In this document: in pieces, positions 1 to 64,000 of the stretch
Position numbering within the stretch: position 1 is the first letter of the stretch
How the letters are laid out: each line of letters begins with the position of its first letter
Source of the DNA: Sediminibacter sp. Hel_I_10
GTDB lineage: Bacteria > Bacteroidota > Bacteroidia > Flavobacteriales > Flavobacteriaceae
Direction of reading: 5' to 3'
DNA length: 64,000 nt
Assembly (NCBI RefSeq): GCF_000688335.1
Contig: NZ_JHZX01000001.1
Location: forward strand, 2,480,001-2,544,000
The notes under the pieces: model-generated
What the model saw: the letters and a program-made list of their open reading frames with translations, nothing else
What the model was told of the DNA's origin: nothing
Database searches by the model: none
Made by a program: the position numbers and the translations under genes

Positions 1-57
1 TAGTTTTGTATGAAAGGCGCCCTATAACCACGTCGCAAATTAAACCTTTATAATGAT

Positions 58-693
58 ATGACCTCTAATCAACGATTTCAAAAATGGGTACTCGTTGTGC
101 TAATTTGTTTATGTTCAGAATTTGGATTTGCACAACGCATTGCCAATCAATGGAAAGCACAGGTGGCACTTGGTGTTAATAGTCCGTCGCAATCTGGATT
201 TGTAGAAGGATTTGAGGCCAAATCTGTCAATTTTCCTACCGTAAATCTTGGCATTCAGTACATGTTCAAACGGCAGTTGGGCGGTAAATTAGACTTTGGT
301 TTTAATAGGTTTTCAAGCACAGATAATTCCGTAGAATTTAAAACCAACTATAGCAGGATCAATGCCCAGTTGGTGTATGATCCCACAACATCACTTTCGT
401 TTTTACCAGTGCGATTGGGCGTTGTTGCCCATGCCGGACCAGGCTATTCTATAATAAAGCCTTTAGGCGAGTTTCGGGATAATAATTTAAGTTTTTTAAA
501 CGTCATGGGTGGCGCCGAGTTTCATTACGGCTTGTCTGAGCGTGCCTCAATTTATACTGATGTATCCTATATTATGGGGTTTGCAAAGGATTTTGATCCA
601 GAAATAGAAGGGTTTGGTGCCTTTAACGGAAACTTGTTGACCATTACCTTTGGCATTACCTTTTCATTAACTGGCTGCGAATATTGCAATTAA
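58..693 (+). CDS. Outer-membrane beta-barrel (porin-family) protein
   Basis: A 211-residue protein with an N-terminal signal peptide (hydrophobic core about residues 10-24, ending CSEFGFAQ) followed by alternating polar/hydrophobic strands rich in Gly, Phe and Tyr, as in small outer-membrane beta-barrels of the OmpW/porin type common in Bacteroidota. The last strand ends in ITFSLTGCEYCN. The stop TAA shares its last base with the ATG of ruvC (TAATG), so the two are probably translationally coupled. The start is the first ATG in the frame; its promoter would lie at or before the window edge. The substrate or role is unknown. The barrel assignment is from composition and pattern, not from a recognised family motif. 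Confidence 0.7.
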   Translation: MTSNQRFQKWVLVVLICLCSEFGFAQRIANQWKAQVALGVNSPSQSGFVEGFEAKSVNFPTVNLGIQYMFKRQLGGKLDFGFNRFSSTDNSVEFKTNYSRINAQLVYDPTTSLSFLPVRLGVVAHAGPGYSIIKPLGEFRDNNLSFLNVMGGAEFHYGLSERASIYTDVSYIMGFAKDFDPEIEGFGAFNGNLLTITFGITFSLTGCEYCN

Positions 694-1247
694 TGGCACA
701 AGAAAAAATCATATTGGGTATTGATCCAGGAACTACGATCATGGGCTTTGGCCTTATTAAGGTGGTAGGCAAAAAAATGGAATTTCTCCAATTGAATGAG
801 TTGGACCTTAAAAAATATTCGGATCATTACCTTAAGCTCAAACTTATTTTTGAGCGCACTATAGAACTTATTGATACCCATCACCCAGATGAAATTGCGA
901 TTGAAGCGCCTTTCTTCGGAAAAAATGTACAAAGCATGCTCAAATTAGGTCGTGCCCAAGGGGTGGCTATGGCAGCAGGCTTATCTCGTGAAGTTCCCAT
1001 AACGGAATATTCTCCCAAAAAAATCAAGATGGCCATTACAGGTAATGGAAACGCCAGTAAAGAGCAAGTTGCCAAAATGCTACAGAGTTTGTTGGGCTTA
1101 AAGACCTTGCCAAAAAATTTGGATGCGACTGATGGTCTTGCTGCTGCAGTGTGTCATTTCTATAATGAAGGCCGTGTTGAGATAGGTAAAAGTTACTCGG
1201 GTTGGGGAGCTTTTGTGAAGCAGAATGAAGATAGAGTAAAAAAATGA
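693..1247 (+). CDS. ruvC: Crossover junction endodeoxyribonuclease RuvC
   Basis: Holliday-junction resolvase that cuts four-way junctions symmetrically with RuvAB during recombination repair. The RNase H-like fold is shown by the first acidic motif LGIDPGTTIMG (Asp11), the middle EIAIEAPFFGKN segment and the C-terminal DATDGLAAAVCH motif that supplies the last catalytic acidic residues. The length of 184 residues is normal. An in-frame TTG lies 9 bp upstream at 684, but the ATG at 693 is preferred because it overlaps the preceding stop by one base and begins the usual conserved N-terminus. The gene overlaps hemW by 4 bp (ATGA), so this is a compact housekeeping operon. Confidence 0.95.
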   Translation: MAQEKIILGIDPGTTIMGFGLIKVVGKKMEFLQLNELDLKKYSDHYLKLKLIFERTIELIDTHHPDEIAIEAPFFGKNVQSMLKLGRAQGVAMAAGLSREVPITEYSPKKIKMAITGNGNASKEQVAKMLQSLLGLKTLPKNLDATDGLAAAVCHFYNEGRVEIGKSYSGWGAFVKQNEDRVKK

Positions 1248-2422
1248 GCGGCATCTACATCCATATTCCTTTTTGTAAACAAGCTTGCCATTATTGTGAT
1301 TTTCATTTTTCAACGTCCCTAAAATCAAGAGATGCCATGGTTCTCGCTCTGGCCAAGGAGATGAGACTTAGAAAAGAAGAACTCCCAGAACAAAAGGTAG
1401 AGACCATTTATTTCGGTGGCGGCACACCTTCACTGTTGCGTGTTGACGAATTGGACTTTCTGATTCAAGAAGTCTACAAGAATTATAAGGTTTCCGAAGC
1501 ACCAGAAATCACCTTAGAGGCCAACCCAGACGATTTGATCAAGGCACAATCCCTTTCAAAACATCAATCTGAAGTCTTGAATTCTACATCAATATTTGAG
1601 GCTTACAAACACATTGGAATCAATCGGCTTTCTATAGGCATCCAATCCTTTTATGAGCAAGATCTTAAATTAATGAACCGCGCCCATAATGCCAGAGAGG
1701 CCAAGCAATGTTTAGAAGAGGCCACTGTGTATTTTGATAACATTTCATTAGACTTAATTTATGGCATCCCAGGACTAACTCACGAGCGTTGGCAACACAA
1801 TATTGATACGGCGCTAAGTTTTGGTGTCTCACACATATCAAGCTACGCACTCACCATAGAGCCCAAGACCGCATTAAAAGCTTTTATAGAAAAAGGCATT
1901 GTAGATGATGTGGATGACGAGCAGGCGCAAGCCCAATTTATGATGCTGATTGCTGCTCTAGAAGCCCATGATTTTGTACATTATGAACTGTCTAATTTTG
2001 GTAAAAGCGACTATTTCAGTAGAAATAATTCGGCATATTGGCAGGGTAAGCCCTATTTGGGCATTGGCCCTTCGGCGCATTCTTTTAGCGGAAATGAGCG
2101 CAGTTGGAACATTAGAAATAACATAAAATACATCAAGGCTATAGAAGAGGGGCATCTTCCGAAGGAAACCGAGGTACTCTCAACGACCGATAAATATAAC
2201 GAATATGTAATGACGGGATTGAGAACCATTTGGGGCGTGTCTTTAACCAAAGTAGAACAGGAATATGGAATGCACTACAAAAACTACCTTTTGGATCAAG
2301 CGGAGCCTTTAATAAAAGAACATTTATTGTATATTGATGACGCGACATTACACGTTACTAAAACTTCAAAATTTTTGAGTGACGGCATCGCTTCAAACCT
2401 ATTTAAACTCAATTTATCTTGA
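1244..2422 (+). CDS. hemW: Radical SAM haem chaperone HemW / coproporphyrinogen III oxidase-like
   Basis: A 392-residue radical SAM protein of the HemN/HemW family. The iron-sulfur CxxxCxxC motif is close to the N-terminus (Cys11, Cys15, Cys18 in HIPFCKQACHYCDF), followed by the FGGGTPSLL loop that contacts SAM, the EANPDD strand and the GIQSF and DLIYGIPG motifs. The short N-terminus and the absence of an extra leader before the cluster fit HemW, which inserts haem into client proteins, better than the true oxygen-independent oxidase HemN. This assignment rests on family knowledge. The ATG overlaps the ruvC stop (ATGA). A haem-related gene only 2 kb from the H-NOX operon may be chance. Confidence 0.88.
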   Translation: MSGIYIHIPFCKQACHYCDFHFSTSLKSRDAMVLALAKEMRLRKEELPEQKVETIYFGGGTPSLLRVDELDFLIQEVYKNYKVSEAPEITLEANPDDLIKAQSLSKHQSEVLNSTSIFEAYKHIGINRLSIGIQSFYEQDLKLMNRAHNAREAKQCLEEATVYFDNISLDLIYGIPGLTHERWQHNIDTALSFGVSHISSYALTIEPKTALKAFIEKGIVDDVDDEQAQAQFMMLIAALEAHDFVHYELSNFGKSDYFSRNNSAYWQGKPYLGIGPSAHSFSGNERSWNIRNNIKYIKAIEEGHLPKETEVLSTTDKYNEYVMTGLRTIWGVSLTKVEQEYGMHYKNYLLDQAEPLIKEHLLYIDDATLHVTKTSKFLSDGIASNLFKLNLS

Positions 2423-3168
2423 TTGCTACTATAGAACACCACTCAAAAAAACTGAAGATTGATCTGTCCAAACCATTGGATATTTCCATCCCCATGCGTG
2501 CCACTAAAGATAATGTAAGCGCTTGGTATATTGATAAGCCTAAGATTTTTCCTGAGGTACTAGAAGAGAAAGAAATTAGCGTTGCCAATGGCGCTTCGGT
2601 CAATTTCAACAGCATTCATTTCAACCCTCACGCACATGGTACGCATACAGAATGTGTGGGGCATATTACCGAAAAGGTCTACAGTGTCAACAAACATCTC
2701 AAACAGTTTTTCTTTTTGGCCGAGGTCATTTCAGTAGCTCCAGAAAAATACATGCGAGATACCATGGTATCTGAGGCGCAACTTAAATTTGCTTTAGGAG
2801 ATAAAAAAGTAGATGCTTTGGTGATTAGAACTTTGCCTAATTTTTCAGATAAAAAGAAACGACATTACTCCAATACCAACTGGACCTATTTAAAAGAGGA
2901 GGCTGTTGCTTTTTTGGTAAAAAAAGGAATCAAACATTTGTTAATCGATTTGCCAAGTGTTGATCGCGAAGAAGATGGAGGTCAATTGCGAAGTCATAAG
3001 GCCTTTTGGAACTTTGAAGGCGAATTAAGAAAAGATTGTACCATTACAGAATTGATTTATGTGCCAAATAAAGTTAAGGATGGGTCTTATTTTTTGAACT
3101 TACAGATTGCTCCATTTGAAAACGATGCCTCACCCAGTAAGCCTATTTTGTATAAAATTATAGATTAA
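2419..3168 (+). CDS. Cyclase-family metal-dependent hydrolase (kynurenine-formamidase-like)
   Basis: A 249-residue member of the cyclase family (Pfam Cyclase, related to kynurenine formamidase). The conserved opening DLSKPLDISIPM is present and the metal-binding region reads NPHAHGTHTECVGHI. This is a variant of the family HxGTHxD motif, with Glu in place of the last Asp and the first His displaced by one residue, so chemistry may differ. The start is inferred as TTG at 2419, overlapping the hemW stop. The next ATG (residue 26) would remove the conserved first strand. A second His/Asp-rich stretch DLPSVDREEDGG lies near residue 175. Substrate unknown. Confidence 0.75.
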   Translation: MIATIEHHSKKLKIDLSKPLDISIPMRATKDNVSAWYIDKPKIFPEVLEEKEISVANGASVNFNSIHFNPHAHGTHTECVGHITEKVYSVNKHLKQFFFLAEVISVAPEKYMRDTMVSEAQLKFALGDKKVDALVIRTLPNFSDKKKRHYSNTNWTYLKEEAVAFLVKKGIKHLLIDLPSVDREEDGGQLRSHKAFWNFEGELRKDCTITELIYVPNKVKDGSYFLNLQIAPFENDASPSKPILYKIID

Positions 3169-3213
3169 GAACCCTCTGTAAAAGAGAGATGCTTAATCGC
3201 TCAAACGCATAAA

Positions 3214-3822
3214 ATGGAAACTTTTTTTATCATTATCATCAGTGTTCTCATCACTTTGGGTGCAGTAACGCTTGTCAAACAAATCTTAGAGAAACAACGC
3301 ATCAATTCTCAATCGATTATTTTATTAGATAAGATTAAGAAAGTGTGCAAGTTCATTACGGTAGAGGGTGATTTTGCAGAAATCTATCATTATGAGGATA
3401 TTAAAACGCGTTTTTTAAAACTGGTCTCTAGCCGAAAAAAAGCGTTAGTGGTCATTAAGGCGAAGGCGCATGTTGGTTTTGATTTATCAAAGATTAAGTT
3501 GGATGCCGATACAAAATCAAAAACGGTCAAGCTGTTTCATTTTCCTGAACCTGAAATTTTAAGTATTGAGACCGATCTCAATTATTATGATAAACGGGAT
3601 GGGATGTTCAATAGGTTTGAAGCTTCAGATTTAACCAGTTTGCATAATGACGCCAAATTGCACATTATGAACAAAGTCCCAGAAAGTGGCCTTTACAACA
3701 TCGCCAAGCAAGAAGCTTTAGAGTCGGTGAAGTTAATTGAGGGCATGGTAGAAACTATTGGCTGGAAACTTGATTATTCTGCTCTAGAAATGTCCACAGA
3801 AAATCCCAAGCAACTCAAATAA
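3214..3822 (+). CDS. DUF4230 domain-containing membrane-anchored protein
   Basis: A 202-residue protein with one N-terminal membrane helix (about residues 4-22, FFIIIISVLITLGAVTLV) and a soluble domain that matches the DUF4230 family in length and pattern, with alternating strands around ALVVIKAKAHVGFDLSKIK followed by an alpha-helical C-terminus. DUF4230 proteins are widespread in Bacteroidota and Firmicutes and have no known function. The gene is 45 bp downstream of the cyclase-family gene and 26 bp upstream of the YjbR-like gene, so it is probably read with the same housekeeping operon. Confidence 0.75.
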   Translation: METFFIIIISVLITLGAVTLVKQILEKQRINSQSIILLDKIKKVCKFITVEGDFAEIYHYEDIKTRFLKLVSSRKKALVVIKAKAHVGFDLSKIKLDADTKSKTVKLFHFPEPEILSIETDLNYYDKRDGMFNRFEASDLTSLHNDAKLHIMNKVPESGLYNIAKQEALESVKLIEGMVETIGWKLDYSALEMSTENPKQLK

Positions 3823-3848
3823 TCAATAATTCATAACCGCAACAAGCT

Positions 3849-4214
3849 ATGCATATCGATCAGTTAAGAGACTATTGTCTTCGTAAAAACGGGGTTACTG
3901 AAACCTTTCCGTTTAACGCCGATACGCTTGTTTTTAAGGTTGTGGGTAAGATGTTCGCGCTATTTCCTTTAGATAAATGGGAAGCAGGTGAAGGCAGCGT
4001 CAATTTAAAATGTGATCCTGCTTATGCTCAAGAGCTACGCGACGCGTATGAAAGTATTACGGCGGGTTGGCACATGAGTAAGACCCATTGGAACACGTTG
4101 TACCTCTTTAAAAATGAGCTTTCGGCAAAGCTAACGTTGGAGTTGATTGATCACTCCTACGACTTGGTGGTAGCGGGATTGCCTAAGAAGCTTAAAAAGA
4201 ACCTAGAGGATTAA
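3849..4214 (+). CDS. MmcQ/YjbR family DNA-binding protein
   Basis: A 121-residue protein of the MmcQ/YjbR family, small proteins with a CyaY-like fold that are annotated as DNA-binding. The family pattern is clear: an opening helix IDQLRDYCLRKNGVTETFPF, then DTLVFKVVGKMFALFPLD, the strand VNLKCDPAYAQELRDAY, the conserved GWHMSKTHWNTLYL and a C-terminal helix with HSYDLVVAGLPKK. It is the last gene of the first block; a 281-bp intergenic region follows before the signalling operon. Confidence 0.85.
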   Translation: MHIDQLRDYCLRKNGVTETFPFNADTLVFKVVGKMFALFPLDKWEAGEGSVNLKCDPAYAQELRDAYESITAGWHMSKTHWNTLYLFKNELSAKLTLELIDHSYDLVVAGLPKKLKKNLED

Positions 4215-4422
4215 AAACTATTCGTCGATACTTCTTGTTAATTAATCTATACTTAAGCGGAGTACGTCGATTTATCGTTTTCAAACGAAACTACTGGACT
4301 AACTTCGAATAATAATTAGAACTTCAAATGTATTTCAAAAGGTACGTGTGAATTTCAAAATTATCAAAAAGGAGGTCATAACACGCTTATGTTTTAGCCA
4401 AAATAATAGCAAATTTGCGTTA

Positions 4423-4460
4423 CCATTGGTCGACAGTTAACCGTTAGTGGTCTATACAAA
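4423..4460 (+). promoter_or_regulatory. Tandem 21-bp-period motif, site 1 (putative LytTR regulator site)
   Basis: Two related words, CCATTGGTCGACAGTTA (4423-4439) and TTAGTGGTCTATACAAA (4444-4460), repeat at a period of 21 bp and share GGTC.A.A. They match the consensus CCATTSRTCTACAGTAA found at four other places in the window. The site ends 35 bp before the start of the signalling operon that encodes a LytTR response regulator, which suggests autoregulation. Unlike the other sites, no TTTG box is found 21-24 bp downstream; a CAATTTTG follows after only 2 bp, so the mode of action here may differ. The rest of 4215-4422 shows no gene. Confidence 0.6.
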
Positions 4461-4495
4461 AACAATTTTGGACGTAATATTAAATACAGAGGAAT

Positions 4496-4951
4496 ATGAT
4501 AGATTATATTTCAAAAGATCCAAAAAAACCCTCAGAAATGACTAAAGCATTAAAGATCCTTTTAATCGAAGATGACATGATAGAAGTGATGAAACTAAAT
4601 CGAGTTGTTTCCTCCCTTGAAATCAAACATCAAACCATTGAAGTAAATAATGGAGAAGAAGCCTTAAAGCACCTAGAGCAAAAGGACAATCTTCCAGATA
4701 TTATTCTGTTGGATTTGAACATGCCTAAGATCAATGGCATTGAATTTTTATCGATTCTTAAAAAGGATGAGCTTTTAAGATATATCCCCACCATCATCTT
4801 AACGACCTCCAATAATCAGAAGGATTTAGAGGAATGTTATAAAATTGGCGTTGCGGGTTACGTGTTAAAACCGTTAAAATACGAAGATTATGTATCTAAA
4901 ATTGAAAAATTATTAGCATATTGGAGTATTAATGAATTAAAGAAAATTTAA
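4496..4951 (+). CDS. Single-domain response regulator (receiver only, Rcp1-like)
   Basis: A 151-residue stand-alone receiver domain without output domain. The acidic pocket is EDD at residues 25-27, the phosphoacceptor Asp73 lies in LLDLNMP, the switch Thr in ILTTS, and the conserved Lys in VLKPLKYED. Such Rcp1-like receivers take phosphate from soluble histidine kinases and act by protein contact. The ATG at 4496 follows an AGAGGA sequence closely; an ATG at 4538 (MTKALKILLIEDD) is an alternative that would remove 14 unconserved residues. It is the first gene of the H-NOX/FIST signalling operon, and its stop shares a base with the H-NOX start codon (TAATG at 4949-4953). Confidence 0.9.
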   Translation: MIDYISKDPKKPSEMTKALKILLIEDDMIEVMKLNRVVSSLEIKHQTIEVNNGEEALKHLEQKDNLPDIILLDLNMPKINGIEFLSILKKDELLRYIPTIILTTSNNQKDLEECYKIGVAGYVLKPLKYEDYVSKIEKLLAYWSINELKKI

Positions 4952-5508
4952 TGAAAGGCATAGTTTTTACTGAATTTTTAGAGCTCGTAGAAGATAAGTT
5001 TGGTTTAGAGATGGTTGATACCATTATAGAACAATCTAATTTAGAATCTAATGGGGCTTATACTTCAGTAGGAACCTATCAGTTTTCAGAAATGTTACAA
5101 CTGCTCCAAAATCTAAGTGACAATACCGCTATTTCGGCCGATGATCTATTATTGGTCTATGGAGAACATTTTTTCTCAGTTATAGAAAAAAGTTATCCAA
5201 GTCTTTTAGCAACCTATCAGGATCCTATAGAGATGTTAGCCTCTATAGAAAATCATATTCATGTCGAGGTAAGAAAAATTTACCCAGATGCGGAATTACC
5301 TACATTTAAAACCTTGGAGAAAACAGAGAATTCATTAGTGATGATTTACCAATCCAGCAGAGCAATGCACCATTTTGGGTTGGGTTTAATGAATAAAACG
5401 TTTGATCACTTTAATGCAAAAGCCTCTATCGTTTTAGAGAAAATTAAAGCAGACGGCACTGAAGTCAAGTTTTTAATCAATAGGATCGATGAGTCAAAAT
5501 CAAATTGA
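4951..5508 (+). CDS. H-NOX haem-based nitric oxide sensor
   Basis: A 185-residue H-NOX (HNOB) protein, a cytoplasmic haem domain that binds nitric oxide and regulates a partner kinase or cyclase. It starts with the typical MKGIVFTEFLELVEDKFG. The proximal haem ligand is expected at His104 in HIHVEVRKIYPDA, and the haem-propionate motif YxSxR is present as Tyr133, Ser135, Arg137 (YQSSR). The length is normal for a stand-alone bacterial H-NOX. Its last 20 bp overlap the start of the PAS histidine kinase, the usual genetic signature of an H-NOX/kinase pair. No distal Tyr could be identified by eye, in line with an NO-selective rather than oxygen-binding form; this last point is inference. Confidence 0.93.
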   Translation: MKGIVFTEFLELVEDKFGLEMVDTIIEQSNLESNGAYTSVGTYQFSEMLQLLQNLSDNTAISADDLLLVYGEHFFSVIEKSYPSLLATYQDPIEMLASIENHIHVEVRKIYPDAELPTFKTLEKTENSLVMIYQSSRAMHHFGLGLMNKTFDHFNAKASIVLEKIKADGTEVKFLINRIDESKSN

Positions 5509-7465
5509 GATATTACAACGCGCTTTAAATAGAGAGAAAGCTGCTAGAAAAGAAGCAGAAAAAATATTAGAGCAAAAATCTACCCAATTATATGAGCTTA
5601 ACCAGAAGCTTGTTAAGTCTAATGAAGATCTTGCTATTCTTCTCGCTCAAACAAATTCTCAACTCCAAGGTGTTTTTGAGAATATTGTAGACGCATATGT
5701 TATCATCGATTTACAAGGAAACATCCTAAAGATGAACGATGCGGCAGTGTCTTTATTAGGTTTTGATGACCCTAAAGAAGATTTTAATCTTATGAAGATG
5801 GTAAGCCCGGGTGAAGAAGCCACTGTCCAACAGGCTTTTAAGGACTTGTTGACCAAGGGTGCAGCAACAGACCTAGAAATTCAAATTATTACCAAGCGCA
5901 AAGCGCGTAAACTGGTACATATTAATGCCAGCGTCATTTATGATGAGGGTATTGCCGTAGCTGCTCAAGGTATTGTAAGAGATATTACAAAAGATAAGGA
6001 GGCTGAAGAGAAGCTTATTGAGTCTGAAAACAGACTATCTACAGTAATACTTAATTTAGATAGTGGTACGCTCTTGGAAGATGAAGACCGAAAGATTGTT
6101 TTAACAAATAAAAAATTCTGCGAACTTTTTAATATTCCCGTATCTCCAGAGTTGTTAATAGGTCAAGATTGCTCTGAGTCTGCCGAGCAAACCAAATCGC
6201 TTTTTCAAGATCCTGAGGGGTTTGTAAAAGATGTCAATATGCTTATAAAAAACAAAACGCTTGTTTTAGGAGATGAGGTAAAAATGGTTTGTGGTAAAAT
6301 CCTGGAACGGGACTATATTCCCATTTTTAAAAAGGATGTTTATAAGGGGCACCTGTGGAGCTATAGAGATATTACGCTTAAGCGTAAATACCGAGAAAGT
6401 ATAGAAGCTCAAAAGCACAAATATTACAATATCATCTCTAACATGAACTTAGGCTTGGTTGAAGTGGATATGGATGATCGTATCATAATGGTTAACCAGA
6501 GTATGGTGAGCATGACTGGCTATTCTAAGGCAGAACTTATTGGTTTTAGGGGAAAAGATTTTTTACCATACGAAGGAGATAAAGAGGTTATTGAAGGCAA
6601 ACTTGAAAAACACCGAAAAGGAAAATCGGATTCTTACGAAGTGCGTATTAGAAACAAAGCAGGGCAGATAAGATATTGGTCGGTTAGTGGAGCGCCAAAT
6701 TATGATCTTAATGGCAATATTGTTGGGTATATAGGCATCAACTATGATATTACCGAAATTATAGAACTTCAAAATCAAAAAGAAAAACTTGTAAAAGAAC
6801 TCAAGAAAAATAATGACGAACTTCAAGAATATGCTCACGTTGTATCCCATGATTTAAAGTCTCCCTTGAGGAGTATCCATGCTTTGATCAGTTGGTTAAA
6901 AGAAGATAATGTTGGAAAACTAGATGAGACCAGCTTACGAAATATTGATCTTGTAGAAACAACCTTAGAAAAAATGGAACAGTTGATCACAGACATTCTA
7001 GATTATTCAAGCGTTGGAGCAGATGCTCGGGAGGCCGAAATGGTAAATATCAATGACTTGCTTCAGGATTTGATTAAAATACTATACGTTCCAGAGCATA
7101 TAGAAATCACGTTAATCAAAACGCTTCCAGAAATTCAAGGTAACAAGGCAAAATTGCAGCAATTATTTCAAAACTTGATTAGTAACGCGGTCAAGTTTTG
7201 TGATAAAGAAGAGGGGTTAATTGAAATTGATGTTTTAGAAAAAAAGAATTTTTATCAGTTTTCAGTCAAGGATAATGGGATGGGAATTGAAAAGAAATTT
7301 CATGATAAGATCTTTAAGATTTTTCATGCTTTAAATAAAAGTAAGGATTCTACGGGTATAGGATTATCGATTGTTAAGAAAATCGTCGACTTGCACGATG
7401 GTGATATTTGGTTGGAGAGTGAACCCAATGTGGGCACTACCTTTTATTTCACTTTAAAAAAATAA
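5489..7465 (+). CDS. Soluble PAS-domain histidine kinase (H-NOX partner)
   Basis: A 658-residue cytoplasmic sensor kinase with no membrane segment. It begins with a coiled coil (about residues 1-55, rich in Arg, Glu and Lys), then three PAS-like units (about 60-175, 180-300, 310-430, the last with a clear PAC motif). A second short coil leads to the dimerisation/phosphoacceptor box SHDLKSPLRSI with His454. The ATPase domain has the N box QNLISNAVKF, G1 VKDNGMGI and G2 STGIGLSIVKKIV. The overlap with the H-NOX gene makes H-NOX its likely input. The end of the gene is 2 bp from the FIST gene. Its kinase core closely resembles that of the second kinase in the operon, so the two probably share phosphotransfer partners. 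Confidence 0.92.
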   Translation: MSQNQIEILQRALNREKAARKEAEKILEQKSTQLYELNQKLVKSNEDLAILLAQTNSQLQGVFENIVDAYVIIDLQGNILKMNDAAVSLLGFDDPKEDFNLMKMVSPGEEATVQQAFKDLLTKGAATDLEIQIITKRKARKLVHINASVIYDEGIAVAAQGIVRDITKDKEAEEKLIESENRLSTVILNLDSGTLLEDEDRKIVLTNKKFCELFNIPVSPELLIGQDCSESAEQTKSLFQDPEGFVKDVNMLIKNKTLVLGDEVKMVCGKILERDYIPIFKKDVYKGHLWSYRDITLKRKYRESIEAQKHKYYNIISNMNLGLVEVDMDDRIIMVNQSMVSMTGYSKAELIGFRGKDFLPYEGDKEVIEGKLEKHRKGKSDSYEVRIRNKAGQIRYWSVSGAPNYDLNGNIVGYIGINYDITEIIELQNQKEKLVKELKKNNDELQEYAHVVSHDLKSPLRSIHALISWLKEDNVGKLDETSLRNIDLVETTLEKMEQLITDILDYSSVGADAREAEMVNINDLLQDLIKILYVPEHIEITLIKTLPEIQGNKAKLQQLFQNLISNAVKFCDKEEGLIEIDVLEKKNFYQFSVKDNGMGIEKKFHDKIFKIFHALNKSKDSTGIGLSIVKKIVDLHDGDIWLESEPNVGTTFYFTLKK

Positions 7466-7467
7466 TT

Positions 7468-8601
7468 ATGAAAGCAGTACAAGTTGTAAAACATAAAGAT
7501 CAAGATTGGCATTACGTTGGAGAACAACAGGACTTAAAAGCACCATTAGTATTGGTTTTTGGCAATAGATTGATGTTGGAAGATGCAAACATTTATAACG
7601 AGGTTAGGGCGTTTTTTCCTGAGGGTCATATCATATTTGCTTCGGCTTGCGCTGGGATTTCTTCAAATACGGTCAATGAGGAAAGTATTACAGTAACCGC
7701 AATTGAATTTGAAAAAAGCCAATTTCAAATTAAAACCAGTAATGTTCTCAATGCAGATCTAGACAGTTTTAAAACGGGCAGTGACTTGATCAAGCAATTT
7801 CCAGAAGAGGGATTGAGATATGTGTTTGTGGTTTCCGAAGGGAGTTTTATTAATGGAAGTCAGCTTACCAAAGGTATGAGTAGTGTAACCGAAGATAATT
7901 TATTGATCACCGGTGGTTTGTGTGGAGATGATACTCGCTTTGAAAAAACACTCGCCTCTTACAATGAAAACCCGAAAGAAGGAGAGTTAGTGGCCATTGG
8001 TTTTTACGGTGAGTCTTTAGAAATCACCTTTTCCATTCATGGTGGATGGACACCCTTTGGTCCAGAACGCATCGTTACAAAATCAAAAGGCAATACGCTT
8101 TATGAATTAGATGGTCAACCAGCATTAGATTTGTACAAAACCTATTTGGGAGATAAAGCAAAAGACCTGCCTGGAGCTGCGTTGCTATATCCTTTAAATG
8201 TCACTTCTGTAGATGAAACACAGTCTATTGTGAGATCCATTCTCAATATTGATGAAGTTGATAATGCCGTTATTTTAGCTGGAGATATTCCAGAACATTC
8301 TAAAGTACAACTCATGATGACCAATGTAGATAACATTGCAAACGCATCAGAAAGAGCTGCATCACAGGCGCTAGAATTTAGAAAAAACGATCCTGAAATA
8401 GCCATCTTGGTGAGTTGTATTGGCAGAAAATTAGTCTTGGACCAAAGGGTTGAAGAAGAAATTGAAGAGGTTATAGCAGTCATCGGTAATAAGGCGGTAA
8501 CTTGCGGCTTCTATTCCTACGGTGAAATTGCTCCGTTTCATGGTGAGGTAGCGTGTCAATTGCACAATCAGACCATGACCATAACCCTAATGAGCGAATA
8601 A
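7468..8601 (+). CDS. FIST domain sensor protein
   Basis: A 377-residue protein with FIST_N (about residues 25-215) and FIST_C (about 220-360) domains and no other domain. FIST modules are predicted small-ligand (amino-acid-like) sensors fused to or encoded beside signalling proteins. Family features include the early strand LVLVFGNRLMLED, the segment FASACAGISSNT, GLCGDDTRFEKT, the GWTPFGPERIVTKSKGNTLYELDGQPAL block at the domain junction, and the C-terminal CGFYSYGEIAPFHG. The protein is soluble, so it would act on the kinase encoded immediately downstream, whose ATG shares a base with this stop (TAATG). The actual ligand cannot be told. Confidence 0.92.
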   Translation: MKAVQVVKHKDQDWHYVGEQQDLKAPLVLVFGNRLMLEDANIYNEVRAFFPEGHIIFASACAGISSNTVNEESITVTAIEFEKSQFQIKTSNVLNADLDSFKTGSDLIKQFPEEGLRYVFVVSEGSFINGSQLTKGMSSVTEDNLLITGGLCGDDTRFEKTLASYNENPKEGELVAIGFYGESLEITFSIHGGWTPFGPERIVTKSKGNTLYELDGQPALDLYKTYLGDKAKDLPGAALLYPLNVTSVDETQSIVRSILNIDEVDNAVILAGDIPEHSKVQLMMTNVDNIANASERAASQALEFRKNDPEIAILVSCIGRKLVLDQRVEEEIEEVIAVIGNKAVTCGFYSYGEIAPFHGEVACQLHNQTMTITLMSE

Positions 8602-9665
8602 TGAATTCTTTGCTAAAACGTCAAATACGTAAATACTTAAGTGAAGATCTAAAAAACAAAGAAGAGCTCTCTGCGTTTATCAATGCCGTAGATCGCTCTT
8701 ATGATAATTATGATGAGCAATCTGCCATGATCCAAAGGGCCATGGGGATCAGTTCTGATGAATTATATACGGCTAACCAACAACTACGACAAGAAGCAAG
8801 AGCCCAACAAGAAGTTATTGATAAATTAAAACGGGTCATTAACACTTTAAAATTCTATAACCTTCCAGAACAAAAGACATCGGGACAGGTAGAACTTGAC
8901 GGACTCAAATTGGTGGAGTTTATCGACAATCAAACGAGAGAAATTATCGAAATCAATAAACAGAGCGAGAAATTGATGAGTGAACTTGCTCATCAAAACC
9001 AAGAGCTTAGTGATTATGCCCACATGGTATCCCATGATTTAAAATCGCCTTTAAGAAGTATCGATACCTTGACCACTTGGTTAAAAGACGATTATGCTGA
9101 TAAATTTGATGCCCACGGAAATGAGAGTCTCAAACTCATTAGAAACAATGTTGAAAAGATGGATAAGCTCATCAACGGCATCCTCGAATATTCTACTATA
9201 GGAAAAGCACAGTTGGAAGTTTATGATGTAGACGTAAATAAATTGGTCGATGAGATAGTAAAAATCATTCAAGTTCCAGATCATGTTACTGTAAACTATA
9301 TGGAGCTTCCTGTCATTAGAGGCGATAAATTTCGATTACAACAGCTCTTTCAAAATCTCATTACCAATGCCATTGCCTATAATGATAAAGACCAAGGTCT
9401 CATAGAGGTTGGCGTTAGTGAAACAGAATTCTGTTGGGAATTTTATGTTAAAGATAACGGCAAGGGTATCGATGAAGCTTATTTCAACAAAATATTTAAA
9501 ACCTTTGAAAAGCTCGAAACTACAGGTAACTCAACAGGTATAGGTCTGTCCATTGTCAAAAAAATTGTAGATGTATACGGCGGCAAGATTTGGCTTAATT
9601 CTGTAGTGGGAGAGGGGACTACTTTTTATTTCACACTAAAAAAACAACCCAATGGAAACGCCTAA
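8601..9665 (+). CDS. Soluble histidine kinase (FIST partner)
   Basis: A 354-residue cytoplasmic histidine kinase. The N-terminal 130 residues are helical and coiled-coil with no PAS domain. The phosphoacceptor box is SHDLKSPLRSI with His145, followed by QNLITNAIAY (N box), VKDNGKGI (G1) and STGIGLSIVKKIV (G2). An in-frame start exists at 8553, but the ATG at 8601 is preferred because it overlaps the FIST stop by one base, as at other junctions in this operon. Without its own sensor domain it probably reads the FIST protein. The 3' end overlaps the Hpt gene by 14 bp. Confidence 0.92.
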   Translation: MNSLLKRQIRKYLSEDLKNKEELSAFINAVDRSYDNYDEQSAMIQRAMGISSDELYTANQQLRQEARAQQEVIDKLKRVINTLKFYNLPEQKTSGQVELDGLKLVEFIDNQTREIIEINKQSEKLMSELAHQNQELSDYAHMVSHDLKSPLRSIDTLTTWLKDDYADKFDAHGNESLKLIRNNVEKMDKLINGILEYSTIGKAQLEVYDVDVNKLVDEIVKIIQVPDHVTVNYMELPVIRGDKFRLQQLFQNLITNAIAYNDKDQGLIEVGVSETEFCWEFYVKDNGKGIDEAYFNKIFKTFEKLETTGNSTGIGLSIVKKIVDVYGGKIWLNSVVGEGTTFYFTLKKQPNGNA

Positions 9666-9972
9666 CATGTCTTACATACACAGTATGTCTGGAGGAGATA
9701 AAGCCTTTGAAGCAAAAATTATCGGGATCATTAAAAGTGAATTTCCCGAAGAAAAACAAGTCTATGTAGATCAAATGTCTGCAGGTCAATTTAAACCTGC
9801 GTCAGAAAGCGTACATAAACTTAAACATAAAATTAGTATTTTAGGCCTAGAGAAGAGTTATGAAGTTGCAGTAGCCTTTGAAATGAATCTTTTGGAAGGG
9901 AGCACAGCCCGTCAAGATGAATTTGAAGCCATCTTAAGCAACATGACTCAATTTATAGAACGGCTTAACTAA
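9652..9972 (+). CDS. Histidine phosphotransfer (Hpt) domain protein
   Basis: A 106-residue stand-alone Hpt protein. The phosphorylatable His is His55 in VHKLKHKISILGL, which matches the family pattern HxLKxxxxxxG. It is all-helical by composition. Placed between two soluble kinases and a LytTR response regulator, it is the natural relay that collects phosphate and passes it to receivers at either end of the operon. Hpt partners normally need an upstream receiver; here that could be the single-domain regulator at the start of the operon. An alternative start at ATG 9667 (MSYIHSMSGGD) would remove five residues. Confidence 0.88.
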   Translation: METPNMSYIHSMSGGDKAFEAKIIGIIKSEFPEEKQVYVDQMSAGQFKPASESVHKLKHKISILGLEKSYEVAVAFEMNLLEGSTARQDEFEAILSNMTQFIERLN

Positions 9973-9977
9973 CTTAT

Positions 9978-10688
9978 ATGAATTGTATTATTATTGATGA
10001 TGAGGCAACGGCCCGCGCCATTATCCATCAATTGTGCGCGCAGGAAGGTAGTCTTAATGTGGTTGAAGAGTTTCCAAATGCCATCCAGGCCATGAAATTT
10101 TTAAATCAAAATACTGTAGATCTCATTCTTTTAGACATTCACATGCCAGATTTTACGGGCTTTGATTTTATTGAAACACTCAAGAGTCCACCAAAGATCA
10201 TACTCACCACTTCAGATCCCAATTTTGCAATTCAAGCTTTTGAGTATGATTGTATTGTAGACTATTTGGTCAAGCCCATCACTCCAGAACGTTTTGAAAA
10301 GGCTATTGTAAAGGCCAATTCAAAAAGCATTGCAGCGCCGTCTTTCGAAGCCAACGAAAAGGTAGAAGTAAGCTCTGGTAATGATCTCTATGTTAATATC
10401 GATAGACGACTCATCAAAATAGACATTCCCAGTATTTATCTCATTGAGGCCAAGGGCGATTACATTAATGTCAAGACCGAAACGCAAAATTACACCGTAC
10501 ATTCTACCTTAAAAAAGATTGAAGATAAACTCCCAGACGAGTTGTTCTTAAAAGTACATCGCTCCTTCATCATCAACATTAAGAAAATTATAGATATTGA
10601 AGATAACAGTGTGCTCATCAAAAAAGATGTCATTCCTGTGAGTCGTTCTAATCGACCAGAGCTGATGAAACGTCTTAACTTATTGTAA
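9978..10688 (+). CDS. LytTR-family response regulator (LytR/AlgR type)
   Basis: A 236-residue DNA-binding response regulator. The receiver domain (about residues 1-118) has the DDE acidic pocket, phosphoacceptor Asp53 in LLDIHMPDFTGF, Thr in LTTSD and Lys in LVKPI. The LytTR domain (about 130-236) shows the family pattern IYLIEAKGDYINVKT, LKKIEDKLP, FLKVHRSFIINI and VIPVSRSNRPEL. LytTR proteins bind tandem 9-10-bp words about one helical turn apart (period 21-22 bp). Exactly such tandem words occur upstream of this operon and of the polysaccharide genes, so this is their best candidate regulator. It starts 5 bp after the Hpt gene and closes the operon. Confidence 0.94.
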   Translation: MNCIIIDDEATARAIIHQLCAQEGSLNVVEEFPNAIQAMKFLNQNTVDLILLDIHMPDFTGFDFIETLKSPPKIILTTSDPNFAIQAFEYDCIVDYLVKPITPERFEKAIVKANSKSIAAPSFEANEKVEVSSGNDLYVNIDRRLIKIDIPSIYLIEAKGDYINVKTETQNYTVHSTLKKIEDKLPDELFLKVHRSFIINIKKIIDIEDNSVLIKKDVIPVSRSNRPELMKRLNLL

Positions 10689-10691
10689 TTT

Positions 10692-10729
10692 CCATTCACC
10701 TACAGTAAAACTGCAACCATCGAAAATTA
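10692..10729 (+). promoter_or_regulatory. Tandem 21-bp-period motif, site 2, with -7 box
   Basis: CCATTCACCTACAGTAA (10692-10708) is followed 21 bp later by a weaker copy (10713-10729, containing CCATCGA). A Bacteroidota -7 box TACCTTTG lies at 10753-10760, 23 bp after the motif, so the motif takes the place of the -33 element, as for an activator that contacts RNA polymerase. The target is the DUF4114/T9SS gene starting at 10780. The LytTR regulator gene ends just upstream at 10688. Confidence 0.65.
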
Positions 10730-10779
10730 GAAAAAATAAGCGATGCTGAGGATACCTTTGTGATATAAATTTCAATATC

Positions 10780-13242
10780 ATGAAACAAATCCTACTATTA
10801 ATATTTACAATTTTTTCGACAGTTACTTACGCACAAAACTACCAGTACCTTGGAGACTTTACTGCAGACGGTACGCCGCTGTATTTAGAAAGCCCCAGAG
10901 ATATCGTTTCTCAAGAAACCATGGACATGATCAATGGGTCGTTGCCAGAAGGCTATCCCGTTCCAGATTTTAATCCGCATTACATTTCCTCAGGGTATGA
11001 TACCGATGTCATCATCAATCAAACCGCAGACGTTTGGGTCACCTTTGTGAGTGAAGGAGCAGGTTATAGAAACGTATTGGGTTTTTATACCTATGACGTC
11101 AATAATCCATCTCCAACGGCACCAGAGCCAGAAGACATTACCATTGTTTTTCCAAATGCCTCCGCATATGGTAGTGGTGGCGGATTATTAACAGGAGATA
11201 AAGTGAGCATCGGTAATTTTTCGCCCGGTACCGGCATAGGTTGGGTATTACTAGCCAATGCTTGGGACCCGAGTACGAGTGCTGTTGGCAGTGGTCTTTG
11301 GCAATTATATTCTAATACAGATTATAACCCAGAGGCAGAAGAAAATTTGAGATATCACAACGTTCTTTTGAATGACCCTGAAAATGAACGAGTAATTTTA
11401 GGTTTCGAAGATATTAGAAGAGATTGGGCAAGTTGTGATAATGATTTTAACGACGCTATTTTCTATGTTACCGCCAATCCTTATGAGGCGATCAAAACAG
11501 TAAATTACGCCGATGTGGCTAGTGCAAGAGACGTGAGTTCTGCCAATGATGGTGGTTTAGAAAGCAACGGTAATTTGGCACAGGCTATTGCCAAAAGAAA
11601 TCTGAAACGTCAGCAAAATGGCAATGTGCTTAATAAAAAACAGTTACAAACCCAATATAATGAACAAGCTGTACTTGCCATGCGTAACGGCAGTGATGCT
11701 TCAGATGAGGTAACTTTAGATACTTACTTGCCAGAAACTGGTATGTACGGTACAGAGAGTGCTTATATCTCAAGCCCTACTGATTTGTTGGGTATTACTA
11801 ACGCTTCGGAAATTTTCTCTGTAGACTTTTATGAAGCAGACAAGCGCGTGTCGGCAGTACTGGCAACAGCAACTCAAGGCGCAGTTTATGATCATTCTAA
11901 GGTAATTTGCGATCGCTTGAACAGCTCAAGTCTAGAAGATGTAAGAACCGTTATGGTAAGAGGCCATCAGGTCATCAGTTCTAAATTAGTGCGTGCTTCT
12001 GGAGAAACAGAGTTTTCGTTGAGTTTTTCAGTAAAATTAGGAGAAGCGTCGAACGAGTTGTTCAGCTTTTGGAACATTGCCCAATACCCAGAAGGGGACT
12101 ATTACAACTTTCAAATTTGGGGAAGCTCATTTTCACAAGTGTTTTCCATTGGTAATCATATTATAGATACCTTAACCGAAGAGAAACCATTGACCAGCCA
12201 AACCTTAAGTAACGTGGCGCCCCCAGTATTTGTAAGCTCTGGATATTACACTAAGGGAAACTTACATTTAAACGTTATCAATAAAATAAATGCAACTACG
12301 GTCACTTTTGAAGGGAGTATTGCCACTACCGAAGTGTCTGAAAGAAGTACAAACACACAAATTATAAGCTTAACTGGAGATTGGTTTGACAGTGTAACCA
12401 TTGCCACAGGTCAGTTGTTCGATATTGGCTTTTCATTAAGCACAGACAGCGCTGCCCAACAAGATGCTTTGTATCTAGCAGATGGCCCTTGGGGATTAGA
12501 TTATCAAGAAGAAGCGGTAGATGTAAATCAATTCGAAATTGCCAATACAGCACTAGAAAGTGATGCTAATCTATATCATGTAGAACGTGAGCCAAGTGTT
12601 ACGGGTGAGGCAAAAGGCACCATCAATCTGTTTAGACATCTGTTGGCAGGAGACCAAGCGCTCTCTGTAGAAGCGTATCAAGGTTTTCAATTTGAGATCC
12701 AAAATACACATCCAGTAGAAGTCATTTTGGAGCAAGAGGACTTAGAAGATTGGAACGACCGTTTACGTTACATAATTCCAGCTCATACAGAAGCGACCTT
12801 TTACAGTATCCCCTTTACAGACTTTATGGACGGTAGCGGTAACCCAGCAATACTCACTAATGTAAAGACCATCGTGTTTTCATTACACGGTAATTATAGT
12901 ACCTATGCACCTTTTGCATTACAAGTAAATCAAGTGGCTTTTAATGCTTCGGAAACATTACACATTGAAACTGCTGAAGTCGAAACCAATCTCAGGCTAT
13001 CGGCCTATCCTAATCCATTGACTGCGGAGACCACGATACAACTAACTTCGGACCAAAGCGACACACTTATAGTTATGGTCTATGACCAATTAGGAAAAAC
13101 TATTTACAAAACCGAAGTTCAGGTTACCCCAGGAAATAATAAGATTAAGTGGGAAAAGGAGAGCCTAAACTCTGGCATTTATATCTTAAAAGTGATCAGC
13201 CAACATCAAAGTTATCATCCTTTGAAATTAATAGCAAATTAA
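10780..13242 (+). CDS. Secreted DUF4114 protein with T9SS sorting domain
   Basis: An 820-residue secreted protein. It has a signal peptide (residues 1-19, ending TVTYAQ), a DUF4114 domain about residues 115-235 ending in the typical CDNDFNDAIFYV, a repeat-free beta-rich middle that resembles a LruC-type region, and a type A T9SS C-terminal domain (about 745-820, starting LSAYPNPLTAETTIQL and ending with a Lys-rich last strand). It should be exported by the type IX system and anchored on or released from the cell surface. DUF4114 domains are often found in large adhesins and matrix proteins. The upstream tandem motif links it to the polysaccharide genes, so a role as a matrix or adhesion protein is inferred. 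Confidence 0.85.
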   Translation: MKQILLLIFTIFSTVTYAQNYQYLGDFTADGTPLYLESPRDIVSQETMDMINGSLPEGYPVPDFNPHYISSGYDTDVIINQTADVWVTFVSEGAGYRNVLGFYTYDVNNPSPTAPEPEDITIVFPNASAYGSGGGLLTGDKVSIGNFSPGTGIGWVLLANAWDPSTSAVGSGLWQLYSNTDYNPEAEENLRYHNVLLNDPENERVILGFEDIRRDWASCDNDFNDAIFYVTANPYEAIKTVNYADVASARDVSSANDGGLESNGNLAQAIAKRNLKRQQNGNVLNKKQLQTQYNEQAVLAMRNGSDASDEVTLDTYLPETGMYGTESAYISSPTDLLGITNASEIFSVDFYEADKRVSAVLATATQGAVYDHSKVICDRLNSSSLEDVRTVMVRGHQVISSKLVRASGETEFSLSFSVKLGEASNELFSFWNIAQYPEGDYYNFQIWGSSFSQVFSIGNHIIDTLTEEKPLTSQTLSNVAPPVFVSSGYYTKGNLHLNVINKINATTVTFEGSIATTEVSERSTNTQIISLTGDWFDSVTIATGQLFDIGFSLSTDSAAQQDALYLADGPWGLDYQEEAVDVNQFEIANTALESDANLYHVEREPSVTGEAKGTINLFRHLLAGDQALSVEAYQGFQFEIQNTHPVEVILEQEDLEDWNDRLRYIIPAHTEATFYSIPFTDFMDGSGNPAILTNVKTIVFSLHGNYSTYAPFALQVNQVAFNASETLHIETAEVETNLRLSAYPNPLTAETTIQLTSDQSDTLIVMVYDQLGKTIYKTEVQVTPGNNKIKWEKESLNSGIYILKVISQHQSYHPLKLIAN

Positions 13243-13310
13243 ATCCTATGGTTGATTCTTGACCCATTTTCTTAATGAGAGATTTGAACATGAAAATGGG
13301 TTCAAGTGAA

Positions 13311-13340
13311 GGCAAAAGCGAAAGCTTTTGCCTTTTTTAT
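13311..13340 (+). terminator. Rho-independent terminator of the DUF4114 gene
   Basis: Perfect 9-bp stem GGCAAAAGC / GCTTTTGCC with a GAAA loop, followed by TTTTTTATT. A second, weaker inverted repeat (CCCATTTTC / GAAAATGGG, 13263-13301) lies just before it. Confidence 0.9.
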
Positions 13341-13655
13341 TGCAAAAAATGCATATAAATGTATGTCTTGAATTAGATATAATTTGAAAACAGAACCTAT
13401 ATATAGCTTATTAAATCATCGTAAGTATAGGAAAATATTCATATCCGTAATTTTTTGTAGCTTCAGGATATTTCATTTTATTGAGGTTGGCGCATTTCTG
13501 CTAAAATAAATGCCTTTAGAGCAAAACATAATCTCTTTTGGCAATTCTCTTTTTACAGAAATATGTAATTTTAAAGAACTTTGACGCTTATGTCACGGCT
13601 TACAAACAGAACTATTGGTTGTACATAACGACCATTACTTTATAAAACATTACAT
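13341..13655. other. Intergenic region without recognised gene
   Basis: An AT-rich stretch of 315 bp between the terminator and the SDR gene. No ORF of note is present. At 13594-13628 there are two poor matches to the tandem motif (both containing a TACA at 21-bp spacing); they are too weak to count as a site. No clear TANNTTTG box was found. Confidence 0.5.
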
Positions 13656-14405
13656 ATGACAGTACTAGAAAATAAAATTGCCTTGGTAACGGGTGCAGGA
13701 TCAGGAATAGGTAAAGCAATAGCGATACTATATGCTAAGGAAGGTGCCAAAGTCATCGTGAATGACATCAACGAAGAACACGGAAATTCTGTTGTGGACC
13801 TCATCACTTCAGAAGGTGGAACGGCATTTTTTATTAAGGCAGACGCTTCTAAAGAGAAAGAGGTTAAAACCTTGATTCAAAAAACAGTAGAAAAATATGG
13901 TAGATTGGATATTGCCTGCAATAATGCTGGTATTGGAGGAGAACAAAACCTCACGGGAGACTACTCTATAGAGAGCTGGAACAACGTGGTTGATATCAAT
14001 TTAAACGGGGTGTTCTATGGTTGTAAGTATGAACTGGAACAGATGGAAAAAAATGGAGGTGGCGTTATTGTGAATATGGCATCTATTCATGGTACAGTAG
14101 CTGCACCAATGTCTTCACCGTATACGGCTACAAAACACGCCGTTGTAGGATTGACCAAAAACATTGGGGCAGAGTATGGACAAAAAAACATTCGTTGCAA
14201 TGCTGTTGGACCAGCATATATTAAAACCCCATTATTAGAAAATTTAGACTCTGAGATGTTGGAAGACCTGAAGTCTAAGCACCCGATGAACAGATTAGGG
14301 AAACCAGAGGAGGTCGCAGAATTGGTACTGTTTTTAAGTTCTGAAAAATCTTCATTTATGACTGGTGGTTACTACTTAATCGATGGCGGATATACTGCGG
14401 TTTGA
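13656..14405 (+). CDS. Short-chain dehydrogenase/reductase (SDR)
   Basis: A 249-residue classical SDR, an NAD(P)-dependent oxidoreductase. Motifs: cofactor-binding TGAGSGIG (residues 13-20), NNAGIGG after strand 4, catalytic Ser in NMASIHG, Tyr/Lys in YTATK, and PAYIKTPL after the active site. The C-terminus SSFMTGGYYLIDGGYTAV is typical of the FabG/glucose-1-dehydrogenase-like group. The substrate cannot be told. It stands alone, 150 bp from the convergent TPR/beta-barrel gene, and has no clear tandem regulatory motif, so it may not belong to the polysaccharide regulon. Confidence 0.9.
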   Translation: MTVLENKIALVTGAGSGIGKAIAILYAKEGAKVIVNDINEEHGNSVVDLITSEGGTAFFIKADASKEKEVKTLIQKTVEKYGRLDIACNNAGIGGEQNLTGDYSIESWNNVVDINLNGVFYGCKYELEQMEKNGGGVIVNMASIHGTVAAPMSSPYTATKHAVVGLTKNIGAEYGQKNIRCNAVGPAYIKTPLLENLDSEMLEDLKSKHPMNRLGKPEEVAELVLFLSSEKSSFMTGGYYLIDGGYTAV

Positions 14406-14555
14406 TTGAGAAATTAAATAGAATGAGAGTTGCCGATGCTTCTTGTTATGAGACATTGTGTTTGATTAGCTTGTGTTTTTTCAGTTAATCAATAAATGAA
14501 ATATAGATGACCTGATTTAAAATCAGATATCATATTGCCTAAACATGCTTAGCTT

Positions 14556-16619
14556 TTACCGCTTATAAACAGGTTTGTTTGTTAAGATCCATTTTAAACG
14601 TAAGCCAATTTCGGTAAAGGTAAAACCAGCAGCAGTTGCCGAAGCAATATTACTTCTCGTGCCAAAAGCATTGGCCATACAACGCTCTGAAAACTTATAA
14701 CCCAATTTGGCCTGAATACGGTAGGTGCTCTGTTTGGCCCCATCTTCAATATATTGGAGACCTGTAGCAGCCGTCAACTCATAAAATAACTGATTTGGTT
14801 TAGAGGCATTCTCATCTTTTATAATGTTTAAAAAGACCTCACCGGCATTAAATTTCTCTGGACTAAAGTAAATAGTAGGCACTTGATCCTTAAATGTGAT
14901 GTACTGGTAATTAAACCCAACTTTTAGAGAGGGCTTAGCAAGTAGGTTATAATATAAGGAAGTGAATAATAGGTTTCTTGCGTTGCCATCATTTTGAGTG
15001 GTGTAAATGTATTGCGTAAACCAACCCAAGTTAAAGTTAGTACCAAGATTGTAGTTGGTGTAAATGTTGTTTTGAACAATCTCACGGTCTAATAAGTCGG
15101 CATTAAAACTTTGGATCTCACGTTTGTAACCAATATCTAAAGTTTGCAGTTTAAAAGGCTTGATATTAAAGAATACATTGGTGAGCAATTGGGTATAGTC
15201 CGTACTTTGAGCATTTGCTGAGGTTAAGCCTGTGGTTCCTGTAAAAGTTACGTTATGTAACAGTTGGTAAGATAGGCCCACAGAAACGTCATTAGAGTTA
15301 GCTTTGTTCTTGGTCACCGTATTATTGGTGGTTCTATAGTTATAACTTCCTAAAAGGCTAAATCGCGTTGATAACGGGAATGACACATTGGTGTTAAAGG
15401 AGTAAGCTTTATTGTCTCCATTATCAAAGGTATAAGAGGCTCTAGAATCTGATGCTGGTGAGAAATAAGTGTCTAAAATGTTTATGAAGTTTTTGGCATC
15501 TTTCTGATTATCATAAAATTTAAGCGTATTCTCGGCAGAGGTATAGGCTTCATCATAATATCCCATGGCTTTTAAAGCATTTGCCTTTCCAAGGTTACCA
15601 TCAAAAGAGGTGCTGTCATTTACTAAAATACGATCATAATCTTCTAAACTTTGCTTAAAATTACTTTTGTAAATGTTTAATGTCGCTCTTAAGGCCAAGA
15701 TCCAATTTTCGTTGGGTTGCTGCTCCACTAGGGTTGCTATTTCTGTTTTGGCTTGTTTAAATTTCTTATTCCAAATCAAGGCTTGAATGTAGCGCTCTGT
15801 CGTTTGTTGGGTTAATGCTGTGCTGGTGCTATCTGTTATTTTGCTGAAGGCTTCTTCACTTAATTTTAAGGCATTTTTTTCTTTTCCGCCTAAGTGTGAT
15901 ACCAGTGCTAAACCGTTTAAAGCTTCTAATTGGTTGGAGGAATCTTCGGCAAGTCTGTCATAGGTGCCTTTTGCAAAATCCAGTTCGTTGGTGATAAGAT
16001 AGAGATTGGCAAGGTTCATTAGAGTTTCTTTATCTTCTCCAAATAATTCGATGTTCTTGGTCAATAAGCGTTCAGACTCGGTGTAATTTTGAGACTGTTG
16101 GTTTTGGTATGCATACCCTAAATAGATGTATTTTTTAGAAACCATGGCGTTTGGGTTTCCTATAGACACATCCAAAGCTTTATTAACATAGGTCAAAGCA
16201 CTTTCATATTCCTTCAAATTAGAAAGCGTATTGGCGTAGCCCAATAGTGCCGGGAAACTTTCTGGGGCTTCTGTCACAAGATCTTGGTAGTAGGCTTTTG
16301 CGGCGGTAAAGTTTTTGTTCCATAATAAGGACTCACCATAATTAAGCTTTACTTCAAAATCGTTAGGGTAGTCTTTTAGCAAATCGGTAAAAAGGGCATT
16401 TGCTTTTTCGGCATCGCCGTGAAGCCCAACGGCTCTTCCGTAGCACAATCGAGCGGTCTTATTTTCTGGGTAGTCTTTTAGTATGGTATCAAAAAAGGTT
16501 TCGGCTTTTGCGTAGTTACCAGTCTCTAAGTAGGTAAATCCTTCTTGCATGTCTTGTGCATTACTTATACATACAAGTAATAAAAAGAAACAATGAATAA
16601 GTGATTTTAAAGTCTTCAT
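14556..16619 (-). CDS. TPR-repeat outer-membrane beta-barrel protein (polysaccharide exporter-like)
   Basis: A 687-residue protein with a signal peptide (MKTLKSLIHCFFLLLVCISNAQ, cut in two at 20 residues when read), a tetratricopeptide solenoid over about residues 20-380 and a C-terminal beta-barrel over about 400-687 rich in aromatic and Asn residues, ending LKWILTNKP. TPR-plus-barrel is the layout of polysaccharide secretion porins such as PelB, BcsC and PgaA, so export of the polymer made by the neighbouring locus is inferred. The ATG at 16619 starts the signal peptide; a longer in-frame start at 16667 would sit inside the regulatory motif. It is divergent from the STAS/flippase operon, with a tandem motif between them. 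Confidence 0.8.
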   Translation of the reverse strand: MKTLKSLIHCFFLLLVCISNAQDMQEGFTYLETGNYAKAETFFDTILKDYPENKTARLCYGRAVGLHGDAEKANALFTDLLKDYPNDFEVKLNYGESLLWNKNFTAAKAYYQDLVTEAPESFPALLGYANTLSNLKEYESALTYVNKALDVSIGNPNAMVSKKYIYLGYAYQNQQSQNYTESERLLTKNIELFGEDKETLMNLANLYLITNELDFAKGTYDRLAEDSSNQLEALNGLALVSHLGGKEKNALKLSEEAFSKITDSTSTALTQQTTERYIQALIWNKKFKQAKTEIATLVEQQPNENWILALRATLNIYKSNFKQSLEDYDRILVNDSTSFDGNLGKANALKAMGYYDEAYTSAENTLKFYDNQKDAKNFINILDTYFSPASDSRASYTFDNGDNKAYSFNTNVSFPLSTRFSLLGSYNYRTTNNTVTKNKANSNDVSVGLSYQLLHNVTFTGTTGLTSANAQSTDYTQLLTNVFFNIKPFKLQTLDIGYKREIQSFNADLLDREIVQNNIYTNYNLGTNFNLGWFTQYIYTTQNDGNARNLLFTSLYYNLLAKPSLKVGFNYQYITFKDQVPTIYFSPEKFNAGEVFLNIIKDENASKPNQLFYELTAATGLQYIEDGAKQSTYRIQAKLGYKFSERCMANAFGTRSNIASATAAGFTFTEIGLRLKWILTNKPVYKR

Positions 16620-16663
16620 ATCTGTTTGATTTGCTTGATTGCAAGTTAGGCACGAATTCCGCT

Positions 16664-16701
16664 TCATTCATCTACAGCAAACTGTCATCCGTCGAAATCA
16701 A
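16664..16701 (+). promoter_or_regulatory. Tandem 21-bp-period motif, site 3, in a divergent promoter region
   Basis: TCATTCATCTACAGCAA (16664-16680) and TCATCCGTCGAAATCAA (16685-16701) repeat at 21 bp. A -7-like box GATATTTG (16726-16733) follows after 24 bp, pointing at the STAS/flippase operon. On the other side the motif ends 45 bp from the start of the TPR/barrel gene, so one site could serve both divergent units. Confidence 0.65.
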
Positions 16702-16772
16702 TCGGGTTTACATGGAGTTTGTCTAGATATTTGCGTCAGATACAAACAAATAATCACTTAAAATTAATCATT

Positions 16773-17051
16773 ATGGCACTTAAAATTACACGTAACGAAA
16801 ACACATTTACATTAGAGGGACAAATTAACGCATGTACCGCGAGTAACTTTAAAACACACTTTATGTTAATGCTAAATTCTATGAGAGACATTACTATAGA
16901 TATTAGTAAGGTGACTGAAATTGATAGCAACGGTATGCATGCTATTAAGAGCGTCTATAACAATGCAACGTCATGGCATAAGCCCTTCTATATTATTGGA
17001 AATGGCTGTAAGGAAATTTTTCAAGATATCAGACCAAACTACGCTGCTTAA
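16773..17051 (+). CDS. STAS-domain protein (anti-sigma factor antagonist-like)
   Basis: A 92-residue STAS domain protein. The pattern of strands ITRNENTFTLEGQINA, ITIDISKVTEIDSNGMHAI and FYIIGN is that of SpoIIAA-like proteins. Ser52 in IDSNG sits where SpoIIAA is phosphorylated, so switching by a kinase is possible. The ATG at 16773 is chosen over 16719 because the conserved domain starts there and the upstream stretch contains the promoter elements. It is 26 bp upstream of the flippase gene. A paralogue at 29428 has Arg at the equivalent position. In this locus it may regulate a membrane transport or synthase component rather than a sigma factor; that is inference. Confidence 0.82.
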   Translation: MALKITRNENTFTLEGQINACTASNFKTHFMLMLNSMRDITIDISKVTEIDSNGMHAIKSVYNNATSWHKPFYIIGNGCKEIFQDIRPNYAA

Positions 17052-17077
17052 TTTATAACCTACTAAAACAAATCCCC

Positions 17078-18325
17078 ATGCAAGCAATTTCAGTTAAAAT
17101 ACCAAAACGAATATCTCCAGAGCAAATGTTTATGCTAAGCGTTTTAGCAGTTAACGGTGGAAATTACTTGTATAACCTTATACTTGGCAGAATTCTAGGG
17201 CCAGAGCATTTTGCAGATGCTGCAGTGCTCATCACATTTTTATTGGTCTTGTCTTTTGTGGCCATGACTTTTCAATTGGTTACTGCAAAGTTTTCAGTTG
17301 AATTTGAAGATCACACTTTCCTTAGTTTCATCTCTAAAATCTATAAAAATGCCACCATTGTAGGTATTGGATTAGGTGTGCTGATTATAGCATTTTCAAA
17401 TCAATTGCAGCAGCTTTTTCATACCTCTTCATCAAGCATGTTTGTGATTTTTGGAATAGGCGTGCCACTTTATTTTTTAATGAGCGTGAATCGTGGTATT
17501 TATCAAGGGCAAAAATCCTTTAAAAATTTATCGATTACCTATCAAGCCGAAATGCTAAGTAGATTGGTAATCACTTTAGGATTGATTTTTTTATTTGACA
17601 TTCAATCTTCCGTAGTGATTGCTATAGGTATTTTGGTCTCTTTTGGTTTTGGTTTGATTCCTTTTAAGCTCAACTATTTTAAATTTAAAACTGTTGGACT
17701 TATAGAAGTTACCAAGTCTAAACAAGTGCGCAGCTTCTTTGTGATCACTGCGTTTTATGAACTTACCCAAATTATCATTAACAATAGTGACATCCTTTTG
17801 GTAAAGCACTATTTTGAATCTTATGATGCCGGATTGTATGCTTCATTAGCTTTAATAGGAAGGATCGTTTACTTTATAGCCTGGATGTTCGTTATGTTGT
17901 TATTGCCAACGGTCGTTCAGCTTAAAAAAGAAGGAAAGGCTACAGCGCCAATCTTGTTTAAATATGTAGGTTACATTGCTGCGATAGCTGCTGTTATTGT
18001 GTTGGGATGTGCCTTGTTCCCTGAAACAGGAATCACCCTGTTATTTGGAGAGCGCTATCTAGCCATGGCACCATTACTTTGGAAATATGCCTTAGCTACA
18101 GGGCTCTTTGCCATCTCAAACATTTTTGCTTATTACTACTTATCTCTTGATCATTATGTACCTGTTGTGTTTTCTGGTCTTTTTGGATTGCTACAAATGG
18201 GACTGGTCATCTTTTTCCACGAGAGTCTAGCGCAAGTCGTACACATGCAAATTGCAGCTATGTTTGCCTTACTTGTTTTTCAAATGATATACTTTATTTA
18301 CGATTCTAAATTGAAAGTCATTTAA
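17078..18325 (+). CDS. MOP-superfamily polysaccharide flippase/exporter
   Basis: A 415-residue integral membrane protein with about 12 hydrophobic segments in the MATE/Wzx arrangement. It opens with the family-like region LYNLILGRILGPEHFADAA, and the conserved SVNRGIYQGQKSF loop follows TM4. It resembles PelG and Wzx proteins that move lipid-linked or nascent sugar chains across the inner membrane. It is co-directional with the STAS gene upstream and is followed by a separate tandem motif before the GT4 gene, so the GT4 can be read both from this operon and from its own promoter. Confidence 0.85.
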   Translation: MQAISVKIPKRISPEQMFMLSVLAVNGGNYLYNLILGRILGPEHFADAAVLITFLLVLSFVAMTFQLVTAKFSVEFEDHTFLSFISKIYKNATIVGIGLGVLIIAFSNQLQQLFHTSSSSMFVIFGIGVPLYFLMSVNRGIYQGQKSFKNLSITYQAEMLSRLVITLGLIFLFDIQSSVVIAIGILVSFGFGLIPFKLNYFKFKTVGLIEVTKSKQVRSFFVITAFYELTQIIINNSDILLVKHYFESYDAGLYASLALIGRIVYFIAWMFVMLLLPTVVQLKKEGKATAPILFKYVGYIAAIAAVIVLGCALFPETGITLLFGERYLAMAPLLWKYALATGLFAISNIFAYYYLSLDHYVPVVFSGLFGLLQMGLVIFFHESLAQVVHMQIAAMFALLVFQMIYFIYDSKLKVI

Positions 18326-18345
18326 GCAAAATCGAAACCTTTATT

Positions 18346-18383
18346 CCATTGGTCTACAGTAAAAAGCATTCCGTCTACATTGG
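18346..18383 (+). promoter_or_regulatory. Tandem 21-bp-period motif, site 4
   Basis: CCATTGGTCTACAGTAA (18346-18362) and CATTCCGTCTACATTGG (18367-18383) share GTCTACA at exactly 21-bp spacing. A -7-like CAAATTTG (18408-18415) follows 24 bp later, and the GT4 start codon lies 29 bp beyond it at 18445. This is the clearest internal promoter of the polysaccharide locus. Confidence 0.7.
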
Positions 18384-18444
18384 CCAATTTTAATGCAACT
18401 TATTGCCCAAATTTGTACCGAACCCCATATTAAACTTAAAGAAA

Positions 18445-19677
18445 ATGAAACTAGCAATTGTAACAGCATATCCGCCAAGTAAAGTAACCTTAAACGAATA
18501 TGCATATCATTTAGTAAAACATTTTAGACAACAAGATGCCGTAACCGAAGTGGTGTTGTTAACCGATAAAACCGAAGGTGCAAAAGACATCACCTTTACC
18601 GAAGACGGTTGTAAGATTACGGTTAAGGAATGTTGGGCCTTCAATAGTTACGCTAATATTGTAAATGTAACTAAGGCTATTAATACCGTTGCGCCAGATG
18701 CCGTATTGTTTAATTTACAGTTTATGAAGTTTGGCGATAAGAAAATTGCAGCAGCGCTAGGATTGATGTTGCCATTGGTGTGTAAATTAAAGCGCATCCC
18801 TAACATCGTGTTATTACATAATATCTTAGAGGAAGTCGATCTAGAGTCGGCTGGTTTTACCTCAAATAAATTAATGCAAAAACTATATGGTTTTATAGGC
18901 ACCACCTTAACCAAATTGATTTTACAGGCCGATACTGTGGCGGTGACCATGCAAAAGTATGTGAACATTTTAGAGCAAAAGTACAATGCTAAGAATGTCA
19001 CTTTAATTCCGCACGGTACTTTTGAAATTTCTGAAGTTACTCCCAACTATAGTATCCCAGAAGGGCCTTTACAGGTAATGACCTTCGGAAAATTTGGAAC
19101 CTACAAAAAAGTAGAGTCCATGATAGAAGCGGTAGAAAAAGTAAGAGCATCTACAGGTCTTGACCTAGAGGTTGTTATTGCGGGTACCGATAATCCCAAC
19201 GTACCTGGGTATTTGGCCAAAGTACAAGAAGATTATAAGCATGTACCACAAGTGCTTTTTACGGGCTACGTTGAAGAATTTGAAGTGCCAATTTTATTTA
19301 ATGAAAGTGCTGTGGTGGTATTTCCGTATACCTCTACAACAGGCAGTTCTGGCGTATTGCACCAGGCGGGGAGTTACGGTAAAGCTGTAGTCATGCCAGA
19401 TTTGGGCGATTTAGCGCTGTTAGTACAAGATGAAGGATATAAAGGAGAGTTTTTTGACCCAACCTCTGTAACTAGTTTGGCGAGTGCCATTGAGGCTATT
19501 GTTACTAACGATGCACACCGTATTGCTCTGGGAAAAGCAAATTACGAAGCTGCAACAGCGTATCCTATGGAAAAAATTACAGGTATGTATCTAGAACATT
19601 TTAAGGCGATTATCTCTAGTAAATCGCCTCAAAAAGACGTGGTTTTAGAGTCGTCTACTGTCCAGAAATATATTTAA
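18445..19677 (+). CDS. Glycosyltransferase family 4 protein
   Basis: A 410-residue GT-B fold glycosyltransferase. The N-terminus MKLAIVTAYPPSKVTLNEYA is the usual acceptor-domain opening. The donor domain contains VMTFGKFGTYKKVESMIEAV, VVIAGTDNPN, FTGYVEEFEVPILFNESAVV and the loop TTGSSGVLHQAGSYGKAVV in place of the classic EGFG motif. A longer frame opens at 18403, but the ATG at 18445 is the natural start because the -7 box lies at 18408-18415. It probably adds a sugar in assembly of the exported polymer. The last 23 bp overlap the tail of the convergent GH5-like gene. Confidence 0.87.
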   Translation: MKLAIVTAYPPSKVTLNEYAYHLVKHFRQQDAVTEVVLLTDKTEGAKDITFTEDGCKITVKECWAFNSYANIVNVTKAINTVAPDAVLFNLQFMKFGDKKIAAALGLMLPLVCKLKRIPNIVLLHNILEEVDLESAGFTSNKLMQKLYGFIGTTLTKLILQADTVAVTMQKYVNILEQKYNAKNVTLIPHGTFEISEVTPNYSIPEGPLQVMTFGKFGTYKKVESMIEAVEKVRASTGLDLEVVIAGTDNPNVPGYLAKVQEDYKHVPQVLFTGYVEEFEVPILFNESAVVVFPYTSTTGSSGVLHQAGSYGKAVVMPDLGDLALLVQDEGYKGEFFDPTSVTSLASAIEAIVTNDAHRIALGKANYEAATAYPMEKITGMYLEHFKAIISSKSPQKDVVLESSTVQKYI

Positions 19678-21172
19678 AGGACTCCTTTTTTTCGCCTTCA
19701 GCATTGATAAAGCCAAAATGCTTTTGAGCATTTTTTCGCCAAGGAAGTCTCCCAACGACTTCCTTTGGTATTTCAGTAAAATCGTATAAAGTCCAAGACA
19801 TAAATTGCAAATCGTTATTTGCAATGATTTCTTGGACTTTTTTGTGGTAATTGGCCTGATCTTCGGTTGAAGATCCAAACGGTTTCCAAAAACCACTGTA
19901 GGAGGACATTCCAAATTCCTGAAGTACTAAAGGTTTATTGGGGATGTCTTTTCGCATGGCTTTTACAGCGGCATCCAAACCTTGGAGGTCTTCATAATAG
20001 TGAAACGAGATCAGGTCTAATTGGTCTTTTAAAATGGTTGCACTTTGGGTGTTAGACCATCCTATGGTTATTGGATGCGCAGCGTCTATGGATTTTACAT
20101 GATGAATCATATTTTCAAGCCAAGACACTACATTTGATTTTCCGCGAGAGTCAAAATCTAAATTGGGTTCGTTTTTAATGTCCCAAGCTATAAGCGCTTT
20201 GTGGTCTTTAACGGCATTGATCACGATTTCGGCATGGCGCATATTCAAGGTCCAATCTAAAACCGAATAATCCCCATAAAAATCAAAGAGTGTAATAACG
20301 GCGTCGAGATTATTCGCTTCTGCAGCATCTAAGGTTTGCTTTAATTTTTCAAGTTTATCTGGGCGTACCTCGGCTTTTCCGAAGTCTTCATAAGGCACAA
20401 ATAAACGCACCGAAGTTAGACCCGCTTCTTTAATGATCTTGAAATCTCGAGCAATAGTATCTTTTGAAAAGTTATCGCCATACATGTCCCAAGGCGAGGC
20501 TTGCGGATAGTAATTGATTCCCTTAATGTTAAGACCATTTGTAGCAACGGCATTATTTTCTGCTTGATAAGCCTCTGTTGCCATTTTTACAAAATGCCTG
20601 ATCCGCCAAAACCCATCTTCAAGCAACATGATGATCTTATAAGTGCTCATTTCCGTAGTTTCTAAAACCAATTGCTTGTCCTTAAACACGCGCTTGTACT
20701 CCACAACATCACGGTCTGTGATTACCACTAACTGTCCGTCTTCACTAAAAAACTCCAATGTAGGATGGTGTGCTAAAGTAGTAGACTCTACCGTGACATT
20801 TTTGGCAGTATTATCTTCAATAAAATTGTATAAATTAGTTCTGGCATTATCGGTGTAATAATCCTTGATGCCTTTTGTGGTATTGGTTTTATAAGCTACA
20901 TGTTTAACATACCAAGCGTCTAGGTAGTCATTTTCTATGGCGTTGAGGTTTTCTTCGTCAATCGGTCTGCCCTCGTTGGTTAGTGGGCTCCAAATCATAT
21001 CAGGCAGGTATTGCTCTACTTTTTTAATTTCGGTATGTAGCATGGCGCTTCGGTCTGCTCCAGTATTTAAATATCCAAACAGCGCGCTAACACCAGAAAT
21101 AATTAAGGCTATGATCATAATATATGAGGCAATTAAAATGGTACGCAGTATGTTTTTGTTAAGACCTACCAT
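19655..21172 (-). CDS. Membrane-anchored GH5-like glycoside hydrolase with NTF2-like domain
   Basis: A 505-residue protein with an N-terminal membrane anchor (about residues 9-31), an NTF2-like region (about 75-190) and a GH5/clan A TIM-barrel (about 210-500). The acid/base Glu335 is in IKNEPN and the nucleophile Glu419 in VLQEFGMSSYSG; the strand SVRLFVPYEDFG and the WSNTQS and ISFHYYEDL segments fit the clan. Hydrolases of this kind in polysaccharide loci (compare PelA and BcsZ) trim the polymer in the periplasm. It is the last gene of a three-gene minus-strand operon and overlaps its upstream neighbour by 7 bp. Confidence 0.82.
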   Translation of the reverse strand: MVGLNKNILRTILIASYIMIIALIISGVSALFGYLNTGADRSAMLHTEIKKVEQYLPDMIWSPLTNEGRPIDEENLNAIENDYLDAWYVKHVAYKTNTTKGIKDYYTDNARTNLYNFIEDNTAKNVTVESTTLAHHPTLEFFSEDGQLVVITDRDVVEYKRVFKDKQLVLETTEMSTYKIIMLLEDGFWRIRHFVKMATEAYQAENNAVATNGLNIKGINYYPQASPWDMYGDNFSKDTIARDFKIIKEAGLTSVRLFVPYEDFGKAEVRPDKLEKLKQTLDAAEANNLDAVITLFDFYGDYSVLDWTLNMRHAEIVINAVKDHKALIAWDIKNEPNLDFDSRGKSNVVSWLENMIHHVKSIDAAHPITIGWSNTQSATILKDQLDLISFHYYEDLQGLDAAVKAMRKDIPNKPLVLQEFGMSSYSGFWKPFGSSTEDQANYHKKVQEIIANNDLQFMSWTLYDFTEIPKEVVGRLPWRKNAQKHFGFINAEGEKKESFKYISGQ

Positions 21173-22386
21173 AGCGTTCTGTTATTGAAAGTTTTTGTGA
21201 GTCCTGCTGTTTTTACTATGATGTCATACCTGTCTTTCTTTAGAACATCGGGTTTGAGATAGAAATTAGCAAAACCATTAATTGAGGTGTTGGACCAAGT
21301 TTCTAAAAGCGTTCCGTCTTTATACACAAGAAGTTTCACCTGCAGCCCGTCGGGGATCATTTGTTGCATAAAACTTTGTAGAGGTCCAACATTTATGGTT
21401 CTATTGTCTTTTGAAAATGCCACATTAAATTCTGTAATGACTTGTTTGTAACTAATAGATAGGGTGTTGCTTTCTGCCATACCTTCTACGAAAGATTTTA
21501 TAGACCATTGGGTGTCGTGATCTGGATGGATAATTTTAGAGGTGGCAATACCATCTACAGTAGTTCCAGAGGTCTTCAAAACATTACCATTGGGCGTGGT
21601 TATAAAAAAGTCAACAAAAGTTCCATCACTTATAATATTGTTCTGTTTATCCTTAATGATGGTCGTTGTGAAGGTGGTCATTTGATTGCCATCTGCATAA
21701 TCATGTGGGCGTGTTGCGGAAATTTTAAAATCGGTTGGTATGGCTGGAAATACGTTAATAACGAACTCTTTGGAGTTGTGTTTTAAACTTTCCGAAGAAA
21801 CCAACATCCGGCCGCTTTCTCGTTTTGAAAACATATTTTTATAAGCGATGAGATGTTCCGTAAAGATCACCTCAGAGGTCTCGGATTTTAAAAATTGATG
21901 TTTAGCGGTAACTGCTGTGTTCTCGGGTAGGGGATTATCTAAAGAATCGGTTGGGATGACGACGAGCATGGTATAATCGGTTCCCCCAGCTTCAATACTC
22001 GGTGGGCCAATGTAGGTTTCTAAAGAGCTCACTTGCCGTAATGGTTGTATTTCAAATTGTCCTGAAAGGGGAGAGCCCCCGTTTAAAAGCGTCCACTGTA
22101 CCTTGCCCAGTTTTTTGCTAATGTGTTTAGGGATTTCGTAAGACAAGGTGTTGTTATTGAGTGTAGGAGGTATTAAGGTAGAACCATAACTGTTGGCACA
22201 ATATAAATCGGGTTGCGAATTCCCCGAGGTTGAAAATTTTAATACAATACGGTGGCTGGCCTCAAACTGAGTTTGTGTGGTTATGAGTTGTATAGCATCA
22301 ACAGTATCCAGTTCTTGAATAGTAGCAAATGAGGATACCATCAACAAAATGAGGAGGTAGCGGTATGTTTGTTTTAGTAATTTCAA
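21166..22386 (-). CDS. Secreted protein with Ig-like (Big-type) repeats
   Basis: A 406-residue exported protein with a signal peptide (hydrophobic about residues 8-22) and then beta-sandwich modules. The block from about residue 215 to 310 (FKISATRPHDYADGNQMTTF and the following strands, ending GIATSKI) has the look of a Big_1/invasin-like domain. The central region near residue 135-215 is similar in style. No catalytic motif is seen. It sits between the GH5-like hydrolase and the large membrane protein, overlapping both by a few bases, so the three act together, probably as a periplasmic or outer-membrane scaffold of the polysaccharide machinery. Exact role not known. Confidence 0.65.
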   Translation of the reverse strand: MKLLKQTYRYLLILLMVSSFATIQELDTVDAIQLITTQTQFEASHRIVLKFSTSGNSQPDLYCANSYGSTLIPPTLNNNTLSYEIPKHISKKLGKVQWTLLNGGSPLSGQFEIQPLRQVSSLETYIGPPSIEAGGTDYTMLVVIPTDSLDNPLPENTAVTAKHQFLKSETSEVIFTEHLIAYKNMFSKRESGRMLVSSESLKHNSKEFVINVFPAIPTDFKISATRPHDYADGNQMTTFTTTIIKDKQNNIISDGTFVDFFITTPNGNVLKTSGTTVDGIATSKIIHPDHDTQWSIKSFVEGMAESNTLSISYKQVITEFNVAFSKDNRTINVGPLQSFMQQMIPDGLQVKLLVYKDGTLLETWSNTSINGFANFYLKPDVLKKDRYDIIVKTAGLTKTFNNRTLW

Positions 22387-25300
22387 TTTGGGCTGCCGAT
22401 GTACACGTTAGTTTCTATTTTAATATAGCTAAAATCTGGATGTTTGATGGGTTGCAAGACAGAGTTGCTATGATTCATAATCCGGTTGGGCACTATTTTA
22501 TCTGAAATAGGAGTGTTTGGAAGCCCGTTGACAAAAATGTTTTCCATGCTGTTATTGATGGTCTCAACAGCGCTATGATACGGAATTTGATATTCAAAAT
22601 CTTGTTTACGTTGTTGCCTCACACCTTCCTTCACGAACATATGATCTACCCAAATCATGTTTTTGTTTTCATCAAAATACGTAATCAGAAGTTGGGGAAT
22701 GGTGATCTCCTGAAGCCCGCTATTAAATAAATGTCCCTCAACAACCGTTTCACTGACGTTTAAATCGCTGATCACGATATTCTTATATAAATCTGATCCC
22801 GAAACATTTCCCGCAGCTTGAAGGTTAAATTTAGTGGGTTGCTCTTCAAATTCTATTGGTGTAAACTCATCTGGATTAAAGGTGTCGGGAATAGAGTCTT
22901 TGGTTTTTGACCAAGCAATCCCTTCAAAATTGATTTTAAAGGCGGTAGTTTCTTTAGGCATTAATTTATGCTTTACATGATATTTGGCGTTGTAGGTGGC
23001 CAATTCTTTATTATCATCATTATATAAAGTCCCTTTGAGTACCACATCTGCAGGAACGTTGTCTATATTTTGGATGTTGCCAATAATGGCATAGTGACCA
23101 TCATATTTAACAAGCTTGGCAGAAAGTACCTCAAGAACAGGTTGCTTTAAAACGTCTTCATGATGAGTTTGTTCTGTGGTAATGCGTCGTCTACCTTGAT
23201 TAAAATAAGCGGTCACATTATCTGAATAGAGTTGATCTGGCGGCAAGTCGTTGTCAAAATCTTCTGGTTCTATATACCATTTTCCACGTTTTTTGGTGAG
23301 TGATTTATATTCGGCTTTACTAATTTTCTCCAAAGGTGTAATCCACTTGGTATCTACTCTTATTGTAGCTAGGCTATCGTTTTGGTGCAGTATGGTAGTT
23401 TCAATGGCATCTAGTTTGGCATAGCTGCTTAAAAGACCATCGGTTACAGAAACCTCCAGCATGTATTGTGCAATGGTCAAGTCACTTTCGGGATTCACTA
23501 AGCTGAAAGCGGTTTCAAATTCTTTAAAATCCAACGCGTCATAATAGGCTATGATGGCGTTTTCTGGACTGCGTTGCGAATCATTTTTAAGGTAAAACAA
23601 ATAAAATCCATAACTAAAAACAACGGCTAAGATCAAGAACCAGATGTGTGTGATTCTAAGTATTGTTCTTGAAAACTTGGTATAGTTATTTTGAAATTTT
23701 AGAAAGTCTGGAGCTTTTTTGATTTTTGTTTTTAAGGCATTGACCCACAGCATTTGAATGTTTAAAACAAAAGCAATCAGCACGGTTAAAAACGGCATTA
23801 TGCCCCAAAGTATTTTTTGCCATTTAGACACATCGTCTTTGGGTAGAATCGAAGAGACTGGTGGCACGTTTAAACGCTCCCAAACCATAATGCCATTTTC
23901 TAATTGTCTTAAGCGTTGCCATCCGCAGAAATAGAGAATGGGATCATAAAATTTATCGTTAGAAAAGATGTACTTGAGATTATACTTTTCTGGGGTGGTT
24001 AGAAACTGCTGCAAGGAGCCAATACCTGCAACGCCCTTAAATTTAGAATTTTCTAAGCGCTCAATAGGCCTTGTGGTTAATTCGGGAAGGCGTCTGGCAG
24101 AATGATAATTGCCATCAACGGTCATGGCATTGGTCTGTGCGCTTAGCCATGCCATTTGGTCTCCAAAACCTAAGGTTAAGAATCGCCATTTATCATGATC
24201 ATCTTGATTGAGAAAATTAACAATGGGCAACATCTTTATTTTTTGTGGCTGAGATGGTCTAAAATATCCCAGACTCATCGTGAAAATGGTCATAAAGACA
24301 AAAAGGCCTGCGAGAATGCCTCCAGAAATTCTATGGTAGATGGCTCCAAATCGAGTTTGAATCAACGTTTTTAAGTCGCCTTGTACAAAGCGATAAGTAA
24401 ATTCACCCAACAGCGGTAAGGACATGATGGAGGCCCAAAGTGTAAAACGGTCTAAGGTGAGAATATTAAAAGCTGTTTCGCCCAAAATCTTTAATGGGAT
24501 TGGCGTTGTTCCACCAGTTCCTAAAACGGTTAAGATGGTCATGGACAAACCAAAAAACAAATAGCGTTTGCTGTAATATCTATAAAATATATAAGGGAGT
24601 AAAATGAGTAACACACCCCAAGGGATAAGAAAGAACACTAATCCCGACGACGTGATCTCTAGAAAATTATCTCTTGAGCCGTGCGGAATAGGAACTTGGG
24701 TAATGGGGTTAGCCTTAGAGTTGATCCAGTAGGGAAGAATACAACCCACAATAATCATTAAAGACAATAGTCCAAAACTTAAAATACGCTTAAATAGCTT
24801 GAGGAAGCTATCGATAAAAACCCTAAACGTCACGGCTTTCATTGTGTCTACTTTTTCACGAGAAACATCCATGATCACCGTGCCAATCAATGGAAAGATA
24901 AAAAAGACCATCCCAAATATGGGTGTCACATGGTGGGAGGTTACCGTAACAGAGATTAAGGAGAGCGAGGTCGCCAAATACCAATACCTACCGGTTTTTA
25001 GCCACAGGTATATTTCTGGTAAAGAGTGCATTAATACAGAAATCCCTATAATGCTTGGCAATTGGCCAAATACATGTAATGTTTCTACAAAAGACGATGA
25101 AAATACGGCTAGCAAAGCCGCATAGCCTGCAGCTGTTTTATTACTGGTTATTAATAAGGAGAACCTGTAGACCCCTGTTATAAATAAAACAATACTAATA
25201 AGTGCCACCGTAAACATCCCGAATTTTAAACCACCAATAAGGGAAAACAATCCGATGGACTGATGCACTAGCGGCGGATAGCTCATCACGGTAAAGCCGG

Positions 25301-25472
25301 TGTACCACTCATAGTTCCAAGGCTCAAACCAACTATGCGCATAATGGTCTGCAAAAAATAAATGAATCAACGCATCATAGGTGGTTTCCAAAGTAAAAAA
25401 AATGGAAGTTCCATGAAATGCCAATCCTAAAAGGAGAGCGCCAATTAAATATTTATTTGTGGTTTCTTTCAT
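22383..25472 (-). CDS. Large multi-pass membrane protein, GT-C/PTPS-related type
   Basis: A 1029-residue protein. The first 430 residues hold about ten membrane helices with motifs such as WFEPWNYEWYTGFTVMSYPP and TSHHVTPIFG, the pattern of the family labelled 6-pyruvoyl-tetrahydropterin-synthase-related, a GT-C-like membrane glycosyltransferase group. Two more helices are near 575-600 and 640-660, and the last 350 residues form an extracytoplasmic region with FN3-like strands. An in-frame start exists at 25532, but this codon lies inside the tandem regulatory motif; the ATG at 25472 (MKETTNKYL), immediately before the first helix, is therefore chosen. It probably makes or extends the polymer. 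It leads the three-gene minus-strand operon. Confidence 0.75.
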   Translation of the reverse strand: MKETTNKYLIGALLLGLAFHGTSIFFTLETTYDALIHLFFADHYAHSWFEPWNYEWYTGFTVMSYPPLVHQSIGLFSLIGGLKFGMFTVALISIVLFITGVYRFSLLITSNKTAAGYAALLAVFSSSFVETLHVFGQLPSIIGISVLMHSLPEIYLWLKTGRYWYLATSLSLISVTVTSHHVTPIFGMVFFIFPLIGTVIMDVSREKVDTMKAVTFRVFIDSFLKLFKRILSFGLLSLMIIVGCILPYWINSKANPITQVPIPHGSRDNFLEITSSGLVFFLIPWGVLLILLPYIFYRYYSKRYLFFGLSMTILTVLGTGGTTPIPLKILGETAFNILTLDRFTLWASIMSLPLLGEFTYRFVQGDLKTLIQTRFGAIYHRISGGILAGLFVFMTIFTMSLGYFRPSQPQKIKMLPIVNFLNQDDHDKWRFLTLGFGDQMAWLSAQTNAMTVDGNYHSARRLPELTTRPIERLENSKFKGVAGIGSLQQFLTTPEKYNLKYIFSNDKFYDPILYFCGWQRLRQLENGIMVWERLNVPPVSSILPKDDVSKWQKILWGIMPFLTVLIAFVLNIQMLWVNALKTKIKKAPDFLKFQNNYTKFSRTILRITHIWFLILAVVFSYGFYLFYLKNDSQRSPENAIIAYYDALDFKEFETAFSLVNPESDLTIAQYMLEVSVTDGLLSSYAKLDAIETTILHQNDSLATIRVDTKWITPLEKISKAEYKSLTKKRGKWYIEPEDFDNDLPPDQLYSDNVTAYFNQGRRRITTEQTHHEDVLKQPVLEVLSAKLVKYDGHYAIIGNIQNIDNVPADVVLKGTLYNDDNKELATYNAKYHVKHKLMPKETTAFKINFEGIAWSKTKDSIPDTFNPDEFTPIEFEEQPTKFNLQAAGNVSGSDLYKNIVISDLNVSETVVEGHLFNSGLQEITIPQLLITYFDENKNMIWVDHMFVKEGVRQQRKQDFEYQIPYHSAVETINNSMENIFVNGLPNTPISDKIVPNRIMNHSNSVLQPIKHPDFSYIKIETNVYIGSPN

Positions 25473-25531
25473 GCTTTGGTAAGACCAATTTAATAAAGTA
25501 AAGGTAAATAATTGAGACAGGTACACATTCA

Positions 25532-25569
25532 TTAATCATCTACAGTAATCTACCATTCATCTACACTAA
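25532..25569 (+). promoter_or_regulatory. Tandem 21-bp-period motif, site 5, in a divergent promoter region
   Basis: TTAATCATCTACAGTAA (25532-25548) and CCATTCATCTACACTAA (25553-25569) give the best repeat pair in the window, with 12 of 17 positions identical at 21-bp spacing. A -7-like CAATTTTG (25591-25598) follows 21 bp later, and TAATTTTG at 25614-25621 is a second candidate, both pointing at the receiver-GT2 gene. On the other side the site lies 60 bp from the start of the minus-strand operon at 25472. Confidence 0.72.
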
Positions 25570-25651
25570 TGGTTTGATTGCCTAAATATCCAATTTTGAA
25601 GCATCAATCCCGCTAATTTTGACCCAACGAAAACATTAAAACACCCCAATT

Positions 25652-26845
25652 ATGAAAGTTTTAGCAATTGATGATCAGCAACTCGTATTGTTACCCTTAC
25701 AAAAGCGTTTAATCGAAATAGGCTACGATGTAGAAATTGAAACAAATGCGAATCGCGCACTAGAGACGTATAAGTCTTTTAATCCAGATTTAGTGATTGT
25801 AGATATCAATATGCCTGGTCTTTCTGGTTTAGAGATTGTAAAACACATAAGATCTGTAGAGCATTCTGAAACCTCCATAATGGTCTTGTCAGGAAATACG
25901 CAAGATGCTATTATCACCGAGGCATTCGAAATGCGAATTGACGACTATATGAAAAAACCTCTAAGTCTTAATGAGATTTGTGCTCGTGTAAAACGTTTAA
26001 TCGGTTTGCCAGAGTTGTCAAATGCAGCATCAAGTTCTAGTAATGTAATGATTCAGCAACGTTGCGTTGGGGTAGTGATTCCTTGTTATAACGAAGAAGA
26101 ACGTTTGCTAAGTGAAGAATTTATCACCTATATCGATAAGCACTCTGGGTATCATTTGTGTTTTGTTAATGATGGGAGTAAAGATAAAACCTTAGAGGTG
26201 TTACATGAGCTTCAAAAAGGAAGGGAAGACTTTATTACAGTGTATGATTGTGAAAAAAATGGCGGTAAAGCAGAGGCTGTACGTTTGGGGATGTTGCACA
26301 TGACGGAAAAAGAAGATTTAGATTACATCGGTTTCTTGGATGCCGATTTGTCTACAGACCTTGCCGATTTTGATGATTTGGTAAAGACTATAGAGAATTC
26401 GGAATTTAAAATTGTGAGCGGATCTCGTATCGCAAGAATGGGTGCAGATATCACAAAAGAGTCGGCGAGAAAAATTATTAGTATGACCATTAATTTCATC
26501 ATTAGAAAGATCTTATCTATGGATTTTAAAGACACACAATGTGGTGCCAAGATTTTTCACAAAGATGTGATAGACGTCGCTTTTAGCAAAAAATTTGTAA
26601 CCCAATGGATCTTTGATGTTGAGATTTTTAAGAGAATGACCCAGCATTTCGGATTGAAATCTGCAAAAGCCATGCTTTGTGAGCAACCTTTAAAGCGATG
26701 GATTCATGCTGATGGTTCTAAGTTGTCGATGAAAGACTCCGTAAAAATTGTAGGCCAATTAGCTCAAATTGCTTGGGTATACAGGGGTAAGAAAAAACCA
26801 GGTGTAAACAATATGGAGGTATCTTCAAAAATCACTATTGCTTAA
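25652..26845 (+). CDS. Response-regulator receiver fused to GT2 glycosyltransferase
   Basis: A 397-residue fusion. Residues 1-120 are a complete receiver domain: DD at 7-8, phosphoacceptor Asp51 in VDINMPGLSG, Ser80 in VLSGN and Lys102 in MKKPLS. Residues 130-370 are a family 2 glycosyltransferase of the dolichyl-phosphate-sugar type, with VVIPCYNEEERL, NDGSKDKT, NGGKAEAVRLG, the metal-binding DADLS and a late QCGAKIF segment. No membrane helix is seen, unlike many such enzymes. The fusion suggests sugar transfer controlled directly by phosphorylation. It has its own regulated promoter and heads a small operon with the GT2-like gene and manA. Confidence 0.9.
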   Translation: MKVLAIDDQQLVLLPLQKRLIEIGYDVEIETNANRALETYKSFNPDLVIVDINMPGLSGLEIVKHIRSVEHSETSIMVLSGNTQDAIITEAFEMRIDDYMKKPLSLNEICARVKRLIGLPELSNAASSSSNVMIQQRCVGVVIPCYNEEERLLSEEFITYIDKHSGYHLCFVNDGSKDKTLEVLHELQKGREDFITVYDCEKNGGKAEAVRLGMLHMTEKEDLDYIGFLDADLSTDLADFDDLVKTIENSEFKIVSGSRIARMGADITKESARKIISMTINFIIRKILSMDFKDTQCGAKIFHKDVIDVAFSKKFVTQWIFDVEIFKRMTQHFGLKSAKAMLCEQPLKRWIHADGSKLSMKDSVKIVGQLAQIAWVYRGKKKPGVNNMEVSSKITIA

Positions 26846-26864
26846 TTAGTCTAAGGCAAACCCT

Positions 26865-27359
26865 ATGAAAACCGCACTCGTCATTATATTTTATGACCTT
26901 GAAGATCATATTAACAAACCACTGTTTCTAGAGATTGCCAAAGAACTCCGCAACACAGAGCTTTGCTTAGTTAACAATAACAGTACAGATCATACGTATT
27001 ACCTGCTTAAAGACATTAAAGAAGATTGCAAAAATGTATCGGTAATCAATATCAAACGAAAGAAATCTGAGGCCAATGCCGTAAAAGCAGGTGCCAGATT
27101 TATGATCAACGAATTTGATATTAACAGCATAGGCTATATTAATGCCAACGCTATTGGTGGAAATTTTCTTACGCTAGATGTATTGTTGAGAGCGTTAAGA
27201 GACCATCAAGATCTGCTTAAAGAAGATCAAACCTATATTCTGAAACCTTACGAGAAAAAACACGCACTGATGCACAAACTATACGCCATTACAGATCGCA
27301 TTAATGAACTTGATCCGGAGATGGCAATAGGGGGACTAGTATATAACGATAACCTATAA
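26865..27359 (+). CDS. Short degenerate GT2-like protein
   Basis: A 164-residue protein that aligns with the GT2 half of the preceding gene: LVNNNSTDHTYYLL corresponds to FVNDGSKDKTLEVL, KSEANAVKAG to GGKAEAVRLG, and GYINANAIG to GFLDADLST. The metal-binding DxD is replaced by NAN and the C-terminal acceptor part is missing, so it is unlikely to be an active transferase. It may bind a nucleotide sugar or regulate its neighbour. It starts 19 bp after the fusion gene and ends 2 bp before manA. Confidence 0.7.
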   Translation: MKTALVIIFYDLEDHINKPLFLEIAKELRNTELCLVNNNSTDHTYYLLKDIKEDCKNVSVINIKRKKSEANAVKAGARFMINEFDINSIGYINANAIGGNFLTLDVLLRALRDHQDLLKEDQTYILKPYEKKHALMHKLYAITDRINELDPEMAIGGLVYNDNL

Positions 27360-27361
27360 CA

Positions 27362-28366
27362 ATGAACACGATGAGACCATATCCTATAAAATTTGATCCC
27401 ATTTTAAAAGAAAAGATTTGGGGCGGACAAAAACTGAATGCCATTTTAGGAAAACAAACCAACTCTAATGCCGTAGGTGAGAGCTGGGAAATTTCTGATG
27501 TAGGCGGTAATGTTTCCGTAGTGAGCAACGGCGATTATAAAGGGGCTTCGCTAAAAGCGCTAATTGCAAATTACAAAGCCGATTTTGTAGGCAAGAACAA
27601 CTTCAAAACGTTTGGATATAACTTTCCGCTTTTGATCAAGTTTTTAGATGCACAATCAGACTTGTCTGTACAGGTGCATCCAGACGATGCCATGGCAGAA
27701 AAGTATCACAATTCCTTCGGAAAAACGGAAATGTGGTACATTATGGATAGTGATGAAAGTGCTAGCATTGTGATAGGTCTCAAAGATGAGAATGCCAATC
27801 CTGACATCCTAAACCACATCAATGAGGATAATGTAGCGTCTGTTTTTAATAGAGAGCAAGTTAAAAAAGGAGATAGTTATTTTATTCCCGCAGGAAAAAT
27901 ACATGCCATAGGCGCAGGCGTATTGGCGGCAGAAATTCAACAAACCTCAGACATTACTTACCGCGTATACGATTGGGATAGAACTGATGATGCCGGACAA
28001 AAACGTGAACTGCACACCCAACTTGCAGAAAAAGCTACCAAATCATTCCCTTCCAACGGAAAGGCCGCTTACAATTTGGAGCAAGTCAGTTATGCTAATC
28101 TTGTATCTTGTGACTATTTTACGACCAACATTTTAGAGGTCAAAAAGCAGATGCGAAAGGATTATACAAACTTAGATTCCTTTGTTATTTTTATGTGTGT
28201 AGAGGGAACTGCAGATATTACGGTTGGCAGTTATAAAGAACATTTAAAGACTGGAGAGACCATTTTGGTGCCAGCAGTAACAACAGCTGTGATGGTTGAA
28301 TCATCCTCAGCAAAATTATTGGAAGTTTATATAGACCCCAAGTCCAAACCCACGCATTTAAATTGA
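27362..28366 (+). CDS. manA: Mannose-6-phosphate isomerase, class I (short form)
   Basis: A 334-residue type I phosphomannose isomerase that interconverts fructose-6-phosphate and mannose-6-phosphate with zinc. It starts with PIKFDPILKEKIWGGQKL. The zinc-binding segment SVQVHPDD, GKTEMWYIMD, FIPAGKIHAIGAG and the C-terminal cupin part are present; the length fits the compact Bacillus-like form rather than the longer enterobacterial one. The ATG at 27371 is an alternative start. Its place in the polysaccharide operon suggests that it feeds mannose or a mannose-derived sugar into the polymer. Confidence 0.9.
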   Translation: MNTMRPYPIKFDPILKEKIWGGQKLNAILGKQTNSNAVGESWEISDVGGNVSVVSNGDYKGASLKALIANYKADFVGKNNFKTFGYNFPLLIKFLDAQSDLSVQVHPDDAMAEKYHNSFGKTEMWYIMDSDESASIVIGLKDENANPDILNHINEDNVASVFNREQVKKGDSYFIPAGKIHAIGAGVLAAEIQQTSDITYRVYDWDRTDDAGQKRELHTQLAEKATKSFPSNGKAAYNLEQVSYANLVSCDYFTTNILEVKKQMRKDYTNLDSFVIFMCVEGTADITVGSYKEHLKTGETILVPAVTTAVMVESSSAKLLEVYIDPKSKPTHLN

Positions 28367-28410
28367 GATTTTAAATTTGATTTTTGAGGTTTACAACCTT
28401 TTACAATACC

Positions 28411-28418
28411 TATATTTG
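28411..28418 (+). promoter_or_regulatory. Putative -7 box TATATTTG upstream of the PhnA gene
   Basis: Matches the Bacteroidota -7 consensus TANNTTTG, 27 bp before the ATG at 28446. The -33 element is weak (TTTA at 28390-28393, 17-bp gap). Confidence 0.5.
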
Positions 28419-28445
28419 CGCTCAATAGATTAAAAACAATAGGAT

Positions 28446-29024
28446 ATGAGCGTTCTTCAAACCCTTCAAGATAGAAGTAATAACACCTGTGAGCTTTGTG
28501 CTTCAGGAGTTGAGTTGTCACAATACACCATCCCACCATCTTTAAATGAAAACGTGGCCAATGACGTGCTGGTCTGTAAAACATGTAAAGACCAAATTGA
28601 AGGTACTGAGGACATGGATTCTAACCATTGGCGTTGTCTTAACGATAGCATGTGGAGTGAGCACATTGCTGTACAAATTATGGCATGGCGCATGTTACAA
28701 CGATTAAGAGGAGAGGGATGGCCAAAAGATTTAGTAGACATGATGTATCTTGATGATGAAGCATTGGCATTGGCAAGAGCTACAGGAGAACACGAAGATG
28801 TTGCCGATAAAATCATTCATCGTGATTCTAACGGAGTTATCTTAGAACATGGAGATAATGTTGTGCTTATTAAAGATTTAAAAGTCAAAGGATCTAGTAT
28901 GGTGGCCAAACAAGGTACGGCGGTAAGAAACATTAGATTAGATCATGAAAATGCCGAATATATTGAAGGCAAAGTAGATGGTCAGCAAATCGTTATCATT
29001 ACGCAATACGTCAAAAAGGGTTAA
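28446..29024 (+). CDS. PhnA-domain zinc-ribbon protein
   Basis: A 192-residue protein with an N-terminal zinc ribbon (CELCASG and VCKTCKDQ, two Cys pairs) and a C-terminal PhnA domain (VILEHGDNVVLIKDLKVKGS, then TAVRNIRL and IVIITQYVKK). Despite the name, the family is not part of phosphonate lyase, and its role is poorly known. The gene is monocistronic with its own promoter; its stop overlaps that of a small minus-strand gene. Confidence 0.85.
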   Translation: MSVLQTLQDRSNNTCELCASGVELSQYTIPPSLNENVANDVLVCKTCKDQIEGTEDMDSNHWRCLNDSMWSEHIAVQIMAWRMLQRLRGEGWPKDLVDMMYLDDEALALARATGEHEDVADKIIHRDSNGVILEHGDNVVLIKDLKVKGSSMVAKQGTAVRNIRLDHENAEYIEGKVDGQQIVIITQYVKKG

Positions 29025-29164
29025 TCTTTATCCTTGTCTTTCTTAAATATCCCTAAACTTAGCGGGATCATAAATACTAAGAATAGAAACTTTCCTGTGA
29101 TCAATCCATAGATGGTAATTCCTGCTAAAAGGAGATACAATAGGATTTGGTACTGTCGCTTCAT
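29021..29164 (-). CDS. Small two-helix membrane protein (47 residues)
   Basis: Read on the minus strand from an ATG at 29164 to a TAA at 29021-29023. It encodes 47 residues beginning MKRQYQILLYLLLAGITI, with two hydrophobic stretches (about 7-23 and 25-40) and a charged tail KKDKDKD. The stops of this gene and the PhnA gene overlap by 4 bp. It is not a shadow of a longer gene, since nothing else occupies this stretch. The positive N-terminus and charged C-terminus look like a genuine small membrane protein. Function unknown. Confidence 0.6.
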   Translation of the reverse strand: MKRQYQILLYLLLAGITIYGLITGKFLFLVFMIPLSLGIFKKDKDKD

Positions 29165-29427
29165 TGCGTAAAATTAAGAAATCGTTTATACAACATCAAC
29201 ATTACGTTTCTTCGGAAATATTAAGCGTTGAACAGACGATCAATCTCCAGTATAAAATACTAAAAGACTGTTGTTTATCGGTTAAATCTGCTTGTTTTTA
29301 TCTGAAATCTGACAAAACCACATCTGGTCGAAAAAATGTAATTTGCATGAAATTATTTAAGATATTTGTACTGTTAGTACTTTGATAGCAAGTCTATTGA
29401 AGGACGTTCACCCCTAAATCATTACTT

Positions 29428-29709
29428 ATGTATCTCGAAATTAAAAATGCGAACAACTTTTTCAAGGTAAAAGGTACGCTCAACAAGAAAAATGTACATC
29501 TTTTTGAAAATGAATTCAAGTCTGTACTTGAAATGTTTAATGCCATTACAGTGAGTTTAGAAGACTTGGTCAATATTGATCGTCATGGCATAAAAGCGAT
29601 TTCAAGACTTCAAAATGAAGCCTTATCAAAAAACAAGCGTTTGTCTATTATTGGAGCAGGTAACTCTAATCTTTACAGTCATTTTAAAGCTGCAGAAACT
29701 GCGGCTTAA
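29428..29709 (+). CDS. STAS-domain protein, second copy
   Basis: A 93-residue paralogue of the STAS protein at 16773, similar over the whole length (strands NNFFKVKGTLN, ITVSLEDLVNIDRHGIKAI, RLSIIGAGNS). The position of the phosphorylatable Ser52 is Arg52 here (IDRHG), so it should not be controlled by phosphorylation. It stands alone between the PhnA/small-membrane pair and the DUF4440 gene. The 263 bp upstream hold no supported gene; a TTG-started frame at 29164 was rejected. Confidence 0.72.
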   Translation: MYLEIKNANNFFKVKGTLNKKNVHLFENEFKSVLEMFNAITVSLEDLVNIDRHGIKAISRLQNEALSKNKRLSIIGAGNSNLYSHFKAAETAA

Positions 29710-29803
29710 ATAAAGGCTTGGTTTTAACTGTTGGCTTTGTTATTAGTTGCTGAAAAGCATTAGTGATATTTGCATGGCGTGATATAACAAGAAATGCTCA
29801 AAG

Positions 29804-30277
29804 CTAGCAAGATAGGTCTGCTATAATTTTCCATTGCCCATTAATTTTTTTGAAGATAATCATGAACACGCCATTGGCATCGCCAGCGGTTCTGTTGAGA
29901 TGATATTCTCCCATAACCCAATAGGCGTTATTCTCAATAGCAGAGATGTCATTGATTACAAATTTTAAGGTTCCGCTTTCTGCCGTTGTTGGGTAGCCTT
30001 TTTTATAATTGGCCAACGTATTGTCCCATCCATAGGTCAAGCCGCTGCTGCCGTAGAACTTTAGAGAATCATTTTTCCAATAACCTTCCATAAAGCCTTC
30101 TAGATCATGGCGATTCCAAGCAATTTCTTGAGCTTTCATCACCTCGAGAATTTTAGCTCTTACGTCTTTCATCTCTTGAACATTTTGTTCTTCAACAGTC
30201 AATGGTTTTGCTTGACTCTGTGCTAAACTTTGAAAAGACAGGGTTAAACAGACTAAAATAAGTATGGTGTATCTCAT
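29804..30277 (-). CDS. Exported DUF4440/SnoaL-like (NTF2 fold) protein
   Basis: A 157-residue protein with a signal peptide (MRYTILILVCLTLSFQSLAQ) and an NTF2-like domain from about residue 35. It shows the family opening VMKAQEIAWNRHDLEGFMEGY, then LKFYGSSGLTYGWDNTL and the closing strands VFMIIFKKINGQWKIIAD. The ATG at 30277 starts the signal peptide; a start at 30334 would add an unlikely extra hydrophobic leader. The family includes small-ligand binders and enzymes; role not known here. Confidence 0.8.
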   Translation of the reverse strand: MRYTILILVCLTLSFQSLAQSQAKPLTVEEQNVQEMKDVRAKILEVMKAQEIAWNRHDLEGFMEGYWKNDSLKFYGSSGLTYGWDNTLANYKKGYPTTAESGTLKFVINDISAIENNAYWVMGEYHLNRTAGDANGVFMIIFKKINGQWKIIADLSC

Positions 30278-30403
30278 GACCTTCGTTTTAATTAAAAGTA
30301 TAAAAACGAAGGTAAGAAACTTGAGTATCACCAAATAACGTTGAGGTTTAATTTCTAAAAATTAGAACGTAGCCTTTCATTCAAGAATAGTGAGATGCTC
30401 TTC

Positions 30404-31504
30404 TTATAGTGCATTCTTTTGGTGTTTAAAAAAAGCATCGGCTTGAAGTTGCATTAATTCGCGAGCTTTTTTTCTTTTGTATTGGTAGAGTTCATCTTCT
30501 TCGGCAATATCAGAATAGATACGATTATTGAGTTGTTGATCGGTTTTAAGAAGCACATGGCGCTCGTTGACTTTTTGCTCAACCCAGGTTTTAATGGCAG
30601 TTTCGGCATCTTCAAGCTTGTAATCATAGGCTCCTTTTGGAGACATTAACTTCGCGAAAATAGGAGAGGTCTCAATGGCAAGAAACAGTAAGAAGATAAA
30701 AAAAGAAGGCAACCACGGCAATGTGCCCAGAGCATCGATTCGGGCCATGAGTCCGTCAAAGCCATCAATGATAGGTTGGGTCCCACTTACTTGTGCGTCA
30801 TAGTTGGTTTGCAACTCGGCTATCTGCGTTTCAATACCGCCAATTTTTTCTTTGTTCTCAGCTTTAAGTTGTTGAAAATCTGCTAAAGCCGCATCGTGTT
30901 TCTCTCGCTTTTCTTTATACACAGGGCCTTTGCCCAAACGTTCTGTGCCAGAGGTGCCTTCTGCCTCAGAAATATAGATTTGATACAGGGCATTCACTTC
31001 AGCTTCTTTAGTAGTAATTTGTGCTTGTAATGTTTCGATATCTTGTTCTAAGGCGTTAATATTGGGAGTAAACTGAGCTGCAATTTGAGTTTGATTGCTA
31101 AGGGTCATTTCGTTCTTTTGTTCAAGAAGAACTTGGTTGATTTCCTTCTCAAACAGTTTAAGTTCTAAAGGTTTTGAAATGACTATGGCAATAATTATAG
31201 CTAGAATCAAGCGAGGTGAGGCCTGAATGATTTCGTCGATGCTATGGTTTCGTTTTTTGATGGTCGAGACAATAAATCGATCCAGATTAAAAATTAAAAG
31301 CCCCCAAATGAGTCCAAAGCCTATGGCTATAAATACATTGTCAAAGACCGTAAAGAGCGCATAGCTACAAGCGATAAAAGCCATGACTGCCGTAAAAAAA
31401 ACGGTAGCGCCAATGCCTGCAAATTTATTTTGCTCGCCGTTGGAGCAACTGTCTAAAATATGGATATCTGCCCCAGAGCAGATGATAAAAAACCGTTTAA
31501 GCAT
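30404..31504 (-). CDS. DUF4407 membrane protein
   Basis: A 366-residue protein with four membrane helices. Two lie near residues 30-70, a third near 93-112 (LILAIIIAIVIS), then there is a long coiled coil (about 125-240, Gln/Glu/Lys rich) and a fourth near 258-280. This is the DUF4407 layout found in many Bacteroidota and Actinobacteria; function unknown. The start is the first ATG, before IICSGADIHILDSCS, a segment typical of the family. It is a single gene between the DUF4440 and BlaR1-like genes. Confidence 0.82.
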   Translation of the reverse strand: MLKRFFIICSGADIHILDSCSNGEQNKFAGIGATVFFTAVMAFIACSYALFTVFDNVFIAIGFGLIWGLLIFNLDRFIVSTIKKRNHSIDEIIQASPRLILAIIIAIVISKPLELKLFEKEINQVLLEQKNEMTLSNQTQIAAQFTPNINALEQDIETLQAQITTKEAEVNALYQIYISEAEGTSGTERLGKGPVYKEKREKHDAALADFQQLKAENKEKIGGIETQIAELQTNYDAQVSGTQPIIDGFDGLMARIDALGTLPWLPSFFIFLLFLAIETSPIFAKLMSPKGAYDYKLEDAETAIKTWVEQKVNERHVLLKTDQQLNNRIYSDIAEEDELYQYKRKKARELMQLQADAFFKHQKNAL

Positions 31505-31598
31505 GATGATTTGATTTTTTGATGCGCCGTAAGACGCGTTTGATTGATGACTAGAGGATTAGAACGCTAAATAGGGGCTTTTGTTACAATATTTAACA

Positions 31599-31634
31599 TA
31601 AAAAAACCTTTCAGTAATTTGAGCTGAAAGGTTT
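31599..31634 (-). terminator. Terminator downstream of the M56/BlaR1-like gene
   Basis: Perfect 11-bp stem AAACCTTTCAG (31604-31614) and CTGAAAGGTTT (31624-31634). On the minus strand it is followed by a run of T (complement of 31601-31606). It closes the BlaI-BlaR1-like operon. Confidence 0.85.
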
Positions 31635-31695
31635 AATACAGGAGTGCCAATTTTAATTATTGAATAATTAGTATTAGCATTTGAACTATGCCAAA

Positions 31696-34032
31696 TTATT
31701 TTTTCGGCAATTTTATAATAACAGAATTGCTTTTTGAAGAAGTCTCCACATCAGCATCGCGATGCTGCTTTACGTATTTTAGTGCATCTTTAAACGAGAT
31801 GTTTTGATCTCCTAAATAGAATTTAGCCCCATGACGATTCATGACTTTAAAATGGTTGATGATGTTATCTGCCGTAGGCTTAGGGAGCTCGTCTGATAAT
31901 TCATTTTTACTTGGGTTTGTTAATCGCGTTATAAAAACACGTGGGACATCTCCTTCAGGTGTTTTTGTAAAGATATTGAGGTCTTCATTCGATTTTAATA
32001 GGCTTATGGCTTTATCCGATGAGACGGATTTACCTTCATAAAAGAATTTTGCATTTTTTTTCGCCATATTGACGATATGGTCTAATGGCCTAATTGGTTT
32101 GGGCGGCATTAAAGGCTGAGGAGGGAAAGGAATATCAACTATCGTTTTTTCCATTTCGGGCCTATGATCTTTAAATTCAGCGACAATTGTTCCGTTTTGA
32201 TACACTTTAGTGATGTAGTGATCAGGTACAACATCGGAAGCATTTACCTGAGTTTTGCTTACAGCAACCCCATTCAAATTGACTTTATAACCTTTACGGT
32301 TGTAATATGAGGTATTATCGATAATGGTTACAAAATAATGTGGGATGCCTTTTATTTTTATAAACCCAGTTTTAAAGTCCCCTTTTTGATAGGTCGGCGC
32401 TACTTCCGCAATACTGGTGGTGTTATTATTAATAACGTTGGAAAAACCATTTGGTCCTCCTTTTTCTTTTTTAGGAGTACTTGGTGGCGGTGGTGGGGGT
32501 GGAATAATAGTTCCTTTTTCATCGGTGATATAGCCATTGCTATTGTAGTAGGTTTTCTTTCCATTGTAAATGATGAAATAATGCGTTTCTCCGTTTTCTA
32601 GTAGTTCGTATCCAGATTCAACACCATCTGGTGTTTCTTCTATAATTTCATTTAGAGTCTTCTTTTTACCTTGGTTGTATTGTGGGATGCTAGATGGCGG
32701 TGGCGGTGGCGATGGAAAATTGGGTAAAGGTTCTGCATTTGCCTTTTGCTGATCAGACATAAGGTCATAAAGCATTTTTATGCGCTTCATATCTTTTAAT
32801 TTAATGATGCGCTTATCATCGGGTTGATTATTATAATGCTTAGCTAGTTTGTTGTATTCTGCAACTTGCTCTGCTGTGGCTTTTTCTTGTACAATATTGA
32901 GAACTTGATTGGATTTTAAGTAATAATCCGTTTGACGGAACTCAGCATTTAGACGTTCTAAAAATTCTGCAGAACAACTTGCAATGCGTACTGAAGGAAC
33001 AACCGAATCAAAATCTAAATCATCCCAGTCTTTAGTCACCGCGTTTAAGTCATGCGTAAAATTCTCAATGTGAGAGGTTTTTCCGTTAATGGTAACAGCA
33101 TTGATTTGCGCCATAATGACGATTTGCTTAGAAATCTCCGTTGACGCACTATCGTCTGCTTTAAACTCTTCTTTTTTCTCGCTAAAACCATATAAAAGCA
33201 TGGCGCATAGTGGCAAAAGCCAGAGGCTTCTGTACCAGAATTTTTGTGTGGAGGTTTTTGTGTTCATAACTGTAAATCGTTTTTTGATTGATGAATAATT
33301 AATGGCATTTGCCAATTCTTGATGTGATGCCTTTGATGAGAAGGCCAATAAAATAGTTTGATATTCCGAAGGAGGTATGCCCTGACTTAAAACCGAACGA
33401 TCTGCCAAAAACTCGTGATTGAGTTTGATGTCACGTTTCAGTAGATAGATAAGCGGATGAAACCAAAGTACTATATGCAGTACTTCTAAAATAAGCACAT
33501 CGATGCTGTGCTTTTGCTTGGCATGTGCCTGTTCGTGCCAGAAGACTTCTTTAGGGATCTTGTGAGCCTGATATTTGGTCTTGTTGAGAAAAATGTAATT
33601 AAAAAAAGTATGCGGACTCTTTAATTTATGCACCAACACATGTATAAAGCCATCTGTTTTATGATGGGGATTGCTTTTTGCCCGAGAGGTAATCGTGTAG
33701 AGATTAAACACAAATTTTAAAAGGAACACGAGAGCACCAAGCCCGTAAATAGTCCATAACACAAATGGTGTATAATCTATAGGTGTTTCTTCTGGAATCT
33801 CGGCAACACTATCGAATATGAGCTCTGGAGTAAGAGGCATATACCCTGTAGTTACTGGTGCAACATAGGTTACAAAGGTGATGGAAGGGATGATGAAAGC
33901 TATGGCAATGGACGCTAGTAAATAAAAACGTTTAAACGTATGTGCACTGGTCTTCTCTAGCGCAGCTTTATAGAAGAGCATCAATAGGGCCAAACAAGCT
34001 GATGATTTTAGGATATAGATGAGCATGATCAT
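31696..34032 (-). CDS. M56-family (BlaR1/MecR1-like) membrane metallopeptidase
   Basis: A 778-residue protein. The N-terminal third has four membrane helices (about residues 4-20, 35-55, 90-110, 275-292) and the zinc-protease motif HEQAH (WHEQAHAKQKHSIDVL), plus NHEFLADRSVL, the M56 signature. The C-terminal 480 residues are extracytoplasmic, with Pro-rich linkers (runs such as PPPPPPPST) and two repeats of a HYFxxxxxxxxYYNxxGY unit rather than a penicillin-binding domain. It should sense a signal outside and cut the BlaI-like repressor encoded just upstream, with which it overlaps by 4 bp. The signal is probably not a beta-lactam; that is inference from the missing sensor domain. Confidence 0.87.
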   Translation of the reverse strand: MIMLIYILKSSACLALLMLFYKAALEKTSAHTFKRFYLLASIAIAFIIPSITFVTYVAPVTTGYMPLTPELIFDSVAEIPEETPIDYTPFVLWTIYGLGALVFLLKFVFNLYTITSRAKSNPHHKTDGFIHVLVHKLKSPHTFFNYIFLNKTKYQAHKIPKEVFWHEQAHAKQKHSIDVLILEVLHIVLWFHPLIYLLKRDIKLNHEFLADRSVLSQGIPPSEYQTILLAFSSKASHQELANAINYSSIKKRFTVMNTKTSTQKFWYRSLWLLPLCAMLLYGFSEKKEEFKADDSASTEISKQIVIMAQINAVTINGKTSHIENFTHDLNAVTKDWDDLDFDSVVPSVRIASCSAEFLERLNAEFRQTDYYLKSNQVLNIVQEKATAEQVAEYNKLAKHYNNQPDDKRIIKLKDMKRIKMLYDLMSDQQKANAEPLPNFPSPPPPPSSIPQYNQGKKKTLNEIIEETPDGVESGYELLENGETHYFIIYNGKKTYYNSNGYITDEKGTIIPPPPPPPSTPKKEKGGPNGFSNVINNNTTSIAEVAPTYQKGDFKTGFIKIKGIPHYFVTIIDNTSYYNRKGYKVNLNGVAVSKTQVNASDVVPDHYITKVYQNGTIVAEFKDHRPEMEKTIVDIPFPPQPLMPPKPIRPLDHIVNMAKKNAKFFYEGKSVSSDKAISLLKSNEDLNIFTKTPEGDVPRVFITRLTNPSKNELSDELPKPTADNIINHFKVMNRHGAKFYLGDQNISFKDALKYVKQHRDADVETSSKSNSVIIKLPKK

Positions 34033-34394
34033 TTCTTTTTAATTTCGGTATCGATCAGGGTTTTTAAATCTTCAAGTTCTTCCTTGCTTAGGTCTGTTTC
34101 CGTAGTAAAAAAGGAGGCAAATTGAGAAGCACTATCGTTAAAGAAGTTTTTAATGAGCCCATTTACGTGTTTTGAGAAGTAATCTTTCTTTCTAACTAAG
34201 GGATAATATTCCCGAGACTTTCCGAAGAGTTTATAATCAACAAAACCTTTGTCAATCATGCGCTTTAGTAAGGTGGCAACTGTGGTAGTAGCGGGTTTAG
34301 GATCTGGATAAGCTTCAAGAAGATCTTTCATAAAAGCCTTATCACGTTTCCATAGATATTGCATCAATTGTTCTTCGGTTTTTGATAATTGCAT
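34029..34394 (-). CDS. BlaI/MecI/CopY-family transcriptional repressor
   Basis: A 121-residue winged-helix repressor of the Penicillinase_R family: opening MQLSKTEEQLMQYLWKRDKA, recognition region KPATTTVATLLKRMIDKGFVDYK, then the dimerisation helices. It is cotranscribed with the M56 peptidase, which is expected to inactivate it by cleavage. Two TACA-based operator-like dyads lie just upstream of its start, so autorepression is likely. Confidence 0.92.
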   Translation of the reverse strand: MQLSKTEEQLMQYLWKRDKAFMKDLLEAYPDPKPATTTVATLLKRMIDKGFVDYKLFGKSREYYPLVRKKDYFSKHVNGLIKNFFNDSASQFASFFTTETDLSKEELEDLKTLIDTEIKKK

Positions 34395-34399
34395 TGCTC

Positions 34400-34429
34400 T
34401 ACATGTTTAGAATTAACTCTACAAATGTA
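34400..34429. promoter_or_regulatory. Putative BlaI-type operators
   Basis: TACAAATGTA (34420-34429) is a perfect match to the BlaI/MecI operator core TACANNTGTA. A second, imperfect copy TACATGTTTA (34400-34409) starts 20 bp away on the blaI side. They lie 6-35 bp upstream of the repressor start and in the divergent promoter region shared with the M28 peptidase gene. Confidence 0.65.
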
Positions 34430-34484
34430 GAATAAAATTCCGGATTTGCAAATTTGTTCAAAAATATTTGTGTTTCAAATGCCG

Positions 34485-34492
34485 TATCTTTG
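34485..34492 (+). promoter_or_regulatory. Putative -7 box TATCTTTG for the M28 peptidase gene
   Basis: Good match to TANNTTTG, 24 bp before the ATG. The best upstream TTTG (34467-34470) is only 14 bp away, so the -33 element is uncertain. Confidence 0.5.
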
Positions 34493-34516
34493 CTTTTTAA
34501 TTAGTGCATTTTATTT

Positions 34517-35890
34517 ATGAAATTAAAGGTTTTAATAGCGGGTCTTTGCGCTGTATTTGTCGTGTCTACATCAACCGCTCAAAATATCCAAGAGCTCATC
34601 AACGCCGTTAGTTTAGAGGAGTTAACGCTTACTTTAAATGAATTTTCTGGTGAGATTCCCACCACAGTTAACGGCAATACGGTGACCATCATTAACAGGC
34701 AACAGGCTAACAATGATATAGCTGCAGATTATCTTGTAGAACGTTTTGAAAGCCTAGATAATTTAACGATTATAGATCAATCATTTAACACTAATGGCCG
34801 AAATATTGTAGCCATTCAAGAGGGAAAAACCAATCCTGATAATATTTACATGGTATGCGCGCATTATGACAGTGTCGCAAATTTTTGTGCCGATGATAAT
34901 GCCACTGGTACTGCTGCCGTTTTAGAAATGGCGAGAATCCTGTCTACTCAATGCTTAGAGAATACTATCGTTTATGCGCTTTGGGATGAAGAGGAAATAG
35001 GATTATTGGGCTCTCAGTTTTATGCCAACCAAGCTGCTGCAAATGGTGACAATATCTTAGGGGTCTTAAATATGGATATGATGGGTTACGATGGTGATAA
35101 TCCTGGCGATTTTGGCGATAATGAGTTTGATATTGATTACAGAAATATTGCTGGTTCACCGGCAATGAAAGATGATATTATCTCGGTTTTGGACACTTAT
35201 GATTTTAATTTAAGTGTGATAGAAGTTAACCCTGGAACTTTTGCGAGTGATCATTCTAGTTTTTGGGCCCAAGGTTATTCTGCTGTTTTGTTGGGCGAGT
35301 CCTGGGAAACAGATGATGAAACCCCCTTTTATCACAGTTCTAATGATCGAGTCGCAACTTTAGACTTGCCCTATTATCATGAATTGGTAAAATTGGTAAC
35401 GGGCTATATCACAACAAAAGCTACTTTACTTCCTATAGACAATACCGTTACACAAACCGAAACAACGTTGACGGCCAATCAAGGTTCTGCCTCCTATCAA
35501 TGGATCAATGCTGAACTTAATCTGCCAATTTCAGGAGCGACCAATCAAACCTTGATGCCAACTGAAAACGGAACCTACACTGTTGAAATTACTTTAAATG
35601 GTTGTACCGAAACAAGTCAGCCTAAAGTCGTAGATGACTTAAACCTAGAACAATTTTCTTCGGAAGAATTGAGTGTATACCCAAATCCTGCTCATAACTT
35701 CATTAGCATTGCAATCCCTTCGGAAATGGAGATGGACGTAAAAATATACGATGTTTCCGGAAAGCTTCAAAAAGAGCATCACATTGCAGGCTCAACAACA
35801 TTAAATATTGAAAAATTACCGACAGGTGTATATTTTCTGAGTCTGCGTTCCAAAGAAAAAGCAGGTATTTTTAAGATTGTTAAGTCTTAA
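34517..35890 (+). CDS. Secreted M28-family zinc peptidase with T9SS sorting domain
   Basis: A 457-residue exported peptidase. It has a signal peptide (about residues 1-21, ending VSTSTAQ) and an M28 catalytic domain with its zinc ligands and catalytic acids in VCAHYDS, CADDNATGTAA, DEEEIGLLGS, NMDMMGYD and a late FYHSSND. A short Ig-like region follows (about 310-375), then a type A T9SS sorting domain from about 385 (LSVYPNPAHNFISI to IFKIVKS). M28 enzymes of this kind are aminopeptidases or related; the substrate is unknown. It is divergent from blaI and convergent with the M20 gene. Confidence 0.9.
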   Translation: MKLKVLIAGLCAVFVVSTSTAQNIQELINAVSLEELTLTLNEFSGEIPTTVNGNTVTIINRQQANNDIAADYLVERFESLDNLTIIDQSFNTNGRNIVAIQEGKTNPDNIYMVCAHYDSVANFCADDNATGTAAVLEMARILSTQCLENTIVYALWDEEEIGLLGSQFYANQAAANGDNILGVLNMDMMGYDGDNPGDFGDNEFDIDYRNIAGSPAMKDDIISVLDTYDFNLSVIEVNPGTFASDHSSFWAQGYSAVLLGESWETDDETPFYHSSNDRVATLDLPYYHELVKLVTGYITTKATLLPIDNTVTQTETTLTANQGSASYQWINAELNLPISGATNQTLMPTENGTYTVEITLNGCTETSQPKVVDDLNLEQFSSEELSVYPNPAHNFISIAIPSEMEMDVKIYDVSGKLQKEHHIAGSTTLNIEKLPTGVYFLSLRSKEKAGIFKIVKS

Positions 35891-35928
35891 ATAAAGTACC
35901 TGCTCTTGAATCTCTTTAAAAGTATTTT

Positions 35929-37317
35929 CTATTTACTTAGCGCTGTAAAATGCTTATAGAACAACGGAATGGTTTCAATGCCTTTGAAATAATTCCAGAG
36001 TCCGAAATGTTCATTTGGAGAGTGTATGGCATCACTGTCTAAGCCAAAGCCCATCAAAATAGTTTTACTTTTTAACTCGTCTTCAAATAGAGACACAATA
36101 GGAATGCTGCCACCACTTCGTTGTGGGATGGGTGTTTTTCCAAAGCTCTCTTCGTATGCAGCCGAGGCCGCTTTATAACCAATACTATCGGTTGGTGTCA
36201 CGTAGCCTTGACCACCGTGATGCGGGTTTACCTTTACCGTAACTCCGGCAGGAGCAATACTTTCAAAATGCGTTTTAAAAAGCTCGGTAATGTCTCTCCA
36301 GTCTTGGTTTGGCACTAAACGCATCGATATTTTAGCATAGGCTTTGCTTGCAATAACGGTTTTGGCACCTTCACCAATGTATCCGCCCCAAATACCATTA
36401 ACATCTAAGGTAGGTCTAATAGAATTACGCTCATTAGTAGTATAGCCTTGTTCTCCATAAACAGCATCTATATCTAGCGCCTTAGTGTAAGCTTGGAGAT
36501 TAAAAGGTGCTTTTGCCATTTCTGCGCGGTCATCTAAAGACAATTCCTCTACGTTATCATAAAAACCTGGAATGGTAATATGGTTGTTCTCATCGTGTAA
36601 AGAGGCAATCATTTTGGTTAGTATGTTGATGGGATTTGCTACAGCACCACCATATAATCCAGAATGTAAATCGCGGTTTGGACCGGTAACTTCAACTTCT
36701 ACATAACTTAAGCCACGAAGTCCCGTAGTTATAGAAGGGATATCTTTGGCAATCATACCTGTATCTGAAATAAGGATCACGTCATTTTTAAGTTTCTCTC
36801 GATTCTCTTTAACAAAGGTAGAAAGGTTAACACTACCAACTTCTTCTTCGCCCTCAATCATAAATTTGACATTACAAGGCAATTGATTGGTTTTGGTCAT
36901 CAGCTCCATGGCCTTAACGTGCATGTACATTTGCCCCTTATCATCGCAGGCACCTCGTGCAAAAATAGCGCCCTCTGGATGGATGGATGTTTTTTTAATC
37001 ACGGGTTCAAACGGAGGAGAATGCCATAAGGATATAGGGTCTGCAGGTTGCACATCATAGTGGCCATAGACCAACACTGTAGGTAGGTTGTCATCAATAA
37101 TTTTCTCGCCATATACCACGGGAAAACCTTTGGTTTGGCAAATTTCAACATGGTCACAGCCCGCTTTTATGAGGCTCTCTTTAATGACATCAGCAGTTTT
37201 AATGACGTTATCCTTAAACGCGGGATCTGCACTTACAGATGGTATTTTGAGAAGTTCTATGAGTTCGCTTAAAAAGCGGTCTTTATGTTCGTTAATGTAA
37301 AATTCTATATTCTTCAT
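35929..37317 (-). CDS. M20-family dipeptidase
   Basis: A 462-residue cytosolic metallopeptidase of the M20 (CNDP/PepV-like) group. Metal and catalytic residues are in VYGHYDVQPAD, GACDDKGQMY, EGEEEVGS and the late SGGSIPIV and GFGLDSDAIHSPNE segments. The lid/dimerisation domain includes RDLHSGLYGGAVANP. No signal peptide. A possible -7 box (TAATTTTG on the minus strand, 37341-37348) precedes the start and is divergent from the tRNA promoter. Confidence 0.92.
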   Translation of the reverse strand: MKNIEFYINEHKDRFLSELIELLKIPSVSADPAFKDNVIKTADVIKESLIKAGCDHVEICQTKGFPVVYGEKIIDDNLPTVLVYGHYDVQPADPISLWHSPPFEPVIKKTSIHPEGAIFARGACDDKGQMYMHVKAMELMTKTNQLPCNVKFMIEGEEEVGSVNLSTFVKENREKLKNDVILISDTGMIAKDIPSITTGLRGLSYVEVEVTGPNRDLHSGLYGGAVANPINILTKMIASLHDENNHITIPGFYDNVEELSLDDRAEMAKAPFNLQAYTKALDIDAVYGEQGYTTNERNSIRPTLDVNGIWGGYIGEGAKTVIASKAYAKISMRLVPNQDWRDITELFKTHFESIAPAGVTVKVNPHHGGQGYVTPTDSIGYKAASAAYEESFGKTPIPQRSGGSIPIVSLFEDELKSKTILMGFGLDSDAIHSPNEHFGLWNYFKGIETIPLFYKHFTALSK

Positions 37318-37383
37318 AATTGCTTATTATTGTATGCTTTCAAAATTACAAAAAGAAGAATGATTTTTTTGCAAACAAAGTTA

Positions 37384-37413
37384 TTTGAATATTCAAACTA
37401 ATGTTTATATTTG
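37384..37413 (+). promoter_or_regulatory. Bacteroidota promoter of the tRNA-Leu region
   Basis: TTTG (37384-37387), an 18-bp spacer, then TATATTTG (37406-37413) form a near-perfect Bacteroidota housekeeping promoter. Transcription should start about 37420 and run through the truncated and intact tRNA-Leu copies. Confidence 0.8.
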
Positions 37414-37438
37414 CATCCCGATTATTCGGGCGACTAAG

Positions 37439-37510
37439 CGGGCGTGGTGGAATTGGTAGACACGCTAGACTTAGGACATAGCGAAATATAAAGTGTTAAA
37501 ATATTAAAAT
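37439..37510 (+). pseudogene. Truncated tRNA-Leu copy
   Basis: The first 27 bases are identical to the start of the intact tRNA-Leu at 37511, and the anticodon loop ACTTAGGA is kept. After about base 39 the 3' half (variable arm, T arm, acceptor) is missing and replaced by AT-rich DNA. Its D-arm-to-anticodon junction reads CACGCTAGACTTAGG, which differs from the intact copy (CACGTCAGACTTAGG). So it is an eroded tandem paralogue, not a copying artefact. Confidence 0.75.
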
Positions 37511-37592
37511 GCGGGCGTGGTGGAATTGGTAGACACGTCAGACTTAGGATCTGATGCCGCGAGGTGTGGGAGTTCGAGTCTCCCCGCCCGTA
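37511..37592 (+). tRNA. tRNA-Leu (anticodon TAG)
   Basis: An 82-nt class II tRNA. The acceptor stem GCGGGCG pairs with CGCCCGT (one G-U), and the D loop is typical (GGAATTGGTAGACAC). The anticodon stem TCAGA/TCTGA encloses CTTAGGA with anticodon TAG, and a variable arm and T loop GTTCGAGTC follow. CCA is not encoded. A strong terminator follows. The mobile element begins just downstream, so the 3' end of this gene may be the attachment site. Confidence 0.95.
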
Positions 37593-37594
37593 CA

Positions 37595-37622
37595 AAAGCC
37601 GAAGAGAAATCTTCGGCTTTTT
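37595..37622 (+). terminator. Terminator after tRNA-Leu
   Basis: Perfect 11-bp stem AAAGCCGAAGA / TCTTCGGCTTT with GAAA loop and a T run. Confidence 0.9.
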
Positions 37623-37826
37623 CCATTTAATAAACTCTCGAAAAAAAGGTCGGGTACAACATAGGTACAACATTTTGCTAATTTCAGGGCAACATTTGTA
37701 TTAATGTCAAATGTTTCAATTTGTTATTAAACCCTATTAATTTTCTAGTAAAATAATAAATTCTGCTAATTAGCAACCTTATTCCTTCGTAAGGGGAGTT
37801 TATTATCATACAATATGACCGCAATT
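37623..37826. other. Left edge of the mobile element, no gene seen
   Basis: An AT-rich 204-bp stretch. It contains a tandem GGTACAAC word at about 37656 and 37669, which may be an integrase arm site or attachment-site DNA (inference). No integrase gene is present here. The apparent minus-strand frames over this stretch and the tRNA are not coding. Confidence 0.4.
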
Positions 37827-37973
37827 TAAACTCGTAAAATACTTCCATCAAAAGACTACGGCATAAAGCCATTTCTTCAGCCAGCGCTTATTTATTCCGT
37901 TTCCTTTTGAGCCAAGATTTTATCTTCCGTTTGGTTCCTGCTCAAATATTGTTTAATCTAAAATTTGAGTATT
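37827..37973 (+). repeat. Leader repeat copy A, upstream of the ParB-like gene
   Basis: One of three ~145-bp copies (A here; B 39882-40023; C 53261-53407), each ending at a start codon. Shared blocks: TAAACTCGTAAAATAC, CCATCAAAAG, CGGCATAAAGCC, TTATTCCGTTTCCTTTTGAG, TTTTATCTTCCGTTTGG and CAAATATTGTTTAA. ATCAAAAG near the start can pair with CTTTTGA to form a long hairpin (imperfect in this copy). It is probably a shared promoter plus 5' leader. Confidence 0.75.
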
Positions 37974-39761
37974 ATGACAACAAAAGCGAGTACCACAAAG
38001 AAGCGCAGTAGAGCGAAATCTATTGTCAAAAAAGAAGTGAATGGAATGGAAGCATCCGCACTTCAAATTCAGAACCTGGCTATAGGCAAAATAAAGCCCG
38101 ACCCAGAACAACCAAGAAAAACTTTTAGCGAGGATGCATTACAGCAGCTTGCAGAGAGTATCGATAAGCACGGTGTATTACAACCGATTACGGTAAGGCA
38201 ACTAAATGAACATTATGTCATCGTGATGGGCGAACGTCGGTATCGTGCAAGTATGCTGGCAGGGAAAAATACCATACCCTGTATTGTGAGGACTTATAAG
38301 AACATTGATGTTCTGGAGGTACAAATCATCGAAAATCTGCAAAGACAGGATGTTGAGCCTACCGAAGAAGCCGAGGCGATTGCCTATCTAAGAGAAAAAT
38401 ATGCGCCTACTGAAATTGCCAAACGATTGGGCAGAACGGATAACTTTATCAGACAACGCTTAAAGCTCGCAGGTTTGATAGAAGGCTTTAAACACTTTGT
38501 CCGCAATGGCGAAATGACCATTTCCTTGGGTGTAGGTGTCGCGCTCTTTGTACCTGAAGAACAGCAGATGATGTTGGAAACGATGGGCAAGGATTTCAAT
38601 GCGCACCAGATAAACAGGATGATTAAAGACCAGACCTATGATTTGGAAAAAGTATCCTTTGATGTAACCGACAAAAAATTAGTGCCGAAAGCAGGGTCTT
38701 GTGTCGAATGTCCGTTCAACGCAGCCAATCAAGGGAATCTATTTGGGGATGGAAAGATGGTCTGTACAAAATCATCTTGTTACGAATCCAAGAAAAACAA
38801 ATCGTTCTTAAACCTGATTGAAAAATCAAAGAAAGAAAATGTACTGTTGATTCCTGAAATACGAAAGTATTGGGCAGATGATGAACGTAATCAGCTGGTC
38901 ATTTCACAGCTAGAGAAAAATGGTTTGAAGGTCTATTTGCTAGACGATGTTGAAATCATTGAAAAACCGATTCAGCCCACATTGGAAGCCGTAAAAGAAG
39001 AATATCAGAATTACGACTACAATGAAGACGAGCTAAAAGAAGAATTTGACGAGGCTACCAAGACCTATAACGAGGAATTGGAAAAGTACAATTCGGCTAC
39101 AGCGAATGGATTTAGAAATGGCATCGTTTTTCATCCTGAATCATACATACACAAAGAAGTGTATTTGAAAGTACTCGAAAAATCTGAAGATGAAAGCGAA
39201 GTGTGTTCCGTACCATTATCGAACAGAAAAATGGATGATTGTACACCAGATGAACAAATCATCAAAATTAACGAAAGGGAAATCCGGAAGAAGCAAATCG
39301 AGAACAACAGACTGTTTGAAGAAGTTGTCGGAATGATTCGAGAGACAAAGTACATCGAGACCAAAAAAACGCTTTCGGTGGACGAAATGGTCGCCTTTTC
39401 AATTTCGCTCTACGAAAACAATGTGGACTACTGTAGTCAACAAAAGCACTTTACAGGATTATTGGGCAATACGTCAAAGATGTCCAAAGTTGAAATCGTC
39501 GAAAATTTCAAGAAAAAGTTCAAGAAAGAAATCTTTCATAAGCTTATACGGTATATGCTCACAAAACAAGTACATTTTGGAGAAAGTAATCATATCAACA
39601 ACTTAACGAATGTATCATTCTACAATGCCATACAAGGATATCATAAAACCAAGATTACCGATATCGAAAGGGAATATGTCGAAAAAAGAGATACCCGTGA
39701 AGAACGTTTGAAAGAGCGAATAGCAATTCTTGAAAAAGAAATTCAGGAATTGACAGCGTAG
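37974..39761 (+). CDS. ParB/RepB/Spo0J-family partition-like protein
   Basis: A 595-residue ParB-like protein. The N-terminal ParB/sulfiredoxin-fold domain (about residues 25-125) has KIKPDPEQPRKTFSE, the box GERRYRAS and ENLQRQDVEPTEEAEA, followed by the helix-turn-helix EIAKRLGRTDNFIRQRLKLA. A Cys-rich patch SCVECPFNA with later Cys residues (about 240-270) and a long acidic C-terminal region follow. This large form is typical of Bacteroidota mobile elements and has no ParA partner here. The ATG at 37974 is chosen over a TTG at 37965 because the other two leader copies end with ATTATG in the same place. Confidence 0.88.
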   Translation: MTTKASTTKKRSRAKSIVKKEVNGMEASALQIQNLAIGKIKPDPEQPRKTFSEDALQQLAESIDKHGVLQPITVRQLNEHYVIVMGERRYRASMLAGKNTIPCIVRTYKNIDVLEVQIIENLQRQDVEPTEEAEAIAYLREKYAPTEIAKRLGRTDNFIRQRLKLAGLIEGFKHFVRNGEMTISLGVGVALFVPEEQQMMLETMGKDFNAHQINRMIKDQTYDLEKVSFDVTDKKLVPKAGSCVECPFNAANQGNLFGDGKMVCTKSSCYESKKNKSFLNLIEKSKKENVLLIPEIRKYWADDERNQLVISQLEKNGLKVYLLDDVEIIEKPIQPTLEAVKEEYQNYDYNEDELKEEFDEATKTYNEELEKYNSATANGFRNGIVFHPESYIHKEVYLKVLEKSEDESEVCSVPLSNRKMDDCTPDEQIIKINEREIRKKQIENNRLFEEVVGMIRETKYIETKKTLSVDEMVAFSISLYENNVDYCSQQKHFTGLLGNTSKMSKVEIVENFKKKFKKEIFHKLIRYMLTKQVHFGESNHINNLTNVSFYNAIQGYHKTKITDIEREYVEKRDTREERLKERIAILEKEIQELTA

Positions 39762-39777
39762 CTTTTGTTGTCGGAAG

Positions 39778-39811
39778 GAAGGGTCAGCATTCGTGCTGGC
39801 TCTTCTTTTTT
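39778..39811 (+). terminator. Terminator of the ParB-like gene
   Basis: Stem GAAGGGTCAGCA / TGCTGGCTCTTC (one G-U) with TTCG loop, followed by TTTTTT. Confidence 0.85.
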
Positions 39812-39881
39812 ATTTAGATAATTTTTATTTGAAAATGAGGAGCCAAATAGAAAAAATAATCAATCAATAGTAGCGCAAAGG

Positions 39882-40023
39882 TAAACTCGTAAAATACACC
39901 CATCAAAAGGAAACGGCATAAAGCCGTTCGCCCACTCACTATTTATTCCGTTTCCTTTTGAGCCGAGATTTTATCTTCCGTTTGGGTTTAGCTTAAATAT
40001 TGTTTAATCTAAATTCAAATATT
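39882..40023 (+). repeat. Leader repeat copy B, upstream of the DUF932 gene
   Basis: Same leader as at 37827. In this copy TCAAAAGGAAACGG (39903-39916) and CCGTTTCCTTTTGA (39949-39962) are perfect inverted repeats of 14 bp, extended to about 20 bp with one mismatch, enclosing a ~20-base loop. Together with copy C it also shares the preceding AATCAATCAATA and GCGCAAAGG blocks. Confidence 0.78.
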
Positions 40024-40860
40024 ATGTATTTACAAAATTTACAACAAGATGAAATCTTCGTTTCCAATGAAATGAAGTCTTTGAGAAGTATAACTCAAAT
40101 GGAATCCAGAAGAGGGCTTGAAAACGCCATAATTTCCAATGGTAAAATTGTCAACGTAGTCTCGAACAGCTATGGCCATATTCCAAATCAACTGTTTTTC
40201 AAAAAAGCCGAGGAAATGTTGACCGATGCACAACTGAACTTTCATAAGCGAACTATCAACAAGAATGACAGGTCGTTTATTACTGACTTTATCATCGACG
40301 ACAAAAGCCAGTTTACCGTGAAGAACGTTAAAGATTTGATACTACCAATGCTTCGGTTTAAAAACTCGTATGACGGTAGCGAAAAAACTTCTGGGCACTT
40401 CGGGTTCTATAGAGAAGTGTGTTCTAATGGTCTGCACGTTTCTCAGGCAGAAATAGAGTTTTCCATCAAGCACAGTAAGAACAATACACACTTGATTATG
40501 CCAAGGTTGAACAATCTCTTCGATAAATTTTTGGACAATGAATTCTATACCATTATCAAGAAATTCGACAAGATGAAGGAATTTAAAATCATCGATACAC
40601 AGGAATTTGTAAAGGCGATTCTTGACAAAACGAAACTGTTCCGGTATGAATGTAGCGACAAAAACAGCGACCCGTCGAAAAAATCTCGTGAGGTCATAGA
40701 AATCTTGAACTATGAAGCCTTGTTGCTCAATGAAAAACCAAATCTGTGGTTAGGTTACAATGCGTTTAATTCAGTACTTCATAATGTCTTAAAGAAAAGC
40801 TTTGGCCAACAAGAACGGTTGGATAAGAAATTGTTCGATGAAGTCTATGCAATGGCATAA
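40024..40860 (+). CDS. DUF932 domain protein
   Basis: A 278-residue protein of the DUF932 family, found on phages, plasmids and conjugative elements and of unknown function. Matching segments: NAIISNGKIVNVVSNSYGHIPN, DKSQFTVKNVKDLILPMLRF, NSYDGSEKTSGHFGFYREVCSNGL and the C-terminal NVLKKSFGQQERLDKKLFDEV. The ATG at 40024 follows the same ATTATG context as the other leader-driven genes; an in-frame TTG at 40000 lies within the leader. Confidence 0.82.
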   Translation: MYLQNLQQDEIFVSNEMKSLRSITQMESRRGLENAIISNGKIVNVVSNSYGHIPNQLFFKKAEEMLTDAQLNFHKRTINKNDRSFITDFIIDDKSQFTVKNVKDLILPMLRFKNSYDGSEKTSGHFGFYREVCSNGLHVSQAEIEFSIKHSKNNTHLIMPRLNNLFDKFLDNEFYTIIKKFDKMKEFKIIDTQEFVKAILDKTKLFRYECSDKNSDPSKKSREVIEILNYEALLLNEKPNLWLGYNAFNSVLHNVLKKSFGQQERLDKKLFDEVYAMA

Positions 40861-40968
40861 ACATAAACAAAGGTTTGTCTAGTACCTCAAACTGGATTTT
40901 TTCTTGTTACAAAAAGACACTTAATTAGAGTTAGTTGAGTTCCAATTTTCCCAGACAAGAAATATTGC

Positions 40969-40976
40969 TATCTTTG
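40969..40976 (+). promoter_or_regulatory. Putative -7 box TATCTTTG of the metal-efflux operon
   Basis: Matches TANNTTTG. It lies only 6 bp before the ATG at 40983, so the transcript would be leaderless or nearly so, or translation starts later. No clear -33 TTTG at the right distance. Confidence 0.45.
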
Positions 40977-40982
40977 TAATTA

Positions 40983-41420
40983 ATGCAAAAACCAAATAAA
41001 ATAGCGGCATTTTTCTGTTTAGGCTTGTTTAGCCTAATGATGCTGCATCAGGTTTTTCCACATTTGCACCATCAGCACGAGGACGCTCATTCCCATTCAG
41101 ATATTGCCCATAATGGCGAACATCATCATCACGATGATGATTCCCACGAAGAAGAATCTCCTTACGGATTTTTTGGATTCGTTATGGATATGCATATCCA
41201 TTCTACTGTATCCAGCGATATAGTATTACTTAATAGGAATACGGTAGAGCAGCAGACCAATGTTGATAAGGATATAGTAAAAAGTTCTTTTGAAACTCAA
41301 AAAACCTTTTTGATTGACTACAGGCAAAATAGTAAACCGCCTGTCTATCATCCACCCAATACATATTTTAATCCCTACCTCTCTTCCCTCGACTCACGAG
41401 GCCCACCATCTTTAGGTTAA
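40983..41420 (+). CDS. His-rich exported protein, first gene of the metal-efflux operon
   Basis: A 145-residue protein with one N-terminal membrane or signal segment (about residues 7-24) and a strongly His/Asp/Glu-rich stretch (about 24-60, including HLHHQHEDAHSHSD and EHHHHDDDSHEE). A GFFGFVMDMHIHS segment and a Pro-rich tail follow. No enzyme motif is seen. The His/acid clusters are suited to binding divalent metal in the periplasm. It lies 73 bp upstream of the TolC-like gene and is probably the first gene of the efflux operon. Function as metal sensor or buffer is inferred. Confidence 0.7.
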   Translation: MQKPNKIAAFFCLGLFSLMMLHQVFPHLHHQHEDAHSHSDIAHNGEHHHHDDDSHEEESPYGFFGFVMDMHIHSTVSSDIVLLNRNTVEQQTNVDKDIVKSSFETQKTFLIDYRQNSKPPVYHPPNTYFNPYLSSLDSRGPPSLG

Positions 41421-41493
41421 TCGTTTAGGACTATGGTATCGCTACGGTACTGTTTCCTTATATAAATTCAGATTAAACCTAAAATTTCAAACA

Positions 41494-42678
41494 ATGAATA
41501 AATACATCGTGTCCGTAATTTGCGGATGCCTGTTCTTTGTTAATGGTTTCTCGCAGGATAAAAACATTGGGGAACTGCTTAACGAAATAGAACAGAACAA
41601 CACAGAGTTAAAAAGCTATCAATCATTTATTGAAAGCCAACAACTCGAAAACAGGAGCAACAACAATTTGCCCGACCCACAGCTTTCTGGTTTTTATTTG
41701 CCATTTGGCGATAATGCAACTGGAGATTATACCGAATATCAACTATCCCAATCTTTTGAATTCCCAACGGTATATGCTGCACGTGGCAAATGGAACGAAT
41801 CTAAATCGCAACAGTTAGCGGCAGCCTACGCTAACAAGAGGCTGGAAGTCTTATTAAAAGCAAAGAACACGCTTTTAGAACTTGCTTTCTTGCAAAAGCG
41901 AAAAGCTATTGAAACGGAAAGAAAAACCCAGAGCAAACAGGTTTTTGACCAAATCCAAAAACTTTTTGATGCAGAACAAGTTGGGATTTTAGATTTGAAT
42001 AAAGCAAAAATTGCTTGGATTCAAGAGCAGTTTGTCGTGGAACAGATTGAAAGCGAAATCCAAATTTTGCTATCCAAACTTAAAACGTTGAATGGAGGCA
42101 ATGTAATTGATGGTGTTACATCAGGAATTGCATTACCTATCGCAGTCGGTACGGTAGAAAGCCTCTGGCTGGGAAAATTAGCAAAAGACCCTTTGCTACA
42201 AGAGTTAAAGGCCAATGAGACATCTTCACTTCAAAAAGTGACTTTAGAAAAGAACAAAGTGCTACCAAATCTCGCACTTGGTTATAATTATCAAGGCGTT
42301 AGCGGTAGTAATTATTCTGGTTTTTATGGCGGTGTTTCAATTCCACTTTGGAGTAGCAAGAACAAAGTAAAAGCTGCCGAAGCAAATTATGAGTATCAAC
42401 AGTCCAACACGCAGGTAGTTACCACTTCGCTTTATACACAATTTCAAGAAACCTATAATCGATACGAATTGATGCTCGAAAAATTTAATGAGTATCAAAC
42501 CACTATGAGCAATTTAAATAGCGAGCAACTGCTATTTAAGGCTTATATGTTGGGCGAGTATTCGTTTATGGATTATTACGTGGAGCTTCAGTTTTATCGG
42601 AATGCATCAGATAAAATGCTGCAAATGGAAAAGGAACTGCAACTGCTTCAAGCACAATTATTAAAACATCAGTTATAA
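41494..42678 (+). CDS. TolC-family outer-membrane factor of metal efflux
   Basis: A 394-residue outer-membrane efflux protein (CusC/CzcC type) with a signal peptide (ending FFVNGFSQ) and two halves of long amphipathic helices. PLLQELKANETSSLQKVTLEKN and the GYNYQGVSGSNYSGFYGGVSIPLW strand region are typical. It is the outer channel of the tripartite pump made with the adaptor and RND genes downstream. Confidence 0.87.
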   Translation: MNKYIVSVICGCLFFVNGFSQDKNIGELLNEIEQNNTELKSYQSFIESQQLENRSNNNLPDPQLSGFYLPFGDNATGDYTEYQLSQSFEFPTVYAARGKWNESKSQQLAAAYANKRLEVLLKAKNTLLELAFLQKRKAIETERKTQSKQVFDQIQKLFDAEQVGILDLNKAKIAWIQEQFVVEQIESEIQILLSKLKTLNGGNVIDGVTSGIALPIAVGTVESLWLGKLAKDPLLQELKANETSSLQKVTLEKNKVLPNLALGYNYQGVSGSNYSGFYGGVSIPLWSSKNKVKAAEANYEYQQSNTQVVTTSLYTQFQETYNRYELMLEKFNEYQTTMSNLNSEQLLFKAYMLGEYSFMDYYVELQFYRNASDKMLQMEKELQLLQAQLLKHQL

Positions 42679-42696
42679 ATTTTCAAACATACAATT

Positions 42697-42984
42697 ATGA
42701 AATTTTCAAAATCAATATTCGCAATAGCAATCGCATCAACATTTTTAGTAACCTCTTGTCGAGAAACAAAAACCGAAAGTACTGACGACCACGGTCACGA
42801 ACATAATGAGGATGGTAGTCATACGGAAGAAACCATAGAGCAAGAAGAGTTTAAAGTAGGAAAAGATTCTATGGAAACAAAGACAGAGGAACACGGACAC
42901 GACCACGATTCAGAAGGGAATCATACAGATGATGATTCAAAAACTCACAAACACGATGATGGCGCTGAACACCACGACCACTAA
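42697..42984 (+). CDS. His-rich small lipoprotein
   Basis: A 95-residue protein with a lipoprotein signal (TFLVTSCRE, lipobox Cys at about residue 21) and a tail of repeated His-Asp/Glu clusters (DDHGHEHNEDGSHTEE, EHGHDHDSEGNHTDDD, HDDGAEHHDH). It contains an internal repeat of the form HGHxHxxxGxHT. It lies between the TolC-like and adaptor genes with short gaps. A likely periplasmic-side metal chaperone or sponge; inferred from composition and place. Confidence 0.75.
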   Translation: MKFSKSIFAIAIASTFLVTSCRETKTESTDDHGHEHNEDGSHTEETIEQEEFKVGKDSMETKTEEHGHDHDSEGNHTDDDSKTHKHDDGAEHHDH

Positions 42985-43004
42985 AAGCAAATAGATATAA
43001 CGAT

Positions 43005-44504
43005 ATGAAATATATACTCATAGTGCTTGCCTTTTTGGCAATGTCTTGTAACAAGGCAGAAGACGCACACGCACACAATCCCGATGGTAGCCACGAAGGA
43101 GAAGAAATTCCACGCTTGGACCACACCATTTGGACAGACAACACAGAATTATTCGTAGAATTTCCAGCCTTAATCGTTGGAAATCCAAGCAGATTTGCAG
43201 CCCACTTTACTGTGTTGGACAAGCATCAGCCTGTTCGTGAAGGTTCGGTTACGGTTAGTTTGATTAAAGGCGATAATGGTATTCGCAATACTGCCGAAGC
43301 ACCTTCATCACCAGGCATATTTTCGCCTACCATTCAACCGAAAGAAGCGGGTAGTTACCAACTTGTTTTTGAATTGAAAACGCCAGACTATTCAGATAAA
43401 ATAACGATTGATGATGTTACGGTTTATGCTAATGCAGATGAAGCCATAAAAGCTTTGGGTGCAGCCGAAGATGATGGGAGCATTTCGTTTTTGAAAGAAC
43501 AAGCTTGGAAAATCGATTTTCAAACCGCACCTGTGGTTTCAGGTAAAATTTACGATGTCATCAACACCTCTGGTGTTTGGATGCCCTCGCCCGGTTCTGT
43601 AAAGTCCTTGGCAGCAAAATCCAATGGGGTGGTAGATTTTAAAGTAAGTAATCTCACGGAAGGCACAGCAGTAAAAAAAGGTCAGCTCTTAATGAGTTTG
43701 AATAGCCAAGGTTTGGCATCCAATAATTTGAGTACGGATATCGCTTCCGCGAAAGCGAAATACCAACAGACCAAATCTGAATATGACCGAAAGAAAGAGC
43801 TATACGAATCCAAAATAGTCCCGAAATCTGAATTTGAAAAAGTAGAAAGCAGTTTTGAGATAGCCAAAGCCAACTATCAATCATTGGTATCTGGTGTTTC
43901 GGGCGGAAGCAAACAAATCCGCGCCCCTTTTGATGGCTTTATCAAATCCATAACAGTTTCAAATGGCGATTACGTAGAACAAGGCGTTGCGCTTGTGACC
44001 GTTGGAACGCATCAATCCAGAGTTTTAAAAGCGCAGTTAGCACCCAACTACGGACTTACGATGGGTAATGTACAAGGTATATGGTATCAGGATAATGATA
44101 ACCTTTGGAAAGACGCAACTGATGCCGAGGGCAAAATCCTTTCGATTGGAAAGGACGTGGAACGTGAAAACCCTTTGATTTCTGTTTTTGCAGAAGTCAA
44201 TGCCACCGTCGGTATGCCAATAGGAAGTCTAACACCTGTTCAGATAGCGATGGGAAATGCCACCCAAAATACAATGATACCTGTAAATGCCTTATTGGAA
44301 GACTATGGAAGCTATTCCGTTATCGTTCAACTATCAGGCGAAAGTTTTGAAAGACGACCTGTTAAGATTGGAAAGCGCAATGGCGAAAATGTAGAGATAC
44401 TGGAAGGTCTGCAAGTTGGCGAAGTGGTGGTAACTACAGGAGCATATCAAGTTAAAATGGCTTCAGTGTCGGGTTCAACACGTGCACACGGTCACGAACA
44501 TTAA
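43005..44504 (+). CDS. RND efflux periplasmic adaptor (membrane fusion) lipoprotein
   Basis: A 499-residue membrane-fusion protein of the CusB/CzcB group. A lipobox (FLAMSCNK) near residue 15 and a short His-rich stretch (AHAHNPDGSHEGEE) precede an N-terminal domain with the strand pattern of CzcB-like adaptors (about 40-145). The beta-barrel/lipoyl/alpha-hairpin core follows (about 180-400, with the hairpin KAKYQQTKSEYDRKKELYES and lipoyl half GGSKQIRAPFDGFIKSI), and the membrane-proximal domain ends GHEH. It links the RND pump to the TolC-like channel. Confidence 0.9.
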   Translation: MKYILIVLAFLAMSCNKAEDAHAHNPDGSHEGEEIPRLDHTIWTDNTELFVEFPALIVGNPSRFAAHFTVLDKHQPVREGSVTVSLIKGDNGIRNTAEAPSSPGIFSPTIQPKEAGSYQLVFELKTPDYSDKITIDDVTVYANADEAIKALGAAEDDGSISFLKEQAWKIDFQTAPVVSGKIYDVINTSGVWMPSPGSVKSLAAKSNGVVDFKVSNLTEGTAVKKGQLLMSLNSQGLASNNLSTDIASAKAKYQQTKSEYDRKKELYESKIVPKSEFEKVESSFEIAKANYQSLVSGVSGGSKQIRAPFDGFIKSITVSNGDYVEQGVALVTVGTHQSRVLKAQLAPNYGLTMGNVQGIWYQDNDNLWKDATDAEGKILSIGKDVERENPLISVFAEVNATVGMPIGSLTPVQIAMGNATQNTMIPVNALLEDYGSYSVIVQLSGESFERRPVKIGKRNGENVEILEGLQVGEVVVTTGAYQVKMASVSGSTRAHGHEH

Positions 44505-44516
44505 AAACGAAGAGAA

Positions 44517-47500
44517 ATGTTAAACAAAATATTATCAATTTCACTTCAAAACAGATTGCTCATACTATTGGGAGCGGTTGCATTTAGTGTGTTGGGCGTG
44601 TATTATGCACGTACAATGAACGTCGATGTATTCCCAGACCTTACGGCACCAACGGTAACCATTCTTACCGAAGCACACGGAATGGAATCTGAAGAAGTAG
44701 AAAAATTAGTAACCTATCAACTGGAAACTGCAATGAACGGTTCGCCCAATGTGAGACGAATCCGTTCGTCATCGGCAGCAGGTGTTTCCATTGTTTGGGT
44801 AGAATTTGAGTGGGGAACCGATATTTATCGGGCACGACAAATTGTAAGTGAACGCATCCCGATGGTACGGGAAAATTTACCCGAAGGCATCGGTGCACCA
44901 ACAATGGCACCTATTTCATCCATTATGGGCGAAATAATGTTATTGGGCGTAACGTCCGATAGTTTATCCCCTATGGAATTACGAACCTTATCAGATTGGA
45001 CAATCAGACCACGCATTAAAGCGATTGGTGGTATCGCAAATGTGGTGGTTATCGGTGGCGATTATAAGCAATACCAAGTATTTGCCAATCCTGAAAAGAT
45101 GAAGTATTACGATGTGAGCCTTTCTGAATTGGTAGAACACGTAAAGGAGGCAAACAAAAATGCCCCTGGTGGTGTGATAAACCAATATGGAAATCAATAC
45201 ATCATAAAGGGAAGCGGTAGAGCCTATGCATTGGAAGATTTACAAGAAGCTGTCCTAAAACAAGTGAATGGTCAAACTATTAAAATAAAAGATGTGGCAA
45301 CGGTTCAAATAGGCGCTGCCGATAAAATTGGCGATGGTTCATTAAATGCAAAACCTGCGGTTATTTTAACCATTTCAAAACAACCCGATGTGAACACATT
45401 GGAGTTGACTGACCGATTGGATGAAGCGATTGCGGACTTGGAAACAACCTTGCCAAAAGGTGTCAACATCAAAAGTCAAATCTTTAGACAGTCCGATTTT
45501 ATTGATGCTTCCATCAGTAATTTGAATCAAACTTTGTTAGAAGGTGCATTTTTTGTAATGATTATCCTGTTCATCTTTTTAATGAATTGGAGAACAACCT
45601 TAATTTCCTTGTTGGCGATTCCTATTTCATTGTTGGTGTCCATCATCATTTTAAAATGGTTGGGCTATACGATAAACACAATGAGTTTGGGCGGTATGGC
45701 CATTGCCATTGGTGCATTGGTGGATGATGCCATTATTGATGTGGAAAACGTCTATAAACGCTTACGCGAAAATATTAGAAAACCAAAGGCAGAACGTCAA
45801 TCTACGATTACGGTCGTGCGAGATGCTTCCGTAGAAATACGAAGCTCAATCATCATCGCAACCTTGATTATTATTGTGTCTTTTGTACCGTTATTCTTTT
45901 TAAGCGGAATGGAAGGACGTTTGTTGCAACCGCTGGGAATAGCATTTGTAACATCTGTTTTAACCTCATTAATTGTCGCTGTAACGGTAACACCAATTTT
46001 GTGTTCTTATTTATTGGATAATGAAAAACTACTCAATAAACAAGCAGAAGGTACTCGTGTGGAACGTTGGCTACAGAAACATTATGGCAACCTCTTGGTG
46101 CGTGCGACTAAAATACCCAAAACCATTATAGGCGTAACGGTCATTGCATTTGTATTAAGTCTCTTGGTTGTAACGCAATTGGGAAGAAGTTTCCTGCCAG
46201 AATTTAATGAAGGCTCTTTGGTCATTAGTGTGGTTGGTCCGCCCGGAATGTCTTTGCAAGAAAGCAATAAGACTGGAAAGTTGATAGAGACCCTATTACT
46301 GGATATGCCCGAAGTGGAAGTCGTAACCCGAAGACAAGGTCGTGCCGAACTGGACGAACACGCACAAGGCGTTAATGCTTCTGAAATTGATGTTCCTTTT
46401 GTCCTCGAAAACAAAACCAAAGAAGAATTTTTTGAAGAAGTCCGAAATAAATTGAGCATCGCACCTGGTGTCAATATTACCTTGGGACAACCAATCGCAC
46501 ACCGTATTGACCATATGCTTTCGGGTACGCGTGCCAATATTGCCATCAAGATTTTTGGGTCAGATTTACAGCGTCTTTTTGAAGTTGGAAAAAGTGTTGA
46601 GCAGAACATCAAGAATATTGAAGGATTGGCAGATGTTGCGGTTGACCAACAAATTGAAGTACCGCAAATACGCATCAAACCCAAACGCCAGATTCTTTCG
46701 GCTTATGGAATGACCGTTGGTAATTTAATGGAACAGGTGGACATTGCTTTTGCAGGCGAAGAAGCAGGCGAGATTTATGAAGGACAACAGTATTTTGATT
46801 TGGTGGTTCGTTATGAAAAACCGTTTCGGGATAATATTGAAAACATCACAAATACTTTAATCAGTTTGCCAAATGGTGGTCAGAGCACTTTGGGCGAATT
46901 GGCAACCGTGCAATCCGTGAGTAGTCCAAACACCATTAATCGTGAAGATGTGCAACGTAAAATTGTGGTCGCTGCCAATGTGCAAGGCAGAGACTTACGT
47001 GGTGCTGTAGAAGAAATCAAAGACGTGGTTTCAAGTAACGTGAATATGCCAGAAGGCTATCGTGTGCAATATGGCGGACAGTTTGAAAGTGAATCCAAAG
47101 CTTCACAATTGCTTATGATAACTGCAATTATTGCCATAGCAATCATTTTCCTTTTGCTGTATTATGAGTTCAAGGATATAAAATTGGCATTTGTCGTATT
47201 GATAAACCTGCCTTTGGCACTAATTGGTGGAATTTTGATTGTGTATTTCACATCGGGAATTATCAGTATTGCCGCAACCATAGGATTTATAAGTCTCTTT
47301 GGGATTGCTACTCGTAATGGTATTTTATTGGTATCACGATATGAAGATTTAAGAAAAGAAGGAATGCAAGGGTTTCAGTTGATAAAAACAGGAGCATTAG
47401 ATAGATTGAATCCAATTTTAATGACAGCTTTTACAACAGGCTTGGCATTAATTCCATTAGCTTTAAAAGGTGGCGAACCGGGTAGTGAAATACAAAGCCC

Positions 47501-47600
47501 AATGGCGGTAGTTATATTAGGTGGTTTGTTATCTGCTACTATTTTGAATTTGGTAGTTATTCCTTGTGTTTATCAATTAGTTATGAAAAAAGAAAATTAG
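44517..47600 (+). CDS. Heavy-metal RND efflux pump (CzcA/CusA family)
   Basis: A 1027-residue inner-membrane pump with twelve membrane helices and two large periplasmic loops. The opening NVDVFPDLTAPTVTILTEA is conserved, and the helix-4 motif GALVDDAIIDVENVYKRL carries the paired Asp residues of the proton path. The VDDAIIDVEN form differs from the Cu/Ag-type signature, and the His-rich partners in the operon point to divalent ions such as zinc, cobalt, cadmium or nickel; the exact ion cannot be decided. It ends the operon, followed by a terminator. No dedicated regulator is seen in the operon. Confidence 0.93.
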   Translation: MLNKILSISLQNRLLILLGAVAFSVLGVYYARTMNVDVFPDLTAPTVTILTEAHGMESEEVEKLVTYQLETAMNGSPNVRRIRSSSAAGVSIVWVEFEWGTDIYRARQIVSERIPMVRENLPEGIGAPTMAPISSIMGEIMLLGVTSDSLSPMELRTLSDWTIRPRIKAIGGIANVVVIGGDYKQYQVFANPEKMKYYDVSLSELVEHVKEANKNAPGGVINQYGNQYIIKGSGRAYALEDLQEAVLKQVNGQTIKIKDVATVQIGAADKIGDGSLNAKPAVILTISKQPDVNTLELTDRLDEAIADLETTLPKGVNIKSQIFRQSDFIDASISNLNQTLLEGAFFVMIILFIFLMNWRTTLISLLAIPISLLVSIIILKWLGYTINTMSLGGMAIAIGALVDDAIIDVENVYKRLRENIRKPKAERQSTITVVRDASVEIRSSIIIATLIIIVSFVPLFFLSGMEGRLLQPLGIAFVTSVLTSLIVAVTVTPILCSYLLDNEKLLNKQAEGTRVERWLQKHYGNLLVRATKIPKTIIGVTVIAFVLSLLVVTQLGRSFLPEFNEGSLVISVVGPPGMSLQESNKTGKLIETLLLDMPEVEVVTRRQGRAELDEHAQGVNASEIDVPFVLENKTKEEFFEEVRNKLSIAPGVNITLGQPIAHRIDHMLSGTRANIAIKIFGSDLQRLFEVGKSVEQNIKNIEGLADVAVDQQIEVPQIRIKPKRQILSAYGMTVGNLMEQVDIAFAGEEAGEIYEGQQYFDLVVRYEKPFRDNIENITNTLISLPNGGQSTLGELATVQSVSSPNTINREDVQRKIVVAANVQGRDLRGAVEEIKDVVSSNVNMPEGYRVQYGGQFESESKASQLLMITAIIAIAIIFLLLYYEFKDIKLAFVVLINLPLALIGGILIVYFTSGIISIAATIGFISLFGIATRNGILLVSRYEDLRKEGMQGFQLIKTGALDRLNPILMTAFTTGLALIPLALKGGEPGSEIQSPMAVVILGGLLSATILNLVVIPCVYQLVMKKEN

Positions 47601-47618
47601 CAGATTGATTATTACTGC

Positions 47619-47651
47619 AAAACCTTCTTACTTTGGTAGGGAGGTTTTTTT
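47619..47651 (+). terminator. Terminator of the metal-efflux operon
   Basis: AAACCTTCTTAC / GTAGGGAGGTTT stem with two G-U pairs, a TTTG loop and a following T run. Confidence 0.8.
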
Positions 47652-47670
47652 ATGTAATCATTTGCCAAAT

Positions 47671-47757
47671 CCCATTCAGCACATTCCCCTACATTTCGAA
47701 ATAAAAGAGGTAAATACTTCATTGGCAATATAAATCTTTAGAGTTAAGTCAGTTTGA
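47671..47757 (+). repeat. Dispersed repeat R, copy R0 (internally deleted)
   Basis: The head CATTCAGCACATTCCCCT is shared with R1, R2 and R3. The tail (47717-47755, CTTCATTGGCAATATAAATC and following bases) matches the tail of R1 at 52975-53013. The middle section, including the hairpin, is absent. Same orientation as the other copies. It lies between the efflux operon terminator and the AbiE-like operon. Confidence 0.65.
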
Positions 47758-47776
47758 ATACCATTTCTAACGATAA

Positions 47777-47840
47777 TTTCAAATATTTACCACTTTATTT
47801 ACATAGTGGCAATAATTAGTTTTCAAATATTCGCCACTTT
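47777..47840. promoter_or_regulatory. Operator-like repeats upstream of the AbiE-like operon
   Basis: TTTCAAATATTTACCACTTT (47777-47796) and TTTCAAATATTCGCCACTTT (47821-47840) are direct repeats with two mismatches, 44 bp apart. Between them ATAGTGGCAATAAT (47803-47816) is a partial inverted copy of the core. A -7 box TACTTTTG (47845-47852) follows directly, 22 bp before the ATG at 47875. AbiE-type antitoxins are known to repress their own operon by binding repeats at the promoter. Confidence 0.7.
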
Positions 47841-47874
47841 TTTGTACTTTTGGTAAAGTTTTGATATAGATATT

Positions 47875-48642
47875 ATGCCAAAGATTGTAGAAAATAAGCT
47901 TATAGAAGCATTTAAAGAGCAAAGTTCTTTTGATAGGGACCAGCTATTTCAGTTCTATTTGAACCTTGAACCGGATTTGAAGGAAAGTACATTTAGTTGG
48001 CGCATTTACGACCTGAAGAAAAAAGACATCATCAAAACTATTGGGCGTGGATTGTATGTTATATCCTATAAACCCAAGTATAGACCAGTACTGTCTGATA
48101 GTGTTCTAAAAATAGCAAGTAAGACCAATGAACGGTTTAAGGAAATCCAATATGCTATATGGGAAAACCAATGGCTCAATGAATTTACGCAGCATCAAGT
48201 ATCCAATCAAATGATTATAGTAGAAGTGGAAAAGGAATTTACAGAATCACTATACTATTATCTAAACGATTCCTTGAAAATGGATTTTTTCTTGAATCCC
48301 GATGACAAGGAAATTGAATTCTACATTTCCGAGAGTGCTGTACCCGTGGTCATAAAACGTCTCGTTACAAGAGCTCCGATAAGTAAATTGAAAGATAAAA
48401 AAAATGTAGTTCCAATTGCCACGCTTGAAAAAATAATGGTGGACTTGTTTGCCGATGAAAACCTGTTCCATTTTTACCAAGGCTCTGAACTAATAAATAT
48501 TTATGAAAAGATACTTGAGCGATACAGTATTAATTTCACAAAGCTCTTTAGCTATGCGAAAAGACGAAAAAAAGAACAGGAAATCAAGCAATTTATGAAT
48601 AACCACATACCAAATATTTTAGAGGACATAATCAATGATTGA
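47875..48642 (+). CDS. AbiEi-like antitoxin / DUF6577-type winged-helix protein
   Basis: A 255-residue protein. The N-terminal 65 residues form a winged-helix-like region (FSWRIYDLKKKDIIKTIGRGLYVIS) as in AbiEi antitoxins, where it binds DNA. The rest (VEVEKEFTESLYYYLNDSLK, ESAVPVVIKRLVTRAPISKL, VPIATLEKIMVDLFADENLF) matches the pattern of the DUF6577 family, which accompanies AbiEii-like nucleotidyltransferases. It is the first gene of a four-gene operon, overlaps the next gene by 8 bp and has operator-like repeats upstream. The antitoxin role is inferred from family and context. Confidence 0.75.
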   Translation: MPKIVENKLIEAFKEQSSFDRDQLFQFYLNLEPDLKESTFSWRIYDLKKKDIIKTIGRGLYVISYKPKYRPVLSDSVLKIASKTNERFKEIQYAIWENQWLNEFTQHQVSNQMIIVEVEKEFTESLYYYLNDSLKMDFFLNPDDKEIEFYISESAVPVVIKRLVTRAPISKLKDKKNVVPIATLEKIMVDLFADENLFHFYQGSELINIYEKILERYSINFTKLFSYAKRRKKEQEIKQFMNNHIPNILEDIIND

Positions 48643-49738
48643 AAACAAAAGCTTCACAAAAGAGTGGCTGGATATTTTTCGGTCAAAAAAAGAACATAAA
48701 GGCATTAATGTGACCATTTTGGAAAAAATGGTTCACGCATTTTCATTGTTGGAAAATCTAAAAAAAGAAGGACTTGATTTTGTCTTTAAAGGCGGCACTT
48801 CACTCGTGCTTTTACTTGAAGAAGGCAATCGGTTTTCAATTGATATCGACATCATTTCAAGTATAAAACGTGACGCATTGGAAAAAATCCTTGATACAGT
48901 TGTTGCCAACTCACATTTTAAAAGCCACACTTTGAATGAACGCAGAAGCTACAAAGAAGGCGTGCCAAAGGCACATTATACTTTTGAATTTGATTCGGTT
49001 TATAACCCGAACGTTCCGGGAACCATTCTGTTGGATATTCTTTTTGACAGCCCGCATTATCCAGAGCTCATAGAATCTTCCATTGAAATTCCTTGGCTAT
49101 TGGTTAATGAGCCTATAATATCAATTACAACACCTTCGGTAAATTCCATCTGTGGCGACAAGCTTACTGCTTTTGCGCCAGAGACCATCGGTATTCCATA
49201 TTATAAGGGCGACCAGTTATTTGCAATGGAAATCTGTAAGCAATTGTTCGATTTAGGAAAGCTATTTGAAAACATTACGGCTATGGCAATGGTTAAAAAA
49301 AGCTTTTCAGCTTTTGCGAAAGCGGAACTATCATATCGCAGTTCGGAAAAAGATTTCAGCGGCAGAAACCTCAAAGAAACAGATGTGCTTTGGGATGCCA
49401 TAGACACCTGTGCCATCATCGCCAAAAGGGAACGTAACCCAACCGAGGAAACAAAAAAGAAGTTTGACGAATTAAACCGTGGCATACGCAGTTTTGGAAG
49501 TGCGTTTTTGATGACGGGAAATTTCAGAATAGAGGAAGCCCTTGCAGCTTCGGCCAGGGTAGCTTATTTGAATGCTATATTGTTGCAAGATGAGATAACA
49601 GAAATTGAATATTACAAAGGACAAGACATAAGTGAACTTAACATTGAAAAAGCAGATTGGGCATTTTTAAATAAACTGAAAAGACAACCAGATAAAAGCA
49701 TTTTTTATTATTGGTATAAGGCTGTGGAATTACTATAA
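48635..49738 (+). CDS. AbiEii/AbiGii-family nucleotidyltransferase (toxin-like)
   Basis: A 367-residue protein with the nucleotidyltransferase motif FKGGTSLVLLLEEGNRFSIDID, where GG-S and the D-I-D pair form the active site. A helical C-terminal half follows (FELNRGIRSFGSAF-like segment and KADWAFLNKLKRQPD). AbiEii toxins transfer nucleotides to tRNA and stop growth upon phage infection; this is known for the family, not shown here. It overlaps the antitoxin-like gene and is followed after 10 bp by the membrane protein, so all four genes probably form one transcript. Confidence 0.85.
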   Translation: MIENKSFTKEWLDIFRSKKEHKGINVTILEKMVHAFSLLENLKKEGLDFVFKGGTSLVLLLEEGNRFSIDIDIISSIKRDALEKILDTVVANSHFKSHTLNERRSYKEGVPKAHYTFEFDSVYNPNVPGTILLDILFDSPHYPELIESSIEIPWLLVNEPIISITTPSVNSICGDKLTAFAPETIGIPYYKGDQLFAMEICKQLFDLGKLFENITAMAMVKKSFSAFAKAELSYRSSEKDFSGRNLKETDVLWDAIDTCAIIAKRERNPTEETKKKFDELNRGIRSFGSAFLMTGNFRIEEALAASARVAYLNAILLQDEITEIEYYKGQDISELNIEKADWAFLNKLKRQPDKSIFYYWYKAVELL

Positions 49739-49748
49739 ATATGAAGAA

Positions 49749-52028
49749 ATGAATCTAAAATATATAATAGAAATATGCATTGGGATTGATATTGCCATTA
49801 TTGGTATCGCTTATCCTATAATAATTGATAAAATATCGAATATTGGGAATAGGTATGACTCAAATTATCTTTCCGAAGTTTTTGAACAAGAATTTCCACA
49901 ACGGGCATATGGTCGCATTTTGCCATTTCGGAGCAGGAAAGTTACCACTTTCGAATGGCTGTTGTTCTTCACTATCGCATCATTTGCCTTTTTGATTGCA
50001 GGTGCCGAACCATTATTTTGGAAAAACTCAATATGGATGCAAAATTCCGCAAAATTATTGACATTAACTCTTACCTTTTTTCTTGTAATATCCTTTATAA
50101 TCTGGCTTGACAAAATAGCTTTATACAACGGAAAACCAGCTCGCCTATTGAAATATCTGATTGCGAAATATCAATCAATTTCAAAAGAAAGTAGATATAA
50201 AGAAAACCTTATCAATTCACTTAACGAGATAGCCTATTTCGCTGTAGAAAAGGAGGATATCCATTTACAAGAGGAATTGAGTAAGTTTTATACTGAAGAG
50301 TTTATTAAAATTCGTCATAATCATAATTCAAGCGAAGCTTTAGAATATCCATTTTATTTTTATGACGTAACCCGTAAGCTAATTAAAAAATTGCTTCGGA
50401 AAGAAGTTTCTGAATTGGATAGATTGACTTCTCCCGCAGTATCAAATTGGTGGTTGTTGGGACAGGATTTTCAGGAGATTCCAATATCAGAAAAAACGTA
50501 TGATAGTATGTGGGGCAATATCTATCAGATTTCCGACAATGCAAAGTTTATAAAGGAGCATTGGAGCACTGCACACCAATATTATAGATTTCAATTAGGG
50601 AGGAAAACTGGCAAATACAACATCGATATTAGAGATTATGAGAACAAGGAGGAAATTGAAATAAGAGAAAGTGAACAGATAAGATTTTTAGAGTTTCACT
50701 ATGCATTGGGTGGCTTGCTATTGTATCGTCAAAACAATAATGGACTAAAACGAATTCTAAATTTCACACAAAGTCAGCCGCCAGATTATTACCTATTGCC
50801 TAACTCTATGTATGACATATTCTACTGGTTTGCCTATTTTAAAGAAGGGTATGTAAACAGAGTTACGCCTACAGATTTTAAATACCCATTTCCAGACATT
50901 GATAATTTAGGCCTCTCACGACAAATAACCTTTTGGATTTGTCAATATGTATGTTTGCTTTTTATAAGACAATTTTTCTTGCAACCCTATTATACGTTTC
51001 ATCAATTTACCGAACAACCAAGATTGCCAAATAAAGTACTTGAATTACTTAAATGGAAAGATGCTTTGGACTATTTCAAGTTTTGTTTAAACAAAATATT
51101 AGAGAATAAAGACTTATTGGATTTACTGGGCTATAATTTGTCAGATGCTATTTTGGAGGATATAGAAGGTTTTGAGCCTGAATTACGAATTAGAATTGAA
51201 GAGCAAATTCAACAGAATAGAACAAATGCACCATTATCTGATAATAAAATTAATCAATTTTTGGCCAGCAGTGCAACGATGATAGACGATGCATTTAATC
51301 AGTACAGCCTCATAATAAATAAAGATGATTTTGCAAATGATGAACCTGTGATGCGATTCGGTCTAAATGGAGGTTCCATACTTTTCCGAAAAGAAGGTTT
51401 TACAGAAGGAGACATACCACATCTAAATTATGATTCGATATTTGCACAACAAATCATTTATGACCAAATCAATCGATATATTCCAAACTCTTTCCTCGGA
51501 GCGAGAACACGTAGATACTTAATAGACAGAGAAAACTTTGAAGATGCGTTTAAAAGATTAAAGTACGATAAAGAGAAACATCTTATTGTAGGCTTTGGTT
51601 TTTTCGACAATGGTTTAGTCGAAATACCTGATTTCCTTGAGGATATGATTAGGTTGACTTCGCCAGTTTTTACAAATGTACTATTCGTTCTGCCAAAGAC
51701 TGACCTTCCGAGAATTAATCATCCAGACCTCAAAGCTGATGAGATTAAAGAACTGCGTCTTGAACCAATTATACCAGACAGAAACGTATATGCCTCTGTA
51801 ATCGACTTGAATCTTGATGAGAATAGTGAGTTGAGACAACGCTGGAACACAAATGAAAATCAAAATCCAGCGGAATCTGTACAATTAACAATTGCATTTA
51901 TCGCAGAGATTATTTGGAGACAAAATAGAGATGTCGTTCAGTTGAATATCACTTCGCCACTACGTGAACAAGGTATCAAAAATGATTTAAGCGATATTGT
52001 TCCTTTCAAGACCATTGATAATGATTGA
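49749..52028 (+). CDS. Unrecognised 759-residue membrane-anchored protein
   Basis: I do not recognise this family. Three N-terminal membrane segments are visible (about residues 5-25, 70-90 and 102-122). The remaining 630 residues are soluble, mostly helical and rich in charged and aromatic residues. Near the C-terminus a Rossmann-like strand/loop (KHLIVGFGFFDNGLVEIPDF) and NVLFVLPKTDLP suggest an alpha/beta terminal domain. No nuclease or ATPase motif was found. It starts 10 bp after the nucleotidyltransferase and its last 8 bp overlap the UPF0489-like gene, so it is fixed in an operon with both. Membrane anchor plus large cytoplasmic domain is common in phage-defence effectors; that comparison is inference. 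Confidence 0.75.
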   Translation: MNLKYIIEICIGIDIAIIGIAYPIIIDKISNIGNRYDSNYLSEVFEQEFPQRAYGRILPFRSRKVTTFEWLLFFTIASFAFLIAGAEPLFWKNSIWMQNSAKLLTLTLTFFLVISFIIWLDKIALYNGKPARLLKYLIAKYQSISKESRYKENLINSLNEIAYFAVEKEDIHLQEELSKFYTEEFIKIRHNHNSSEALEYPFYFYDVTRKLIKKLLRKEVSELDRLTSPAVSNWWLLGQDFQEIPISEKTYDSMWGNIYQISDNAKFIKEHWSTAHQYYRFQLGRKTGKYNIDIRDYENKEEIEIRESEQIRFLEFHYALGGLLLYRQNNNGLKRILNFTQSQPPDYYLLPNSMYDIFYWFAYFKEGYVNRVTPTDFKYPFPDIDNLGLSRQITFWICQYVCLLFIRQFFLQPYYTFHQFTEQPRLPNKVLELLKWKDALDYFKFCLNKILENKDLLDLLGYNLSDAILEDIEGFEPELRIRIEEQIQQNRTNAPLSDNKINQFLASSATMIDDAFNQYSLIINKDDFANDEPVMRFGLNGGSILFRKEGFTEGDIPHLNYDSIFAQQIIYDQINRYIPNSFLGARTRRYLIDRENFEDAFKRLKYDKEKHLIVGFGFFDNGLVEIPDFLEDMIRLTSPVFTNVLFVLPKTDLPRINHPDLKADEIKELRLEPIIPDRNVYASVIDLNLDENSELRQRWNTNENQNPAESVQLTIAFIAEIIWRQNRDVVQLNITSPLREQGIKNDLSDIVPFKTIDND

Positions 52029-52812
52029 ATTCAGAAACCCATATCACATAGAACCACCAGGTGTTTCACGACAAATATTATCGCATCCAACAAATGAAAC
52101 TGAAGCAATAGAACTTGCAGTATTTCAAGAACATCGATACGCATTTTTCTATTGGAACAAATGGATGCGTAAAAATGAAAGTATTAAGCAACCTTGTTTA
52201 GTTTCGTTAGACTGGCACCAGGATTTATGCTACCCTTGTGAAACAGAAAAAGAATGGTTAGATAAATTAGATTTAACGAGTGATGCAGAAGTGTCTTTAT
52301 TTTCTTGGGCAAAACTTGCGGGCAATAATGATGGCCATATATTATGTGCGGCTTATCTCAATTTGATTGGAAATATATACGTGCATTGTAGACAAGGACT
52401 AGGTCAAGATACTTGGCAAGATGAAGAATTGACAGATACCTATGGCAACAAGCACACCATCAAAAAATTCAAAACTTATGAAGCATTACAAGAAGCACTG
52501 TTGAAGTCGTCAGAGACGTCCGTGTTTTTTGATATTGATTTGGACTTCTTTTCAGTAAAGAATGGCTTAAGTGATGGTTCATTTGAATTTACCTACTTAC
52601 AGGAAGAAGAAATACGAAAAATGCTAAACAAGGATAATCCATTAATTAACTGGATTTTTAAACGTATAAAAGGTTTCACAATTGCCACTGAACCAGAACA
52701 TTGCGGTGGACTTTTAAGAAGTAATAAGTTTCTTGATTTAATTAGCGAAATCTATTTCAGTCCAGAATTGTTTGCACCTAAATGTAATTGGAAATGGAAA
52801 CCTAAATATTGA
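52021..52812 (+). CDS. UPF0489-like protein with arginase-type metal motifs
   Basis: A 263-residue protein. It carries SLDWHQDL (D-x-H-x-D, compare the arginase DAHxD), FFDIDLDFF (compare DxDxxD) and TIATEPEHCGG, in the order of the arginase/deacetylase fold and in the style of UPF0489 (C5orf22-like) proteins. It thus probably binds two metal ions and hydrolyses a C-N bond. The ATG at 52021 overlaps the stop of the membrane-protein gene (52026-52028); an in-frame TTG at 51997 is less likely. A deaminase/ureohydrolase-like enzyme next to a nucleotidyltransferase toxin is unusual. Substrate unknown. Confidence 0.72.
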   Translation: MIEFRNPYHIEPPGVSRQILSHPTNETEAIELAVFQEHRYAFFYWNKWMRKNESIKQPCLVSLDWHQDLCYPCETEKEWLDKLDLTSDAEVSLFSWAKLAGNNDGHILCAAYLNLIGNIYVHCRQGLGQDTWQDEELTDTYGNKHTIKKFKTYEALQEALLKSSETSVFFDIDLDFFSVKNGLSDGSFEFTYLQEEEIRKMLNKDNPLINWIFKRIKGFTIATEPEHCGGLLRSNKFLDLISEIYFSPELFAPKCNWKWKPKY

Positions 52813-52839
52813 TGATGAATTGAATCGACATTAATATTG

Positions 52840-53012
52840 CCATTCAGCCCATTCCCCTGCATTCCGCAAAAAGCTTCATTTCGGTAAATACGCTTCATTA
52901 TAAAGGTCTTGGACACAACTTCAAATCTTCCGATTTCCATTGCGCTGAACCTGCCATAAAAATGGCAGAATCGCTTCATTCCCAATCTACATCTTTAAAG
53001 TCAAGTCCGCTT
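52840..53012 (+). repeat. Dispersed repeat R, copy R1
   Basis: A ~173-bp copy with the shared head (CATTCAGCCCATTCCCCTGC), a GGTCTTGGACACAA block and the tail TAAAGTCAAGTCCGC. The central hairpin is CTGCCAT / ATGGCAG with loop AAAA (52951-52968). It lies directly after the four-gene operon. Confidence 0.7.
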
Positions 53013-53049
53013 TAAGCCCTACTAAATAAGGATAATTTGTTTTCATAAT

Positions 53050-53222
53050 CCAGTAAGCACATTCCCCTGCATTTCGCGAAAAGCTGCATTCCGAGAAAAG
53101 AGCTTACCTAAAAAGGTCTTGGACACAATCCCCAATTTTGACTTTCCATTCCGTTAACTCGATCCGCTGCGCTGGAACGGAACACTTCATTTCCAAGCCA
53201 AAATCGTGAATTAAGTCCGCTA
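53050..53222 (+). repeat. Dispersed repeat R, copy R2
   Basis: Same head (GCACATTCCCCTGCATTTCG), the GGTCTTGGACACAATCCCCA block and the tail AAAATCGTGAATTAAGTCCG. At the position of the R1 hairpin it has a different stem, TTCCGTT (53149-53155) pairing with AACGGAA (53176-53182). It precedes leader copy C. Confidence 0.72.
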
Positions 53223-53260
53223 AAAATAACATAAATAATCAATCAATATCGGCGCAAAGG

Positions 53261-53407
53261 TAAACTCGTAAAATACACCCATCAAAAGACTACGGCATAA
53301 AGCCATCGCACCATCCTACGCTTATTTATTCCGTTTCCTTTTGAGCTGTGATTTTAGCTTCCGTTTGGGTAATGCTCAAATATTGTTTAACTAAAATATA
53401 TAAAATT
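53261..53407 (+). repeat. Leader repeat copy C, upstream of a small-gene operon
   Basis: Third copy of the leader described at 37827. It begins TAAACTCGTAAAATACACCC, keeps ATCAAAAG, CGGCATAAAGCCAT, TTATTCCGTTTCCTTTTGAG, CTTCCGTTTGGGT and CTCAAATATTGTTTAA, and ends at the ATG of the 55-residue gene. The preceding AATCAATCAATA and GCGCAAAGG blocks are shared with copy B. Confidence 0.78.
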
Positions 53408-53575
53408 ATGAAACAATTATCTGTAAAACCCAGCATTTCATTAAAAGAAGCGGAAGAACATTATCAATTGAGTAGTGAAAATTACACAATTGATAGTGCA
53501 GAGACTCATTTAGCTTATTACAGAGATAAGCATCAGCTGTACTACCGAACACTTTTAAATCATTATTCAAACTAA
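53408..53575 (+). CDS. Small hypothetical protein (55 residues)
   Basis: A 55-residue protein, MKQLSVKPSISLKEAEEHY at the start and YRTLLNHYSN at the end, rich in Tyr, His and Glu. The start follows leader copy C in the same ATTATG context as ParB and DUF932, which supports it as a real gene. An in-frame TTG at 53348 lies inside the leader and is rejected. Twelve bp separate it from the next gene. No family recognised. Confidence 0.65.
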   Translation: MKQLSVKPSISLKEAEEHYQLSSENYTIDSAETHLAYYRDKHQLYYRTLLNHYSN

Positions 53576-53586
53576 AACCTCACATT

Positions 53587-53841
53587 ATGGAAAATTTTAA
53601 TTTTGTACAACTTGATTTTGGATTCGAGTGTGAACCCGAATCTACACAGAAAAAATCATCGAAATCAAACAAAAAGCGAAGTAACGATTTCGTTTTTAAT
53701 TTTATGGATTGTCTCACCAGTCCCATCATTGTCTTTAAATCTGCTTGGAAAGATACAATACCAAGAGACATACTTAAAAACATAAAATTATCACGACTAT
53801 TATGTTCAATGCAACAAGAAGAAATGGCATCGCTTACATAA
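53587..53841 (+). CDS. Small hypothetical protein (84 residues)
   Basis: An 84-residue protein beginning MENFNFVQLDFGFECEPES, with a basic middle (KKSSKSNKKRSND) and a hydrophobic-helical C-terminal half (FNFMDCLTSPIIVF). It lies in the same short operon as its neighbours. Family not recognised. Proteins of similar layout occur in mobile-element operons, but no function can be given. Confidence 0.6.
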   Translation: MENFNFVQLDFGFECEPESTQKKSSKSNKKRSNDFVFNFMDCLTSPIIVFKSAWKDTIPRDILKNIKLSRLLCSMQQEEMASLT

Positions 53842-53853
53842 ACTTTAGCATAT

Positions 53854-54138
53854 ATGATGCCCAGAACTTATGAAGCACCAATGCCTACCGAATGGGTAAA
53901 TATTTATACTTGGCTAGGTCTTCAGTATGCAATTCAGTTTAAGAATAGTGGCCAATTGAATGCAATGACTGAAATCGCACCAAGCAAACTTTCAGAATAT
54001 GAAATGGGACGTTTGAATAGTTTGAGAAGTTGGATTTATGATAAAAGAAGAAAGGCTTTAAAAGATAGATTAAAAATAGCTGAAAAATCAGAAACAAAAA
54101 TATTATCTGAAAATCAAAAAATACTTTTTGAAGAGTGA
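53854..54138 (+). CDS. Small hypothetical protein (94 residues)
   Basis: A 94-residue protein, acidic and basic residues mixed, with WVNIYTWLGLQYAIQFKNSG at about residues 14-33 and a helical C-terminus (LRSWIYDKRRKALKDRLKIAEKSE). It starts 12 bp after the preceding gene with ATGATG; the second ATG at 53857 is an alternative. It is the last gene of the operon. Function unknown. Confidence 0.6.
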   Translation: MMPRTYEAPMPTEWVNIYTWLGLQYAIQFKNSGQLNAMTEIAPSKLSEYEMGRLNSLRSWIYDKRRKALKDRLKIAEKSETKILSENQKILFEE

Positions 54139-54178
54139 GCTAACTATTCACCCTTTTATTTAATACGAGTTTCATAAG

Positions 54179-54350
54179 CCATTCAGCACATTCCCCTGCA
54201 TTTCGCGAAAAGCTACATTTCGGGAAAAGAGCTTCACTACAAATATCTTGGACACAATCCCCAATTTCGACTTTCCATTCCGTTAACCCTTCCCGATTCT
54301 CTGGGAAGGAACACTACATTTCCAAGCCAAAATCGTGAATAGCGTCCGCC
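54179..54350 (+). repeat. Dispersed repeat R, copy R3
   Basis: Head CATTCAGCACATTCCCCTGC, the ATCTTGGACACAATCCCCA block and the tail CCAAAATCGTGAATAGCGTC. The central hairpin is a third variant: CCTTCCC (54288-54294) pairs perfectly with GGGAAGG (54303-54309). Lies just after the small-gene operon. Confidence 0.72.
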
Positions 54351-54370
54351 AAATCGGAATTCCATTTAAT

Positions 54371-54660
54371 GATTTGGTGTCGCTTCCTACGTTTTTATAC
54401 TTCACAAAAGCTTTTAGACCTACATCCGCACCCTCGCTGTTATACCCTTTTTTTGCCAGCAAAATACCAACATTTTGAACTTGAACAGACTGCATAAACC
54501 GTTCTCGCTGCGCTTCACTTTTTATAAGTCCTTATCAATTCAAAATCTTGAAAATGTATCAGCAACAAAAAAAGGTAACAGCGAGGGCGCTATGGGAAGT
54601 AAATCTAAAATGAATCTTATGAAATCTTACAAAAACATCAAAAAGGAAGCGACACCAAAA
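54371..54660. repeat. Inverted pair of related sequences
   Basis: The left arm (54371-54460) and right arm (54561-54660) are related in opposite orientation. The strongest blocks are GGTGTCGCTTCC (54376-54387) against GGAAGCGACACC (54645-54656), and GCACCCTCGCTGTTA (54428-54442) against TAACAGCGAGGGCGC (54576-54590). Between blocks the arms have diverged. On the minus strand the left arm reads AKKGYNSEGADVG; on the plus strand the right arm reads ATKKGNSEGAMG. Left-arm coding on the minus strand runs into repeat R3. Confidence 0.6.
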
Positions 54661-54765
54661 AAAACAAAAAAGGAAAACGCTCAAGATATAATAAGTAAAT
54701 CACTTCAAAAAAATATAACAATAAACTGTCTGAATGGTTCAGATAGCATTTTAATTAATCTTTAA
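54592..54765 (+). CDS. Possible small basic protein (57 residues)
   Basis: A 57-residue frame from ATG 54592, very rich in Lys (YKNIKKEATPKKTKKENA), ending 10 bp before the first ssb gene. The frame is open further upstream to a TTG at 54475, which crosses the inverted-pair centre and is not favoured. It may be real, as a short gene before ssb, or just the diverged right arm of the inverted pair. No family recognised. Confidence 0.35.
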   Translation: MGSKSKMNLMKSYKNIKKEATPKKTKKENAQDIISKSLQKNITINCLNGSDSILINL

Positions 54766-54775
54766 ATATTTTATT

Positions 54776-55120
54776 ATGAGTACTTTAAAAAATCACGTAC
54801 AGTTAATCGGAAACGTTGGACAAGAGCCAACCATTACAAACCTTGAAAGCGGTAAAAAAGTAGCCCGTTTTTCACTCGCTACTAATGAGTATTACAAGGA
54901 TGCCAAAGGCGAAAAACAAACAGAAACCAATTGGCATACCGTTGTGGCTTGGGGCAAGACTGCCGAAATTATCGAAAAATTTGTAGGTAAAGGCAAGGAA
55001 GTAGGTGTTACGGGAAAATTGAAATCCCGAAGCTACGAGGACAAAGAGGGTATCAAGCGATTTGTTACCGAAATCGAAGCAAATGAAATCCTTTTACTTG
55101 GAAGTAAAAATGACAAGTAA
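54776..55120 (+). CDS. ssb: Single-stranded DNA-binding protein, first copy
   Basis: A 114-residue OB-fold SSB of the short form carried by Bacteroidota mobile elements. Family pattern: NHVQLIGNVGQEPTITNLES, ARFSLATNEYYKD, TNWHTVVAWGKTAEIIEKFV, GKGKEVGVTGKLKSRSYEDK and a C-terminal ITEIEANEILLL-like strand. It lacks the acidic protein-interaction tip of cellular SSB. It protects single strands during conjugative transfer or replication of the element. It has its own terminator and a close paralogue 75 bp downstream. Confidence 0.93.
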   Translation: MSTLKNHVQLIGNVGQEPTITNLESGKKVARFSLATNEYYKDAKGEKQTETNWHTVVAWGKTAEIIEKFVGKGKEVGVTGKLKSRSYEDKEGIKRFVTEIEANEILLLGSKNDK

Positions 55121-55132
55121 TTCTTAAAAATT

Positions 55133-55169
55133 AAAGAGGGCGTTCCTCTCGAAAGTTGCGCCCTTTTTT
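55133..55169 (+). terminator. Terminator between the ssb genes
   Basis: GAGGGCG (55136-55142) pairs with CGCCC (55159-55163) and the first T residues, followed by TTTTTT. Confidence 0.8.
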
Positions 55170-55195
55170 CATTAAAAATCTTTAAAATTTTTATT

Positions 55196-55540
55196 ATGAA
55201 AACTATTAAAAATCACGTTCAGTTAATCGGGAACTTTGGGCAAGACCCACAGGTTACAAATCTTGAAAACGGAAAAATTGTGGCGCAGTTCTCAATGGCT
55301 ACAAATGAAAATTACGAAGACTCAAAAGGGCAGAAGCAATCGGAAACCCATTGGCATAGTATTGTGGCTTGGGGAAAACTTGCTTCAATCATTGAGAAAT
55401 ATGCAGTAGTAGGAAAACAAATTGCCATTGCGGGCAAATTGGCGCAACGCTCTTATGAAACCAAGGAAGGCGAAAAACGATACTATACCGAAGTTGTAGC
55501 AAGGGAAATTCTTTTGGTCGGGTCTAAAAATGGTAAGTAA
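55196..55540 (+). CDS. Single-stranded DNA-binding protein, second copy
   Basis: A 114-residue SSB that is collinear with the first copy, with roughly 60 percent identity by eye (NHVQLIGNFGQDPQVTNLEN, AQFSMATNENYED, THWHSIVAWGKLASIIEKYA, GKQIAIAGKLAQRSYETKEG, REILLVGSKNGK). No acidic tip. A terminator lies on each side, so it is probably transcribed from its own promoter. Divergence shows that the duplication is not recent; the two may differ in partner or timing. Confidence 0.93.
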   Translation: MKTIKNHVQLIGNFGQDPQVTNLENGKIVAQFSMATNENYEDSKGQKQSETHWHSIVAWGKLASIIEKYAVVGKQIAIAGKLAQRSYETKEGEKRYYTEVVAREILLVGSKNGK

Positions 55541-55552
55541 CCATAAAAATCC

Positions 55553-55598
55553 AAGAGGGCACAGATACCAGTTTTCAATTAGTTCGTGCCCTCTTTTA
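55553..55598 (+). terminator. Terminator of the second ssb gene
   Basis: Perfect 10-bp stem AAGAGGGCAC (55553-55562) and GTGCCCTCTT (55586-55595), followed by TTTT. Confidence 0.85.
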
Positions 55599-55623
55599 AT
55601 TATTCACTTAAAATAAATGAACA

Positions 55624-56004
55624 ATGAAAGCACAAGTTAACGAAATAAAAGAAGGATTGCAACATTTTCACGGTACGGAAATGTTCTATCAAATCCCATT
55701 ATTAAGAACACGTTTTACAGACGGACTAAAATATCTTGCTAATGTAGCAGATTGTTTTTGGCTCATTACGGACACTTCCGTAATTGCAAAAAGTCTGATG
55801 AACCGAAGCGAATTTGTTACCATCGACTTTAAAAGATTACCCGAAGATGAACAAGTCGTTACAGGCTACGAAGCTGAAATTATTTATACCGATGGCAACG
55901 ATAATGTTCTGGAAAAACACGGCTATCGGGCAACCCATTTTCCGCTCGATGAATTGCGTTTATTTTTTGTAAATGATACGCTGATGTTACCAAGCGAATA
56001 CTAA
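55624..56004 (+). CDS. DUF6876-family protein
   Basis: A 126-residue protein that matches the DUF6876 pattern common in Bacteroidota mobile elements: IKEGLQHFHGTEMFYQIPLL, FTDGLKYLANVADCFWLITD, FVTIDFKRL and the acidic YTDGNDNVLEKHGYRATHFP with a final LRLFFVNDTLMLPSEY. Function unknown; found next to ssb and mobilization genes. The next gene starts 12 bp downstream. Confidence 0.8.
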   Translation: MKAQVNEIKEGLQHFHGTEMFYQIPLLRTRFTDGLKYLANVADCFWLITDTSVIAKSLMNRSEFVTIDFKRLPEDEQVVTGYEAEIIYTDGNDNVLEKHGYRATHFPLDELRLFFVNDTLMLPSEY

Positions 56005-56015
56005 AATTTAAAGCT

Positions 56016-56213
56016 ATGGTTTATCTAAATTTTACAGACTTGAGCGAGGAGGCTCAAAACCGTCTTTTAGAAAATTCTAAAAAAGATGTGGAACGAAAAT
56101 TTGGCGATGATATTCGCAAATACGTAAGGGAAAATTATACCTGTTTTGAAACGATGATAGAGGAAGAAGCATTACGAAATTTATATTCCTATAAGTTCAT
56201 ATTCAACATCTAA
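56016..56213 (+). CDS. Small hypothetical protein (65 residues)
   Basis: A 65-residue mostly helical protein starting MVYLNFTDLSEEAQNRLLEN, with many charged residues. It follows the DUF6876 gene by 12 bp and is followed by a terminator, which supports a real two-gene operon. No function can be given. Confidence 0.65.
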   Translation: MVYLNFTDLSEEAQNRLLENSKKDVERKFGDDIRKYVRENYTCFETMIEEEALRNLYSYKFIFNI

Positions 56214-56234
56214 TTTTCTAAACTTAATAATCAA

Positions 56235-56263
56235 GCACCTCTAAATTTTGGAGGTGTTTTTGT
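56235..56263 (+). terminator. Terminator after the 65-residue gene
   Basis: Stem CACCTC / GAGGTG with an 8-9-base loop, then TTTTTG. Confidence 0.75.
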
Positions 56264-56389
56264 ATGCAATTAATTTCAAGTCGAGAAAAAAGCGTATCTT
56301 TATTTCGCTGAAATTCAGCTCACATAAATTCATATAGTTATCCCATTTTTAACTTTCGCTGATAGCTGTATCCATCTATATTTTACATT

Positions 56390-56530
56390 GAGGAATTTTC
56401 GAATTCCTAAAAGGCAATTGGCTTTTTAGCCAGATTGTATGAAATTTTTGTTCGCCTGTGGCGAACGAAAAGGAATAGCAAGAGGGTAACGGGCAGAGCC
56501 ACGTTACATATTTCTTTTAGCGTATAATCC
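56390..56530. other. Candidate origin of transfer (oriT) region
   Basis: The 440-bp gene-free stretch before the mobilization genes holds four inverted repeats in 120 bp: GGAATT/AATTCC at about 56392-56406, TGGCT/AGCCA at 56419-56432, GTTCGC/GCGAAC with a 5-base loop (56450-56466), and GTAACG/CGTTAC with a 10-base spacer (56486-56507). The G-rich GAATAGCAAGAGGGTAACGG segment lies beside the last. Clustered inverted repeats directly upstream of a relaxase operon are typical of oriT. The nick site itself cannot be assigned. Confidence 0.5.
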
Positions 56531-56653
56531 ATTGATTTTCAAATACTTGAAAATTAATGGATTATATAAATTTCTTCGATTTGCGTCAAATGCCCCCACA
56601 CAGTCTGTAAACAGGGATGGATTTACGTCAAACACAAAAAAAAGCGAAAGAAA

Positions 56654-57034
56654 ATGGATTCATTCATCACCATCAGGTTCAAAAGGAAAACTGCCAAACG
56701 TTTTCAGGAATTTTCAAAGACACACTTCAAGACCCATACCGAAGCAATGGAAAATATTCTTGATTTTTTCTTCTATAACGAGATATCCCCAAAGGAAAAA
56801 TTGGGTCCGACAGGGCGAACCATCGAAGCCAAACTATTAAAAAGAATCAATGCAGTCATCGCTATAATGAGGGATGTTGAAAAGACCCAAACCAAGCCCA
56901 CGGTCGCAATGATTCAATCCCTTTTTGAGACAGAACAGCCAAACAAAAAACCGCTGATTTTGGAAAAGAAATATGCCGAAGAAAAAAAGGAAGTACGCTT
57001 CCGTGAAAAACAAAATCCAAGTAACCAACTGTAA
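56654..57034 (+). CDS. BfmA/BtgA-family mobilization protein
   Basis: A 126-residue protein like the BfmA/BtgA mobilization accessory proteins of Bacteroidota elements. These assist the relaxase at oriT. Pattern: SFITIRFKRKTAKRFQEFSK, THTEAMENILDFFFYNEISP, the conserved GRTIEAKLLKRINAVIAIMR segment and a basic tail. A ribbon-helix-helix-like N-terminus is suggested. It starts the mobilization operon, 11 bp before the relaxase-like gene, directly after the candidate oriT. Confidence 0.82.
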   Translation: MDSFITIRFKRKTAKRFQEFSKTHFKTHTEAMENILDFFFYNEISPKEKLGPTGRTIEAKLLKRINAVIAIMRDVEKTQTKPTVAMIQSLFETEQPNKKPLILEKKYAEEKKEVRFREKQNPSNQL

Positions 57035-57045
57035 ATTTTTGAGCT

Positions 57046-58077
57046 ATGTATATTACAATCTCACCTCAAAAAATAGGAGGTAATTATTCTAAAAGTTCGG
57101 CTGATTTTGTTGGCTATCTGGAGAAGGAAAACCAAGGATTGGAACAACAGGATATGGAGCATTTTTTTAACCAATATGGCGACGAGATTTCAGCAGAGGA
57201 AGTGGTCAAGGAAATTGATGGCAATACGGCAAAACTCGAAAAGCACGAACCACGGTTTTATTCCATTACCGTAAGCCCATCTAAATACGAACTGAAACGG
57301 TTGCAGAACCATAGTGAGGATTTGCAAAAATACACCCGTGAGATTATGAAGGATTATGTGGCTTCATTTAATCGCGAAATCAATGGGCGACCCATTACAA
57401 TCGATGATATAAAATACTATGCTAAAATTGAACACCAAAGAGCCTTTAAAGGAACGGACTTTCAGATAAAAGAAAACCAACCGTATGCCACAAAAATACT
57501 TCAACTAAAAACTGAAATCCGAAATGTGCAAGATGGACGAGCAGAAGGGAATGTGAAAAAATTGGAAAAAGAAATAGGGAAACTCGAAAGAGAAGCCCCA
57601 CACCAACAGAACGGAAAACGAATCGTACAAGGAATGCCAAAAGCAGGAAACCAAAGTCATATCCATATAATTGTGAGCCGTAAGGATGCTTCCAATAAAT
57701 TCAGCTTGTCCCCAGGAAGTAAGTACAAAGCTTCCGATGTTGAATTAAATGGTAAAACGGTAAAACGGGGATTTGACAGAGATGGATTTTTTACAAAAGC
57801 AGAAAAGACTTTTGATAAGACTTTTGGCTATCAAAGGAACTTCGCCGAAACCTATAAAGCAAGAAAGGATTTTATCAAGAATCCGAAAATCTATTTTGCT
57901 TCACTAATGAAACTGCCCACCAACGAAAAAGCATTGGCGTTCAAAATAATGGGGAAAAGTGGCATCCCAATGATGCCCAGTATTCCAGTCACACAGGCAC
58001 AATTGGCGATGAAAATTTTTAATAGGCTACGACGTGGTGCAGAGGTGGCCATTAAATCAAGTTCCATCGGAATCTAA
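57046..58077 (+). CDS. DUF5712 / MobB-BtgB-type relaxase-like mobilization protein
   Basis: A 343-residue protein of the DUF5712 family (BtgB/MobB type), the presumed relaxase of this group. It starts with MYITISPQKIGGNYSKSSAD. A segment rich in conserved residues is EPRFYSITVSPSKYELKRL, and the metal-binding H-x-H motif is in NQSHIHIIVSRKD (compare HUH relaxases). The C-terminus carries KASDVELNGKTVKRGFDRDGFF. A catalytic Tyr was not assigned. Flanked by bfmA-like and coupling-protein genes with gaps of 11 and 14 bp. Confidence 0.82.
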   Translation: MYITISPQKIGGNYSKSSADFVGYLEKENQGLEQQDMEHFFNQYGDEISAEEVVKEIDGNTAKLEKHEPRFYSITVSPSKYELKRLQNHSEDLQKYTREIMKDYVASFNREINGRPITIDDIKYYAKIEHQRAFKGTDFQIKENQPYATKILQLKTEIRNVQDGRAEGNVKKLEKEIGKLEREAPHQQNGKRIVQGMPKAGNQSHIHIIVSRKDASNKFSLSPGSKYKASDVELNGKTVKRGFDRDGFFTKAEKTFDKTFGYQRNFAETYKARKDFIKNPKIYFASLMKLPTNEKALAFKIMGKSGIPMMPSIPVTQAQLAMKIFNRLRRGAEVAIKSSSIGI

Positions 58078-58091
58078 TCTAATCTAAAACT

Positions 58092-59672
58092 ATGCAAATG
58101 GACAATCTCGTAATGGTACTTTTTATTATTGGTTTGGCCAGTAGTGTTTTCTATGGAATATTTCGGATAAGCAGATTTGCATTTGTCGTCAATTTTCTAC
58201 TGATTGGTGCTCTTGTGTATTATTTAAATGAACAATTACCATTGGTGCAAATAGCACTTTATTTTGTTTGTCCTCTGATATTAATTAATATAGGAATGTA
58301 TGTATTCTTGCATAAAACGGACGAGCCTAAAAGTGGAAATGCCAAATATCAGGTCAACTTTGCCACTACAAAAGGAAACTTCAAACTGGATAACATCAAA
58401 CGAGGTGCATCCATAATCGGTTCTGCGGGAAGTGGAAAGACCGAAAGTGTAGTCTATGGTTTTTTGAAACACTTCGAAAAAGAAGGGTTTTGCGGTATTA
58501 TTCACGATTACAAAGATTTTGAACTGACCGAAATAGCTTATCCACTCTTTAAGGATGGCGATATCCCTTTTAAGGTCATTTCCTTCGATAAAATCATCCA
58601 TAGGGTAAATCCTATTGCGCCACGCTATTTAGAGAACGAGGAAAGCGTAAATGAGGTTTCAAGGGTATTAATTGAAAACCTTTTAGAACAAAGGGAATCA
58701 GGAACAACCGGAACAACTAAATTTTTCAATGATGCTGCGGAAGGCTTGATTGGTGGATTGATTTGGAAATTGAAAACGACCTATCCACAATTCTGTACCC
58801 TTCCACACTTAATTGCGGTTTATCAATATTTGGACACGGAAAGCCTTATCCGATTTTTGGAAACCAATACGACATCGAGGGCAATGGCAGATGCTTTTAT
58901 TAGTGGAAAGGATTCTGAAAGACAGACCGCAGGAGTAAAAAGCACCTTGGCCAATGCTTTGAAACGAATTAGTACACAGCGCATTTTTATGGCGTTGTCT
59001 GCGGACGAAGTTCCTTTAAATATAAATAGTCCAGAAAACCCCTGTGTGATTTCAATAGTGAACAATCCAAAATTTGAAACATCTTATTCGCCTGTAATAG
59101 CGACCATCATTCATACGATTACAAAGCAAATGAGCATTCGGAATTCTAAACCATCTTTTCTATTGATGGAAGAAGCACCAACCATTCGTTTATTGAATAT
59201 GCATCGTATTCCTGCGACACTTCGAAGCTATAATATTTCTACGATTTATGTGATGCAGGACAAAATACAAAATGATATGATGTATGGGGACAAGGCAAGC
59301 AAAGCGATTTTAAGCAATCTATCCTATCAATTTTTCGGTAAAGTCAATGACCCAGACACCGCAAAATATTACGAACGGTTTTTTGAAATTATTAAGGATC
59401 CTACCAAAAGTATAAGTCGTGGGCATAATCTCGATTTTGATACTCGAATTACAACTGGAGAAAAAGAAATACCAAAAATTAGGGCAGATGTCTTTTTCAG
59501 ATTGAAACAAGGCGAATTTATAACCTATGCAGATGGAAAGGATAAAAAGATACAGTTCAAGTTAGCCAATATTAAAAGAGAGTTTCCGCAAGAATCGAAG
59601 CAGTATTCTCAGTTTGATTTGGAAGCTAATTTTGAACGGGTTTATGAGGAGGCGCAGTCGATATTTGGGTAA
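58092..59672 (+). CDS. VirD4/TraG-type coupling protein (MobC-like)
   Basis: A 526-residue DNA-pumping ATPase that links the relaxosome to a type IV secretion channel. Three N-terminal membrane segments (about residues 6-22, 30-46, 53-72). Walker A GSAGSGKT (110-117), Walker B in SFLLMEEAPTI (about 355-363) and the Gln-containing STIYVMQDKIQND sensor. Length is somewhat short for the family. It may work with a transfer apparatus encoded beyond the window or by a helper element. The 153 bp after it are AT-rich without a gene. Confidence 0.9.
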   Translation: MQMDNLVMVLFIIGLASSVFYGIFRISRFAFVVNFLLIGALVYYLNEQLPLVQIALYFVCPLILINIGMYVFLHKTDEPKSGNAKYQVNFATTKGNFKLDNIKRGASIIGSAGSGKTESVVYGFLKHFEKEGFCGIIHDYKDFELTEIAYPLFKDGDIPFKVISFDKIIHRVNPIAPRYLENEESVNEVSRVLIENLLEQRESGTTGTTKFFNDAAEGLIGGLIWKLKTTYPQFCTLPHLIAVYQYLDTESLIRFLETNTTSRAMADAFISGKDSERQTAGVKSTLANALKRISTQRIFMALSADEVPLNINSPENPCVISIVNNPKFETSYSPVIATIIHTITKQMSIRNSKPSFLLMEEAPTIRLLNMHRIPATLRSYNISTIYVMQDKIQNDMMYGDKASKAILSNLSYQFFGKVNDPDTAKYYERFFEIIKDPTKSISRGHNLDFDTRITTGEKEIPKIRADVFFRLKQGEFITYADGKDKKIQFKLANIKREFPQESKQYSQFDLEANFERVYEEAQSIFG

Positions 59673-59820
59673 TGGGTTATATTGAATATTAATTTATTGT
59701 TGGGGCATTTCATTGAGGATTTTTGTTTTAATTCCTTAATACACTTTTATTTAACTGAAATACAATAAGATGAAGATTCTTTAAAGAGTAGTATAATACT
59801 AAACTATCAGCATAATTCGT

Positions 59821-59828
59821 TATATTTG
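59821..59828 (+). promoter_or_regulatory. Putative -7 box TATATTTG of the AAA ATPase gene
   Basis: Matches TANNTTTG. It overlaps the TTG at 59826, so that codon cannot start translation if this promoter is used. No clear -33 TTTG at the expected distance. Confidence 0.5.
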
Positions 59829-59849
59829 TATAAAATTTACCAGAACGAT

Positions 59850-60881
59850 TTGAGCCAATTTGATTACATAAAAGAAATAGCGAAGTATGGTTTGGAAAAC
59901 GACCAGGAACGCTTATTGACTGTAATCAACGAGCTCGTTGAGCATTCTAAAAAGACTAAAAAAGTGAATTTTGCAATTCAATTGCAATCTATCCTTAAAG
60001 AGTCTATGCGACAACAGAGCACTAATAATTTGACTAAAGTTGGTTCTGATTCTTATTATCAGCGTCTTGATGATCGTGACATTCAAGATTTAATTCTTGA
60101 AAAAATCACTTCAGATTATTCTTTAGAAAACATTGTTGCAGATGATGTCGTAATGGGAGAACTAAAACACTTTATTGAAGAACACGATAAAATTGAATTG
60201 CTTCAAAGATTCAATCTTCCCGTTTCAAATAAATTACTTTTGCACGGACCTTCTGGTTGTGGTAAAACACTAGCCTCTTACGTGATTGCCGGCGAACTCA
60301 ATAAAATGATGGTAGTTGTTAATTTGGGAGCAATCGTCTCTTCTAAATTAGGCGAAACAAGTAAAAATCTTTCTAAAATATTTAAAAAGGCAGCTCTTGA
60401 AGACTGTATTATTTTTATTGATGAATTTGATAGTTTAGGAAAAGTCCGTGATTATAGTCAAGACCACGGCGAAATGAAGCGTGTGGTCAATACTATCCTT
60501 CAGTTATTTGATTATTTACCTCAAAGCAGTATTGTTATTGCTGCCACGAATCAAAAAGAAATGTTAGATTCAGCTCTGACGAGAAGATTTGATAATATAA
60601 TAGGATTTTCTTTACCCAACACACAACAAATTAAAAACCTGGTTGAACTAACATTAAGTAAGAGTGGGTTTTTATTCAGTAACAAGAGTGAGGCAACTAA
60701 AATTATGAAGATGTGCGAAGGCTTGTCCTATTACAGTATTCAGAAAACACTGCTCACTGCATTGAAGAGAAGTCTGTTTAAGCATAGTGATAGAGATATA
60801 AAGTCAATTACTAAAATTGATAGCCATATTTGGAAATCTCTTGTTATTGCAGAAAAGAAATCACTTGACATAAACGCTTAA
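59850..60881 (+). CDS. AAA ATPase paired with the S8 peptidase
   Basis: A ~343-residue AAA ATPase. After a helical N-terminal region (about 110 residues) come Walker A GPSGCGKT, Walker B CIIFIDE, sensor-1 Asn in AATNQ and the arginine finger region ALTRRFDN, all in the order of classic AAA (Cdc48/FtsH-like) domains, ending in a small helical lid. Two TTG codons (59826, 59850) are possible starts; 59850 is chosen because 59826 lies in the -7 box, though this remains uncertain. It is convergent with the subtilase gene, sharing its last 4 bp. Similar AAA/S8 gene pairs are reported in defence contexts. Confidence 0.85.
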   Translation: MSQFDYIKEIAKYGLENDQERLLTVINELVEHSKKTKKVNFAIQLQSILKESMRQQSTNNLTKVGSDSYYQRLDDRDIQDLILEKITSDYSLENIVADDVVMGELKHFIEEHDKIELLQRFNLPVSNKLLLHGPSGCGKTLASYVIAGELNKMMVVVNLGAIVSSKLGETSKNLSKIFKKAALEDCIIFIDEFDSLGKVRDYSQDHGEMKRVVNTILQLFDYLPQSSIVIAATNQKEMLDSALTRRFDNIIGFSLPNTQQIKNLVELTLSKSGFLFSNKSEATKIMKMCEGLSYYSIQKTLLTALKRSLFKHSDRDIKSITKIDSHIWKSLVIAEKKSLDINA

Positions 60882-63307
60882 ACTTCTCCCTCTAAATCAG
60901 CTTCGGCTTCGGCTATATTTATTACTTCCACATTATTAATTGCTCTTAACTCGTCGTAGAGTCTACCAGTATTAGCTCTTAATGTTTCTTCAATTTTAAG
61001 AACAAGTGAGAAATTAAATTCTGTTGGATAATTCTCAACCTGGGACGCCATAATCTGATTAGATAATAATGCTTGTACAGCCAGTTTAAAGGTTTTACCC
61101 TCACTACGCAATTGTGCAACGTCAATATTGAATTCAATTTTCTGAACATTACTGTAAGGAGCGGGCGTTGATTTATCTCTAGCGGATTGTGACCAACTTA
61201 AAGTGGTACGTAATTTCGAATTTAACTCTCGCTGTACTCGGTTAATATCATCAGATGAATGATTTTTAAAAACACTAAATGCCATATGCACTGGACAATA
61301 GGTTAATTGATTATGCTGTAATGGCAAAAAGCTGAAACACAACGTAGCGGTCACTTTAAGAATGCCATTAATTTTACCAAGATTCGTTGAAATTAAATAG
61401 TCTGGAAAGTTAACAGGGTAAATTTTCTGTTCACCACTTTGGATATAGTCCTCAAGAATCATTGTAGCGCTATTCTCATCTGAAAAAATAGTATTATCTG
61501 CATCAATGAGTCCATAACCCGAAGTTCTGTTTAGCAAAGGTTTGTTTGCATCGGGATACACAGTGTTTTTTAATGTAGCCCCATTAATTATCAATGCTTT
61601 TAATGTTTGTGACTTTAAATCCGGATATGCAATTTTAAGCTTTGCAGCAAGATTAGCAGTTAACGGGGCAGCTAGACTTGTCCCAACTTCTTTTGTGTAT
61701 CCTAAAGCAGGGTTAGATGATAATACAGACATTGCAGCATTATCCATAAAATCTATTGTGGTAGGATTGTAGAATCCATAATCACCACCACTTTCAATAA
61801 CGTCAGGTTTAAAAAGATTTTTATTTCGTTTTTTAACAGAATAGATGGCAGCAAGATCAATGTGGTCTTTACGAGTATAAATAGCAGGAAACTCTTTTCC
61901 TGATGAAATACCGTTAAATACACCGTTATATAAGCCATCTGCAGCTGCTCCTACAGTTACATTATTCATAGAATCTGCTGGCGTATTTAAATTTGTGTGC
62001 TCATTGTCAAAGTAATTTAAGTCATAATCAACATTTTCATTCATTGCTTGAACATTGTTTCCAACGCTTATAAAAATTAAACTATCGGTTTCATACGCAA
62101 ACTTGTCAAGTTCGTAGGTGTAGTTAGAAAATGTTTCATTCGTTTTCTTATGAGTTTTATAACAAATTGTTAAGACGAAAATACCTAAATGAGGATATTT
62201 ATTTTTCGCTTTATACAGTAGTTCAATTACCTTTTTTTCAGAAAGATAGCCATCACCACTACCAATTAATTTTATAGAAAGCAACTTGGCATCTGCATTT
62301 ATTTCACCTTCAAAATTATTACTATGATTATGTCTTCCTAGTGCTGCCAATGCTCCAACCATTGTACCGTGTCCATCGTTTCCACAGTTGTCTATTAATG
62401 GATTGCCGTCTAATGTAAAGGTGTCATCCTGTAATGTAATACTTGAAAGTGGTGTTTGCATACTTATACCAGTATCCAAAATTCCAATTAATGGAAGATC
62501 CTCATTTGCATTTGCAATTTCAAAACCAAAAGCCCTACTTGGTATGTTGTATACCCCTGGCCGCACTACTCCCGAAAGGGAAGACGTAATGCTCTCAATA
62601 ACATCGAAGTTTTGAGCAATAGCAATAAGTTCATTTAAGGTAGTGTCGTAAAGCTCTAATCTATTTGACTCTCTATCAATTTCATAAACAATGAGATGAT
62701 CTTTTAAGTAAAATTCCAGTGCTTCAATAATCCCATTTTCAACGGCAGGACTCGCAGGTAGTTCTATGGTTTTAAGTATGACAACATTACCAATATTATC
62801 AGCATCTACTTGCAGCACATCACTTAATGTGAGAAGCTTAAAGTTTTTTACAAAAAGTATATTTTTATTATAAACTGCTTGCGCGTTATTTTCTAAACCT
62901 CTATTAATTAATCCTTCAACACTTGTTATAAAGACTTGAAATTTGTCACGATCTGAAATAGAGAATAATGCCGTTCTATTATAGTTTGTGAAGCTTACTC
63001 CTTCAAGGCCAAATGTATCGTACCAAATGCTATAATATTTCTCCAAATGAAATTGCCCCATAAAATCAACTTCTATATAGTCTACGTCATAAGGTACATT
63101 AATGGCCTTGTTTTTTGCAATTGCTTTCACTTCGAGGTCACTTCGGTACGATTGTAAATCTTCCCGAAAAGCTCTTGCCATAAATATGTAATTCGGCTCT
63201 GGGTTTGCTTCATCATCATTGTTTCCGAAACCGTAATTGAACTTTACTTGTCCAGATTCTTCTAGCTGTCTATCTGCTATAATTCTTAAGTGATTTCTGT
63301 TTGGCAT
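60878..63307 (-). CDS. S8-family (subtilisin-like) serine peptidase
   Basis: A 809-residue subtilase without signal peptide or membrane helix, hence cytoplasmic. The catalytic triad is Asp278 (ILDTGI), His313 (DGHGTMVG) and Ser544 (GTSLAAP), with the oxyanion Asn in FISVGNN. A 270-residue N-terminal domain and a 250-residue C-terminal region flank the catalytic core. The start is ATG 63307 (MPNRNHLRIIA, typical of the group) rather than TTG 63334. It is tail to tail with the AAA gene. AAA/subtilase pairs have been described as anti-phage modules; from memory and not checked, some annotations call them IteA/IteS. Confidence 0.87.
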   Translation of the reverse strand: MPNRNHLRIIADRQLEESGQVKFNYGFGNNDDEANPEPNYIFMARAFREDLQSYRSDLEVKAIAKNKAINVPYDVDYIEVDFMGQFHLEKYYSIWYDTFGLEGVSFTNYNRTALFSISDRDKFQVFITSVEGLINRGLENNAQAVYNKNILFVKNFKLLTLSDVLQVDADNIGNVVILKTIELPASPAVENGIIEALEFYLKDHLIVYEIDRESNRLELYDTTLNELIAIAQNFDVIESITSSLSGVVRPGVYNIPSRAFGFEIANANEDLPLIGILDTGISMQTPLSSITLQDDTFTLDGNPLIDNCGNDGHGTMVGALAALGRHNHSNNFEGEINADAKLLSIKLIGSGDGYLSEKKVIELLYKAKNKYPHLGIFVLTICYKTHKKTNETFSNYTYELDKFAYETDSLIFISVGNNVQAMNENVDYDLNYFDNEHTNLNTPADSMNNVTVGAAADGLYNGVFNGISSGKEFPAIYTRKDHIDLAAIYSVKKRNKNLFKPDVIESGGDYGFYNPTTIDFMDNAAMSVLSSNPALGYTKEVGTSLAAPLTANLAAKLKIAYPDLKSQTLKALIINGATLKNTVYPDANKPLLNRTSGYGLIDADNTIFSDENSATMILEDYIQSGEQKIYPVNFPDYLISTNLGKINGILKVTATLCFSFLPLQHNQLTYCPVHMAFSVFKNHSSDDINRVQRELNSKLRTTLSWSQSARDKSTPAPYSNVQKIEFNIDVAQLRSEGKTFKLAVQALLSNQIMASQVENYPTEFNFSLVLKIEETLRANTGRLYDELRAINNVEVINIAEAEADLEGEV

Positions 63308-63384
63308 AAAGGCTTCTATGTTGGTAATTGTCAAAAATAGTAATATTGTTTGCCTTTATTATAAAAATCTATATTTCTCTTTAG

Positions 63385-63980
63385 TTTGTAAGTTATTATG
63401 GCAAAATCATTAATGCAATTGTTCATAATGACTACACCAATGAAATCGCCCCAAAGTTTGAAATTTTTGCAGATAGAATTGAAATCACATCGGCCGGTGG
63501 TCTGCCAGAAGGATTAAGCAAACAAGAATTTTTCGAAGGCTTTTCAGTTCCAAGGAACAAGGAACTAATGCGAATTTTTAAAGATTTAGAACTGGTAGAG
63601 CAACTAGGTTCCGGCATTCCTCGAATCTTAGAATACTATGGAAAAGATAGCTTTAGTTTTTCAGATAATTTTCTAGAATGACTCTTATTGCTAAAGAAGC
63701 TGTTACAGAAGCTAATGAAAAGGCTAAAGAAGAAGGTGGTGTAACAGGTGGTGTAACAGGTGGTGCAATTGATGCAACTAAAGCACTAACTAAAAGACAA
63801 AAAGAAGTTATTAAACTTATAGCAAACAATACTACTATTACCTATACTGAAATAGCTGAAGCTTTAGGTATCAATGAATCTGCTGTTGGCAAACACATTA
63901 CAGCTATTAAAAATAAAGATTTTTTAGTGCGTCACTGCGAGACAGGGGGCTATTGGGAAATTAAACTCGAAATGAATTAA
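63385..63980 (+). pseudogene. Remnant of a COG2865-type ATP-binding (AlbA_2) regulator
   Basis: From about 63403 one frame reads NAIVHNDYTNEIAPKFEIF, then EITSAGGLPEGLSKQEFFEG, PRNKELMRIFKDLELVEQLG and ILEYYGKD, the C-terminal third of COG2865 proteins, up to a TGA at 63678-63680. The remaining part (MTLIAKEAVTEANEKAKEEG, the linker GGVTGGVTGGA and a winged helix ITYTEIAEALGINESAVGKH) continues in another frame to 63980. One missing base near 63677 explains the split, since DNFLRMTLIA would be restored. The N-terminal AlbA_2 domain is absent upstream, so the gene is truncated as well as frameshifted. Confidence 0.8.
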
Positions 63981-64000
63981 TTAAATTTAAAATAGAATTT

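Follow-up and report, generated by a model that had tools for sequence, protein, structure and literature searches.

Paired 21-bp-period words predicted to be operators of a phosphorelay LytTR regulator precede a gas-sensor operon and a polysaccharide locus in Sediminibacter sp. Hel_I_10

Introduction

Published binding sites of LytTR regulators consist of paired 9-bp repeats 10-13 bp apart, lying in activators mostly upstream of the -35 element; those of RcoM1 and CoxC are triple repeats, and CoxC represses from three repeats overlapping -35 (PMC11347149). AgrA and HdrR/BrsR are LytTR regulators that show autoregulation and have tandem direct repeats with a spacing of about 21 bp, located upstream of the promoter core (PMC4227749 and PMC6193735). 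LytTR control has also been linked to diatomic gases: RcoM1 and CoxC, in which the sensor and the LytTR domain are fused, serve CO oxidation.

Nitric oxide is sensed by H-NOX proteins and by NosP, a member of the FIST family (PMC8738867, section 10). In the H-NOX networks of Shewanella and Vibrio cholerae and the NosP network of the latter, the NO-bound sensor inhibits a partner kinase feeding a phosphorelay, whose described outputs are c-di-GMP enzymes or LuxU/LuxO. In Vibrio fischeri, H-NOX is reported to feed the syp exopolysaccharide regulon via SypF-HPt (PMC8738867). Vibrio fischeri belongs to a different phylum from the organism studied here. The output regulator of its syp system is of another type, and we know of no LytTR repeats there.

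Here we analysed a window of 64,000 nucleotides from the flavobacterium Sediminibacter sp. Hel_I_10, in which a word repeated at 21 bp precedes both a gas-sensor operon and polysaccharide genes. The locus resembles the AgrA and HdrR/BrsR systems in its LytTR regulator, in tandem direct repeats with a period of about 21 bp, in their position upstream of the promoter core and in a predicted autoregulation; it differs from them in an 18-bp conserved word, a frequent third copy, a TAnnTTTG-type promoter and a putative gas-sensor four-step relay as its input. It shares with RcoM1 and CoxC the LytTR domain, three direct repeats and a putative link to diatomic gas, whereas its sensors are separate proteins with a relay between. 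The order from NO sensor to HPt to exopolysaccharide regulon, predicted here, resembles that of syp, and the output differs from those of the Shewanella and Vibrio cholerae networks in being a LytTR regulator. No published account of such an H-NOX/LytTR/exopolysaccharide system was found in titles and abstract starts of the open-access literature.

Results

A paired word with an exact 21-bp period

A first-pass annotation of the window had reported five pairs of a word repeated at exactly 21 bp. All five were located where it placed them, on the forward strand and with the exact period in 5/5 pairs: 4422-4460 (site 1, at the signalling-operon promoter, with two strong half-sites), 10691-10729 (site 2, before the DUF4114/T9SS gene), 16663-16701 (site 3, before the STAS-Wzx genes), 18345-18383 (site 4, before the GT4 gene) and 25531-25569 (site 5, before the receiver-GT2 gene). 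The 18-bp word has a core of about CCATTCRTCTACAstAA and occurs in pairs, often in triples. Its period agrees with that of LytTR direct-repeat operators (19-22 bp; 9-bp repeats 10-13 bp apart). Using leave-one-out matrices, each pair outscored all window positions on both strands when the training pairs were masked, and none of the five was outscored anywhere in 4 Mb of sequence simulated with a first-order Markov model.

We then scanned the complete genome (4,106,053 bp) with a matrix, the check proposed in that annotation. With a model built from the five window pairs (R1), the five were the top five matches among the 150 of 835 first-look candidates that were scored (E 2e-7 to 6e-6), and the matches ranked after them had E of 0.008, 0.010 and 0.04. 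A search with the doubled consensus and up to 3 mismatches gave no match; it was too strict, because the second half-sites diverge. A further model, R2, was built from 78 of 91 sites after manual removal of 13 that were duplicates or lay out of register. Equal pairs spread randomly across the genome were seen in neither the R1 nor the R2 scan.

A sixth pair (site 0) was observed at 4217-4255 on the forward strand, with a PWM score of 20.1 bits outside training, a weak third copy at 4259-4276 and the box TAACTTCG at 4300-4307. It was matched by R2 with E 0.0026, site 0 being included in the R2 training. This promoter precedes a gene of 93-127 aa in 7 of the 8 relatives examined, and the gene is absent here. 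Genome position 795964 is probably one unlinked site. The match at 2402249 (E 0.010) was taken as chance: none of the expected offsets carries a -7 box, and the sole downstream ORF of the same orientation is a frame of 123 aa that overlaps a synthetase gene. Also rejected were the match at 417925, which falls within a 908-aa ORF, and the box-less R2 matches at 161447 (E 0.048) and in the non-carrier genomes G025 and G059; no Pfam family was found in three ORFs near the G059 match.

The period was compared with nine others in 72 loci, 8 of 80 having been dropped as already used. At a score of at least 24 bits, period 21 gave 164 positions versus 0-17 for the others (17 at period 17), and 208 of the 210 sites in these loci lay on the strand of the LytTR operon. 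Identity between genomes was 54-88% in the half-sites, 37-47% in the 3-nt spacer and 28-57% in the upstream flank, the rows having been picked on site score, a criterion biased towards the half-sites.

Promoter architecture

Of 108 sites, 66 carried a box of the form nAnnTTTG that began 23/24 or 44/45 nt past the pair, where the mean box frequency predicts 1.06; the remaining offsets from 0 to 100 nt held 16 boxes in all. This places the pairs just upstream of putative promoter cores. At many sites the half-site recurs a third time, more weakly, another 21 bp downstream, and the longer spacing of 44/45 nt holds this third half-site. The copy nearest the promoter has the core TCGAAAT and stops 23-24 bp short of a -7 box resembling TAnnTTTG, and the site promoters showed no conserved -33 word. 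Because this copy ends at the place of the expected -33 element, the regulator is most likely an activator.

In the window, site 1 has a third copy at about 4464-4481 (CGTAATAT) and, although no box had been quoted for it before, the box TATATTTC at 4505-4512, at the conserved 44-nt offset. The boxes of sites 2, 3 and 4 are TACCTTTG at 10753-10760 (23 nt), GATATTTG at 16726-16733 (24 nt) and CAAATTTG at 18408-18415 (24 nt), and site 4 has a weak extra copy at 18324. Site 5 has a third copy at 25573-25590 and the box TAATTTTG at 25614-25621 (44 nt). The -7-like boxes previously quoted after sites 2-5 were all present, but at site 5 the box kept in relatives is TAATTTTG rather than the quoted CAATTTTG at 25591.

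The signalling operon

All genes of the operon lie on the forward strand. The single-domain receiver (4538-4951; Response_reg) had been given an ORF start at 4496, which is probably too far upstream, as relatives begin at the codon corresponding to 4538. It is followed by an H-NOX (HNOB) haem gas sensor (4951-5508; PF07700, E 1.4e-40), in which H102, Y133 and S135 are conserved in at least 97% and R137 in at least 90% of 91 rows; we take H102 to be the proximal haem histidine and Y133/S135/R137 to be the YxSxR of H-NOX. With the HNOB match, the histidine and this motif the protein is assigned to the H-NOX NO-sensor family, its haem and NO binding being putative. Family searches further identified a PAS histidine kinase (5489-7465) and a second histidine kinase (8553-9665), and between them lies a candidate sensor (7468-8601) assigned by FIST_N/FIST_C family membership. 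The last two genes encode an HPt-like phosphotransfer protein with a VHKLKHKI motif (9652-9972; PF01627, E 0.0011, under the curated cut-off) and a receiver-LytTR response regulator (9978-10688), the proposed binder of the sites, with PF04397 (E 3.3e-21; 75.8 bits, cut-off 22.6) and PF00072 (71.4 bits, cut-off 30.2). The phospho-residues of the receiver, HPt and LytTR proteins are each conserved in at least 97% of rows: receiver D73 (long-ORF numbering; 97 rows), HPt H55 (98 rows) and LytTR D53, the phospho-acceptor aspartate (100 rows).

Receiver, kinase, HPt and LytTR matches, the gene set of a four-step relay, were found in 94 of 94 operons and form the constant core; H-NOX was present in 90 (without it in 4) and FIST in 56 (without it in 38). 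The count excludes 3 loci with a truncated operon and 6 regions, including G033, that were set aside beforehand; FIST was scored as present down to 24% identity. From these frequencies we infer that NO control is plausible; the earlier description of the switch as NO/FIST-driven is an overstatement, since either sensor can be absent.

The polysaccharide locus

Site 2 precedes the gene of a DUF4114 protein with a T9SS sorting tail (10780-13242, forward; PF13448, PF18962). The next genes with a site between them encode a TPR protein (14556-16667, reverse), weakly similar to the export porin PgaA (TIGR03939, E 4.4e-10, 38 bits versus a cut-off of 367), and a forward-strand STAS protein (16773-17051; PF01740), which probably starts at the ATG at 16773 rather than at 16719. 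The TPR gene occurred in 87 of 124 LytTR carriers versus 1 of 175 other genomes of the family sample. A Wzx-like polysaccharide flippase (17078-18325, forward; PF01943) is followed by a GT4 glycosyltransferase (18445-19677, forward; PF13692, PF00534), whose start is probably the ATG at 18445, and by a glycoside-hydrolase-like protein (19655-21172, reverse; PF02836) that partly matches structures of GH158 and GH5. A 1049-aa protein (22383-25532, reverse) also occurs in relatives, together with the other genes of the locus; family searches gave no family and a solved-structure search no match. Site 5 precedes a receiver domain fused to a GT2 glycosyltransferase (25652-26845, forward; PF00072, PF00535), with a DINM motif whose D51 is conserved in at least 90% of 24 rows. 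Some carriers that lack this locus have the sites before another polysaccharide cluster, which encodes a UDP-glucose dehydrogenase, a Wzy-like protein, a weakly Wzz-like protein and an outer-membrane protein.

Co-occurrence and split genomes

Among 97 relatives, the motif was found in 22 of the 26 genomes with an orthologue of the operon's LytTR and in 0 of the 71 without. Among 299 family genomes it was found in 77 of 124 carriers and 2 of 175 non-carriers, the carriers being hand-read from match lists and the non-carriers of the family sample obtained by subtraction; G216, one of these two, has a 67% identical LytTR match beside relay genes. Fisher values for this co-occurrence overstate independence because the genomes share ancestry. 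No match at the strict cut-off and filter was obtained in 47 of the 124 carriers. Direct reading of three of these (G024, G148 and G317) revealed weaker pairs at polysaccharide promoters, and no pair in the operon promoter region of G317. R2 matched 19 of 19 carriers versus 2 of 38 others (E up to 0.01), a result that is not independent because the training sites of R2 came from the very genomes tested; R1, built from the window only, is independent.

The TPR gene was far from the LytTR gene or on a different contig in 13 genomes, according to hand-read lists. In G024, G148, G188, G317 and G342 the polysaccharide locus lies apart from an intact relay and retains its sites, and G148 is a complete genome. 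Sites were likewise retained in G184, G299 and G340, where the separation could stem from contig breaks. Not every polysaccharide promoter has a scored site: in G335, a mixed case with the locus on a different contig, a single box-less pair precedes receiver-GT2, and Wzx and GT4 have none. In G033, G208, G257 and G355 the locus stands with sensors and without LytTR; no gene-strand pair of at least 16 bits was found in it, and the LytTR elsewhere still has strong pairs. The regulon link is therefore not universal. Even so, the co-occurrence and the split and unlinked cases argue for a real, locus-specific element that joins the polysaccharide locus to the signalling operon, as the first-pass annotation had claimed.

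Discussion

The sites, their spacing, conservation and co-occurrence, and the relay residues of receiver, HPt and LytTR were obtained by sequence. We consider it highly probable that the words are activator sites of the LytTR regulator at 9978-10688, which, as the last member of a kinase-receiver-HPt-LytTR relay, would regulate its own operon and drive the polysaccharide genes. Co-occurrence, the split and unlinked cases and a spacing like that of published LytTR sites make this protein, already proposed as the binder, the likeliest candidate. Pairs and triples of the word, repeated every two helical turns, would be its operators. Kinases beside H-NOX, and often FIST, would act through the single-domain receiver and HPt on LytTR, all four steps being encoded in one operon. 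LytTR would activate this operon, giving positive feedback, along with the promoter of the T9SS-tailed protein and those serving the exopolysaccharide locus. By analogy with the systems of Shewanella and Vibrio, H-NOX or FIST may, once it has bound NO, lower kinase activity and thus turn the regulon down. Binding, activation, the order of phosphotransfer, NO as the signal and the sign of the response are what we infer.

Other readings were weighed against the same data. The relatives share ancestry, and the words might reflect this, dispersed repeats or chance rather than operators; yet no simulated position in 4 Mb reached the sites, conservation forms islands, nearly all sites lie on one strand with boxes at fixed distances, and sites precede quite different genes too, which leaves such an origin hardly credible. 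A different regulator might bind, the operon's LytTR being a mere neighbour: the genome encodes ten LytTR genes, and LytTR domains bind similar words. However, the motif tracks the operon's orthologue, whereas LytTR relatives of about 35-40% identity are common also in genomes without a motif match; the 16-17 kb surrounding each of the nine other LytTR genes held no pair above 12 bits; and in split genomes the sites remain with the operon's LytTR. We regard another binder as improbable.

It is less easily dismissed, though still rather unlikely, that the operators repress or are mainly autoregulatory and answer to a signal other than NO. Repression through three repeats has the precedent of CoxC noted above, some operons lack H-NOX or FIST, and the first kinase also has PAS domains; the proximal copy 23-24 bp before the -7 box and the lack of a conserved -33 word nevertheless fit activation better. 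Within the preferred reading, activation by the operon's LytTR, we tentatively suggest a modular control head. Its core (receiver, HPt, LytTR and promoters with 2-3 copies) would be fixed, and sensors (H-NOX, FIST, PAS kinases) and exopolysaccharide loci would be exchanged; receiver-GT2 might be phosphorylated by the same HPt, so that one relay would set both transcription and enzyme activity.

The switch had been put forward as new. This stands for the regulator type, the phylum and the promoter design, to which the novelty is limited because the link of H-NOX, HPt and exopolysaccharide has a reported precedent in the syp system of Vibrio fischeri (PMC8738867).

In marine flavobacteria, one switch probably governs both the genes of a gas-sensing relay and those of a surface polymer. 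The locus offers a testable regulon for marine-flavobacterial surface polysaccharide, with the regulator, sites, promoters and candidate gas sensors named. For LytTR activators that work with Bacteroidota sigma factors, it also offers an exact promoter design, given by the spacing of the repeats and their distance from the -7 box. If the proposed control is true, NO-controlled matrix production would reach beyond Proteobacteria into Bacteroidota and would use another output device there.

Results

All five tandem pairs claimed by the first-pass annotation were present, at 4422-4460, 10691-10729, 16663-16701, 18345-18383, and 25531-25569 (sites 1 to 5), with a period of exactly 21 bp. Using a half-site matrix with the training pairs masked, the left-out pair ranked first in the window on both strands for all five, and 4 Mb of first-order Markov sequence contained no position as high as any left-out pair. 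An additional pair at 4217-4255 (site 0), absent from the earlier list, was also picked up by this matrix. The window occupies positions 2480001-2544000 of a one-contig genome of 4,106,053 bp. In the weight-matrix scan of the complete genome proposed in that annotation, the five pairs were the top five matches (E 2e-7 to 6e-6) of R1, a model that knows the window sites only, followed by 795964 (E 0.008), 2402249 (E 0.010), and 417925 (E 0.04).

R1 matches were compared with the distribution of the receiver-LytTR regulator encoded at 9978-10688. Its orthologue (E below 1e-84; next match E 2e-71) was found in 26 of 97 relatives, the own genome included, and the motif (E up to 0.01) was observed in 22 of the 26 carriers versus 0 of the remaining 71. 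Among 51 matches, 46 were within about 26 kb of the orthologue on its contig, two were on short contigs with locus genes in a broken assembly (G018), and three were elsewhere (860762 of G031, and 795964 and 2402249 of the own genome). Across 299 genomes sampled from the family (carrier threshold, E up to 1e-75), matches with E up to 0.005 were observed in 77 of 124 carriers versus 2 of 175 others, and the TPR gene in 87 of the carriers versus one of the others. In one of the two exceptions (G216), a LytTR match of 67% identity, excluded by the cut-off, adjoins relay genes; in the other (G154), the match has a box and its 5.5-kb contig includes the receiver-GT2 end of the polysaccharide locus. 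Since the genomes share ancestry, Fisher values for these co-occurrences do not represent independent tests. LytTR orthologues 78% identical to that of the window were also found, with sites, in two loci (L253 and L255) whose records name Saprospiraceae (MAG) and Portibacter lacus (Saprospirales), pointing either to horizontal transfer or to assemblies that are mixed.

The products of the signalling operon are a single receiver, H-NOX, a PAS kinase, FIST, a second kinase, an HPt-like protein (106 aa), and the receiver-LytTR regulator. The other side encodes a TPR protein (weakly PgaA-like), STAS, a Wzx-like flippase, GT4, a glycoside-hydrolase-like protein, a 1049-aa protein without known family, a receiver-GT2 fusion, and a phosphomannose-isomerase-like protein; on the basis of these protein families, it is named a putative polysaccharide locus. 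The 1049-aa protein (22383-25532) had no matches in Pfam, NCBIfam, or solved structures, and accompanies the rest of the locus in relatives. In the fusion (25652-26845), the receiver Asp is conserved; direct phosphorelay control of polymer synthesis is possible.

The promoters were examined with a window-trained matrix. In 30 regions from relatives and the window's own region, it gave 108 plus-strand sites scoring 16 bits or more, typically with the same genes downstream. The -7-like box nAnnTTTG started 23, 24, 44, or 45 nt past the pair in 66 of these sites (1.06 expected from the mean frequency) and 16 times in total at all remaining offsets between 0 and 100. A further 72 named loci were scanned, and 71 of them contained sites scoring 18 bits or more, 210 in total, of which 208 were on the operon strand and 128 had a box. 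In an off-period control over these 72 loci (L192-L270), 17 positions reached 24 bits at period 17, and 0-6 did so at each of the other eight off-periods. The 44/45 offset is one 21-bp period longer than 23/24. Adjoining the promoter, this class has a third, weaker copy (core CGAAA), and in the 23/24 class the second copy, with TCGAAAT, takes this place. No conserved -33 word was seen. Between genomes, the half-sites at four promoters (13-23 rows each) shared 54-88% identity, the 3-nt spacer 37-47%, and the upstream sequence 28-57%; the rows were picked by site score, which somewhat raises the half-site figures and leaves the contrast within the pair unaffected. After comparison with relatives, the box first given for site 5 was replaced by another, and site 1, previously without one, was assigned a box. 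Three ORF starts should probably be shifted downstream to 4538, 16773, and 18445, whereby the boxes no longer lie inside coding sequence.

Genomes in which the locus is apart from the regulator were considered. In G148, the locus is separated from an intact relay on one contig by 2.28 Mb one way and 1.76 Mb the other, and in four drafts (G317, G188, G342, and G024) the two are on different contigs. Locus promoters retain pairs in all five, and some of the pairs in G148, G317, G188, and G342 are followed by a box at the usual offset. Not every promoter has a pair; in G317, for example, none was found before GT4 or at the operon. In G033, G208, G257, and G355, the receiver, H-NOX, PAS kinase, FIST, second kinase, and HPt genes adjoin the locus without LytTR. 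Their loci had no gene-strand pair of at least 16 bits and none of at least 13 bits with a box (none over 11 bits in G033); one 17-bit pair was on the opposite strand in G355. Upstream of the sensor genes, a single 17-bit pair was found, 1.8 kb before the receiver gene of G033. A second receiver-LytTR pair elsewhere had strong sites of 29-38 bits at its own promoter in all four. The sites thus follow this LytTR regulator, not the sensors or polysaccharide genes. G335 showed a mixed pattern, and in G184, G299, and G340 sites were retained at a separated locus, where contig ends may be the sole cause of separation.

Sites also precede other genes in G022 and G056, which lack the TPR gene genome-wide, and in several named loci without this polysaccharide locus in the stretch examined. 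A family scan of 10 proteins encoded near sites in relatives gave UDP-glucose dehydrogenase, an outer-membrane efflux-type protein, a Wzy-like ligase domain, a GNVR (Wzz-like) match below the cut-off, a phosphoribosyltransferase domain, a receiver, and a DUF4842 protein; no family was found for the other three, of which two are encoded downstream and one is the small protein that follows site 0. Of eight relatives examined, seven have a gene for this protein (about 93-127 aa) after site 0. The gene is absent in the window and G016, where site 0 lies 205-240 bp from site 1, versus 408-510 bp when the gene is present. At 4217-4307, a promoter-like pair, third copy, and box thus stand without their gene; the one relative protein scanned had no Pfam match. 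The genomic match at 795964 is followed by a box at 23 nt and, downstream, by genes for a multi-PAS kinase and a receiver, which suggests that the relay recruits a further sensor, with support from one genome at a modest R1 E-value (only E 0.14 with R2, a second model built from 78 sites). Separately, a leucyl-tRNA synthetase ORF (L025:4747-8166; own genome about 2398746-2402165) carries a DUF559 domain at residues 322-424, directly preceding the editing domain.

Of the 94 operons counted, all had matches to receiver, kinase, HPt, and LytTR, 90 to H-NOX, and 56 to FIST; because each kinase query also matches the gene of the other, the kinase count is not proof of two kinases per operon. Alignments of relatives showed conservation of the phospho-residues of the receiver, HPt, and LytTR proteins and of the haem-site residues of H-NOX.

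Discussion

Phosphate would likely pass from kinase to receiver, HPt, and LytTR, and thence act on transcription. LytTR operators have been described as pairs of 9-bp repeats separated by 10-13 bp; RcoM1 and CoxC have triples, and most of the operators lie upstream of -35 and activate (PMC11347149). LRS repeats are separated by 11-13 bp, lie near -35, and are autoregulatory (PMC6193735). The sites fit this layout.

No LytTR output of an H-NOX-type relay in Bacteroidota was found in the open-access portion of the literature searched. Control of an exopolysaccharide regulon by H-NOX through HPt has been reported for V. fischeri syp (PMC8738867), and section 10 of that review notes FIST genes close to hnox. 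NO-bound H-NOX inhibits its kinase in Vibrio and Shewanella, as does NO-bound NosP in V. cholerae. Hence, with the sign of the response taken from Vibrio and Shewanella, NO would be expected to lower this regulon.
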